A DNA stretch of 44,499 nt. It comes from Chromatiaceae bacterium. Lineage in GTDB: Bacteria; Pseudomonadota; Gammaproteobacteria; Chromatiales; Chromatiaceae. Under the pieces are notes generated by a model that did not search any database, was not told the origin of the DNA, and saw nothing but the letters and a program-made list of their open reading frames with translations. The stretch spans positions 1 through 44,499 of the forward strand of contig JACDZG010000056.1 in the NCBI GenBank assembly GCA_013426805.1, in the 5' to 3' direction. This document shows positions 1 through 44,499 of this stretch, one piece after another. The position numbers and the translations under genes are program-made. Within the stretch, counting starts at the first letter, position 1, and every line of letters starts with the position of its first letter.

Positions 1-2
1 AC

Positions 3-149
3 GCAGGTGCATCGGCAACCGCTAATATTAGCATTGCTTGATGCGATTGCCCTGCGGGGCCGATAACCAAGACGCTCACGACCGACGCGACCGGCCTGGC
101 GAAGTTTGCGGACCTACCGCCCGGGTCTTATACGATCACGAGCAAATAC
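3..149 (+). pseudogene. Upstream continuation of the amidase frame, interrupted by an in-frame TGA
   Basis: The frame of the following amidase gene is open back to position 42, where TGA (39-41) breaks it. It is open again from position 3 to 38. The translation on both sides reads like one beta-sandwich linker; the stretch TTDATGLAKFADLPPGSYTI (78-137) has the look of a carboxypeptidase-regulatory-like or SpaA/Cna-B-like domain. No ATG, GTG or TTG start lies between 42 and 149. The simplest reading is that the amidase was the C-terminal domain of a larger protein cut by a nonsense change, or that position 39 holds a sequencing error. The gene begins outside the window. Confidence 0.4.
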
Positions 150-692
150 GTGGGCAGACACGTCCTGGTCGATCAGGCCCGGTCGTACATCGGTAACACC
201 GATTGGGCTAAGGACAAGGAGCGCCCCCCGCTGCCGGAGAACACCTGGAAGTGCAATCAGTTTGTCTATGAGATAACCACCGGCGCCGGCTATGCCGTCC
301 CCCAGAAGCCGCACGAACGCAAGAAGTTCGGCATTTCGTTCGAGACCGTCATGCTGCCCCCCAATGCCGGGGACTGGGCTGATTCGGCTTCCGCGATCAT
401 CACCTTTCCGACCGTGCCTGCACCAAAGCCCGGGGATATCGTCGCCTACAGCAATCCCCATGATACCGACGCGACCGGCCACGTCGGCATACACAGCTAT
501 CCCAAGGACAGCAAACCCGACAGCGTGACCCTGGCGCCGGGGGACGACGTCGGCGCCAGGCAGATCATGAGACGCCAGACCGTCTCTGCTGCCGACCTCA
601 GCGTCGTGGAGAACGATAGGACCTTCTGGCATTATTATGATGAGGGCGCAGCCGACGAGACCGCCCGGATCATCTTCCGCCGTCTGCCATGA
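150..692 (+). CDS. NlpC/P60- or CHAP-like cysteine peptidase/amidase, probable antibacterial effector domain
   Basis: A 180-residue protein that looks like a papain-fold peptidoglycan amidase or endopeptidase. Cys35 in WKCNQFVYEI sits at the start of a helix, as the nucleophile does in NlpC/P60 and CHAP enzymes. It is followed by PKPGDIVAYSN (the common PGDIV strand before the histidine) and His111 in TGHVGIHSY, the expected general base. No signal peptide is visible. The next gene overlaps it by four bases (ATGA) and encodes a lipoprotein, the arrangement expected of a secreted amidase and its periplasmic immunity protein. The GTG at 150 is the first usable start after the in-frame stop at 39, but the frame may once have been the C-terminus of a longer protein. 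No secretion-system gene is in the window, so type VI delivery is only inferred. Confidence 0.6.
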   Translation: MGRHVLVDQARSYIGNTDWAKDKERPPLPENTWKCNQFVYEITTGAGYAVPQKPHERKKFGISFETVMLPPNAGDWADSASAIITFPTVPAPKPGDIVAYSNPHDTDATGHVGIHSYPKDSKPDSVTLAPGDDVGARQIMRRQTVSAADLSVVENDRTFWHYYDEGAADETARIIFRRLP

Positions 693-1300
693 CCATGACC
701 GGGCGCCTGCTGATTGTCCTTTGGTGCGTCGGCGCGGTGTCCTGCGACTCCTGGACGCCATTACCGCCCCCGCAACCCCCGAACGCGAGCACCATGCAAG
801 AGATCGATGAATTCGCCCGGACCATCGCGCAGATCGGGACCGAGGTCAAGAGCCTGGAACTGGCCGACGAGTTGTTTGCATCGCGGTCCTTCCGGGACCT
901 CTACGAGCATCCGCAGGCCCACCAGGCTGCCGCCACCGCTCTGCTCGCCCGCCGGGAGGAGAGCAGCCACCACAAGAAGATCGTTGGCTATGCCATGCAG
1001 AGACTCCCGCCGGAGCAGTTTGTTCTGTTCGTCTCGGCGCTGGCGGATAGCGTAGAACGGGGCGACGCCGAAATGGACGCGCTTGAGACCACCGCCTTTG
1101 CTCCCCTGAACTGGGGCCGACAGACGCTGCTGCGGTATTACCGGGAGCCGACCGTGCAGTTGCTACTTGAGCGCCTCGCGGCCATGCCGGGGCTCCCGCG
1201 CGACCGGCGCGACTCTATCCGCGACGACATTCTGACGGGCAAGGCATTGGAGGACTACCTCGACTATATGGACATGCTGGGACGGCCGGTCGAGGACTGA
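689..1300 (+). CDS. Small helical lipoprotein, candidate immunity protein for the upstream amidase
   Basis: A 203-residue protein starting at an ATG that overlaps the amidase stop; a second ATG two codons later is possible. The N-terminus has a short hydrophobic stretch (LLIVLWCVGAVSC) ending in a lipobox-like VSC at about residue 19, so it should be lipidated and face the periplasm. The rest is predicted all-helical and rich in charged residues, with no enzyme motif that I recognise. Periplasmic helical lipoproteins encoded directly after amidase effectors often neutralise them (known for several Tae/Tai pairs). The assignment rests on gene order and localisation, not on sequence recognition. 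Confidence 0.5.
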   Translation: MTMTGRLLIVLWCVGAVSCDSWTPLPPPQPPNASTMQEIDEFARTIAQIGTEVKSLELADELFASRSFRDLYEHPQAHQAAATALLARREESSHHKKIVGYAMQRLPPEQFVLFVSALADSVERGDAEMDALETTAFAPLNWGRQTLLRYYREPTVQLLLERLAAMPGLPRDRRDSIRDDILTGKALEDYLDYMDMLGRPVED

Positions 1301-1365
1301 GGATCAGTCCCTGGTTTCTTGTGAGTTGCCTGTGCAGGCTGCGTACTTCCGTCGGGTCCTTACGC

Positions 1366-1527
1366 CTTAGGTGATTTGTGATTTCCGACAATTTAGATAC
1401 CGGTCAATGTAGGTGAGACTTCAGTCGCACCCTCATCCGAGCCGATGGCGGGTGGTATCCGGTGTTCCGGAAATCACATGAAGTCGCCCCTACACGTCGG
1501 TAGATCATTTCCCGGAAATCACCTTAA
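1366..1527. repeat. Solo IS-end-like inverted repeats (possible MITE or IS scar)
   Basis: TTAGGTGATTT (1367-1377) followed by GTGATTTCCG (1378-1387) faces the inverted sequence CGGAAATCACCTTA (1513-1526). A further inverted copy, CCGGAAATCAC, lies at 1467-1477. The 14 bases at 1513-1526 are the exact reverse complement of 44453-44466, just behind the decayed transposase at the right edge. They may therefore be ends of the same IS type without its transposase. Confidence 0.4.
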
Positions 1528-1656
1528 TAATGGGCTTTCCCCATCGCCGATCGACGATGCCCGAGCCACCCCAAGGGCATGCGGCCGTCTCCGGCCTGCC
1601 CGGATGCTCCACGCTTCCACCCGTGCCCACACCGTTTCACCTAAATTCGGCAGTTC

Positions 1657-1787
1657 GCACCACAAAGACACAAAGATTACAAAGAAAGACAATGGGTTAT
1701 TGTCATGATGCGCATCGCCTGGCTGGTGATCAACCATTTCAACGCAACACATTGAAATCCTTTGTGTCCTTTGTGTCTTTGTGGTGC
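1657..1787. repeat. Long inverted repeat of CACAAAG type
   Basis: Two 28-base arms (1657-1684 and 1760-1787) match as reverse complements at about 25 of 28 positions. They are built from short CACAAAGA-like units. The 75 bases between them contain nothing recognisable. Single-stranded, the arms would form a strong hairpin. Similar CACAAAGACACAAAG repeats are scattered through many environmental bacterial genomes; I know no assigned function. Confidence 0.65.
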
Positions 1788-1891
1788 AACTGCTTTTTCT
1801 AGGTTTCAGGGCTCAACCCCGGTATCGGCACCAAAAGCACGCTGAACGGATTGCTCAAAGCATCCGTCCTACCAGTTCCAGTCCCGACGCC

Positions 1892-1978
1892 GTCAGGCCA
1901 GGATGGCCTGACTACGCACTCTCACGGTAAAGCGCCTCGGCCTCCAGTTTTCTTGCGGCCGGCACCATGATCAAGGCC
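1892..1978 (-). repeat. Dispersed-element box D with a palindromic core
   Basis: Read on the minus strand, a 22-base box (1978-1957) begins GGCC and ends CCGGCC. It matches the consensus of the other boxes in this window at 20 of 22 positions and starts eight bases after the stop codon of the SRPBCC gene. Further downstream is a perfect 9-bp palindrome (1892-1900 with 1904-1912, three-base loop). I do not find an inverted partner box, so this copy looks incomplete. Confidence 0.55.
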
Positions 1979-1986
1979 GTCAGCGC

Positions 1987-2985
1987 TCAGCGCAATGGAA
2001 GATAAATGGCCGTGCGCAACTCCCTGGGGCTGGCGACGCCGGCGGGGTCGTTTTCGTAGACTTCCAGCATGGGGCGGTGTTTGTCGAGCTTGAGCTTGAG
2101 CATGCGGGCATGGGCGATGGCGGCATACCAGGCAAGCTCCAGGAAGTCATAGCTGCCGGTAAGGGTCACCCGGTAGTGCCGGCCGCCGCTGAAGTCCTTG
2201 CGGTCGAAGGGGCCGGTGTCGACTCCGGCAGGTGCAGGTAACACGATGTCGCACCGGAAGGTTTTTTTCTTGATGTCGACCTTGTGGTAGGCGCTGAAGG
2301 GCGGACCATCGGGCGCGACGCCGAGCGACGCGAGATGGGCGGCGAGCCTGGGAAAGCCGTCTTCCATCGCCTGTATCATCGCGTCGATGCCGCCGCTGAA
2401 AGGGATGACCAGCGCGCTGTGCGGCTCCAGGGTCGTCTCGCCTTCGAAGCACAGCTCGGGTGCCCCGGCATCCGGATCGACGCGGCCGCGCAGCCGTGCC
2501 AGACCAAGTTCGTAGTCCTTCCCGATCATCTCGCGGACCATGGGGATCATGGGGCGCAGCAGAAAGGGCATGCGGCCACGCAGGCACCAGGCGACCTCGG
2601 TCCCGCCGTCCGCCTCGGTGAATTCCCACCAGACATCCGAGCCTGACTTGAAGGGGCGCTGGATCTCCAGCCGCTGCTCGATGCGTTCCGGCTGATCGAA
2701 GCGGACATGGGTCAGCCGCCCGGCGCCGATGGCGCGGCCATCCCAGGTGTAGTAGCCATCCGGCTGATCTGCCGCGGTACTGAAGTGACGCTCGGCCTGC
2801 GGCTCGTGGAGCAGCCAGGGGCTCCAGTCGCCCCAACTGGAGAAGTCGCGCACCCGGTCGAAGACGGTCCGGCGGTCGGTGCGCATGAACAGGCTGCGCC
2901 GGACCTCGTAGTTGCTCGGCAGTCGACTGAGGTACAGGAGCGCACCGGCGAGTACAATGGCAAGGATGAGCAAGAAGGTTGACAT
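1987..2985 (-). CDS. Membrane-anchored SRPBCC domain fused to a GyrI-like effector-binding domain
   Basis: About 332 residues from the chosen ATG at 2985, which has GGAG at good spacing; a further 16 codons upstream are open but unlikely. Residues 1-20 form one hydrophobic segment (FLLILAIVLAGALLYLS), so the protein is probably anchored in the inner membrane. Residues about 25-165 resemble the SRPBCC (START/polyketide-cyclase) fold, with the typical VFDRVRDFSSWGDWSPW start. The C-terminal half resembles the GyrI/AraC-type small-molecule-binding domain (ending YENDPAGVASPRELRTAIYLPLR-like, as in SOUL/GyrI folds). This pairing is common in proteobacterial hypothetical proteins; the ligand is unknown. 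It is divergent from the lipoprotein gene at 3073. Confidence 0.75.
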   Translation of the reverse strand: MSTFLLILAIVLAGALLYLSRLPSNYEVRRSLFMRTDRRTVFDRVRDFSSWGDWSPWLLHEPQAERHFSTAADQPDGYYTWDGRAIGAGRLTHVRFDQPERIEQRLEIQRPFKSGSDVWWEFTEADGGTEVAWCLRGRMPFLLRPMIPMVREMIGKDYELGLARLRGRVDPDAGAPELCFEGETTLEPHSALVIPFSGGIDAMIQAMEDGFPRLAAHLASLGVAPDGPPFSAYHKVDIKKKTFRCDIVLPAPAGVDTGPFDRKDFSGGRHYRVTLTGSYDFLELAWYAAIAHARMLKLKLDKHRPMLEVYENDPAGVASPRELRTAIYLPLR

Positions 2986-3072
2986 GAGCGTTCTCCGAAG
3001 GGGTTGTGTGTTCTGGGACCGAACCAGGACCAATATGCGACCGACATAGGGACCGTTACGGAACTCACGACG

Positions 3073-3633
3073 ATGCTGCGATTACTGCAACGTTCATCCG
3101 CCGCGATGCTGCTGGCGCTCGGCGGATGTGCCTCAACCACCACGGCGCAGCTCAATCCTGCGCCCCAAGCGCCAGTCTGCGGAAAATCGACGAAGGCCGT
3201 TGTCTGGTGGACGACGCGGTGGCGAGCGGATCAGAAGGATGTTCTCGCCAGAGAGGCCGCAGCCGCCGATGGGATCAACGCGTTCTTCGAGAAATCAGGA
3301 TGTTTCCAGTCCGCATCCGTTCAGCGCCTTCACCAGGATTCGCTGGATCGCATTCAAACTGCAGTCGCTAAGGCGACGACGGACCAGGCGAAAGTCGTAC
3401 TGATCGCGGTGCGAGAGCTTGGCCCGACGGTCAGGATTGGTGCCTCACCGGCACTGGTCGAAGGCGCAACCGAAGTCGTGCTCGATGTTGCGGAGTACCA
3501 AGCCGCCAATATAACGCCAAGGCGATTCACTGTTGAGTGGCGAAATGGCGGACCAGGTGTACTCAAAGGCGTGGCCTCCCTGCCACAAGACATGCAGGCA
3601 GCACTCGCGGCAGGGCTTCAGCCATCCACCTAA
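3073..3633 (+). CDS. Hypothetical lipoprotein
   Basis: The start is set at ATG 3073, giving 186 residues with a clear lipoprotein signal: hydrophobic AAMLLALGG followed by the lipobox cysteine in LGGC near residue 18. An upstream frame start at 3004 would place 23 residues ahead of the signal and is unlikely. Two more cysteines (in PVCGKS and SGCFQS) could form a disulfide in the mature protein. I do not recognise the family. Its stop codon overlaps the convergent gene at 3630 by four bases. Confidence 0.65.
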   Translation: MLRLLQRSSAAMLLALGGCASTTTAQLNPAPQAPVCGKSTKAVVWWTTRWRADQKDVLAREAAAADGINAFFEKSGCFQSASVQRLHQDSLDRIQTAVAKATTDQAKVVLIAVRELGPTVRIGASPALVEGATEVVLDVAEYQAANITPRRFTVEWRNGGPGVLKGVASLPQDMQAALAAGLQPST

Positions 3634-4181
3634 AGCCCCCGCCCCAACTGCGCCGCACGCTCGGCCTCGAGCGCGTCGGCGATGTAGGCGAGCGACAGAC
3701 CCAGTTCACGGGTCCAGGTCAACTCGATGCGCCAGGTCGCCGCCGGCCGCCAGACTTGCCGCGCGCCGCCCTCGCCGCGGCGGATCGCGATCAGGCGGCG
3801 ACCGGGCGTGGAGGCGTAGTCGGGGAAGCGGCTTTGATCCTCGGCCTGGCCGTATTTTTCCACCAGCAGGCCCTGGATTTCTTCAAACCGCAATTGGGTG
3901 GCGACCCGATAGGAGCGTAAGACCTTATAAATGCGCCCGCCATAGGCCAGCACGAAGACTTGGTCCACATCCTCGGCGAACACCAGCGCCAGGCTCTTGC
4001 CCGCGACCTCCTGGGTCAAAGGCGCCGGCGCCGTCTGTAAAAGCGGATTGACGTCACCGCCAAGACAATAGCGCCCGAAGACCAGCTTCAGGCAGGGGTC
4101 CGCGGCGGCGCTGAGGCCGCTCAGCGCCAGACCAAGACCCACCAGGATCGCGACAGTCGTCAGGCCCAAGCGTCTGCCCAT
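3630..4181 (-). CDS. Secreted protein of unknown function, downstream of murI
   Basis: Taken from ATG 4181, this is a 183-residue protein with a Sec signal peptide (LGLTTVAILVGLGLALSGLSAAA) and a cleavage site near residue 26. The mature part starts DPCLKLVFGRYCLGG, with two cysteines ten residues apart. The frame is open up to 4316, where an ATG overlaps the murI stop, but those 45 extra residues would precede the signal peptide. ATG 4190 is the other candidate. No family recognised. It is the last gene of the leftward xthA - cbbO - murI run. Confidence 0.6.
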   Translation of the reverse strand: MGRRLGLTTVAILVGLGLALSGLSAAADPCLKLVFGRYCLGGDVNPLLQTAPAPLTQEVAGKSLALVFAEDVDQVFVLAYGGRIYKVLRSYRVATQLRFEEIQGLLVEKYGQAEDQSRFPDYASTPGRRLIAIRRGEGGARQVWRPAATWRIELTWTRELGLSLAYIADALEAERAAQLGRGL

Positions 4182-4312
4182 GGTCCCCATCTCTCCGGTT
4201 GCGATGATGACAGGATAACCGATCAGCCTGCAAAGCGTCGTCGGCGGTTCGCCGTCCGCGGCCGGATTTCGCGAGAACAATGCCTTGGGAGCGCGCGTGC
4301 AGCGCCGCACGG

Positions 4313-5122
4313 TCACCCGACGGATGATCCATCCGGCAGCGATTCCAAGACCACCGGCCCACCCCAGAGTCGCGTCACCAGCCCATGGCCGGCCACCGGA
4401 CAGCCGCTGGTCCAGAAGCGTTCCGTTCCGGTCCGGCTCGGGTCGGCCAGTAAACCGACCGACGCCAGTCGGTGCCTGACCTGGCGGGCGACCGCAGCGC
4501 CGGAATCCAGCACGGCCACCGCGGGACCGGCAAGATCCAGGATGACGGGGGTGAGATAGGGGTAATGGGTGCAGCCCAGGACGACGGTGTCCGCTCCCCG
4601 CGCGAAGAGCGGGTTGAGGTAATCCGCCAACAGGGCGCGGGTGGACTCACCGTCCAGGTCACCCGCCTCGACCCGCTCCACCAGACCGGGGCAGGGTTGC
4701 AGCAGGAACTGCGCATCGGCGCCGAGCCGCTCCAACAGCAGGCTGAAGCTCGGGCTTGCCAGGGTCGCACGGGTCGCCAGTACCCCGATGACGCCGCTGC
4801 GGGTCAATCCCAAGGCCGGCTTGACCGCCGGTTCCATCGCGATGATGGGCACCGGATAGCGGGCACGCAGCAGCCGCGCCGCCGCGCCGGTGGCGGTGTT
4901 GCAAGCCACCACGACGGCCTTGGCACCCCGCGCGATCAGGAACTCGGTGAGCACCAGGGCGCGCGCCTCGATCGCCTGCAAGGGCTTGTCGCCATAGGGC
5001 GCGTACCCCGAGTCGGCGATATACAGCAGATCTTCGGCGGGTAGTTCGCGGCGGATTTCCTTGAGGACGGTGAGCCCGCCGACGCCGGAATCGAACACCC
5101 CGATGGGTTGATCAGGGGTCAT
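4313..5122 (-). CDS. murI: Glutamate racemase
   Basis: Converts L-glutamate to the D-glutamate needed for peptidoglycan stem peptides, in the cytoplasm. The 269 residues show all the family signatures: IGVFDSGVGGLTVLKEI at the N-terminus, APYGDK, the first catalytic cysteine in VVVACNTATG and the second in VVLGCTHYPYL. Length is normal for the family. It starts two bases after the stop of the CbbO/NorD-like gene, so the two are almost certainly co-transcribed, although no functional link between them is known. Confidence 0.95.
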   Translation of the reverse strand: MTPDQPIGVFDSGVGGLTVLKEIRRELPAEDLLYIADSGYAPYGDKPLQAIEARALVLTEFLIARGAKAVVVACNTATGAAARLLRARYPVPIIAMEPAVKPALGLTRSGVIGVLATRATLASPSFSLLLERLGADAQFLLQPCPGLVERVEAGDLDGESTRALLADYLNPLFARGADTVVLGCTHYPYLTPVILDLAGPAVAVLDSGAAVARQVRHRLASVGLLADPSRTGTERFWTSGCPVAGHGLVTRLWGGPVVLESLPDGSSVG

Positions 5123-5124
5123 GG

Positions 5125-7344
5125 TCAGCCGGTCATCCGCCGATAGATATCCGCAACCCGGTAGGGCAGCTTGGCGACCTGTTCGACTAGGGTATAGCCG
5201 GCCGGCCCGAACATGTGGGGCAGATAGTCCTGGGCCTGATCATCGACCGTGATGCAGAACGGATGCACACCCTGGCTGCGTGCCTCCAGGATCGCCTGAC
5301 GGGTGTCCGCAATCCCGTAATCGCCACGGTAACCATCCTCGTCATCCGGGCGCCCGTCGGAGATCGTCAGCAGGACGCGGGTGCGCGCATCGACCGCCAG
5401 CAACTTGCGCGTCAGGTGACGAATGGTCACGCCCATGCGCGTGTAGTCCTGGGGCCGGATGCCGCTGATCCGGTCCTGGACCTGGGTGTCGTACGGCTCG
5501 GCAAAGGTTTTCACCCGAAACGCTTCGCAGCGCATGTGGGTATAACCGGAAAAGCCGTAGATGGCATAGCGGTCGCCCAGCAGTTCCAAGGCTTCACAGA
5601 GCAACACCAGCGACTCGCGGCAGACCTCGTTGATCCAGCCCTTGGTGGAACCGCTCATGTCCACCATGAAGAGGACGGCCACGTTGCGGTCCAGCTTGCG
5701 GCGACGCTGAAACAGGCGGTCGGTTTGTTCCAGCCCGCGGGCCTGATCCGCGTAGGACTCCACCAGGGCGTCGATGTCCGGATCCTCGCCGAACGGCTCG
5801 CGTTTGAGCAGTCGCTCCTCCCCGCGCAGGGCTTCGAAGGTGCGATACAGATGCTTGAGCAGGCCCCGGTACTTGTGCCGGGTCGCCGCCGCGAAACCGT
5901 CAGCCTGCGGCTGCACCTCGCGCTCCCGCAACCGGCACCAGTGCTTGCGATAGCCCTGACGGCCATGGTCCCACTCGTCATAGATGAAGGTATCGTGCTC
6001 CGCGGGGGCTGGTGCGCCGTCGTCGCGGGCGGTCCCCGGCCGGCGCTGGTAGACGCCGTGGCCGGCAGCCTCCAGATAGGCAGCCGGGATGTGCCCGAAA
6101 TCCTGGACGATGGATTGCATCAGTTGCACCGTCTCCGGGACGGGCTGGACCGGCTGATCCCCCAGGACCAAGGCGAAGGCGACGCCGTCGGGCCAGTCGT
6201 CGGCTGGCTCCCGCTCCAGTTGGAAGCGCGGCGGTTCGCCCGCGGCGATGCCCGGCCGGTTCGCCGGTTCAGCGGCGATGACCGCCAGGGCGGCGGCGAA
6301 CTGTTCCCGTTCACGAGCGCGGCGCGCGGCCATCACCCCGGCGACGCGCTCCGGCTGTAGCTCGCCCTGGTAGCACAAGGGTTCGAGCGGCGCCGCGCCG
6401 GCCCGATACAGTTCGCTCACCAGGGTCCAGGAGAGGGCCGCGTCCGCCCCCGCGGCGCGCAGACACGCGGCGGCATCCTGCCAGTCGGGCGGGAGCGGCG
6501 GGCGGTCGTGCAATCGGTCCATGTCGCGCGCCAGACCGGGCAGTTCAGCCCTGATCCGCGCGTCGAGCCGCAACCCCTCCAGCGCAGCGAACAAGGCCAG
6601 CGCGCGCTGCCGGTCGGCATAGGGCGCCAACTGCTCCAACGCGGGTTCGCGCCAGGTGCCGAACCAGTTCTGGGCCCAGAGCGAGGCGATCAGGCACTTG
6701 TAGAGCCGAAAGTTCTCGGCGCGGCTCGCAAAGCGGGTGACGGCAGCCGGGACGAACAGCGTCTCGGTGTCGGTGTAGGCGGCGTCGCCGACCGCCAGCC
6801 GCAATCGGCGGCCGGCCAAGCCGGTGGTGAAGGCGTCCAGCACCTGGGCCAGATCCGCGAACCGCCGGCCGTCGCGACCGGCGCGCCGGGTCGGTGCATC
6901 CTCCGCCACCCGCCGCAGGGCGCGGATGCCACCCTGACTGCCCTGGTGGTCGTAAATGGCCAACAGGTCGATCACCCAATCGGGGATTTCCGCATCGGGC
7001 AGTGCGCGCAAGACGTCGGGGGAGTGGACGCAGAGGTAGTAGGCCAGATCCAGGCTGGTACGACCGACCCGCTCCACCTGGCCGAACAGCAACTCCACCC
7101 GCGCCGCGGGGAACCAGGCCAGGGCTTCGGCAGCCGGCAGCACGCTGCGGCGCATGGAGAGCACCGGATAGACCAATGACTCCAGGCGCTGGTGGATCAC
7201 CTCTACCGCCAGGGCATCCGCGGCCGGGCGGCCGTCCACCCCGTAGCGCCGCGCCAATTCCTCGTCACTCATCCGGGCGGTGCGCACGCGCGCCAGGAAC
7301 TCTTCCTGGCTCAGCTCTTCGCCGATGGTCTTGTCGTCACTCAT
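5125..7344 (-). CDS. CbbO/NorD-type von Willebrand factor A domain protein
   Basis: About 739 residues; an ATG at 7365 would add seven. The C-terminal 200 residues are a vWA domain with an intact MIDAS start (FMVDMSGSTKGW) and the distal TISDGRPDDEDGYRGDYG acidic stretch typical of NorD and CbbO proteins. The long N-terminal part is helical and resembles CbbO. CbbO works with the MoxR-type AAA+ ATPase CbbQ to reactivate Rubisco; NorD works with NorQ on nitric-oxide reductase. Neither an AAA+ partner nor Rubisco or nor genes are nearby, so the target is open. It lies in a run with xthA (20-odd bases upstream) and murI. Confidence 0.8.
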   Translation of the reverse strand: MSDDKTIGEELSQEEFLARVRTARMSDEELARRYGVDGRPAADALAVEVIHQRLESLVYPVLSMRRSVLPAAEALAWFPAARVELLFGQVERVGRTSLDLAYYLCVHSPDVLRALPDAEIPDWVIDLLAIYDHQGSQGGIRALRRVAEDAPTRRAGRDGRRFADLAQVLDAFTTGLAGRRLRLAVGDAAYTDTETLFVPAAVTRFASRAENFRLYKCLIASLWAQNWFGTWREPALEQLAPYADRQRALALFAALEGLRLDARIRAELPGLARDMDRLHDRPPLPPDWQDAAACLRAAGADAALSWTLVSELYRAGAAPLEPLCYQGELQPERVAGVMAARRAREREQFAAALAVIAAEPANRPGIAAGEPPRFQLEREPADDWPDGVAFALVLGDQPVQPVPETVQLMQSIVQDFGHIPAAYLEAAGHGVYQRRPGTARDDGAPAPAEHDTFIYDEWDHGRQGYRKHWCRLREREVQPQADGFAAATRHKYRGLLKHLYRTFEALRGEERLLKREPFGEDPDIDALVESYADQARGLEQTDRLFQRRRKLDRNVAVLFMVDMSGSTKGWINEVCRESLVLLCEALELLGDRYAIYGFSGYTHMRCEAFRVKTFAEPYDTQVQDRISGIRPQDYTRMGVTIRHLTRKLLAVDARTRVLLTISDGRPDDEDGYRGDYGIADTRQAILEARSQGVHPFCITVDDQAQDYLPHMFGPAGYTLVEQVAKLPYRVADIYRRMTG

Positions 7345-7386
7345 CCTCGACTGGCCCCAGAGCACAGCATGCGCTGATCGCTCCGT

Positions 7387-8205
7387 CTAGATGTCGAAGC
7401 TCGCCCACACCGGACAATGATCCGAGGGTCGGTCCATGGCCCGGAGTTCATCGTCGATGCCGACCTCGAGCAGACGCTCCTTCAACGGGGCGGTGACCAG
7501 GATGAGGTCGATGCGCAGGCCGCGCCGGGGGTCCCGTTCAAAACCTTTGGAGCGATAATCGAACCAACTGAAACGGTCATCGACCGCCGGGTGCATGACC
7601 CGAAAGGCGTCATGCAGACCCCAGTCGGTGAGGACCTTGAGCCATTCCCGCTCCTCGGGCAGAAAGCTGCACTTGCCGTCCCTGAGCCAGCGCTTGGCAT
7701 TGTCCGCGCCGATGCCGATATCGAGATCCAAAGGCGCCACATTCATATCGCCCATCACCACGACCTGCTGATCAGGTGTAAAACAGTCGCGCAAATACGC
7801 GGCTAACGCCTGATAGAAGCGCGCCTTGCCGGGAAATTTCACCGGGTGATCGCGACTCTCGCCCTGCGGGAAGTACCCATTGATGACAGCGACTTCGCCG
7901 CCATCCGCCAACGCGTAACGGCCGGTGATCGCGCGCCGTTGGGCGTCCTCGTCATCGCCCGGAAATCCCTTGACGATCGCCAGCGGCTCGTCCCGGCTCA
8001 GCAGGGCGACGCCATAATGCCCCTTCTGCCCATGAAAGCGGGTGCGATACCCCATCCCCTCCACCATCTCCAGTGGGAACTCGGCATCCGCCACCTTGCA
8101 CTCCTGCAGGCCCAGAACGTCCGGGTCGAGCCGCGTCTTGAGCGCCGCCAACTGATGCGGTCGGGCACGGATTCCATTGATGTTGAATGAGCAGAGCTTG
8201 AACAC
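7387..8205 (-). CDS. xthA: Exodeoxyribonuclease III
   Basis: A 272-residue AP endonuclease and 3'-5' exonuclease of the exonuclease-endonuclease-phosphatase fold, for base-excision repair. Visible signatures are the N-terminal [16 protein letters not shown] (metal-binding Glu), [26 protein letters not shown] (catalytic Asp/Asn pair), DYRSKGFE and the C-terminal [10 protein letters not shown] with its catalytic Asp-His. Start ATG has GGAG eight bases upstream. It heads the leftward operon through murI. Confidence 0.93.
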
Positions 8206-8281
8206 GTCAGGATCTCCAGACGGCGAAAGGAGTTTGCGCTAGCGATCAGCGGCGCTAATGTACCGAGCGAGTCTGGCCGAC

Positions 8282-8442
8282 GGGCGTTGTCATCGTACCG
8301 GCCAGCGTCCGCCGAGGCTGGAGCGAAAATCTGATCCACCGGTGTCACAGATGAACACGGATGTTCTTCTTTATCTGTGAACATCTGTGACATCTGTGGA
8401 TCAATCCTGGGGATCGCTTTGGCCGGAACTGCGATCATGGCC
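8282..8442 (-). repeat. Dispersed MITE-like element A, overlapping the 3' end of lpxB
   Basis: About 160 bases bounded by inverted 22-base boxes: 8442-8421 read on the minus strand (18 of 22 to consensus) and the facing box at 8282-8303 on the plus strand (one-base gap). Inside is a core of ATCCACAGATG/TCACAGATG/TTCACAGAT units with an opposing TGTTCATCTGTG arm (8340-8401). Element B (31079-31254) shares both the boxes and this core, as well as the sequence between core and boxes. The lpxB stop codon (8401-8403) lies inside the element. Confidence 0.7.
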
Positions 8443-9606
8443 GCCGGCGGCGCTCCGCCCAATCAATTCGAGTACCGCCAGGGCCGCTTTGCGCGCCGCG
8501 TCGTGACGCAGTCCAGCGTGGATGCGGGTGTACTCGGCGGTAATCACGGAAACCCGCGCCGGGTCATTTAGAAAGTCCAGCAGCGCCGGCGCCATCAGGT
8601 CCGCCCGGCACCGATCCTGAAGAAACTCGGGCGCCAACTCGCGCCCCGCGAGCAGGTTGGCCATGGCCGCGTAGGGGACTTTCACCAGACGCAACTGCGT
8701 CACCAGATGATAGGTGAACGAATGGACCCGATAGCCGACCACCATCGGACGCTTGAGCAGGAGTGTCTCCAGGGTCGCGGTGCCGGAGGCCGTGAGCACA
8801 CAATTAGCAGCGGCGATGACGGCGCGCGAGCGCCCATCCACCAAGGTAACGGGCAGGTTGGGAGCCAGACGTTCAAGTACCGCGCTGAAATGTGCGCGCA
8901 GCCGTGCGTTGACCAAGGGCACCACGAAGCGCAACTCCGGCCGGGCATCCAGGCAACGCAGCGCGGTCTCGATAAAGGGCACCGCCAGACGCTCCACCTC
9001 GCCGCGCCGGCTGCCCGGCAGCACGGCGATCAGTGGCCCGGTCGCGGGCAGACCCAACTCCCGGCGGGCGGCTCCCTGGTCGACCTCCAGGGGAATCTGA
9101 TCGGCCAGCGGGTGGCCGACATAGCGGGCCGGCACCCCATGCGAACGCAGAAAGGCTTCCTCGAACGGAAAGACACAAAGCATCAGATCGACCGCGCGCC
9201 GGATGCCTTTCACCCGACCCGATCGCCAGGCCCAGACCGTTGGGCTCACGACATGGACGGTGCGAATTCCGGCCGCCCGCAGACGCCGTTCGAGACCCAG
9301 ATTGAAATCAGGCGCATCGACGCCGATGAAAACATCCGGCCGGTCTGTCAGGAAAAACCGCAGAAGTTGACGCCGCAGTCCGAGCAGTTCGCGCAAATGG
9401 CCGATCACTTCGATCAAGCCCATGACCGACAACCGCTCCATCGGGAACAGGGTCGCGCAGCCCGCGTCGAGCATTCGCGGACCGGCCACCCCGACGCAGC
9501 GAATCCCCGGCGCCAACCGCGCGAGTTCGGCAACCACGGCGGCACCGAGGATGTCTCCCGACACCTCGTTAGCGACGATGCCGACGCGCAGCGCGGGGGC
9601 GGTCAT
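8401..9606 (-). CDS. lpxB: Lipid-A-disaccharide synthase
   Basis: Transfers 2,3-diacylglucosamine-1-phosphate from its UDP donor to lipid X, making the lipid A disaccharide at the inner membrane. 401 residues with family landmarks: N-terminal VSGDILGA, FIGVDAPDFNLGLERRL, VSPTVWAWRSGRVKGI, YVGHPLAD, VLPGSRRGEVERL, ASGTATLETLL and VGYRVHSFTYHL. The usual AGE(A/T)SGD motif reads ANEVSGD here, a conservative departure. The start overlaps the lpxA stop (ATGA). The last 14 or so codons (SAAGGHDRSSGQSDPQD) lie in repeat element A, so the natural C-terminus has been replaced or extended. Confidence 0.95.
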   Translation of the reverse strand: MTAPALRVGIVANEVSGDILGAAVVAELARLAPGIRCVGVAGPRMLDAGCATLFPMERLSVMGLIEVIGHLRELLGLRRQLLRFFLTDRPDVFIGVDAPDFNLGLERRLRAAGIRTVHVVSPTVWAWRSGRVKGIRRAVDLMLCVFPFEEAFLRSHGVPARYVGHPLADQIPLEVDQGAARRELGLPATGPLIAVLPGSRRGEVERLAVPFIETALRCLDARPELRFVVPLVNARLRAHFSAVLERLAPNLPVTLVDGRSRAVIAAANCVLTASGTATLETLLLKRPMVVGYRVHSFTYHLVTQLRLVKVPYAAMANLLAGRELAPEFLQDRCRADLMAPALLDFLNDPARVSVITAEYTRIHAGLRHDAARKAALAVLELIGRSAAGGHDRSSGQSDPQD

Positions 9607-10376
9607 CAGCGCACGATGCTGCGGCTGCTATCCGCCACGAAGGCCGCCAGGGGCGCGATCTCGGGGGTGGTCTGCGCCAGTACCCGCAAACGCTCCAGGG
9701 CCTCATCCAGTTTGAGGCCACCCATGTAGAGTGCTCGATAGGCACGCTTGATCACGGTGATCGCCTCGGGCGTAAAGCCGCGGCGGCGCAAACCCTCGGC
9801 ATTGATCCCGTGGGGGGCCGCGGGCTGACCGGCGACAGTGACGTAAGGGGGGACATCCTTACTCAAGGCGGAACCCATGGCACAGAAACAATGAGCGCCA
9901 AGGCGGCAAAACTGGTGGACGATGGTAAAACCGCCAAGGATAGCCCAGTCCTGGATCTCGACATGCCCACCCAGGGAAGCGGCATTCGCCATGATTACAT
10001 GATCGCCGATCCGACAATCATGGGCTACATGGGTGTATGCCATGAACAGGTTGTCGTTCCCAATGCGGGTGACCCCCTGATCCTGAACGGTGCCGCGGTG
10101 CAGGGTGGCACACTCGCGAATCTGGTTGCGATCGCCGATCTCGAGCCGGGTCACCTCGCCGCCATACTTCATGTCCTGCGGGTCTTCCCCAACGGACGCG
10201 AACTGGAAGATCCGATTATCCCGCCCGATCCGCGTCGGACCACGAATGACCGCATGGGGCCCGATACGGGTACCGGCGCCAATCTCCACCCCTGGTCCGA
10301 TCACCGTGAACGGACCAACCTCCACCCCAGGCGCCAGCAGGGCGCCGGGATCAACGATGGCACTCGGGTGAATCAA
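9606..10376 (-). CDS. lpxA: Acyl-ACP--UDP-N-acetylglucosamine O-acyltransferase
   Basis: First step of lipid A synthesis, cytoplasmic. I place the start at TTG 10376, which overlaps the fabZ stop (TTGA) and gives the typical N-terminus (M)[11 protein letters not shown] and 256 residues; GTG at 10400 would add eight atypical residues. The N-terminal two thirds are a left-handed beta-helix of hexapeptide repeats. The catalytic base is His119 in [10 protein letters not shown], the equivalent of His125 in E. coli. [17 protein letters not shown] and the helical C-terminus (AEGLRRRGF) are standard. It lies between fabZ and lpxB, as in most gammaproteobacteria. Confidence 0.95.
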
Positions 10377-10900
10377 GCGGTGAAGTCCCGCGCGGTACAC
10401 ATGATTTCAGCCGAGGCAACGATCCGGTCATCCACGCGCGCCTCGCCGTCGAACTTCCAGATGCCGCGACGCACCGCCAATAACTTGACGGTCAGGAACA
10501 ACTGATCACCCGGCTCCACCGGGCGTTTGAACCGCGCCTTATCGATCCCGACGAAATAATACAGCGCTTTCTCGCCCACCTCTTCCGGGCGCGAGGCCAT
10601 GGCCAGCAAGCCGGTTGCCTGAGCCAGGGCCTCGATGATCAGCACCCCCGGCATCACCGGACGCACGGGAAAGTGCCCGACGAAATAGGGCTCGTTATAG
10701 GACACATTCTTGAGCGCGACCAGATAATCATCACGCTTGAAATCCACCACCCGATCGACCAGCAGAAAAGGATACCGATGCGGCAGCACGCTCAGCACCT
10801 TATGAATATCCATCGTGATCCGATCAGGGGTTATCACCGCGGGTTCCGCGCACCCGACCATTGGCCCCGCGTCCGTCAGATTAGGCTCAGATGCCTGCAT
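10373..10900 (-). CDS. fabZ: (3R)-hydroxyacyl-ACP dehydratase
   Basis: Hot-dog fold dehydratase of fatty-acid elongation; it competes with LpxA for beta-hydroxyacyl-ACP. The conserved region starts [22 protein letters not shown], and the active site is His in [14 protein letters not shown] plus Glu in [10 protein letters not shown]. With the start at 10900 the protein is 175 residues, about 29 longer at the N-terminus than usual. That start has a strong AGGAGG eight bases upstream and a TGATG overlap with lpxD, so it is likely used. The alternative ATG 10813 gives the standard 146-residue form with a weaker ribosome-binding site. Confidence 0.94.
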
Positions 10901-11955
10901 CAGTCTTCCTCCTGCCCGGGCGCGGCGCTCAACAGTGCCACGCGCGCTTCGAGTTGCTTAAGTCGGCGCGACAACTCATCAAGGTGTCTAAACCGCGCCA
11001 CGTTACGCCGCCATTCCGCGCTGGGCATGGCTGGTATTCCACTACTGTACGACCCCGCGTCCGGAAACGAGCGGGTGACCATCGCCTGACCGGAAAAGTG
11101 GACCTGATCGCCGATTACGAGATGTCCAGCCATGCCGACGGCCCCCGCGATCGTGCAGTTGCGTCCGATCAGGGTGGACCCGGAGATCCCGGTCATCGCC
11201 GCCATGGCGGTATGCTCGCCGACCTGCACGTTGTGACCGACCTGAATATGATTATCCAGCTTGACCCCGTCACTGATGCGGGTGTCACCGATGGCACCGC
11301 GGTCCACCGTGGTATTGGCGCCGATCTCCACATCGTCACCGAGTACCGCCCGCCCAACCTGCGGAATGCGCACCCACTGCTCCCCATCCTTGGCAAAGCC
11401 AAAGCCGGCACGGCCGATCACGGCTCCAGGATACAACAAGGCCCGCTTGCCGACGCGTGTTCCCTGACACAGGGTCACGCGTGCCACCAAACGGCTGTCG
11501 GCGTCGATCTCCACGCCCTCGCCGATGATACAGCCGGGTCCGATGAACACCCGCGGCCCGATCCGGGCTCCCGCTTCGATCACCGAGGTGGGCCCGATCC
11601 AGGCGCTGTCATCGATCCGGGCGGTCGGATCGACGACCGCGGACGGATGAACACCGCCAATCACCGGCGGCTCCGGGAAAAGCAATTGCGCGGCCCGCGC
11701 GAAACTCAAATAGGGATTGCGGCTGATCACGACGGGCACCGCGGCCGCATCGGCATCCGCTTCGCTCAGGATCACGACCCCGGCGCGGGTCGCCGCAAGA
11801 TGATGGCGATACTTCCGATCGCCCAGGAAACTGAGACAGTCGGACCCCGCGCTCACCAAATCAGCGACGCGCGACACACGGCTCCGCGGGTCGCCTCGAT
11901 AAGGTTCACCCAACCGACCCGCGAGATCTTCAAGAAGAATTCCATCTGCCGTCAC
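10900..11955 (-). CDS. lpxD: UDP-3-O-(3-hydroxyacyl)glucosamine N-acyltransferase
   Basis: Third enzyme of lipid A synthesis. Chosen start GTG 11955 (AGGAG eight bases upstream) gives 351 residues; GTG 11982 is possible. The N-terminal uridine-binding domain ([27 protein letters not shown]) is followed by a long hexapeptide beta-helix. The active-site region is [21 protein letters not shown], where the His in VGHN is catalytic, and a C-terminal helix ends in EARVALL. It sits between skp and fabZ in the standard cluster order. Confidence 0.94.
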
Positions 11956-11992
11956 GCCAGCATCTCCTGTCACGACACCCACTCGCTCCGGC

Positions 11993-12505
11993 TCACTTAT
12001 TGCCTGAATCCCGTTTCAGCCGCTCGATAACCAAGTCCGAGATATCCATGCGCGGGCTGTAGTAAACGAGACCCTCGGTAATCACCAGGTCGATCCCTTG
12101 TTCTTTGGCGAGTTCGACCACCACCTCGCGGACTTGCTTTGCCAGTTTGGTGCGCAACTCGTTCTGACGCAAGGCGACGTCTTCCTGAAACTCATCCTGG
12201 GCATACTTGAGCTTGCGCGTACGGCTGCGAATGTCGTTTTGCAGCCGCTGCATCTCGCTCTCGCTCATCAGTGCGGAATCGCGTTCGAGCTTGCGTTGCA
12301 GGATCGTGATCTGTTCCTGCTGTTGACGCAGATTGCGCTCACGCTCCTCAACCTCGACCTGCAGCGCCTTGCCGGCCGCCTCGTATTGCGGCGAGAGTTC
12401 TACCACCCGGTTAGGATCGACCACGCCGATCTTGTATGGATCGGCACCGACGCACGGCGCCGAAACCAGGGCCAGGATGATGACTCCGACTTGCGTGAGC
12501 TTCAC
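11993..12505 (-). CDS. skp: Periplasmic chaperone Skp/OmpH
   Basis: Holds unfolded outer-membrane proteins in the periplasm on their way to BamA. From GTG 12505 the protein has 170 residues with a signal peptide (LTQVGVIILALVSAPCVGA). The mature start KIGVVDPNRVVELSPQYEAAGK is typical. The centre (residues about 45-110) is the charged coiled-coil tentacle region (RERNLRQQQEQITILQRKL), and the C-terminus returns to the body with IDLVITEGLVYYSPRMDISD. It is 16 bases downstream of bamA, the usual partner. The frame is open upstream into bamA, but that part would precede the signal. Confidence 0.92.
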   Translation of the reverse strand: MKLTQVGVIILALVSAPCVGADPYKIGVVDPNRVVELSPQYEAAGKALQVEVEERERNLRQQQEQITILQRKLERDSALMSESEMQRLQNDIRSRTRKLKYAQDEFQEDVALRQNELRTKLAKQVREVVVELAKEQGIDLVITEGLVYYSPRMDISDLVIERLKRDSGNK

Positions 12506-12521
12506 GTTCGGTGCTCGGGAC

Positions 12522-14867
12522 TCAGAAGGTCTGACCAATACCGAACTGGAAGATCTGTGTCTCATCCTCCGGCTTCGAGTTCAGCGGCCAACCCATGCTG
12601 ATGGTCAAGGCTCCGACCGGCGATAACCAACTGGCTGCAATACCAGTTGAATAGCGTACTTCACTGAAGTTGAATCCGGTCGGTGCGACCAAGGGGGTGT
12701 CCTGAGTCACCCAGACGTTACCCACATCGAAAAACAACCCCATGCGCACCGTCTTCTCGATCTCTCCACCCAGTGGCGGAGCCGCCATCAGTTCGATACT
12801 TCCGACCATTTTGACATTACCGCCAACCGGGTCATCCGTCAGGAGCGTCTCGCGCGGACCCAGTGAATTGGCGACATAGCCACGCACCGAGCGGGGGCCT
12901 CCGGCGTAGTAATTTTCCCAGAACGGCAAGTAATTCAGGTCGCCATAGCCGTCGCCGTAACCCAGATCCGCGCTCAGGGAAAGGACGAAGCGGGACGTCA
13001 ACGGGATATAACTGTTGCCCTGATAGCCAATGCGGTAGTAGGTCAGATCACTGCCTGGTACAGCGACCTCGCCACGTACGGTCTGGATCGCCCCTTTCCT
13101 GGGGAAGACCGCCTTGTCGCGCGTGTCGTTGACATAGCTTGCGCTCAAAATGAAATCGTTGAATTCGGACCCGTTCTGCAGAACGAAATCCTGAGCCAAC
13201 AGGGAATAGCCGGCCATGAACTCGGTGTACTGATAACGCAGCGCCATACCGGCCCGACTGGTTGCCGAGATCGGCAGCCCGAAATTCATCCCGACGACAC
13301 CAACATTGGTCGCGTAATCGGCGCCGATCAAATTGCTGAAGTTCGTCTCGCGGTAAGACAACTCGAAGCCGCGGCTGATGCCATCGATCGTGTAGTACGG
13401 ATTCTGGTAACTGAACTGGTACAGCGTATTGGCGTCACTGGTGTTGAACGCCAGCGACACCCGTTTCCCGGTACCCAGGAAGTTGTTCTGATTGATGCTC
13501 GCATTGAATAGAACGCCCTGCGACTGCGAGTAGCCGATGCCCGCCATGAGATTGCCCGCGGGCTTCTCGCGAACCGTGAAATTGACATCGACCTGGTCCG
13601 CGGTGCCGGGCACCGGCGGCGTCTCGGTCGTCACATCGTCGAAATAACCAAGCCGATTCAGGCGTTCGCGCGACTCCTTGACTAAGGCCGCGGAAAACCA
13701 GGCACTCTCCAACTGACGAAGTTCGCGCCGCAACACCTCGTCACGGGTGCGGGTATTGCCCTTCATGTTGACGCGGCGAACATAGACGCGCTTACCCGGG
13801 TCCACGAAAAAGGTCACCACCACCTGCTTGGTCTCGTCATTGACCTCCGGTACCGGATTGACGTTGGCGAAGGCATAGCCCTCGTCGCCGAGCAAAGCGG
13901 AAATACGCTCGGCGCTCTCGGTGGTCAGTTTGCGCGAAAAGCTCTCGCCCCGCCGCAACTGGATCATCGGAAACACCTTCTCCACCGGGATCGCGGGCTC
14001 ACCGGCCAGCTTGATGTCGCTTACCGTGTATGAACTACCCTCGTCGACCACGACCGTGACATAAATCTCTTTCTTATCGGCACTGATCGAGACCTGCGTC
14101 GACTTGATGTCGAACTTGATATAACCCCGATCCAAGTAAAAGGAACGCAACCGCTCCAGATCGCCCGCAAGCTTTTGCTTCGAATACTGATCGTTCTTGG
14201 AATAAAACGAGTGCCAACCGGTGGCGCCGAGGTCGAATTGTTTGAGCAGTTTCTTGGTGTCGAACGCCTGGTTCCCGATGATATTGATCTGCTTGATACG
14301 CGCCGTGAGACCTTCGGTCACGTCAATACGAATGGCCACGCGATTACGTTCAAGCGGGGAAACTGTCGAGACGATCAGGACACCGTATTTGCCGCGTGAG
14401 AAATACTGGCGCTCCAGTTCCTGTTCGATGCGATCGAGCACCGAACGGTTAAAGACCCGACCCTCTTTCAAGCCGATCTCCTCGATGGCCTTACGCAGCG
14501 TCGCTTCATCGATATCCTTGTTTCCGACAAACTCGATCTGCGCGATCGCCGGACGCTCCTGAACGGTCAGCACCAACACGCTGCCGTCACGCTGCACGCG
14601 CACATCATCAAAGAACCCGGTCTGGTAAAGAGCGCGGATAATATTGGCGGTCACATCGTCCCCAACAGTATCACCGACCTGGACCGGGAGATAGTTGAAC
14701 ACCGTCCCTGGGGCAATTCGCTGCAGACCCTCGATCCGGATATCGGAGATCTGAAATTGATCCGCGGACACGATGCTGCCAAACAGGATCGCACATGTCA
14801 TCAGCAGGGCCACGAGAGGACGACGCCTGCCACCGTCGATGCCAGCAATTAGAACGCGCACAGGCAC
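12522..14867 (-). CDS. bamA: Outer-membrane protein assembly factor BamA
   Basis: Central component of the BAM complex, inserting beta-barrel proteins into the outer membrane. 781 residues from GTG 14867, which has GAGGGGA just upstream. A signal peptide (LVALLMTCAILFGSIVSA) is followed by five POTRA domains (first one FQISDIRIEGLQRIAPGTVFNYLPVQVGD). The C-terminal Omp85 barrel begins around residue 425 with AGIGYSQSQGVLFNASINQNN. GGPRSVRGY is the loop-6 VRGF/Y-type motif, and the protein ends in phenylalanine (FGIGQTF), the barrel-targeting signal. Neighbours rseP and skp are the usual ones. Confidence 0.97.
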   Translation of the reverse strand: MPVRVLIAGIDGGRRRPLVALLMTCAILFGSIVSADQFQISDIRIEGLQRIAPGTVFNYLPVQVGDTVGDDVTANIIRALYQTGFFDDVRVQRDGSVLVLTVQERPAIAQIEFVGNKDIDEATLRKAIEEIGLKEGRVFNRSVLDRIEQELERQYFSRGKYGVLIVSTVSPLERNRVAIRIDVTEGLTARIKQINIIGNQAFDTKKLLKQFDLGATGWHSFYSKNDQYSKQKLAGDLERLRSFYLDRGYIKFDIKSTQVSISADKKEIYVTVVVDEGSSYTVSDIKLAGEPAIPVEKVFPMIQLRRGESFSRKLTTESAERISALLGDEGYAFANVNPVPEVNDETKQVVVTFFVDPGKRVYVRRVNMKGNTRTRDEVLRRELRQLESAWFSAALVKESRERLNRLGYFDDVTTETPPVPGTADQVDVNFTVREKPAGNLMAGIGYSQSQGVLFNASINQNNFLGTGKRVSLAFNTSDANTLYQFSYQNPYYTIDGISRGFELSYRETNFSNLIGADYATNVGVVGMNFGLPISATSRAGMALRYQYTEFMAGYSLLAQDFVLQNGSEFNDFILSASYVNDTRDKAVFPRKGAIQTVRGEVAVPGSDLTYYRIGYQGNSYIPLTSRFVLSLSADLGYGDGYGDLNYLPFWENYYAGGPRSVRGYVANSLGPRETLLTDDPVGGNVKMVGSIELMAAPPLGGEIEKTVRMGLFFDVGNVWVTQDTPLVAPTGFNFSEVRYSTGIAASWLSPVGALTISMGWPLNSKPEDETQIFQFGIGQTF

Positions 14868-14941
14868 TTCCCCTCGATCAAGCCAGAGACCGTCGCGCGA
14901 GGCGGCGGCTAAAGGCAGGTAGTATAAGGGATCATCAGCGG

Positions 14942-16288
14942 CTAACCAAAGATCCGGGAGAGATCCAGATAAAACGCCAGGCCCATCAGGGCGGCCAGCA
15001 TGACGACCCCAAGCTTCTGGCCTTGCAACTGAGCAGCCTCGGAGAGCGGACTACCCTTGACCCACTCAATGGCGAAGTACAGCAGATGGCCCCCATCAAG
15101 GATCGGAATCGGCAACAAATTCAAGACGCCAAGACTGATGCTGACGACCGCCAGAAACTTCAGGAAAGAGTCGAATCCAATGGTTGCGGTCTGACCCGCG
15201 GCTTTGGCAATGGTGATGGGGCCGCTTAGATTCTCCAGCGAAGCCTGCCCAACCAGCATGCGTCCGATCACGCGCACGGTCAGGTAGCTCAGGTCTCCGG
15301 TCTTGACCAGGGCCGCGACCAAGGCCTCGACCGGACCATAGCGGACCTGAACGCGTTCGACCAAGACCTCGGCCCCGATGCGTCCGACCGTCGCGCCCTC
15401 CTTCTCGGCCGCGCGGGGGGTCAGTGCGATCGTGAGGGGTTCGCCGTCCCGCTCAATGGCAACCCGCAACGCCTGTCCTGGACTGGACTGCACCGTCTCG
15501 ACCCAGTGATCCCAATCCCGGATCGGTTCGCCGTCCGCACTGAGGATGCGATCACCGACCGCCAAACCGGCCTGCGCCGCCGGCTCGCCGCGGATCAGTT
15601 TGCCGATGATCGCGGCGAACCGGGGCTTTTGCGGATGCAGTCCGAGCCCTTCGAGAACACTGGTGTCCTCCGGCAGGGCCGCCAAGCGCCCCGCGTCGAT
15701 CCAGCGCTCCTGGTCACGTCCGGAGGCATCGCGCACCATCACGCGCAGGTCCTGGCCGCTGCGCTGCTCCACCATCAAAGCGAACACGACGCGCTCCCAG
15801 ATCGGCGCGTCACGGTCACCCACACGCACCAGGGCGTCCCCCTCCCGAAAGCCGGCTTGCGCCGCGATCGAATCCGGCTCGACCGACTCCACGACGGCAC
15901 GCAGCCCGGACTCGCCGGCCATGAACACGGCCCAGTAGGCGAGGATCGCAAACAGGAAGTTGAATAGGGGCCCGGCCGCGACAATGGCGAAGCGCTTCCA
16001 CAGGACCTGACGATTAAACGCCTGATCCACTTGGTGCACCGGGACCTCTTCCTCACGCTCATCGAGCATCTTGACGTAGCCGCCGAGGGGAATCGCGGCG
16101 AGCACATACTCGGTCGCGTCCGGGTGGCGCTGATAGCGCAGCAGTGAGCGTCCAAACCCGATGGAGAAACGCAGGACCTTGACCCCGACCAGGCGCGCGA
16201 CCCAGAAGTGACCAAGTTCGTGAACGCTGATGAGGATCGCCAGCGCGATGAGGAAATAGAGAATGTCGAGTGGGAGCGGCATGGACAT
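14942..16288 (-). CDS. rseP: Regulated intramembrane protease RseP
   Basis: Site-2 zinc metalloprotease that cleaves anti-sigma factors such as RseA during envelope stress. Start ATG 16288 gives 448 residues. The first membrane segment carries the zinc site (AILISVHELGHFWVARL, the HExxH). GGYVKMLDEREEEV follows, then two PDZ domains (about residues 115-290), and a C-terminal membrane segment with NLLPIPILDGGHLL, which supplies the third zinc ligand. It lies between dxr and bamA as in E. coli, so protease and barrel assembly are co-expressed. Confidence 0.95.
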   Translation of the reverse strand: MSMPLPLDILYFLIALAILISVHELGHFWVARLVGVKVLRFSIGFGRSLLRYQRHPDATEYVLAAIPLGGYVKMLDEREEEVPVHQVDQAFNRQVLWKRFAIVAAGPLFNFLFAILAYWAVFMAGESGLRAVVESVEPDSIAAQAGFREGDALVRVGDRDAPIWERVVFALMVEQRSGQDLRVMVRDASGRDQERWIDAGRLAALPEDTSVLEGLGLHPQKPRFAAIIGKLIRGEPAAQAGLAVGDRILSADGEPIRDWDHWVETVQSSPGQALRVAIERDGEPLTIALTPRAAEKEGATVGRIGAEVLVERVQVRYGPVEALVAALVKTGDLSYLTVRVIGRMLVGQASLENLSGPITIAKAAGQTATIGFDSFLKFLAVVSISLGVLNLLPIPILDGGHLLYFAIEWVKGSPLSEAAQLQGQKLGVVMLAALMGLAFYLDLSRIFG

Positions 16289-16298
16289 GGCGTACGCG

Positions 16299-17486
16299 TC
16301 AACCAGGCACGTCGACGATGATTTGTTCTGCCGTGGCACGCGCCTGCTGATCGAGCGCGATCAAGGCCTCGAGTCCCTGCCCCTCGACCGACTGCATGGC
16401 GGTCGACTGCAGGGTCTCCGCGACGACGCGTGCGATCCCCGGGAAATCGACCCGACCCTCGAGAAAGGCGGCCACCGCCACCTCATTGGCCGCGTTGAGC
16501 ACCAGCGGGGCGGAACCGCCGGCCCGCGCGGCCTCGAATGCGAGTTGCAGACAAGGAAAGCGTGCCGGATCCGGCGCCTGGAAGTCAAGACGGCCGACGG
16601 CGACGAGATCCAGTGGAGCAACCCCGGAGTCGAACCGCTCCGGCCAGGCCAGGGCATGGGCAATCGGCGTGCGCATATCCGGGTTGCCCAGTTCGGCCAG
16701 GACGGACCCATCTTTATACTGAACCAGCGAGTGGATCGTACTCTGCGGATGCACGACCACCGTGATGCGCTCCGGACCCGTCCCGAACAGCCAGCACGCC
16801 TCGATGACCTCCAACCCCTTGTTCATCAGCGTCGCCGAGTCCACCGAGATCTTCTGCCCCATACTCCAAACCGGATGGGCACAGGCTTGTGCCGGCGTGA
16901 CCGTGGCCAGCCGATCCGTTGGCCAGTCGCGGAATGGGCCGCCCGAAGCCGTCAGCAGAATCTGCTCCACGCCCACCTTGGCCAGGCCGGCACGAAACCC
17001 ACCGGGCAGGCACTGGAAGATCGCATTGTGTTCGCTGTCGATAGGCAACAACTCCGCCCCACTGTCAGCCACCGCGTCCATGAACAGCGCACCGGCCATC
17101 ACCAGGGATTCTTTGTTCGCCAGCAGCACACGCTTACCCGCGCGGGCCGCCGCCAGGCTCGGCCGCAGGCCGGCGGCACCGACGATGGCCGCCATCACAT
17201 AGCCGGACTCCGGCAGGACCGCGACCTGCTCCAGCCCCTCGACCCCGGCCAGAATCTCGGGGGCGCCGGGCATCCCGCCGAGCAATGACGCGAGACGATG
17301 GGCCGCGTCGGGGTCAGCCATGGCGGCAACCTGCGGCCGATAGCGACGGCATTGTTCGGCCAGTCGCTCCACATTGCGGTGCGCGGTCAGCGCGACCACC
17401 CGGAAGCGCTCCGGGTGGCGCGCCAACACGTCGAGCGTACTCAGACCGATGGAACCAGTGGAACCGAGAATAGCGACGCCAATCAT
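16299..17486 (-). CDS. dxr: 1-deoxy-D-xylulose 5-phosphate reductoisomerase
   Basis: Second enzyme of the MEP isoprenoid pathway: makes 2-C-methyl-D-erythritol 4-phosphate with NADPH. 395 residues: Rossmann start [28 protein letters not shown], the metal-binding [24 protein letters not shown], the [20 protein letters not shown] signature and the C-terminal helical domain. Starts within the cdsA stop (ATGA overlap). Its product eventually feeds UppS, encoded two genes upstream. Confidence 0.96.
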
Positions 17487-18334
17487 GGGTGCACCCAGCC
17501 TAAGTATGAGATGCCAAGCGTGAACACGGGTGCTGCCGCGGTCAAGCTATCGATGCGGTCGAGCATACCCCCGTGTCCCGGGAGGAGTTGACCTGAGTCT
17601 TTCACGCCGCGACGGCGTTTGAGCAGGCTCTCGTAAAGATCGCCCACAATGGACATCGCCACCGTCATCGTACACAGTATAGCGCAAAACAGCATCTCCG
17701 CAATCCCGGCGGAGAACAGGAAACTCAAGAGGACACCGCTCAGACCGGCGCTCACCAGGGCGCCGTAAACACCCGCCAGGGTCTTGCCCGGACTCAACAC
17801 CGGGGCGAGCTTCGCGTGCCCCCAGCGCCGCCCCACGAAGTAAGCCGCCGAGTCCGCAATCCAGACCAGCAGGAACAGGAACAGCACGAGCAGCGGCCCG
17901 GCTGCCGCGCTGGTCCGCAATTCGACCAGCGCACCCCAGGGCGCACTCAGTACCAGCAACCCGGCCACCGCGGCAGCCACATCCGGACCCGGATACGGAG
18001 CGATCCGGCGCACCCGCGTCAGGACGATAACCTGGATCACCCACCAGCCAACACCGAGACCGATGATCCACGGACGCCAGTCCGGCACCAACCAGAGAAC
18101 ACCAATGATAACGCCCACCAGGACGAGATACCCACCGCGCGCCGCCGGTGCTGCGAGACCGACGAGCCCACTCCATTCCCAGGCGCCGACCAGGATGACC
18201 AACGAAAGAAAGACTGCAAATCCGGGCGCCGGAAGCCACACCACGGCGGCCATGACCGCGGGCCCCAGAATCAGCGCCGTCCAGGTTCGCTGACGCAGCG
18301 AACTGCCGCCGCGCAACAGACTAGCGCCAAGCAT
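17483..18334 (-). CDS. cdsA: Phosphatidate cytidylyltransferase
   Basis: Makes CDP-diacylglycerol from phosphatidate and CTP, the precursor of all phospholipids. The start is ATG 18334, overlapping the end of uppS by 14 bases, giving 283 residues with about eight membrane segments. The C-terminal signature is clear: [19 protein letters not shown] followed by [14 protein letters not shown], carrying the metal-binding aspartates. The frame extends nine codons upstream without a better start. Confidence 0.94.
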
Positions 18335-19109
18335 CGCCACCCACCCCGGTTTGCGACGCAACCTGCTCTCCGGTCAAACCAAAACGACGCTGGCGATGGG
18401 CGAAATCGTCCAGCGCCTGACCATAGGCCGCGGCACCGAATTCCGGCCACAGAATGTCGGTAAAATACAGTTCGGCATAGGCCGACTGCCACAGAATGAA
18501 ATTGCTCAGCCGCTTCTCGCCACCGGTGCGGATGAAGAGATCAGGGTCGGGCAAATCCGCGAAAGACAAGCGTGAGGCGACGGCCCGCTCATCGATCGCG
18601 GCGGGATCAAGCCGTTCCGCCAGCACATCGGCGACGATGCGCCGGGCCGCCTGCGTGATATCCCAGCGCCCACCATAGTTGGCCGCCACCAGGAGATTCA
18701 ATTTGGTATTGTTCGCGGTGAGGTCTTCAACGTCGGCAATCCGCCGCTGAAGCTTCTCGCTGAAGGCCCGCCGCTCCCCGATGACACGCAGCCGCACGCC
18801 ATTCTCATTCAGGCGTCGCACCTCGCCGCGCAAGGTACTGAGGAACAGGTCCATCAGGATACTGACCTCGGCGGGCGGGCGGCGCCAGTTTTCGCTGCTG
18901 AACGCGAACAGGGTCAGGGTCCCGACGCCGCGCTGCACGCTCTCTTCCACCACCGCGCGCACGCTCTTCACACCCTCCCGGTGGCCCCAGGTGCGGGCAC
19001 GGTTGCGTTGATTGGCCCAACGCCCGTTACCGTCCATGATGATGGCGACGTGTTTCGGAACGCGTCGCTGATCCTCGTGTACCCCGTTTGCAGGGGATTG
19101 CGTATCCAC
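18321..19109 (-). CDS. uppS: Undecaprenyl diphosphate synthase
   Basis: cis-Prenyltransferase that makes the C55 lipid carrier for peptidoglycan and O-antigen. 262 residues from GTG 19109. Visible motifs: HVAIIMDGNGRWANQR (catalytic Asp), GHREGVKSVR, LFAFSSENWRRP, and the C-terminal DLFIRTGGEKRLSNFILWQ followed by SAYAELYFTDILWPEF. Located between frr and cdsA as usual. The first 16 residues are variable and the ribosome-binding site is weak, so the exact start is uncertain. Confidence 0.95.
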   Translation of the reverse strand: MDTQSPANGVHEDQRRVPKHVAIIMDGNGRWANQRNRARTWGHREGVKSVRAVVEESVQRGVGTLTLFAFSSENWRRPPAEVSILMDLFLSTLRGEVRRLNENGVRLRVIGERRAFSEKLQRRIADVEDLTANNTKLNLLVAANYGGRWDITQAARRIVADVLAERLDPAAIDERAVASRLSFADLPDPDLFIRTGGEKRLSNFILWQSAYAELYFTDILWPEFGAAAYGQALDDFAHRQRRFGLTGEQVASQTGVGGDAWR

Positions 19110-19141
19110 GTCTTCTTTGCTTCGGCTGCGCGTCGCGATCC

Positions 19142-19699
19142 TCAGATCGACATCAGGTCTTCTTCCTTGGCCGCCAAGGCCAAGTCCACATCTTTGACAT
19201 ACTGATCAGTCAATTTCTGGACGGCCTCGGCACCGCGCCGCTCGTCGTCCTCGGAAATCATCTTCTCTTTCACCAGATCCTTGAGTTCGGCATTGGCATC
19301 ACGCCGAATGTTGCGCATCGCGACCCGCGCCTGCTCCGCCTCATGGCGCGCCACCTTGATCAGATCACGGCGACGCTCCTCGGTCAGGGCCGGCATCGGC
19401 ACCCGGATCACGGTCCCCGCGGTGTTCGGGTTAAGACCCAGGTCGCACTGCATGATGGCCTTCTCGACCGCCTGAACCATCCCTTTCTCCCAGGGTGTCA
19501 CCGCGAGGGTGCGGGCATCCTCGGCGATCACATTGGCCACCTGCCGGATCGGCATCTCCGAGCCGTAGTAGGACACCATGACGTGGTCCAGCAGCGATGG
19601 ATGGGCACGCCCGGTGCGGATTTTCGCCAACTCGTGGCCGAGCGCCTCGACGCTCTTGCTCATCCGCAACGCCACATCTTTCTTGATGTCATTGATCAT
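19142..19699 (-). CDS. frr: Ribosome recycling factor
   Basis: Splits post-termination ribosomes together with EF-G. 185 residues from ATG 19699, which gives the usual [20 protein letters not shown] start; a GTG two codons upstream overlaps the pyrH stop (GTGA) and is the alternative. [21 protein letters not shown] and the C-terminal three-helix bundle ([19 protein letters not shown]-type) are characteristic, and length matches E. coli Frr (185). Confidence 0.96.
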
Positions 19700-19701
19700 A
19701 G

Positions 19702-20424
19702 TCACTCACCACTTGCCACCAGGGTGCCCACATCTTCGCCGCGCAGCAAGCGCAGCAGGGCACCCGGTTCGTTGATATTCATCACACGCAGCGGCATGCC
19801 ATGGTCCCGGCACAATACGATCGCCGTGGTGTCCATGACCTGTAACCCCTCGCGCAGAGCACGATCGTAACTGATCCGGGGGTAAAAGGTCGCATCCGGG
19901 TCGAGCACCGGGTCCGCGGAATAGACGCCGGCGACCTTGGTGGCCTTGATCAGCAGATCGGCACCGATTTCGATGGCCCGCAAGCTGGCCGCGGAATCGG
20001 TGGTGAAAAACGGATTCCCGGTCCCCGCGGCGAAGATCACGACCTGCCCCTGTGCCAGCGCAGCCACGGCGCGTTGCCGGGAATATCCTTCGCAAACCTG
20101 ATCGATCCGCAATGCAGACAACACCTGCGTCTGCACCCCGAGGCGTTCGAGCTGATCCTGCATGGCCAGTGCATTCATCACGGTCGCCAGCATTCCCATC
20201 TGATCGCCCGTAACACGATTCAGTCCCTTGGCGGCCAGTCCGGCGCCGCGGAAAATGTTCCCGCCGCCGAGCACCAGCGCCAGTTGGACCTCTGCCGCTG
20301 CCAGGTCCTTCACGTCGGAGGCGAACCGCTCCAAAATGGCGGGGTCGATGCTCTCATGGCCGCTTCCCATCAGCGCCTCGCCGCTGAGCTTCAGTAGGAT
20401 GCGCCGACGGGGCGGAGCGGTCAT
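19702..20424 (-). CDS. pyrH: UMP kinase
   Basis: Phosphorylates UMP to UDP in pyrimidine supply; amino-acid-kinase fold, hexameric. The start is ATG 20424 with AGGAG upstream, giving 240 residues. Motifs: [59 protein letters not shown] and [14 protein letters not shown]. The upstream 11 codons in the same frame lack support. Followed immediately by frr, the common arrangement. Confidence 0.96.
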
Positions 20425-20574
20425 CAGATGTCTCCTCTTTCGCGGTACGAATAGCAAGCGACCGGCCGCTATGGCCTTCGCCTATTGTGCACAACGGGCA
20501 CCCGGCGGGCAGCACGCCGTCGCGATGCCGGCCCCCGGCGCCCTCCGGGTGGGGATGCGGCAGACCCGCCGATC

Positions 20575-21459
20575 TCAGTCCTTCTGAAGTGCCATGACCT
20601 CTTCGGCAAAGTTCTCGGTTCGCTTCTCAATGCCCTCGCCGACCTCAACCCGGGCGAAACGCCGGATCTGAGCGCCCGCCTGCTTCACCAGCTTCTCCAC
20701 GCTCAGGTCCGGGTCCTTGACGAAGGGCTGGCCGAGCAGCGTGACCTCTTCCATGAATTTGCGCACCCGACCTTCGATCATCTTATCGACGATGTTGGCC
20801 GGTTTACCACTCTCCAGCGCCTGGGCGCGGAAAATTTCGCGCTCTTTCTCCAGTGTCTCCGGTGCCACCTCGTCGGCACTCAGACAGAGCGGGTTGCTGG
20901 CCGCGACGTGCATCGCGATGTCGTGCCCGAGGGTCTGGTCGCCACCGACCAGTTCGACTATCACACCGATGCGCAACCCGTGGCGGTAACTGTAGAGCGT
21001 TCCTTGTGCCTCATCGAACCGCACCAGCCGCCGCACTTGAACATTCTCGCCGATCTTAGTGATCAGCGCCTCACGGGCGCCGTTGACCGTGATCCCGGGT
21101 TCACCGGCAAGCGGCAACTCCGCCAGGGCCGCGGCATCCGGAGCGGCGCTGTCCAGTGCGGTCTTGGCAACCGCCGCGGCAAACTGGCAAAAACCGGCAT
21201 CCTTGGCCACGAAATCGGTCTCGCAGTTGATCTCGACGAGGACGCCATGCCGACCGTCCGCGGCGATCTCGATCACGACCGCGCCCTCGGCGGCGATGCG
21301 TCCGGATTTCTTGGCGGCCTTGGTCTGGCCGGACTTACGCATGGCCTCGATGGCGGCCTCGATGTCCCCACCGGCCTCCACCAAGGCATTCTTACATTCC
21401 ATCATCCCCGCGCCGGTGCGCTCACGGAGTTCTTTTACAGTTGCCGCTGCGATCGCCAT
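20575..21459 (-). CDS. tsf: Translation elongation factor EF-Ts
   Basis: Nucleotide-exchange factor for EF-Tu. 294 residues from ATG 21459 ([20 protein letters not shown]). The TDFV motif that contacts EF-Tu is present in [11 protein letters not shown], as is the N-terminal UBA-like [20 protein letters not shown]. The frame remains open for 40 codons upstream, but that stretch is the rpsB-tsf spacer. Separated from pyrH by 150 bases with no gene. Confidence 0.96.
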
Positions 21460-21545
21460 GCCAAATACCCCCGATACGACTGTACCACCCGGCCATCGAA
21501 GCCATCGACCACGGGCAGCACACTGAAAATTAATGCCCGTGCGGG

Positions 21546-21565
21546 AAAGCCTCCGCAAGGGGGCT
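21546..21565 (-). terminator. Hairpin in the rpsB-tsf spacer, possible partial terminator
   Basis: On the minus strand AGCCCCC, loop TTGC, GGAGGCT, then only TT. Six of seven pairs form. The position between rpsB and tsf is where E. coli has a partial terminator, but the T run is too short to be confident. Confidence 0.25.
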
Positions 21566-21630
21566 GCCGCGGGCCGCATGTGATTTGCAGGGGCGCGGCA
21601 GAACCGGCGCCCCGTTCGATTGCTGACCGG

Positions 21631-22377
21631 TCAGGCCGAATCCCGAGCAGCGGTATCGACGAACTCCGACTCACGGCCTGAGATCATGCCGGCCGCAGTG
21701 TCGCGCCCGTCGAGGACGGCATCGGCAGCGCCGACGATATACAACCGCACGGCCCGAATGGCGTCATCGTTGCCGGGGATCACGAAGTCCACCCGGCTGG
21801 GGTCGTTGTTGGTGTCGACCACGCCGATCACCGGGATACCGAGCTTATTGGCCTCGGTCACGGCATTTTTCTCGTGGCCCACATCAATCACGAACATCGC
21901 ATCCGGCAAGCCATCCATGTCCTTGATGCCACCCAGACTCTGCTCGAGTTTGTCGCGTTCACGGGCCAGATCGAGGGCCTCCTTCTTGTTGAATCGCTCG
22001 CTGCCGCCGGTCTCGAACATCACCTCCAAGTCCTTCAGCCGCTTGATCGACTGGCGGATGGTCTTGAAGTTGGTGAGCATCCCGCCAAGCCAGCGATGGT
22101 TGACAAACGGCATGTTACAACGCAGAGCCTCCTCACGGATGGCGTCCCGCGCGGCCCGCTTGGTCCCGACAAACAAAATCTTGCCGCCGTTGGAGGCAAG
22201 TGTCCCGACGAAGTTCATCGCATCCTGGAAGAGCGGCACCGTCTTTTCAAGGTTGATGATATGGATTTTATTGCGGTGACCGAAGATGAAGGCCCCCATC
22301 TTCGGGTTCCAGTAGCGGGTCTGGTGGCCGAAATGGACACCAGCCTCCAACATCTGGCGCATGGATACGTCGCTCAC
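21631..22377 (-). CDS. rpsB: 30S ribosomal protein S2
   Basis: 248 residues. Typical start [27 protein letters not shown], then [45 protein letters not shown], and [32 protein letters not shown] near the end. GAGGAA lies about seven bases before the ATG. First gene of the long minus-strand cluster. In E. coli S2 represses its own rpsB-tsf mRNA; whether this leader does so cannot be read directly. Confidence 0.97.
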
Positions 22378-22766
22378 GGTCGATTCCTCAGGTGTAGTGG
22401 GTTAAGCCTCCACGCGTCCCATGCGGCAACCCCCAGTCAACGCCTGGACGGGCACCCGGCGGCATGTGACGACGCGTGTGCGGATACAGATCCGGCCGAC
22501 CGGAATCGACCGATACACTTAATGATTAGACCCGGAACACGGGCCTTTCATGAAAAACCATCTGCCCTAAAAATAAAGCGAAAAACCAGGATTTTTCGCT
22601 TGGGAAGGACAGGTCTGCCCTCAATTTTCCTAACCTATGCACTGCCGTTTGCGGCAGCGCGCCGCGTTTTATACCATAGGGGTTGAGCCTCGGCAATCTC
22701 AGCAGCGGCTGACCTTCGGTTTTTCCAAAAGAATTCAGGTTTCGTGTGGACGCATCCAACCGCCCG
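22378..22766. promoter_or_regulatory. Divergent control region between rpsB and map
   Basis: This 389-base gene-free stretch must hold the promoters of both the rpsB cluster (leftward) and map-glnD (rightward). The half next to rpsB is GC-rich; the middle (about 22530-22600) is AT-rich. I cannot pick convincing -35/-10 pairs on either strand. A terminator-like hairpin at 22571-22601 is listed separately. A long rpsB leader that could fold is plausible, given S2 autoregulation in related bacteria. Confidence 0.5.
22571..22601 (-). terminator. Terminator-like hairpin in the rpsB leader region
   Basis: A perfect 10-bp stem (22576-22585 with 22592-22601, six-base loop), AAGCG plus an A run. On the minus strand it is followed by TATTTTTA, the form of an intrinsic terminator reading toward rpsB. 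No gene on that strand ends here. If a promoter lies to its right, the hairpin would be an attenuator in the rpsB leader; otherwise it may shield rpsB from antisense transcription. Confidence 0.45.
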
Positions 22767-23549
22767 ATGAGTGTGCAGATCAAGACTCCCGAGGCCATCG
22801 AGCGCATGCGCGTCGCCGGGCGACTTGCTGCCGATGTGCTTGATATGATTGCTGATGCAGTGCAGCCCGGCATCACTACGGAGGAGTTGGATCGAATCTG
22901 CCACGACTACATGGTTCGGGTTCAGGGCACCATCCCCGCGCCCCTCAACTATCGGGGATTTCCCAAGTCGATCTGCACCTCGGTCAATCACCAAGTCTGC
23001 CACGGCATCCCGAGCAACAAGCGCCTGAAAAAGGGCGACATCGTCAACGTGGACATCACCGTGATCAAGGACGGGTATCACGGGGACACCAGTATGATGT
23101 TCTTCGTGGGCGAGCCCTCGGTGTTGGCCAGGCGACTGGTCACCGTCACCCGGCAGGCGCTGTTCCGCGGGATCAGAGCAGTTCGCCCCGGCGCCACGCT
23201 CGGCGATATCGGTCACGCCGTCCAACAGTTCGTCGAGTCCCAGGGCTACGCGGTCGTGCGCGAGTATTGCGGGCACGGAATCGGACGCGAGTTCCACGAG
23301 GATCCCCAGGTTCTGCACTACGGTACACCCGGCGAGGGGCTGGTGCTGCGCCCGGGGATGTGCTTCACCATCGAACCCATGGTGAACGCCGGCAAACGCT
23401 TCATCAAGCTGCTCCCGGACGGCTGGACCGTGGTCACCAAGGACCGCAGCCTGTCGGCACAGTGGGAACACACGCTGTTAGTCACCGAGGAAGGGTGCGA
23501 GGTGTTGACCCTGCGGGCGGAAGAACGCGACGCGGTCGCGCTCCCATGA
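22767..23549 (+). CDS. map: Methionine aminopeptidase, type I
   Basis: Removes the initiator methionine from new proteins. Start ATG 22767 gives 260 residues; GTG 22746 is unlikely. The five metal ligands are visible: Asp in VNVDITVIKDG, Asp in YHGDTSMMF, His in YCGHGIGREFHEDP, Glu in FTIEPMVN and Glu in QWEHTLLV. The His in NHQVCHGIP is the substrate-contact histidine. It is divergent from rpsB and overlaps glnD by four bases (ATGA). Confidence 0.96.
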   Translation: MSVQIKTPEAIERMRVAGRLAADVLDMIADAVQPGITTEELDRICHDYMVRVQGTIPAPLNYRGFPKSICTSVNHQVCHGIPSNKRLKKGDIVNVDITVIKDGYHGDTSMMFFVGEPSVLARRLVTVTRQALFRGIRAVRPGATLGDIGHAVQQFVESQGYAVVREYCGHGIGREFHEDPQVLHYGTPGEGLVLRPGMCFTIEPMVNAGKRFIKLLPDGWTVVTKDRSLSAQWEHTLLVTEEGCEVLTLRAEERDAVALP

Positions 23550-26200
23550 GTGCGGTGCTCCCGATGTCGCCCGCCAGTGAGGGCGCCGTCCCCACCACGA
23601 CGCGGGATCTGATCACCGTCTACCGTCAACGGCTACGCGCCGGTCGGGACCTCCTGTTTCAACAGTTCGACCAGGGCGTCCCCGTCACCAGCCTGGTACT
23701 GGCCCTGAGCCAACTCACCGACGAGGTGCTGCGCGAGGTCTGGCACCATCACGTCGGCGACAGCGCCGGAGTCGCCCTGGCCGCGGTCGGCGGCTACGGG
23801 CGGCAAGAACTGCACCCGGCATCGGACCTCGACATCCTCATCCTGGTGGAACCGCAAACCGAGGCCACCCTGTTCGACGCCTTGGAGCAGTTGGTGACTT
23901 TTTTGTGGGACATCGGCCTTGAGGTCGGCCACAGTGTACGCAGCGTAGCCGAATGCGAGAGCGAAGCCCAAAACGACGTCACCGTGATCACCAACCTGCT
24001 GGAGGCCCGTCTACTGATCGGTGACGAGGGCCTGTTCCAGCGGATGCGCGCGGCCACCGGCCCGGACCGGCTGTGGACCAGCCAGGCGTTCTTCACCGCC
24101 AAGGCCGCCGAGCAGCAGGCGCGCTGGCACAAGTACGGTGATACCGCTTACAACCTCGAACCCAATATCAAAGAGAACCCCGGCGGGCTACGCGACATCC
24201 AGATGATCGGCTGGGTCGCCAAGCGGCACTTCGCCGCCTCCACCCTGCACGAACTGGTGACCCAGGGCTTCCTCACCGAGCCGGAGTATCTGGCCCTGAT
24301 CGAAGGGCAGAACCACCTGTGGCGCATCCGTTTCGCACTGCACCGGCTCACCGGACGTCGCGAGGACCGGCTCCTGTTCGACTACCAGCGGACCATGGCG
24401 CAACAATTCGGCTTCTCGGACGGCGCGCACAACCTCGGCGTCGAGCAGTTCATGCAGCAATATTACCGGACGGTGCAGGATCTCAACCGCCTGAACGAGA
24501 TGCTGCTGCAACTGTTCCGTGAGGCCATTCTGCTGCACGACGACATTGGCCCACCGGTGCCGATCAACAAGCGGTTTCAATCACGCAGCGGCTTTCTGGA
24601 AGTCAGTTCACCGACGGTTTTTCAACGCTATCCGGTCGCGCTCCTGGAGGTGTTTCACATTCTCCAGACTCGTCCGGAGCTGCAGGGCGTGCGTGCCAGC
24701 ACCATCCGCGCCATCCGCGAGAACCGTCACCGCATCGATGACAGCTTCCGTGCAGACCTGCGGGCGCGCAGCCTGTTCATGGAGATCCTGCGCGAGCCCC
24801 GCGGCCTCACCCATGCCCTGCGGCGCATGAACCGCTACGGTGTACTCGCCGCCTACATCCCGGCCTTCGCCAACATCGTCGGGCGCATGCAGTACGATCT
24901 ATTCCATGTATACACTGTCGACGAGCATACCCTCACCGTCCTGCGCAACCTGCGCCGGTTCACCATTGCCAAGCACGACGAGGAATTCCCCCTGTGCAGT
25001 GCGGTGACGCTGCGCATCCCCAAGATGGAAATCCTGTACCTCGCCGGCCTCTTCCACGACATCGCGAAAGGCCGCGGCGGCGATCACTCCCTGCTGGGCG
25101 CCCGTGACGCCACGGACTTCTGCCGGTTGCATGGCTTGTCCGAGTTCGACAGCCGGCTGGTGGCCTGGCTGGTCGAGAAACACCTGCTGATGTCCATGAC
25201 CGCGCAACGCAAAGACATCAGTGACCCGGACGTGGTCCAGACCTTCGCCGAACTGGTCGGGGAAACCACCCGCCTGGATTACCTCTACCTGCTGACCGTC
25301 GCGGACGCCCGTGCCACCGACCCGGCACGCTGGAACGGCTGGATGGATGCCCTGTTGCGCGAACTCTATCACAGCACCCGGCGCGCCCTGCTGCGCGGTC
25401 TGGAGCACCCGCAGGCCCAGGACCAACTGATCGAGCAGAAACAAACCGAGGCCAAACGGTTAGTTGAACGCTACGGCGGCAATCCGAACGCCTGTACCGC
25501 ACTCTGGATCAAGTTCAGCCTGGACTTCTTCCTGCACAACTCACCGGACGAGATCGCCTGGCAGACCCGCCGGATTCTGAACGCCGACCCGAGCGAGCTG
25601 CCGCTGGTCGTCATCCGTCCGGTCACCGCCCGCGGCGGCACCGAGATCTTCATCTACACCCCGGATCGCGCCAACCTGTTCGCCCGCACCACCGCGCTGC
25701 TCGATCAGATGGGCCTGAGCATCATGGACGCACGCGTCATGACCACCGACGATCAGATGGCGGTCAACACCTATCAGGTGCTGGACCTGGACGGCCATCC
25801 GGTCAATGACTCGCTGCGGATGGAGGAAATCCGTACCGCGCTGGACACGGACCTGCGCGCCCACGCCCGCGGCGGCATCCAGGTTGCACGCAGCCTGCCG
25901 CGCCGCCACCGCCATTTCCCGATCGAGACGCGGGTCACCTTCTCCGCGGATGAAGCCAATCACCGCACCGTGATGCGTCTCGCCACATTGGATCGACCCG
26001 GCCTCCTGGCCGAGGTGGGTGAAGTGTTCCAGAACTGCGGTGTGCGGTTGCACAACGCCAAGATCGCCACCGTCGGCGCCGAGGTGGACGACGTGTTCTT
26101 CATTACCACCGCGGACGACGCCCCCATCACCTGCACCACGGCGCTCGCCTGCCTGCGTCGTGAAATCCACGATCGACTCGAAGGTCATGCCAAACCTTGA
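23546..26200 (+). CDS. glnD: Bifunctional uridylyltransferase/uridylyl-removing enzyme GlnD
   Basis: Glutamine sensor that uridylylates PII proteins under nitrogen limitation and deuridylylates them in excess. The start is ATG 23546 overlapping the map stop, giving 884 residues. Domains in order: nucleotidyltransferase (about 70-200; VGGYGRQELHPASDLDILIL, the G-G...DxD site), GlnD helical linker, HD phosphohydrolase (about 490-600; LAGLFHDIAKGRGGDHS), and two C-terminal ACT domains (about 700-780, EIFIYTPDRANLFARTTALL; about 805-880, ATLDRPGLLAEVGEVFQ). The frame is open 93 codons further upstream inside map, but that is a shadow. Confidence 0.96.
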   Translation: MSAVLPMSPASEGAVPTTTRDLITVYRQRLRAGRDLLFQQFDQGVPVTSLVLALSQLTDEVLREVWHHHVGDSAGVALAAVGGYGRQELHPASDLDILILVEPQTEATLFDALEQLVTFLWDIGLEVGHSVRSVAECESEAQNDVTVITNLLEARLLIGDEGLFQRMRAATGPDRLWTSQAFFTAKAAEQQARWHKYGDTAYNLEPNIKENPGGLRDIQMIGWVAKRHFAASTLHELVTQGFLTEPEYLALIEGQNHLWRIRFALHRLTGRREDRLLFDYQRTMAQQFGFSDGAHNLGVEQFMQQYYRTVQDLNRLNEMLLQLFREAILLHDDIGPPVPINKRFQSRSGFLEVSSPTVFQRYPVALLEVFHILQTRPELQGVRASTIRAIRENRHRIDDSFRADLRARSLFMEILREPRGLTHALRRMNRYGVLAAYIPAFANIVGRMQYDLFHVYTVDEHTLTVLRNLRRFTIAKHDEEFPLCSAVTLRIPKMEILYLAGLFHDIAKGRGGDHSLLGARDATDFCRLHGLSEFDSRLVAWLVEKHLLMSMTAQRKDISDPDVVQTFAELVGETTRLDYLYLLTVADARATDPARWNGWMDALLRELYHSTRRALLRGLEHPQAQDQLIEQKQTEAKRLVERYGGNPNACTALWIKFSLDFFLHNSPDEIAWQTRRILNADPSELPLVVIRPVTARGGTEIFIYTPDRANLFARTTALLDQMGLSIMDARVMTTDDQMAVNTYQVLDLDGHPVNDSLRMEEIRTALDTDLRAHARGGIQVARSLPRRHRHFPIETRVTFSADEANHRTVMRLATLDRPGLLAEVGEVFQNCGVRLHNAKIATVGAEVDDVFFITTADDAPITCTTALACLRREIHDRLEGHAKP

Positions 26201-26861
26201 ACCGCAGCACGCGCTGCCCCTGTCCATACCGCCCGCGCCTCGCGTCCACCAGCACCGCGCCCGGTACGGCATCGTCCTGACGATCCTGTTGGCAAACCCG
26301 TTCGCACAAGCGAACGAACCCCTACCCGCGGCCCCCTACCTGCACCTGCTCCCGCCCGCTCCCGCTGTTCCGATCGCCTTCGCGCAGGCCGGCGGCGGCG
26401 ATCCGTTGCCGGCCGCCACCCCCTGGCTCGATGAAGTGCGCACCCAGCGTCAGGCCGCGGAAGCCAGACGTCAGGCCAACCGCGAGTCATTCGAGGCCCG
26501 GCGCCGGGCCAATGACCCCTGGGGCGCGGCCCAACACGAGGCCTGGGAGGATGGCGTCCAACGACGCCGCGACGCGCGCAAACAGCGCATCGAGCAGGAC
26601 CGGGACTATTTTCGGGGTATGGGGCGGGTACCCCCTGATCCCTGGTCCGCGCCCTGGAACGATACGCCAACCGGCTCCCGGCACGAGTCGGCCACCACTG
26701 GGGCCCCGCCTTTGAGCGACCCATTCCGCACGGCCGCTCCCAATCGCGGGGCCGCGCCCCCTCCCCCCGGCCCCGCGGATGTGGACTCACCACCCCCGCC
26801 CGGCACCCAGATCTACGGACCCCAAGACTGGAACAACCTCTGGTATTTCCGCAGCTACTAG
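26187..26861 (+). CDS. Proline-rich exported protein of unknown function
   Basis: Placed from ATG 26187, which overlaps the glnD end by 14 bases; 224 residues. Residues about 24-45 (RYGIVLTILLANPFAQA) look like a signal peptide or anchor with a long N-region. A charged Arg/Glu/Ala-rich helix (about 80-140, likely coiled coil) and a proline-rich tail follow, ending in the aromatic QDWNNLWYFRSY. Low-complexity composition makes assignment unsafe, but the frame is long, follows glnD codon use and the ending looks like a conserved motif. No known function. Confidence 0.55.
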   Translation: MPNLEPQHALPLSIPPAPRVHQHRARYGIVLTILLANPFAQANEPLPAAPYLHLLPPAPAVPIAFAQAGGGDPLPAATPWLDEVRTQRQAAEARRQANRESFEARRRANDPWGAAQHEAWEDGVQRRRDARKQRIEQDRDYFRGMGRVPPDPWSAPWNDTPTGSRHESATTGAPPLSDPFRTAAPNRGAAPPPPGPADVDSPPPPGTQIYGPQDWNNLWYFRSY

Positions 26862-26876
26862 CAGCCTGTCGGACTT

Positions 26877-26895
26877 AGCCCCTGGGATGGGGGCT
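26877..26895 (+). repeat. Small hairpin after the proline-rich gene
   Basis: AGCCCC (26877-26882) pairs perfectly with GGGGCT (26890-26895) across a seven-base loop, 16 bases after the stop codon. No T run follows, so it is a weak terminator candidate at most. The preceding GCAGCCTGTCGGACTTAG resembles ends of repeats, but I see no second copy here. Confidence 0.3.
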
Positions 26896-26964
26896 CTAAG
26901 GAATGCAAACGATGCTCGAGCTGACCTCACCTTTGTTGCTTCTCGACTCACTGATGGAGAGTGC

Positions 26965-29253
26965 ATGATGTTGACACAACCAATGCGGCGACGCTGGTTC
27001 GCCGGGGCATTCGGCTTGGGCTTGGCTCTACCCCTGTCGCCAGGGCACGCCGATGCGCCGGATGCGCAGATGTCTCCGGACCGGGGCAGGGTCGTCGGGG
27101 TCGCAACCGCCGCAGCCCTGCGCGAATCGGCAGCAAGTGTCGTCGCCGACAATCCGTTCCTACGGCCGCTGCGGCACATAGCGGCTGAGGACTTTACCAG
27201 CATGGTCGTCGAGACCGACGGTCGCCTGTGGGCGTGGGGAGAGAATGATTGGGGCCAAGTCGGCGACGGCACCACCAGTGCTCGATCGAGTCCGCTACAG
27301 ATCATGACCGGGGTCGCCACCGTAGAGACCGGCTCCTACAGCACCCTGGCGGTCCAGTTCGACGGCACCCTCTGGGCCTGGGGGGCTAACTGGGATGGTC
27401 AACTCGGCGACGGGACCGACCAGGATCGCTATCGCCCGACCCGCATCATGACCGGAGTCGCCGCCGTGGCGGCTGGGAACAACCACAGCCTGGCCCTCAA
27501 GACCGACGGCAGTCTCTGGGCCTGGGGGTACAACGGACTGGGCCAGCTCGGCGACGGCACCAGAACGGATCGCTTGAGCCCAATCCAGATCATGACCGGG
27601 GTCGCCGCCGTGGCGGCTGGCGCAGCACACAGCGTGGCCCTCAAGACCGACGGCACCCTCTGGACCTGGGGGTATAACTGTTGTGGTCAACTCGGCGACG
27701 GCAGCCAATCGTGGGACGGTCGCCCCCCGACTCAGATCATGACCGGGGTCACCGCCGTTGCAACTGGTCTCTACGTCAACTTCGCCATCAAGACCGACGG
27801 GAGTCTGTGGGCGTGGGGAAAAAATGATGAGGGCCAGCTCGGCGATGGCACCACAATGATTCGCCGTCGCCCGGTCCGGGTCATGGCCCGCGGGGTCGCC
27901 GCCGTGGCGACTGGCGGGCGTGACGTGGATGGTGGTCATACCCTGGTCATCAAAACCGATCGCAGCTTGTGGGGCTGGGGGAATAATGCCCTTGGCCAAC
28001 TTGGCGACGGCACCACCACGAATCGATCGAGTCCGGTCCAAATCATGACCGGGATCGCTGCCGTGGCGTGCGGTGCATTTCACAACCTGGCCATCAAGAC
28101 GAACGGCCGTCTCTGGGCTTGGGGCATTAACTGGTATGGTGAGGACACCCAAACGATTCGCCTGAGTCCGGACCTCATGCGACCAGGCCTGCTGCCGGTC
28201 GCCTGGCTGCGCACCGACCGCGACATCAATGGCGACGGGGCGCCGGACCTCGCGCTATTCGCCGTTAACGAGAACAAGGCGATTGTCAAAAGCCATTCCG
28301 GCAACCCCATCAGCGAGGTCCCATTCGATCAAGCGCTCTCCCCGATCAGGTTCGATACCATCGACAACTTCGGCGGCACGCCCGCTCCCGAACTGGTCGT
28401 TTTGGGCCACGATGGTCAGGTGGAGATTCGGGATGGACGCTCGGGCGAGCGCCTCGCGGCTTGGGCCTTCAGCAGCGCGCCGCCGGTCGATCTGCAGATA
28501 CTCCCCGACCGCAATGGGAACGGCGTGCCGGAACTGGCGATGCTCGGTCGGACCCGACTGCCGGTTGAAGTACGCGACGGACGTGACGGCGACCTGATCG
28601 CCTCCGTGGCCTTCAACTCACTGCTCGAACCCAGAGACCTGTTGGTCATGGACGATCGTACCGGCGACGGCACCCCCGAACTGGGCTTGCTCGGCGAGCA
28701 CGATGACCCGAACCAGGCCGCCAGGATGCAGGTTCGCGACAGCGTGACCGACAGCGTGCACGGGCATCTGTGGCTGGGCAAAGGCTTCACGCCTCACCAG
28801 GCACGGGAACTGGACGACCGCAACGGCGACGGCAGTGCCGAAGTCGCGGTGCTGCGCTCCGCGGCCGATGGCAAGGTGGATCTCGTGGTGCAGGACCCAG
28901 TGAGCGGGCGGCTGTTGACCACCATCGGTTTCGGGCGCGATGTCCAACCGATCGCCCTGCTGAGCGTACCGGACATCAATGGCAACGGGGCGCCGGAGGT
29001 CGGGGTGCTGCTGCGCAACCCGACCAGCGGCGCACAATGGCTGGACCTCAAAGACAGCTCAACCAAGGCACTGCTGACCCGCCTGTGGCTGCCGATGACC
29101 TTTGAGATGAAAGGCGCCGAGGTGTTGCCGGACCTCAACGGCAACGGTGCCTCCGAAATCGCCGTGCTTGGTCAACGCGCACGTGAAAACAAACGCAACG
29201 TCTACATCCGGGACACGGCCACCGGGGAACTGCTCCAGAAGGTCGGCTTCTAG
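26965..29253 (+). CDS. Exported RCC1-repeat / FG-GAP-like repeat protein
   Basis: Start ATG 26965 (GGAG upstream) gives 762 residues; the frame continues upstream without a signal. A Sec signal (RRRWFAGAFGLGLALPLSPGHA) leads. Residues about 80-410 contain seven RCC1-type blades of 50-odd residues, each with a variant of KTDGSLWAWGxNxxGQLGDGT and IMTGVAAVAAG, which should close into a seven-bladed beta-propeller. Residues about 420-760 hold six or seven modules every 50 residues with DxNGxGxPE motifs (for example DRNGNGVPELAML, DINGNGAPEVGVL), calcium-binding FG-GAP/VCBS-like repeats. Probably a surface or periplasmic binding protein; ligand unknown. It is an insertion between glnD and dapC. 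Confidence 0.8.
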   Translation: MMLTQPMRRRWFAGAFGLGLALPLSPGHADAPDAQMSPDRGRVVGVATAAALRESAASVVADNPFLRPLRHIAAEDFTSMVVETDGRLWAWGENDWGQVGDGTTSARSSPLQIMTGVATVETGSYSTLAVQFDGTLWAWGANWDGQLGDGTDQDRYRPTRIMTGVAAVAAGNNHSLALKTDGSLWAWGYNGLGQLGDGTRTDRLSPIQIMTGVAAVAAGAAHSVALKTDGTLWTWGYNCCGQLGDGSQSWDGRPPTQIMTGVTAVATGLYVNFAIKTDGSLWAWGKNDEGQLGDGTTMIRRRPVRVMARGVAAVATGGRDVDGGHTLVIKTDRSLWGWGNNALGQLGDGTTTNRSSPVQIMTGIAAVACGAFHNLAIKTNGRLWAWGINWYGEDTQTIRLSPDLMRPGLLPVAWLRTDRDINGDGAPDLALFAVNENKAIVKSHSGNPISEVPFDQALSPIRFDTIDNFGGTPAPELVVLGHDGQVEIRDGRSGERLAAWAFSSAPPVDLQILPDRNGNGVPELAMLGRTRLPVEVRDGRDGDLIASVAFNSLLEPRDLLVMDDRTGDGTPELGLLGEHDDPNQAARMQVRDSVTDSVHGHLWLGKGFTPHQARELDDRNGDGSAEVAVLRSAADGKVDLVVQDPVSGRLLTTIGFGRDVQPIALLSVPDINGNGAPEVGVLLRNPTSGAQWLDLKDSSTKALLTRLWLPMTFEMKGAEVLPDLNGNGASEIAVLGQRARENKRNVYIRDTATGELLQKVGF

Positions 29254-29663
29254 CCGGCACCGGACCCCGCGCGGCGGCGCTCCGGGCCGTCGTGCACCTC
29301 CATGAACTCCAGCGCATTGCCGTCCGGATCGCGGCAAAACAGCGCCCGCCGACCGGAGCGGCTCATGGTCGATGGGACCCCGGCGGCCGCGAGCCGGGCC
29401 AGCAGGGGATCCAGGTCCGCGACCATCAGGGCGACGTGACGATCACGCCCGCCATGGGCGGGCCGCCCCGCGACCGGGTCGGGATTGGGCAGTTCAAGCA
29501 GATGAATTTGGCATCTGCCGACCTGGAGCCAGGCCCCTGGAAAGCCCAAATCCGGACGCGCCGGGTCGACACTGAGACCCAGCAGATCACGGTAGAAGGC
29601 CAATGAGCGGGCGGTGTCGGCGACCAGCAGACTGGCATGGTGCAGATCGAAGATGAGCGGCAT
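29250..29663 (-). CDS. VOC-family (glyoxalase/dioxygenase fold) protein
   Basis: 137 residues with the paired beta-alpha-beta-beta-beta modules of the vicinal oxygen chelate family: FDLHHASLLVADTARSLAFYRDLLGL at the start, IHLLELPNPD, DRHVALMVADLDPLLARL, and FCRDPDGNALEFMEV at the end. The likely metal ligands are His8 or His9, the Glu in LLELP, the His in DRHVAL and the Glu in ALEFME. Substrate cannot be told from sequence (related to glyoxalase I and small dioxygenases). Convergent with the RCC1 gene, overlapping by four bases. Confidence 0.85.
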   Translation of the reverse strand: MPLIFDLHHASLLVADTARSLAFYRDLLGLSVDPARPDLGFPGAWLQVGRCQIHLLELPNPDPVAGRPAHGGRDRHVALMVADLDPLLARLAAAGVPSTMSRSGRRALFCRDPDGNALEFMEVHDGPERRRAGSGAG

Positions 29664-29872
29664 CGGTCCTCCGCGGCATAGAGCCGGTATCAGGCTTGGC
29701 CTATACTAGCGCCTTTTCGTTGCACCGCAGTCGCCGCGTCCCGCGCCGCTGCGTCATGCGGACCGGTACCCACGTTGAAAAATCCTGCTGTTCTCGGCGT
29801 TATCGCGGTGTGGCGCAACCCTCAGGCGCGGCCATGCGCCATCACTGGCGACGCGCTGCCGGTGCCGGCCCC

Positions 29873-31069
29873 ATGAACCCCGGCATCGCCCAACTCCAAC
29901 CTTACCCGTTCGAGAAACTGACCGCGCTCAAGGCCGGTTGCGAACCGCCGCGCGCGCTGGAGCCGATCGCGCTCTACATCGGCGAGCCGCGTCACCCGAC
30001 GCCCTCGCTGATCACCGAGGCGCTGATCGCCCATCTGCATGGCCTGGCCGTCTACCCAAGCACGCGCGGCCTGCCGGCCCTGCGTCAGGCCATCGCAGAG
30101 TGGCTCACCGGACGCTTCGCGCTTCCCGCGGGGTCGCTGGACCCGGAGCGCCAGATTCTGCCGGTCAACGGCACCCGCGAGGCCCTGTTCGCCATCGCCC
30201 AGGCCGTGGTCGACCCCAGCCGCGCGCCCTTGGTGCTGATGCCCAACCCCTTCTATCAGATCTATGAGGGCGCGGCCCTGCTCGCGGGGGCGCAGCCGCA
30301 CTTCCTGCCCTGCCTGCCCGAGAACGGGTTTTTCCCGGACTTCGCGTCGGTGGACGCAGCCACCTGGGACCGCTGCCAGTTACTCTATCTGTGCTCCCCG
30401 GCCAACCCGAGCGGTGCCGTGCTCGATCTGGACAGCTTAAGCCGCCTGATCGACCTGGCCCAGACCCATGATTTCGTGATCGCCTCCGACGAGTGCTATG
30501 CGGAACTCTATCTGGACGAGTCGGCCCCGCCGCCGGGCCTGCTGCAGGCCGCGGCGACCATGGGCAATACGCAATTCACCGGCTGCATCTGCTTTCACAG
30601 TCTGTCGAAGCGTTCCAACGCACCGGGGCTGCGCTCCGGGTTCGTCGCCGGGGATGCGCGCTTGATCGAGCAGTTCTACGCCTACCGGACCTACCACGGC
30701 TGCGCCATGCCGCTGCCCACCCAACAGGCGAGTCTCGCCGCCTGGTCGGACGAGGCCCATGTGCGCGCCAACCGCGCGCTGTATCGCGAGAAGTTCGCCG
30801 CGGTCGTCGAGGTGCTGGCCCCGGTCCTGCCGGTCGAGACCCCGGCCGCCGGCTTTTATCTGTGGCCGCGGACGCCGATCCCGGACACCGACTTCGTACG
30901 CCGCTTGTTCGCCGAACAGCACGTCACGGTGCTGCCGGGGAGTTTCCTGTCCCGCGCGCGCGCCGGGCAGGATCCAGGAGCCAACCGGGTGCGCATCGCC
31001 CTGGTTCCGCCCCTGGATGAGTGCGTGGAGGCCGCCTGGCGGATCCGCCGCTTCGTCGAGGGACTGTGA
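29873..31069 (+). CDS. dapC: N-succinyldiaminopimelate aminotransferase
   Basis: PLP enzyme of the succinylase lysine/diaminopimelate route, forming N-succinyl-L,L-DAP. Start ATG 29873 gives 398 residues beginning MNPGIAQLQPYPFEKLTALK, typical of DapC; the open frame upstream to 29696 is not conserved-looking. Motifs: YPSTRGLPALRQAIAEWL, NPFYQIYEGAALLAGA, SPANPSGAVL, SDECYAELYLDE and the PLP lysine in SLSKRSNAPGLRSGF. dapD and dapE follow, so all succinylase-branch genes are together. Repeat element B starts nine bases after the stop. Confidence 0.93.
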   Translation: MNPGIAQLQPYPFEKLTALKAGCEPPRALEPIALYIGEPRHPTPSLITEALIAHLHGLAVYPSTRGLPALRQAIAEWLTGRFALPAGSLDPERQILPVNGTREALFAIAQAVVDPSRAPLVLMPNPFYQIYEGAALLAGAQPHFLPCLPENGFFPDFASVDAATWDRCQLLYLCSPANPSGAVLDLDSLSRLIDLAQTHDFVIASDECYAELYLDESAPPPGLLQAAATMGNTQFTGCICFHSLSKRSNAPGLRSGFVAGDARLIEQFYAYRTYHGCAMPLPTQQASLAAWSDEAHVRANRALYREKFAAVVEVLAPVLPVETPAAGFYLWPRTPIPDTDFVRRLFAEQHVTVLPGSFLSRARAGQDPGANRVRIALVPPLDECVEAAWRIRRFVEGL

Positions 31070-31078
31070 GGGGCCGGC

Positions 31079-31254
31079 GGCCTTGATCAGCGTTCCGGCC
31101 GCAGCGACTACTCGGATTTATCCACAGATGACACAGATGTTCACAGATGTTCACAGATGAAGAAAGACATCGGTAGCCATCTGTGTTCATCTGTGGATGA
31201 GATTTCCGCGCCGGAGCCTCGCCGGAAGTGCTGGCCGGAACGACGATTACGGCC
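31079..31254 (+). repeat. Dispersed MITE-like element B, between dapC and dapD
   Basis: 176 bases bounded by inverted 22-base boxes at 31079-31100 (21 of 22 to consensus) and 31233-31254 (19 of 22 as reverse complement). The interior carries ATCCACAGATG, ACACAGATG and two TTCACAGATG units and an opposing CATCTGTGTTCATCTGTGG arm (31119-31198). The sequence between core and boxes is also shared with element A near lpxB, in the same orientation relative to the preceding gene. Confidence 0.75.
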
Positions 31255-31328
31255 CTAAGAGCGGGACCCATCCTGTAAGATAATACCGCATCCATTTTGA
31301 TACGCTTATTCGATTTGCCGGAGCCACC

Positions 31329-32150
31329 ATGAGCGACACCCAATCCATCATCGTCGAGGCCTTTGAGCACCGCGCGGAGATCACCCCCCGCAATGTCGAG
31401 ACCCATGTCCGCGACGCCGTGCTGGAGGTCATCGGGCACCTGGACCGCGGCGCACTGCGGGTCGCCGAACCACGCGACGGGGGCTGGGTGGTCAACGAGT
31501 GGATCAAGAAGGCCGTGCTGCTGTCCTTTCGCATCGAGGACAACTGGTTCATCAAGGGCGGCTTCACCAACTATTACGACAAGGTGGCATCCAAGTATGC
31601 CGACATGAACTCGCGCGAGTTCCGCGAGACCGGCGTACGCGTGGTGCCGCCGGCCACCGCCCGCCGCGGCGCCTACATCGCCCCCTCCTGTGTGCTCATG
31701 CCCTCCTATGTCAACATCGGCGCCTATGTGGACACCGGCACCATGGTCGACACCTGGGCCACCGTCGGCTCCTGCGCCCAGATCGGCAAGAACGTGCACC
31801 TCTCGGGCGGCGTGGGGATCGGCGGCGTCCTGGAGCCGGTCCAGGCGGCACCGACCATCATCGAGGACAACTGCTTTATCGGTGCCCGCTCGGAGATCGT
31901 CGAGGGCGTCATCGTCGGTGCCGGCGCGGTGATCTCGATGGGGGTCTACATCGGCCAGAGCACCAAGATCTACAACCGCGAAACGGGTGAAATCCGCTAC
32001 GGACGCATCCCGCCGGGGTCCGTGGTCGTCCCCGGCAATCTGCCGGCCAAGGACGGCACCCACAGCCTCTACTGCGCCGTGATCATCAAGCAGGTGGATG
32101 AGCAGACACGCAGTAAGGTGGGCATCAATGAGCTATTGAGGGATATCTGA
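31329..32150 (+). CDS. dapD: Tetrahydrodipicolinate N-succinyltransferase
   Basis: Succinylates tetrahydrodipicolinate, committing it to the succinylase DAP route. 273 residues with a helical N-domain ([17 protein letters not shown]) and a hexapeptide-repeat beta-helix: [46 protein letters not shown] and [16 protein letters not shown], all diagnostic of trimeric DapD. GGAG eight bases before the ATG. A GATAAT-like -10 at 31279-31284 exists without a clear -35, so a private promoter downstream of element B is possible. Confidence 0.96.
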
Positions 32151-32177
32151 ATCGCCGGCCGCTCAAGGCGCGACAAC

Positions 32178-32522
32178 ATGATCACCCTCTACGGCATCAC
32201 CAACTGCGACACCATCAAGCGGGCACGCCGCTGGCTGGCACTGCATGGCGTCGACTACCGCTTCCATGACTATCGCAAGGATGGACTCACGCAGGCGCAG
32301 TTGCGCGCCTGGGCAGAAGAATTGGGCTGGGAGGCACTGCTCAATCGCCGCGGCACAACCTGGCGCACGCTGCCGGAGGCGGCGCGGGAGGGGATCGACC
32401 AGGAGTCCGCGATCCGCATCATGCTGGAGCACCCGTCCAGCATTCGCCGACCCCTGCTCGACACCGGGGAGACCCGCACGCTGGGGTTTTCCGAGTCCAC
32501 CTATACGGAGCTGCTGGGTTGA
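32178..32522 (+). CDS. yffB: ArsC/Spx-family protein YffB
   Basis: 114 residues with a thioredoxin-like ArsC fold: [20 protein letters not shown] has one N-terminal cysteine (Cys10), then [27 protein letters not shown] and the C-terminal [21 protein letters not shown]. It lacks the CxxC of Spx and the full cysteine set of arsenate reductases, as usual for YffB. The gene directly precedes dapE with a TGATG overlap, the same pairing as in E. coli and Pseudomonas. Its biochemical role is not established. Confidence 0.88.
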
Positions 32523-33655
32523 TGTCCGACACCCTCGACTTAGCCCGCGAACTGATCCGCCGGCCATCGGTGACCCCCGTCGACGCGGGTTGCCAGGATC
32601 TGATGGCCGAACGCCTGGCCGCGGTCGGCTTCCGCATCGAGCCCATGCCCTGCGGCGCGGTGACCAATCTATGGGCCCGCCGCGGCCAGTCCGGTCCGCT
32701 GTTCTGCTTCGCCGGCCACACCGATGTGGTCCCGCCCGGACCGCACGCTGACTGGGCCAGCGACCCCTTTGATCCGCAGATCCGCGACGGGATGCTCTAC
32801 GGCCGGGGGGCCGCCGACATGAAGGGCTCACTGGCCGCCATGGTCACCGCCGCCGAGCACTTCGTCGCCGCCCACCCGCACCATCCCGGCTCCATCGCCT
32901 TCCTGATCACCAGCGACGAGGAGGGCATCGCCACCGAGGGGACCGTCAAGGTCGTGGAAACCCTGGCGGCACGCGGCGAGCAGATCGACTATTGCCTGGT
33001 AGGCGAACCCTCCAGCCTGGAGCGGCTCGGCGACTGTCTCAAGGTCGGGCGCCGCGGCAGCCTGACCGGGCTCTTGACGGTGCACGGCAAACAGGGCCAT
33101 GTGGCCTATCCGCAGCGTGCCAACAACCCCTTCCACGCCTGTGTCAGCGCCCTCGCCGCCCTATGTGCCGAGGTCTGGGACCAGGGCAACGCGCACTTTC
33201 CCCCGACCAGCTTCCAGATCGCCAATCTGAACATGGGCACCGGAGCCGACAACGTGATCCCCGGCCGGCTCACCGCCCAGTTCAACCTGCGCTTCTCCAC
33301 CGAATTGACGGCCGAGCGGATCGAGACGCGGGTGCGCCGCCTGCTCGACGCCGGCGGCTTCCACTATGATCTGACCTGGCGCCTCTCGGGCAACCCCTTC
33401 CTCACTCCGGCCGGCGAACTGGTCGCCGCCACCGGCGCGGCGATCACCGCGGTGACCGGGATCGAAGCCCTGCCGTCCACCGCCGGCGGCACCTCCGACG
33501 GGCGTTTCATCGCCCCCACCGGCGCCCAGGTCGTGGAGTTCGGCCCGCGCAATGCCACCATCCATCAGGTGGACGAATGCGTCAGCGTCGCTGACCTGGA
33601 TCAATTGTCCATCATCTACCAGGGCATCCTCAAGCGCCTGCTGGGGCGGCCGTGA
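32522..33655 (+). CDS. dapE: Succinyl-diaminopimelate desuccinylase
   Basis: Di-zinc M20 hydrolase that releases L,L-DAP from its succinyl form. ATG 32522 overlaps the yffB stop (TGATG); 377 residues. Metal site: [11 protein letters not shown] (His-x-Asp), [11 protein letters not shown] (bridging Asp), [11 protein letters not shown] (Glu pair), and the late His in [22 protein letters not shown] is also characteristic. Together with dapC and dapD it completes the succinylase branch. The final codons and stop (GRP-stop) lie inside the left box of repeat element C. Confidence 0.95.
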
Positions 33656-33764
33656 TCATCGTTCCGGCCGGCACTGCGCGGTTGGAGTCCAAGGCTTCAG
33701 CCTTGGCCAGCCGATCCAAGGCTGAAGCCTTGGACTCCAGCCGTCCGGAGTCATGACCAAGGCC
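33648..33764 (+). repeat. Dispersed MITE-like element C with a 24-bp perfect palindrome
   Basis: 117 bases bounded by a 22-base box at 33648-33669 (21 of 22 to consensus) and a facing box at 33743-33764 (about 16 of 22 to the left one). The interior is a perfect inverted repeat: arms of 24 bases (33683-33706 and 33716-33739) with a nine-base loop. The arm includes AAGGCTTCAGCCTT, itself almost palindromic. The core differs completely from elements A and B although the boxes are the same. The dapE stop codon lies in the left box. Confidence 0.75.
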
Positions 33765-33790
33765 CGGTGCACGATGAATAACCTCCCCCA

Positions 33791-34867
33791 GTGATCACCA
33801 TCCGGCCGGGTACCGACGCCGACCGCCCGCAGATCGTCGAGCGGATTGCCGAGGTCTTCGGCCGTGAGCACGCGCAACGTGCCGAGCGCCTGTGGGACTG
33901 GCAATGGCACCAGGACCCGCGACTGCCGACACCGGGCTACCGGGGGATGGTCGCCGACTGGCGGGGTCAGATCATCGGCACCCTGAGCACCGCCCCCGCC
34001 GGACTCCATCTCGGCGGTACGCCAGTGCCCGCGCACTGGTGCTTCGACGTGCTGGTCCACTGGGGCCTGATGCGCCAAGCACTCAAGGAGCACCGGCGCA
34101 GCGCGCCGGCCAACGCCCCCGATCTCTCAGGCGGCATCGCGGCTGCCCTCATGGACCAGGCCGCGGCGGGTCAGATCCAACTCGCCAAGCACATTTCAGA
34201 CCCCATGATGGCTATCCTGGAACGGATCGGATTCACGGCCACGTGCGCGAGCGGGTCCTTGCACCGCCGGGTATCGCTCAAGCACACCCTGGGGCGGGCA
34301 CTCGGACCGCGCCTGGGCGGCCTGATCGGCAGCCTGGCTGACCTGGCCCTGCCGCGCGGCGCCAGACCCCAACTCCCGGTCGAGGTGCTGACGGGCGCAT
34401 TCGACGCGCGTTTCGATCACCTCTGGGAAGCCGTTCACCCGCGCTACCCGGCGATCTGCCGACGCGACGCCCAAACCCTCGACTGGCGCTACCGCCGACA
34501 TCCCGAGAGCGACCATTACCAAGCGCTGATCACCGGCGACGGCGCCCGACTGCGCGGCTATGCCGTGCTGCTCACCTATACCAAGGGACAGCGGCGCTGG
34601 GCCAAGATCGTCGACCTGCTGACCGCACCGGAGGATCGCGAAGCGATCCACGCACTGATGGCCGGCGCCTTGTGCGCGCTGCGCACCTGGCGGGCGGAGC
34701 GGGTCGAGGTCTTTGCCTGCGGCGACGGGATCAGGGCGATCTTTCAGTCCATGGGATTTGTCCCGCGGCTCACCAAGTCCGACCGGCCGCAACCACTCAT
34801 GGTCCGCGCGCTGCCGGCCGCTGGCGAGGGGATCTATGTCACCCAAGGGGATGGGGATGGTGGTTGA
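33791..34867 (+). CDS. GNAT-like acyltransferase domain protein
   Basis: 358 residues from GTG 33791, without a clear ribosome-binding site. MITIRPGTDADRPQIVERIAEVF and GYRGMVADWRGQIIGTLSTAPAGLHLGG are typical of the N-terminal strands of GNAT folds. A second GNAT-like half (about residues 195-345) includes LDWRYRRHPESDHYQALIT, GYAVLLTY and the late FQSMGFVPR. Proteins of this double-GNAT type often sit in surface-glycan or natural-product loci, but the acyl acceptor is unknown. It is three bases upstream of the next gene, which suggests a shared substrate or pathway. Confidence 0.65.
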   Translation: MITIRPGTDADRPQIVERIAEVFGREHAQRAERLWDWQWHQDPRLPTPGYRGMVADWRGQIIGTLSTAPAGLHLGGTPVPAHWCFDVLVHWGLMRQALKEHRRSAPANAPDLSGGIAAALMDQAAAGQIQLAKHISDPMMAILERIGFTATCASGSLHRRVSLKHTLGRALGPRLGGLIGSLADLALPRGARPQLPVEVLTGAFDARFDHLWEAVHPRYPAICRRDAQTLDWRYRRHPESDHYQALITGDGARLRGYAVLLTYTKGQRRWAKIVDLLTAPEDREAIHALMAGALCALRTWRAERVEVFACGDGIRAIFQSMGFVPRLTKSDRPQPLMVRALPAAGEGIYVTQGDGDGG

Positions 34868-34870
34868 ACG

Positions 34871-35824
34871 ATGACTCCCGTCAGACACATCTATCAGACC
34901 CTCGCGCGCGGCCTGCAGAAGCGCCGCGACGCGCGCGCTGAGCGCACGCACTGGCCCCAATGGTTCCTGCTGCTCGGGGAGCGTGAGCGCGCGCGCTGGA
35001 GCGCCCCGGACCCGGCGGGGCTCAAGCCGCTCTATCCCCCGGTCGATCGCTTCTGGGCCGACCCCTTCGCCTGGTCCGAGGGCGGACGACGCTTCATCTA
35101 CCTGGAAGAGTACCCACTGCGCACGGCCAGAGGACGCATCAGTGCCCTGGAAATCGGCGCGGACTTCGAACCCCTGGGTCCGGCCGTCCCGGTGATCGAT
35201 GAGGACCGCCATCTCTCCTATCCCTTTCTGTTCCGCTTCGCGGGCGCTCTCTATCTGGTCCCCGAGAGCGCCGCCTCGCGCCGCGTCGATCTCTACCGCT
35301 GCGACCGCTTCCCGTTCGGCTGGACCAGGGTGGGCACCCTGCTCGCGGACATTCAGGCGGCCGATGCCACCCTGTTTGAACATCAGGGCCGCTGGTGGCT
35401 CTTCTGCTCGGCCCGCCAGGGCAAGGCGCGGCTCAACAACGCGCTCTTTGCCTTTCATGCCGATTCACCCATCAGCGACCGCTGGACAGCCCATCCCGGC
35501 AACCCGCTGGTGCTCGACTACGCGGGCGCGCGGCCCGGCGGACGGGTCTTCGTCGATGATCAGGGCCGTCTGCTGCGCCCGGTACAGCACTCGGTTCCGC
35601 GCTATGGTTACGGACTTGGTCTCAATGAAGTGCTGGAACTGACACCCGAGCGGTTCCGCGAGCGGCCGATCTGGCAGGCCACGGGCAAGGCGGCCGGCGG
35701 CTGGCGCGCCATGCACCATCTCGACTGGCATCAGGGCCTGATGGTCATGGACGCCCAACGCCTGATCCCGCGGCCACACATCCCAGGAGCGCTGACGAAC
35801 CAGGGCCAGGAAGCAGATAGTTGA
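34871..35824 (+). CDS. Five-bladed beta-propeller (GH43-like) protein, glycan-related
   Basis: 317 residues. FWADPFAWSEGGRRFIYLEEY, DRHLSYPFLFRFAGALYLVPES, DATLFEHQGRWWLFCSARQG and PGGRVFVDDQGRLLRPVQ are the recurring blade motifs of glycosyl-hydrolase-43-like propellers, the type also found N-terminal in inositol-phosphorylceramide glucosaminyltransferases and next to formyltransferases. Catalytic status cannot be decided from sequence. It is co-transcribed with the GNAT gene three bases upstream. A second, truncated copy of its 3' end occurs at 37116-37194. Confidence 0.7.
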   Translation: MTPVRHIYQTLARGLQKRRDARAERTHWPQWFLLLGERERARWSAPDPAGLKPLYPPVDRFWADPFAWSEGGRRFIYLEEYPLRTARGRISALEIGADFEPLGPAVPVIDEDRHLSYPFLFRFAGALYLVPESAASRRVDLYRCDRFPFGWTRVGTLLADIQAADATLFEHQGRWWLFCSARQGKARLNNALFAFHADSPISDRWTAHPGNPLVLDYAGARPGGRVFVDDQGRLLRPVQHSVPRYGYGLGLNEVLELTPERFRERPIWQATGKAAGGWRAMHHLDWHQGLMVMDAQRLIPRPHIPGALTNQGQEADS

Positions 35825-36039
35825 TCAGCTTACTCATCTTCTTTACAAAATTCCACATTTGTTGATGCTGCCGATTCATTATTCTGTTTATATAACTTTG
35901 ATATCATTATAGAAAAATTTGTGTGCTTTACATTCTTAATTGCAGTGCTACCGGAGCATTTCGGTAAAAATTAATTGCAGTGCTACCGGAGCATTTCGGT
36001 AATAATTGAGACAGATCACCTTGCCAACCGGAAACACTG
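35825..36039 (+). promoter_or_regulatory. AT-rich control region before the GAF gene
   Basis: This 215-base stretch is strikingly AT-rich against GC-rich genes on both sides. It contains TTGATAT at 35898-35904 and two 32-base direct repeats just before the gene. The same landmarks in the same order (ACAAAATT, TGCTGCC, CGATT, TTGATAT, GCTACCGG) occur at 37200-37350 before the PA14 gene. This suggests both genes answer to the same control. Confidence 0.55.
35936..36002 (+). repeat. Two tandem 32-base repeats upstream of the GAF gene
   Basis: Identical 32-base units at 35936-35967 and 35971-36002, separated by three bases. Each contains GCAGTGCTACCGGAGCATTT and a four-pair ACCG/CGGT hairpin. 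A diverged single unit with GCGCTACCGGGGCTTTT lies at about 37329-37352, before the PA14 gene. Exact identity of the two copies implies recent duplication or a double binding site. Two copies only, with a three-base spacer, so not CRISPR. Confidence 0.8.
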
Positions 36040-37023
36040 ATGGGTAGCCTCCCAATTGCCCCCGCCCTGCCCACCGAGTTGCAGACGCTGCTGCAGATCG
36101 CCCGTACCGTCGCCCGTGGGGACGACGCCGAGTCGCGTATCCATGACATCCTGCGCCATCTCGCCGTGTCGCACGGATTGTTGCGGGGCCGGATCCTGAT
36201 CGCCGACCCGCCCGCCGGCCAGATCTACGTCCGCTATGCCCACGGGCTGACCGCGGCCGAGATGGAGCGCGGCCGTTTTAGCGTCGGCGAGGGGGTGTCC
36301 GGTCAGGTCTTTGAGACCGGCGTACCCGCGCTGGTCCCCGACGTGCATGAAGAACGCGCCTACCTGGGCCGCATTGTGCCCCGGGAGTCGCTCCCATTGG
36401 GGCCCGTCGCCTTTCTTGTCGTACCCGTCGTGCGCCATCACCTGCCGATCGGAGTGTTGGCCGCCTTGCGCCCATCCAACACGACGCGCCCGGTCCAGAG
36501 CGACCAGGCCGTAATGGAGGTCGTGGCGATGCTGATTGCGCAGATCCTGTGTGCCGCCGACGAGACCCTTCCCTGTAACTGCGCCGCCGTCACGCACGGT
36601 TCCAAGGTGGTCGCACTGCCGACTGTTCCGGTCGCCACCGCCACGGGAGTCCGGGGTGAATCGCCGCCGACGCCAGAACCGGTCGTCCGTCGCGAGGAAC
36701 TGCGTCGCCACAGTCGTGATTTGACGCTGCGCGTCGCCCGGCAACGGCATGATGAGGGCCGGCTGCACATGGCGGCCGCCCTGTATCTCAAGGTTGCGGA
36801 ATACCATCCCGGGAGCGCGGAGGCCCAAGTAGCCGCGTCCAGGCTGTTGGAGATCGTAGGCTACCACGAACGTCAGGGTAACAACCGCCTGGCGGAGGAT
36901 GTGCTCAAACGCCTGGATCGGGTGCTCGGCGAAGGCCATTCCGGCGGTGGCAACCAAGGTTCCGGGTTCGGCTCCTGGGAGGGGTTCGGCGGCTCGGGGG
37001 GGATTGGCGCGCACCCGCACTGA
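36040..37023 (+). CDS. NifA-type GAF domain protein without AAA+ or HTH domain
   Basis: 327 residues. Residues about 10-175 are a GAF domain closest in style to the sensor domain of NifA: GLLRGRILIADPPAGQIYVRYAHGL, ERGRFSVGEGVSGQVFETG and VPALVPDVHEERAYL. Instead of the sigma-54 AAA+ and Fis-type domains of NifA, there follow a linker with a CNC motif, a TPR-like helical stretch (about 215-300, with LHMAAALYLKVAEYHPGSAEAQVAASRLL) and a glycine-rich tail. It probably binds a small molecule (2-oxoglutarate in NifA) and acts through protein contact. It stands between two copies of a duplicated leader and just before the PA14/DUF1800 gene. Confidence 0.75.
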   Translation: MGSLPIAPALPTELQTLLQIARTVARGDDAESRIHDILRHLAVSHGLLRGRILIADPPAGQIYVRYAHGLTAAEMERGRFSVGEGVSGQVFETGVPALVPDVHEERAYLGRIVPRESLPLGPVAFLVVPVVRHHLPIGVLAALRPSNTTRPVQSDQAVMEVVAMLIAQILCAADETLPCNCAAVTHGSKVVALPTVPVATATGVRGESPPTPEPVVRREELRRHSRDLTLRVARQRHDEGRLHMAAALYLKVAEYHPGSAEAQVAASRLLEIVGYHERQGNNRLAEDVLKRLDRVLGEGHSGGGNQGSGFGSWEGFGGSGGIGAHPH

Positions 37024-37046
37024 AAGCGAACGAAGGCGTGGAATCG

Positions 37047-37108
37047 GGCCTTCGTCATCAACCCGGCCGCCTCACGATCTGCGCGGTTGTCGGTCCGCAC
37101 AGCGGACC
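37047..37108 (+). repeat. Dispersed-element box E with a palindromic core
   Basis: A diverged 22-base box (37047-37068, 17 of 22 to consensus, ending CCGGCC) starts 23 bases after the GAF gene stop. A perfect 7-bp hairpin follows (37092-37098 with 37102-37108, loop ACA), another palindromic core unlike those in elements A to D. No right-hand inverted box is found before the duplicated gene end at 37116. Confidence 0.5.
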
Positions 37109-37115
37109 CTACAGG

Positions 37116-37194
37116 TCTCGACTGGCATCAGGGACTGATGGCCATGGACGCGCAACGCCTGATCCCCCGGGCGGCCGCGGGTTTTCGTCAGTGA
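37116..37194 (+). pseudogene. Truncated duplicate of the 3' end of the propeller gene
   Basis: 55 bases at 37116-37170 match 35719-35773, the end of the propeller gene, with about four mismatches. They keep the frame: LDWHQGLMAMDAQRLIPR, then AAAGFRQ and a TGA at 37192-37194. No start or upstream portion exists. The sequence after it resembles the AT-rich leader that follows the intact gene. Confidence 0.8.
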
Positions 37195-37387
37195 CCCGGA
37201 AAGTTGTTGATTAAACCAAGGGGGTTTCTTCACAAAATTGCGCTTTTCTCTTGCTGCCAACCGATTTCTTCCGACGTACGCATTTGATATTCTAAGAAAT
37301 GGAACCGTGTAAGTTACACGTGAGTGACAGCGCTACCGGGGCTTTTCCGCAATCAGCCGGCAAGCCACCGTGCCCATAGGAATGACC
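37195..37387 (+). promoter_or_regulatory. Control region of the PA14/DUF1800 gene with a perfect palindrome
   Basis: This is a diverged copy of the leader before the GAF gene, including ACAAAATT (37233-37240), TTGATAT (37284-37290) and a GCTACCGG unit (37331-37338). CGTGTAA-G-TTACACG at 37306-37320 is a perfect 7-bp inverted repeat with a one-base centre, an operator-like site. AGGA at 37377-37380 is the ribosome-binding site for ATG 37388. Confidence 0.5.
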
Positions 37388-40300
37388 ATGTCAGAAACGG
37401 CGACGATGTCCGGATTGATCCGACGGCTGGGCGGTCTCGCCTGCCTCCTGTTGCTGGCCTTGAGCACCGCCGGTGCGATGGTGTCGGCAGATCCGGGGGC
37501 GGGGGCGGTTGCCTTCACCTACTACCAGGGTCAGTGGTCACGACTGCCCGATTTCGACTTGGAGACGCCGGCAGGCTCCGGCCTGGCGGCCGGCTTCGTC
37601 CTGGGGCCGATCCCCCTGACCCAGGACTTCGCGGTCCGCTACCAGGGGTTCATCGACGTTCCGAGCGCCGGGGAATACCGCTTCTACACGCGTTCCGACG
37701 ACGGCAGTGCCCTGTCGATCGACGGCGTGCGGGTGGTGGACAACGACGGCCTGCACGCTGACCAGATCCGCTGGGGCAACGTGACCCTGGGGGCCGGGCG
37801 GCACGCCATCGCGGTCGACTTCTTCCAGCGGGGCGGCAACCAGATCCTGGAGGTGGGCTGGCAGGACCCGGCCGGCCTGATCGCACCGCTCGACCCCGCG
37901 CGCCTCGCCGTCGATCCGGAGGCGCTTCCCGCCCCACTGGCGCCGGATCTGCCCGCCGGCACCGAACGTATCCCCGGTGTCGCCTATGATTACTTCGAGG
38001 GCGACTGGTCCCGGCTCCCCGACTTCACCAGCCTCGAGCCGGTGTTCGTGGGTTCCGCACCCGATTTCGACCTTAATGAACGCCTGCGGCCCGACCGGTT
38101 CGCGTTCCGGTTCCAGGGTTGGCTGGAGGTCCCCGAGGACGGCATCTACACCTTTTTTACCGCCTCGGACGACGGCAGCGCACTCAGCATCGGCGATCGG
38201 CGCATCGTCGACAACGACGGACTTCACGGCCACCAGGAGCGCTCGGGCACGGTGCTGCTCCAGGCCGGTTGGCATCGGATCACGGTCGACTTTTTCGAAA
38301 AATCGGGCGGCGAGACACTGCTCGTCAGTTGGTCCGGCCCAGGCCTGGCCAAGACCCGCATCCCGGTCGCTGCACTCAGCCACAGCCTTGACATGCTCCC
38401 CCCGCTCAAGGCACCCGATGTCCCCTCCGGGGCGCTGAACCCGGGCCTCGCCTACCGCTGGTACGCGGGTGACTGGTTGGCACTGCCCGACTTCGACAAT
38501 CTGGTGCCCGACCTCCAGGGGATCAGCGCCGGATTCGACCTGAACGCGTCCCCCCTGGCCGATCGCTTCGGCTTCAGTTTCCGCGGCTACCTGAACGTTC
38601 CCGCCAACGGGGTCTACCGCTTCTATACGACCTCGGACGCCGGCAGCGCCCTGCATATCGGTGATCGGAAGGTGGTGGATAACAACGGACTGTGGAGCCC
38701 GCGCACGGCCTTCGGCACGATCGCCCTCGCGGCCGGTGTCCACGCCATCAGGGTCGATTTCTTCGAGACCTGGGGCGGCCAGACCCTGACCGTGGAATAC
38801 CGCACCCCGGATGGTCAACGCCGCACCCTGCCGCCGGACGCACTCTTCCATACCGCTGATCAGCTCCCGGCGCTACGCGAGCCGCCCGCGGTCCCGTCCG
38901 GGCGATCGGCGGGGCTGGCCTATGCCTATTACGAGGGCGATTGGGCCAACCTGGACGCGATGCTGGCGGCCAGCCCCCGCGCCCATGGCGTTACCCCCGC
39001 GTTCAGCCTGGACCCGCGCGCCCGCAACGACCGGTTCGGCTTCGTCTACTCGGGCTGGATCGACCTGACGGAGGACGGCCCCTACCGCTTCTGGAGCGCG
39101 TCCGACGACGGCAGCCGGGTGTGGATCGACGATACCCTGGTGGTGGATAACGACGGCCCGCACGCCCTGCGGCTCGCCTACGGCAGCATCGGGCTCAAGG
39201 CCGGGCTGCACCGGATCCGCGTCGCTTTTTTCGAAAGCACGGGGGACGAGGTCCTGCAGGTGGGCTACCGCACGCCAGGCGGCAACCAGAGCGAACTCGC
39301 CCCGGCCATCCTCAGCCACACCGCCGATCAGCTCCCGGCCCTGACCGCCGCCCAGCCCCTGCCGGCCACGGCACGCCCCGGGCTCGCCTGGCGCTACTAC
39401 GAGGGCAGTTGGGACCGCCTGCCCGATTTCAGCGCCATCGCGCCGGCCGGGCTGGGCCTCAGCTCCGGCATCAGCCTGGCAACGGCCGCCGGGAGAGACC
39501 GCTACGGCTTACGCTTCACCGGCTGGCTCCAGGTGCCTGCCGACGGCTTCTACGATCTTTACACCAATTCGGACGAAGGCAGCCGGTTGTGGATCGGTGA
39601 CCGGCTGGTGGTGGACAACGACGGACTCCACGCGGCGCGGGACGCCGTGGGCAATATCGGGCTCGCGGCCGGCTGGCACCCCATCCGCATCGAGTACTTC
39701 GACCGCTGGGGCGATGATAGCCTGGCGGTGAGTTGGCGCGGCCCGGGGAGCGGGCGCACCCCCATCCCCGCCGGCGCATTCGCCGTGGACCCGACGGACC
39801 TGCCGCCGCTGGAGGCCCCCGACGCGGCACGCGACCATCTGATCGGCGGGATCGACTACGCGTATTTCGAGGGCAACTGGTCGGTCCTGCCGGACTTCGC
39901 GGCGCTCACCCCGACCGCCCGCGGCCAGGTCGCCGGCTTCAGCCTCGCACCGCGCCGCAAGGACGACTATTTCGCCTTCCGCTTCAGCGGCTACATCGAC
40001 ATCCCCGAGTACGGTGTCTACACCTTCTACACCACCTCGGACGACGGCAGCCGGCTGTCCATCGGCGGCCAGGTCGTGGTGAACAACGACGGTCTGCATG
40101 GCGCCCGCGAGGCCACGGGGCGCATCGCCCTGGAGCGCGGCCGCCATGCCATCACCCTCGACTATTTCGAACGCACCGGCGACGCGATCCTGAGCGTCGC
40201 CTATGCCGGACCCCGGTTCGCCAAACAGCCGATCCTGGCTGGCGACCTGTTCCGGCTCGATCCGGTCTGGAACGGCGACCCGGGCGATCCGGGCCCCCCC

Positions 40301-42154
40301 GAGGGTCCAAGCGATCCGGCCGCCAATCGCGCACCCTTGCCGACTCCCGATAGCGCCGCGACCGGCATCGGCGCCGGTCAGAGCGTCGCGCTGAACGTGC
40401 TCGCCAACGACACCGATCCGGACGGCGACCACCTGGCCCTGGCCGGGATCAGCGCCGCCGGTGCGGCCGGTGCCGCGCTGGTGGACCCCAACAGCGGTCA
40501 ACTGCGCTACTTCCCGCCGCTCGGTTTCGTGGGCCAGGACCTGGTGCGCTATGCGGTCTCCGACCGCCGCGGTCAGACCGCCTGGGGCGAGGTCAGGATC
40601 AGCGTCGGTGCGGGCCAGACGCCGCTACTCGGCGCCGCGGAGGCGGTACGGCTGCTCACGCAGGCGACCTTTGGCCCCGCGAAAGCGGAGATCGCGGAGC
40701 TGATGGTCCAGGGGCCGGAGGCCTGGATCGACGCCCAACTTGCCCTGCCTGCCAGTACCCACGCGAGCGCCGTCGCGGCCATGGCCGGCGCTCCCCAGCG
40801 GCCGGGCAACCGCGACCTGCGGCTGCGCGCCTGGCTGGACCGGGCGCTGACCGCCCCCGATCAACTGCGCCAGCGGGTCGCCTTTGCGCTCTCGCAGATT
40901 CTGGTGATCTCCGACCAGGGCAACGATCTGGCCACCAGCGACGGCGCCTTCGGCGCGGTGGACTATTACGACCTGCTGGTGGAAGGCGCCTTCGGCAACT
41001 ACCGCGATCTGCTCGAGCGGGTGACCCTGCACCCGGCCATGGGACTTTTCCTCAACATGGCCGGCAACCGCAAGGCCGACCCGCTGCTGGGGACGGTTCC
41101 GGACGAGAACTATGCCCGCGAGATCCTCCAGCTCTTCTCACTCGGTCTGTGGCAGCTCGGACCGGACGGACAGCGCGTCCTGGACGCTGCGGGCCAGCCG
41201 CGGCCCACCTACACGCAGACGCAAGTGATGGAGTTCGCCAAAGTCTTCACCGGCTGGGACTTCGCCGCCGCCGCGGGACCCGACCGCTACCGCCTGCCGC
41301 TGCGGTTCGATCCGGCGCTGCACGAGGACGGACCCAAGATCCTACTCGGCGGCGTGCTGCTGCCCGCGGGACAGGGAGGACCGGCGGACCTCGCCCAGAC
41401 CCTGGACAACATCACGGCGCATCCGAACCTGGCCCCCTTCATCGTGCGCCAGCTCATCCAGCGCCTGGTGACCAGCAATCCAAGCCCCGCGTATATCGCA
41501 CGGGCCGCCGCGGCCTTCAGCGACAACGGGCTCGCGCTGGGGGCGGCCGTGCGGGCCATCCTGCTCGACCCCGAGGCCCGGACCGCTGAACCCGACCCGC
41601 TGGCGGCCCTGGCGGTGCTCCCGGGACCAGCCTTCGGCAAGGTCCGCGAACCCTTGCTCCAGCTGACCGCCCTGTGGCGGGGGCTGGGCCTGGACGCGCC
41701 GACCGCCTGGCAAGCCCTCGCCGCGCTCCAGGCGCAACTGGGCCAGGCGCCCCTGGCGGCCCCCTCGGTGTTCAACTTCTTCAAGCCGGACTACCAGCAC
41801 CCGGGCCAGGTGAGCGAACTGGGGCTCTATGCGCCGGAGCTCGAACTGATCAATGAGCGCCAGGTCACCGGTTCGGGCGCGCTGATCGACGACTGGACCC
41901 TGGGCGGGATCGACGGCTATGACCTCACCCAGGAGCTCGCCGTGGCCAACGCGGGGGCCGACAAGCTGCTCGATCACCTGGACTTGCTGTTGCGCGGCGG
42001 ACGGATGAGCGCGGCCATGCGTCAGATCCTCCGGGAGGAGGTCCTCACCTGGACCGGGGAGGCGGCCGGGGTCGGCAACACGGAGCGTCTCACCCCGGCC
42101 ATGGGAGCCATCTTCCTCATTCTGACCTCCCCCGAATTCCTGATCCAGGAGTAA
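37388..42154 (+). CDS. Secreted protein with six PA14 modules, Ig-like domain and DUF1800
   Basis: 1588 residues from ATG 37388 (AGGA at seven bases; GTG 37370 possible). A Sec signal (LGGLACLLLLALSTAGAMVSA) comes first. Six PA14 modules start at residues 43, 200, 356, 512, 668 and 824, each with a variant of YYEGDWSRLPDF, FxFxGWLxVPxDGxYxFYTxSDDGS, VVDNDGLH and HxIxVDFFE. PA14 domains commonly bind carbohydrate. A cadherin/Ig-like domain (about 981-1078; LNVLANDTDPDGDHL) leads to DUF1800 (about 1079-1588; AVRLLTQATFGPAKAEI, ENYAREILQLFSLGLWQL, VFTGWDF). A DUF1501 gene follows six bases later, the usual partner. Function of the pair is unknown; surface location is likely. Confidence 0.88.
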   Translation: MSETATMSGLIRRLGGLACLLLLALSTAGAMVSADPGAGAVAFTYYQGQWSRLPDFDLETPAGSGLAAGFVLGPIPLTQDFAVRYQGFIDVPSAGEYRFYTRSDDGSALSIDGVRVVDNDGLHADQIRWGNVTLGAGRHAIAVDFFQRGGNQILEVGWQDPAGLIAPLDPARLAVDPEALPAPLAPDLPAGTERIPGVAYDYFEGDWSRLPDFTSLEPVFVGSAPDFDLNERLRPDRFAFRFQGWLEVPEDGIYTFFTASDDGSALSIGDRRIVDNDGLHGHQERSGTVLLQAGWHRITVDFFEKSGGETLLVSWSGPGLAKTRIPVAALSHSLDMLPPLKAPDVPSGALNPGLAYRWYAGDWLALPDFDNLVPDLQGISAGFDLNASPLADRFGFSFRGYLNVPANGVYRFYTTSDAGSALHIGDRKVVDNNGLWSPRTAFGTIALAAGVHAIRVDFFETWGGQTLTVEYRTPDGQRRTLPPDALFHTADQLPALREPPAVPSGRSAGLAYAYYEGDWANLDAMLAASPRAHGVTPAFSLDPRARNDRFGFVYSGWIDLTEDGPYRFWSASDDGSRVWIDDTLVVDNDGPHALRLAYGSIGLKAGLHRIRVAFFESTGDEVLQVGYRTPGGNQSELAPAILSHTADQLPALTAAQPLPATARPGLAWRYYEGSWDRLPDFSAIAPAGLGLSSGISLATAAGRDRYGLRFTGWLQVPADGFYDLYTNSDEGSRLWIGDRLVVDNDGLHAARDAVGNIGLAAGWHPIRIEYFDRWGDDSLAVSWRGPGSGRTPIPAGAFAVDPTDLPPLEAPDAARDHLIGGIDYAYFEGNWSVLPDFAALTPTARGQVAGFSLAPRRKDDYFAFRFSGYIDIPEYGVYTFYTTSDDGSRLSIGGQVVVNNDGLHGAREATGRIALERGRHAITLDYFERTGDAILSVAYAGPRFAKQPILAGDLFRLDPVWNGDPGDPGPPEGPSDPAANRAPLPTPDSAATGIGAGQSVALNVLANDTDPDGDHLALAGISAAGAAGAALVDPNSGQLRYFPPLGFVGQDLVRYAVSDRRGQTAWGEVRISVGAGQTPLLGAAEAVRLLTQATFGPAKAEIAELMVQGPEAWIDAQLALPASTHASAVAAMAGAPQRPGNRDLRLRAWLDRALTAPDQLRQRVAFALSQILVISDQGNDLATSDGAFGAVDYYDLLVEGAFGNYRDLLERVTLHPAMGLFLNMAGNRKADPLLGTVPDENYAREILQLFSLGLWQLGPDGQRVLDAAGQPRPTYTQTQVMEFAKVFTGWDFAAAAGPDRYRLPLRFDPALHEDGPKILLGGVLLPAGQGGPADLAQTLDNITAHPNLAPFIVRQLIQRLVTSNPSPAYIARAAAAFSDNGLALGAAVRAILLDPEARTAEPDPLAALAVLPGPAFGKVREPLLQLTALWRGLGLDAPTAWQALAALQAQLGQAPLAAPSVFNFFKPDYQHPGQVSELGLYAPELELINERQVTGSGALIDDWTLGGIDGYDLTQELAVANAGADKLLDHLDLLLRGGRMSAAMRQILREEVLTWTGEAAGVGNTERLTPAMGAIFLILTSPEFLIQE

Positions 42155-42160
42155 TACGCC

Positions 42161-43552
42161 ATGAGCAACCTGAAGAATCGGTCACGCCGACGCTTCCTGC
42201 GCCGACTGGGAGTGCTGGGCGGGGTCGGCGGTGCCGCCTCCGCCTGCGGTCTGCTCGACCTCACCCGGCTCGCCGCCGCGGCCACGGGCGCCGGCGACTA
42301 CAAGGCGATGGTCTGCATCTACCTCAATGGAGGAAATGACTCGTTCAACTGTTTGGCCCCCAGCGACGCGGCGGGGTACGACACCTATGCCCGGGCCAGA
42401 CGGGATCTCGCCATTGCGCGCAACGCCTTGCTCCCGCTGGTGGATCCGCAGCACGGCGACCCCCAGGGCCGGACCTTCGGCCTCAATCCAGCCCTGTCGG
42501 CTCTGCACGACCTCTACGCGCAGGAGCGGCTCGCCCTGACCCTCAATGTGGGACCGCTCGTGCATCCCCTGACCCGACAGCAATTCCGTAACGGCTCGGT
42601 GCCGCATCCGCCGGGACTCGAGTCGCACGCGGATCAGCAGTTCCAGACCCAGACCTGCGGCATCTTCAGCACCGACATGGGCTGGACGGGCTGGCACGGG
42701 CGGCTCGCCGACCTGCTGGAGGCCGGCAACGGTGGGCTTTCCACCTTCGCCAACATCTCGCTGACCGGCGGCAATACCATCCAGACGGGTCAGCGGATCC
42801 TGCCTTACGCGGTCGATCCCCAGGGCACCATGGCCGCCCCCATCAGCCGCCACGTGGGGACGGACCTGCAGAACCGGCTGCGCAACGGGGTGGAGCGCCT
42901 GCTCTTCGCCTCGCCACATGTTCTCGCCACCGCCTACGGCGAGGTCAAACAGCGCGCTCTGGAGGCCAATGAAGCCCTGGCCGCGGCACTCGCCGGTACG
43001 CCGGCCCCCGCGGGCTTCCCCGACACCGGTCTGGGCCGCCAACTCCAGGGCGTGGCCCGGATCATGACCGTGGCACCCGCCATGGGCATCCAGCGCCAGA
43101 CCTTCTACTGTGCCATGGGCGGCTTCGATACCCACTCCGAGCAGTCGCAGAGCCACCCCCAACTGCTCCGGACCCTGGCCGAGGCCATGGCGGCCTTCTA
43201 CCGCTGGACGGTCGGCGTCGGACTGGCCGCGGGCGTCACCACCTTCACCGCCTCCGAATTCGGGCGCACCTTCGCGATGAACGGCAGCGGGGGCACCGAC
43301 CACGCCTGGGGCGGCAACCAGTTCGTCCTGGGCGGGGCGGTGCGCGGCGGCCTGTACGGCAGCTTCCCGGACCTGACCCTGGGCGGCGACGACGACATGG
43401 GCGCCCAGGGACGCTTCATCCCCACCACCGCGGTGGACCAGATCGCCTCCACCCTGGCCCTGTGGTTCGGCGTGAACCGCTCGGAACTCGCCTATATCAC
43501 TCCCAACATCGGGCACTTCGGCACCGACGATCTGGGGTTCATGGCCATCTGA
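42161..43552 (+). CDS. Tat-exported DUF1501 protein
   Basis: 463 residues. A twin-arginine signal (SRRRFLRRLGVLGGVGGAAS) means folded export, perhaps with a bound metal. The body shows DUF1501 hallmarks, a family with an alkaline-phosphatase/sulfatase-like fold: MVCIYLNGGNDSFNCLAPSD, LNPALSALHDLYAQERLAL, GGFDTHSEQSQSHPQLL, TASEFGRTF and GTDHAWGGNQFVLGG. The Asp and His residues in these motifs are candidate metal ligands. It is encoded six bases after the DUF1800 gene; GGAG of its ribosome-binding site lies inside that gene's last codons. Probably co-secreted with DUF1800 by a different route. Confidence 0.9.
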   Translation: MSNLKNRSRRRFLRRLGVLGGVGGAASACGLLDLTRLAAAATGAGDYKAMVCIYLNGGNDSFNCLAPSDAAGYDTYARARRDLAIARNALLPLVDPQHGDPQGRTFGLNPALSALHDLYAQERLALTLNVGPLVHPLTRQQFRNGSVPHPPGLESHADQQFQTQTCGIFSTDMGWTGWHGRLADLLEAGNGGLSTFANISLTGGNTIQTGQRILPYAVDPQGTMAAPISRHVGTDLQNRLRNGVERLLFASPHVLATAYGEVKQRALEANEALAAALAGTPAPAGFPDTGLGRQLQGVARIMTVAPAMGIQRQTFYCAMGGFDTHSEQSQSHPQLLRTLAEAMAAFYRWTVGVGLAAGVTTFTASEFGRTFAMNGSGGTDHAWGGNQFVLGGAVRGGLYGSFPDLTLGGDDDMGAQGRFIPTTAVDQIASTLALWFGVNRSELAYITPNIGHFGTDDLGFMAI

Positions 43553-43564
43553 GCCCGACGCCCT

Positions 43565-44455
43565 GGCCGGCCGGGACGGTTCAGCCCGGCGGTCGCGTGC
43601 CCGGGAAGCGCCGCCATCGGTGCCTTGCTCAGCGCCCGTTTTGTCGCGCTGCTCGAACACCTGGGGCTGAGCGGTCCACAACGGGCGCTGATCGTTGGCG
43701 CCATCATTGGGCGCATGGCCGTGCCGGGCTCGGAACGGGCGACCCACCGCTGGCTGAGTGCGCGCAGCGCGTTGGGGGAATTGCTGGAGGTCGATTTCGC
43801 GACCCTCCCCCTGGCACCGTTCTACCGCGCGGCGGACCTGCTGATGCGGCACCGGACGGTGATCGAGCAGACGGTTTTTACGCGCGTCAGTGACCTGTTC
43901 GGGCTGGACTGGACGGCATGCTGCAGGGCTTGGGGGCGCCGCGCGGCGCCTTGGTGGTGATGGATGCCGGGATTGCCACCATGGGGAACCTGCGGTGGCT
44001 GCGCACCCAAGGCTATCGCTACCTGGTGGTCAGCCGCGAGCGCCAGCGCCAGTTCGATGCCACTGCGGCCACGGCGCTGACGACGGCCAGTGGTGAGGCG
44101 CTGGCCATCCAACGGGTGCTCGACGCCGACGGTGAGGAGGTGCGGCTGTACTGTTTCTCCGAATGCCGGGCCGGCAAGGAGCAGGGGATCTCCGAGCGCT
44201 TCACCCAGCGCTTCGAAACCGACTTGCAAGCCGGTGCTGGCCTATCAATTCGTGCAACTAATCCGTCGCCGCTTGCGCGCGCACGGCATCAGCGAACGCT
44301 GGTCGACCCTGCGCGACATCCTCGCCGGCCAGTGCCGGGTGACCGCCACCTTCCGCCGGGCGGACGGGCGCACCCTGCATGTGCGCAAGGCGACCCGCGC
44401 CGAGCCGGCGCAGTTGGCGATCATCCAGGCGCTGGGCAGCGATCATCTAACGTAA
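43565..44455 (+). pseudogene. Decayed IS1634-family transposase
   Basis: Three blocks of one transposase survive in shifting frames. The N-terminal block (about 43620-43905) has WLSARSALGELLEVDF, PFYRAADLLMRHRTVIEQ and FTRVSDLFGLD. The middle block (43907-44230) has GMLQGLGAPRGALVVMDAGI, GYRYLVVSRER and RAGKEQGISERF. The C-terminal block (about 44231-44455) has LAYQFVQLIRRRLRAHGI and VTATFRRADGRTLHVRKAT. The joints remove the segment with the first catalytic Asp and the one with the catalytic Glu, so it cannot be active. The 5' end is truncated near the DUF1501 gene. Confidence 0.8.
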
Positions 44456-44466
44456 GGTGATTTCCG
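44453..44466 (+). repeat. Probable right end of the decayed IS
   Basis: TAAGGTGATTTCCG directly at the transposase stop codon is the exact reverse complement of 1513-1526. This suggests a terminal inverted repeat shared with the solo ends at the left of the window. Confidence 0.45.
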
Positions 44467-44499
44467 CGAGAAATCCAACCCGTAGGAGCCCGCTTGCGG

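Follow-up and report, generated by a model that had tools for sequence, protein, structure and literature searches.

The 22-base boxes found at gene ends in the window, the stretch of 44,499 nucleotides of Chromatiaceae DNA analysed here, mark, as terminal inverted repeats, the two ends of elements that form a MITE family. This family, found in the Thiodictyon/Lamprocystis group of the Chromatiaceae, is very probably moved by an insertion sequence encoding a protein with Pfam DUF6399, with duplication of 8 bp of target, and many of its copies carry REP-type hairpins as cargo. The broader proposal, in which DUF6399 proteins act as the transposases of a so far unrecognised family of insertion sequences, permissive in the ends they use and therefore a vehicle for REPs in a two-tier mobile system, is given about an even chance.

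Boxes of the window and their orthologous sites

The five boxes of the preliminary description were recovered (Table 1), and the window matched the box consensus (GGCCTTGATCATCGTTCCGGCC) with at most 3 mismatches at 4 places, against 0 in 100 shuffles. All five lie at gene 3' ends, as had been described; by our own gene calls, the overlap with the coding end is 8 bases at C and 42 at A, and boxes D, B and E lie 8, 9 and 23 bases past the stop. Since the lpxB reading frame extends 42 bases into element A, the last lpxB codons and the stop are inside the element; the M20 peptidase gene (32522-33655) ends in a TGA that belongs to the left box of element C. The facing copies reported for A, B and C were also found, with the boxes of each pair directed inward. 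The right boxes of A and C, and box E, are weak matches to the consensus.

Table 1. Elements, boxes and hairpins in the window (mismatches are to the genome consensus)
Feature	Positions	Strand	Description
Box D	1957..1978	-	terminal repeat of an incomplete copy; 2 mismatches
Tagged hairpin in D remnant, R4-type frame	1893..1915	-	GTAG TCAGGCCA..TGGCCTGA, core family R5
Element A, 161 bp	8282..8442	-	terminal repeats 8421-8442 (-, 4 mismatches) and 8282-8303 (+, 5 mismatches); core CACAGATG (R2)
Element B, 176 bp	31079..31254	+	terminal repeats 31079-31100 (+, 1 mismatch) and 31233-31254 (-, 3 mismatches); core CACAGATG (R2)
Element C, 117 bp	33648..33764	+	terminal repeats 33648-33669 (+, 1 mismatch) and 33743-33764 (-, 5 mismatches)
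Core of C	33684..33738		two facing GGAG-tagged hairpins, family R3
Box E	37047..37068	+	5 mismatches; R1-class end type (GGCCTTGGTCATAAACCCGGCC)
R1 hairpin of E	37092..37112	-	GGTCCGCACAGCGGACCCTAC, tag GTAG

The 9-bp palindrome reported at D proved to be a larger, GTAG-tagged hairpin. At E, similarity to a full element ends 8 nt past the GTAG tag, and E is half of an element of the commonest core class. No target duplication is kept at pairs A, B and C (8, 6 and 6 mismatches of 8); these copies are therefore old, and mobility could not have been demonstrated from the window by itself. At the orthologous sites of A, B and C, relatives were found without the element or with different repeats. 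Relative L288 lacks the element at site C and has a TAA in place of the TGA provided by the box; a box can thus give a gene a new stop, as seen at this one site. The orthologous C element of Lamprocystis purpurea (L284) has two hairpins, that of an uncultured Lamprocystis (L285) a single one.

Pairing, target duplications and the autonomous insertion sequence

Genome-wide, the consensus was matched 326 times with at most 3 mismatches, and the reversed-pattern control 0 times. A box model gave 819 matches at 8 bits (212 for the reversed model) and 392 at 14 bits (29 reversed); chance matches are present among the weak boxes. Another genome of the same genus (G005) held 148 boxes with at most 2 mismatches. 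Pairs were surveyed in 27% of the genome, on contigs all known from box hits, so that copy density is biased upward; 94 box pairs were obtained. Inward-facing pairs recur well beyond the window: at a spacing of 100-199 bp there were 81, as against 5, 10 and 10 in the other three orientations.

An exact 8-bp target duplication flanked 20 of the 94 pairs (0.27 expected from shuffling), and one with at most 2 mismatches flanked 33 (1.3 expected); 61 pairs had at least 3 mismatches. No exact duplication of any other length from 4 to 12 was seen among the 94 pairs. By core class, exact duplications were found at 13/31 R1, 2/13 R2, 3/11 R3 and 1/6 R4 pairs, and at 1 of the 20 unclassed pairs (C55, a further GTAG hairpin dimer). 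The family has paired terminal inverted repeats, a duplication of constant length and an autonomous relative that shares its ends; the reading as a non-autonomous transposon with conserved ends, one of two in the preliminary description, was upheld.

This autonomous relative is a 1.9-kb insertion sequence found in the genome of the window and in genomes G002 and G007, its main open reading frame encoding the DUF6399 protein (about 577-588 aa). 'Candidatus Thiodictyon syntrophicum' (G007) has 11 copies, each at most 3 of 1916 nt off one reference copy; exact 8-bp duplications flank 9 of the 11 and one other has 2 mismatches. The duplication is exact at the Lamprocystis purpurea copy and has 1 mismatch at that of Thiohalocapsa halophila. 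An 8-bp end duplication was not found at the complete copies of the window's own genome, C51 and C306 (L242, 5 mismatches), nor at the complete copies L210, L211, L215 and L216 (7, 7, 8 and 6 mismatches) and L244 (5 mismatches), nor at three G007 copies of a 66%-identical type (L236-L238; 6, 3 and 6 mismatches); L236, L237 and L244 have a 7-base match when shifted by one base. Long box pairs in the first 1.2 Mb, considered as hidden autonomous copies, were rejected as chance-like; that set did include C51, which had been passed over for want of a duplication at its own ends.

At L228 the insertion sequence sits within a MITE. The same insertion sequence together with the right part of that MITE is found elsewhere (L225), between exact CTCGCCAC duplications. 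In L225 the insertion sequence has thus travelled with one half of a MITE, so boxes other than its own can act as transposon ends, and this composite supports shared use of ends by insertion sequence and MITEs.

From the shared ends and duplication length, the MITEs would be moved in trans by the DUF6399 protein, acting as a transposase on their ends and duplicating 8 bp at each insertion. Aligned DUF6399 sequences (seven) share three invariant acidic residues, D177, D251 and E504, which form a putative DDE triad. The DUF6399 protein had no confident match to a known transposase domain; a weak rve match (E 0.026) was obtained in one of the seven relatives, and solved structures gave 3 matches up to E 1, the best covering a short helix-turn-helix region (E 0.0017). 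Structure prediction with AlphaFold was of too low quality to place the three residues (mean pLDDT 58.7, the putative catalytic region mostly below 50). No paper on DUF6399 was found in a literature search, and the plasmid annotation leaves the protein unnamed.

Ends that start with GG and 8-bp duplications are also features of the ISL3 and IS1595 families. The DUF6399 protein matches neither Pfam family: PF01610 (ISL3 transposase) and PF12762 (IS1595 transposase) gave no match among the seven relatives at E up to 5, in a search where HMMER filters discard most matches above 0.1. ISL3 and IS1595 were rejected as MITE partners; their own-genome matches (4 and 2) have no box pair at their ends. 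Separately, one own-genome ISL3 fragment adjoins a small box pair.

Among 185 evenly drawn genomes of the class, DUF6399 was found in the window's own genome only, and G005 gave no match to the protein. Of 24 pattern matches in viral contigs searched for distant relatives, 0 were confirmed. The DUF6399 gene of Crinalium has no clear terminal repeats with duplication; the claim is therefore not extended to cyanobacteria.

Hairpin cores and placement relative to genes

A GTAG- or GGAG-tagged hairpin was found within 55 of the 94 elements, compared with 41 of 1000 random segments (a mostly coding set). The tagged cores are REP-type hairpins, so that the MITEs carry REP cargo; the R2 core (13/94 elements) is not a tagged REP. 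In the MITEs the tags of R1 pairs are on the inner side. No paper was found in a literature search with the box and REP sequences.

RAYT-family proteins were matched in 8/8 genomes of the genus, in 7 of them above the curated cut-off. Two tagged hairpin families flank RAYT genes: R1 in G001, G002 and G007 (3/30 among the RAYT loci listed) and also at a short RAYT locus of G000 (L050), and R6-like hairpins in G002 and G006 (2/30 among those listed). The link was made for these two families, not for R3, R4 or R5. The RAYT matches across the genus and the REP-type cores would fit a unit derived from REP/REPIN sequences and mobilised only by RAYT, with passive boxes, and the edge of a REP is often where a truncated R1 copy stops: in raw counts, 11/32 end at -2 to +8 nt from the first tag and 11/32 at +33 to +47, near where the second REP ends. 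Yet it is the boxes, and not the REPs, that have exact 8-bp duplications beside them; ends and duplications are shared by the non-REP R2 elements and the 1.9-kb insertion sequence; and R1 also occurs without boxes. Mobilisation by RAYT alone is already contradicted by these observations and is hardly credible.

The proposed exchange of cores between conserved ends was found in part. One frame is mosaic and the L225/L228 composite is one case of composite transposition, but most frames keep one core family. Other REP families lie inside the R4 frame in 13/30 box views, of which, by eye, C282 and C238 are R3 elements and C203 sees a neighbouring element, and C239 and C330 are counted from both boxes. 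REPs may have come into existing MITEs, or MITE ends may have arisen around REPs. Frames of 53-61 bp without a core (6/94 elements) are more suggestive of core collapse than of a precursor still empty, because C268 and C48 retain R4- and R6-type subterminal sequence (by eye).

Overall, copies are mostly kept out of genes and show a bias towards gene 3' ends. Between same-strand genes, 63/89 copies are nearer the stop (p = 5e-5; paired elements 24/36, single boxes 39/53). Distances of 0-30 nt are found at 36/173 stop sides and 8/163 start sides, and 23 copies overlap a gene's 3' end as against 5 at a 5' end. Together with the position of all five window boxes, these counts are what active targeting of stop codons or gene 3' ends by a non-autonomous transposon, as suggested in the preliminary description, would give. 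However, 18/73 placed paired elements lie between divergent genes, matching the expectation for random intergenic sites (17.9/71), and insertion sequence L226 of G007 appears, by eye, to interrupt an open frame. Young copies, defined by at most 1 mismatch in the duplication (26, of which 19 were placed), are 5 convergent, 7 tandem and 7 divergent; 4/7 of the tandem ones are nearer the stop and 2/17 of the stop-side distances are within 30 nt, a small sample that leaves room for a weak stop-side preference. The 3' bias also fits purging of harmful insertions: selection against copies in genes and promoters would account for the placement, the surviving copies being intergenic and in many cases a short way downstream of a stop. 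Stop-codon targeting as described was not sustained, and active targeting is considered unlikely. The common direction of the boxes relative to their genes follows from the inward-facing ends, since the outer end nearest a gene always reads alike.

The lean towards 3' ends and the hairpin cores would also suit a selected function at the RNA level, as a modular element for transcription termination or for the processing of mRNA 3' ends, which was the other suggestion made. Such a putative role is opposed by the placement of copies between divergent genes, by the 8-bp duplications and the autonomous partner, by the relatives without the element or with different repeats at A, B and C, and by Rfam, in which none of the window elements reached a gathering score. 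It is very unlikely for the family; single copies may later have been put to use as RNA elements at individual sites.

Relation to known mobile repeats

Bacterial MITEs include NEMIS, RUP, ERIC and Nezha (listed in the part of PMC3733652 consulted). Like these, the elements described here are short, have two terminal inverted repeats and a target duplication, encode no transposase and share their ends with an autonomous relative. They differ in that a single type of end surrounds hairpins of several unrelated families, many of them REP-type, and in a partner protein that carries only a domain of unknown function. In Porphyromonas gingivalis, a MITE containing a minisatellite is described in the consulted text of PMC4596501; it too has a repetitive interior, but its core is a tandem repeat, in place of REP hairpins of several families.

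Classical REP/REPIN sequences with RAYT, as the sections consulted present them (PMC3116915, PMC3733652), share the GTAG/GGAG-tagged palindromic cores, often in inverted pairs, and here R1 and R6-like hairpins adjoin RAYT genes in the same genus; unlike them, the REP pairs here lie inside another transposon's terminal repeats, with an 8-bp duplication, and the R1 pairs carry their tags on the inner side. Closest in arrangement, REP dimers occur regularly within conserved palindromes in A. variabilis (GTAG-15), T. roseum (GTAG-23) and H. neapolitanus (CGTC-1), with one REP family per palindrome, and the passages of PMC3733652 consulted mention no target duplication or autonomous partner.

In the mechanism we favour, facing boxes would serve as alternative ends for the DUF6399 transposase and so make the intervening DNA mobile, whether REP-type tagged hairpins (often), a transposase gene (sometimes) or perhaps a passenger gene. 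REP families with RAYT transposases of their own would thereby ride a second, unrelated vehicle. A transposase function is thus proposed for Pfam DUF6399, and a large dispersed repeat family of lake purple sulfur bacteria would be explained by it. If this is true, a further route of dispersal is open to REPs, and the MITE acquires new interiors. The near-identical copies offer a natural system for studying the mutual capture of REP hairpins and classical transposons.

Distribution of the boxes and of paired elements

All five 22-base boxes (A-E) of the preliminary description were found at their positions in the window. With up to 3 mismatches allowed, the consensus GGCCTTGATCATCGTTCCGGCC matched four sites in the window and none in 100 shuffles; genome-wide (7.6 Mb, 349 contigs) it gave 326 matches at this threshold against 0 for the reversed pattern. 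At up to 2 mismatches, the box was present in 8/8 genomes searched of the genus (20 to 234 copies each), in 5/26 of the rest of the family (61, 8, 1, 1 and 1 copies) and in 0/21 genomes searched from other families. The starts of contigs C15, C67, C152, C220 and C290 (position 32-53) fall 31 bases inside a box-ended repeat, an R1 MITE or the insertion sequence where seen; such repeats thus break up the assembly, and the copies counted are probably too few.

Paired elements were collected from 120 genome stretches, the first 40 being tiles of eight long contigs and the others picked for the boxes in them (every contig sampled had come to light through a box hit), which with the window made 81 pieces and 2.05 Mb (27% of the genome). 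A position-weight box model at 14 bits gave 392 matches versus 29 for the reversed model, and pairing of facing boxes yielded 94 elements of up to 300 bp, most commonly of 130-139 bp (35/94). Elements were called regardless of their flanks, and the expected number of duplications was obtained by shuffling partners. An exact 8-bp direct repeat lay at the outer edges of 20 elements (expected 0.27), and one with up to 2 mismatches at 33 (expected 1.3); among lengths of 4 to 12, 8 bp was the only one at which the 94 had exact edge repeats. These repeats mark transposition with an 8-bp staggered cut and, together with an autonomous element having the same ends (below), bear out the earlier reading of facing boxes as a transposable element. 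MITEs are known as a kind.

Outward-facing, back-to-back boxes were also seen (Table); the first 1.2 Mb held seven such pairs whose boxes start no more than 80 bp apart, four of them with 6 bp between the boxes and the others with 5, 12 and 20 bp. The 6-bp pairs possibly arose by insertion beside a pre-existing end. The ORF of the 1.2-kb units resembles an Rpn-type nuclease, judged by its N-terminus; one unit has a target duplication matching at 7/8 positions and the other none. That of the ~0.5-kb units resembles a Toll/interleukin-receptor domain; the outer flanks of the two are similar and carry no duplication.

Box-bounded units and other features of the window and its genome
Feature	Location	Length or spacing	Remarks
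Insertion sequence	C51:56-1974	1919 bp	Ends GGCCTTGATCATAAATCCGGCC and GGCCTTGATCATCGTTCCGGCC; main ORF 588 codons; no 8-bp duplication
Unit between two boxes (L159)	C294:4121-5319	1.2 kb	ORF
Unit between two boxes (L164)	C329:535-1795	1.2 kb	ORF
Unit between two boxes (contig C161)	L140:9511-10021	~0.5 kb	ORF
Unit between two boxes (contig C246)	L150:1328-1844	~0.5 kb	ORF
R4-type boxes	C52:25616-26868	1253 bp apart	Enclose IS200-type transposase gene; exact 8-bp duplication
Outward-facing boxes	C152:90537/90565; C276 piece 13060/13088; C51:1953/1981; C52:7844/7872	exactly 6 bp	
Truncated R1 one-box copy (example)	window 37047-37120		Such copies tend to stop at REP edges (2.05 Mb surveyed)
Group II intron 5' ends	L151:9654-9902; C98:2650 (-); L050 about 2053		Within R1 hairpins
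R3 element (L092)	C256:21211-23342		Flanked by two RAYT-like genes
t44 RNA (RF00127)	window 22401-22500 (-)		Sole Rfam match at gathering score in window
Large protein	window 37406-42154 (+)	1582 aa	Six PA14-domain stretches, Ig-like/cadherin-like domains, DUF1800

The insertion sequence and its DUF6399 protein

Coding sequence was reached from several unpaired boxes, one of which belongs to the insertion sequence at C51:56-1974. Its main ORF matches Pfam DUF6399 in the C-terminal part (E 8e-58) and, weakly, helix-turn-helix domains at the N-terminus; known transposase families gave no confident match, and NCBIfam none. The protein has matches, some of them fragments, in 7/8 genomes of the genus, and the named relatives with it include Lamprocystis, Thiodictyon, Thiocapsa, Thiohalocapsa and Thiocystis. 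On plasmid NZ_CP020371.1 of Ca. Thiodictyon syntrophicum the gene is annotated 'DUF6399 domain-containing protein'. This genome, G007, holds 11 insertion sequence copies, each 1916 bp long and with no more than 3 nt changed relative to one reference copy; nine have exact 8-bp duplications and one further copy has 2 mismatches. The eleventh, L225, has none at its own ends; an exact duplication (CTCGCCAC) appears when the right end is taken as a MITE box 42 bp further on. These 42 bp are the right part of the MITE that harbours another copy, L228, so the unit that moved had one end from the insertion sequence and one from a MITE.

The complete copy of L. purpurea has an exact duplication and that of Thiohalocapsa halophila one with 1 mismatch. 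Other complete copies (C306, L210, L211, L215, L216 and L244), counted with a 66%-identical type of Ca. T. syntrophicum, have 3 to 8 mismatches, a range that includes the three copies of that type; in L236, L237 and L244, seven bases match at an offset of one base. The number of complete copies that lack a duplication slightly lowers our confidence in the explanation preferred below. In the Desulfobacteraceae MAG locus L216, the same ends enclose a protein of about 42% identity. D177, D251 and E504 are invariant in seven aligned DUF6399 sequences (the AlphaFold model was too poor to place them), and we infer a putative transposase of DDE type. One relative (G005) has 148 boxes and 0 matches to the protein; thus either copies can persist after the loss of their source or the draft assembly missed the gene. 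Nothing was found in the literature searched on DUF6399 or on the box and REP sequences; the insertion sequence may already be catalogued in ISfinder.

Placement relative to genes

The gene context of the elements was tabulated using a simple gene caller of our own (1507 genes, 79% coding). Of 73 paired elements placed (21/94, at stretch ends, were not), two were inside genes, versus 80% of random sites. The proposed placement at stop codons held in part: between tandem genes, 24/36 paired elements and 39/53 unpaired boxes were nearer the stop, but elements with at most 1 duplication mismatch (19 placed of 26) had no clear lean to stops, and the tandem, divergent and convergent mix of paired elements was not distinguishable from that of random intergenic sites (p 0.23; unpaired boxes, p 0.04). 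At site C the TGA of an M20 peptidase gene is inside the box (the relative L288 has TAA and no element), and at site A the lpxB frame extends 42 bases into the element. Read forward, the box is open in two frames, the third having a stop, so insertions near a gene end may be tolerated.

Cores, frames and REP hairpins

By content, the 94 elements comprised R1 (31), R2 (13), R3 (11), R4 (6), R6 (5), R5 (3), mixed (5) and unclassed (20) cores. Cores start with GTAG (R1, R5, R6, R7, R8) or GGAG (R3, R4) followed by a palindrome, which by sequence is the form of REPs; the R2 core (CACAGATG) has no tag. A tagged hairpin was present in 55/94 elements versus 41/1000 length-matched random segments, mostly coding. 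In the window's genome the R1 hairpin is found next to a RAYT gene of 193 aa (NF047646, E 4e-51), and it also flanks 3 of the 30 RAYT loci listed, in G001, G002 and G007; at 2 of the 30, in G002 and G006, the flanking hairpin is R6-like, with 1-2 mismatches in 18. At most of the 30 loci listed, no hairpin resembling a MITE core was found. A 2013 report (PMC3733652) describes REP dimers within conserved palindromic sequence in three other species.

Of 32 truncated R1 copies, counted without a chance expectation, 11 end -2 to +8 nt from the first tag and 11 at +33 to +47, near where the second REP ends; RAYT cutting or hairpin deletion may be responsible. The group II intron motif was found at L151, confirmed by Rfam RF02005, and at C98; L050, at a contig end, was recognised by eye. 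The RAYT-like genes of L092 score 74-75 bits, just under the curated cut-off (80); a C-terminal helix-turn-helix is present in the second of them.

Frames were assigned by subterminal sequence and tallied per box view. Core swapping, as earlier described, holds in part: R4 frames had additional or other REP families in 13/30 views (by eye, three of the 13 are wrongly assigned or show a neighbouring element, and two elements enter the count twice), but R3 frames had the R3 core in 23/23 views (one with others added), R6 frames the R6 core in 5/5, and R2 frames no listed REP in 12/12. The element at site C carries two hairpins both in the window and, as its orthologue, in L. purpurea; that of an uncultured Lamprocystis carries a single one, and the relatives compared that are more distant show no recognisable copy. 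R2 elements occupy sites A and B in the window, where the two nearest relatives have other repeat units. The intergenic spots turn over quickly, and exchange within an element and independent insertions both fit.

In the mechanism proposed, the DUF6399 protein would act as a DDE-type transposase and move MITEs in trans, while REP hairpins would ride within the frames, where they are best read as cargo. The ends, the duplication, the autonomous element, its near-identical copies and the case of end mixing are observed; it is very probable that the box family is a MITE mobilised in trans by the DUF6399 insertion sequence and carrying REP hairpins.
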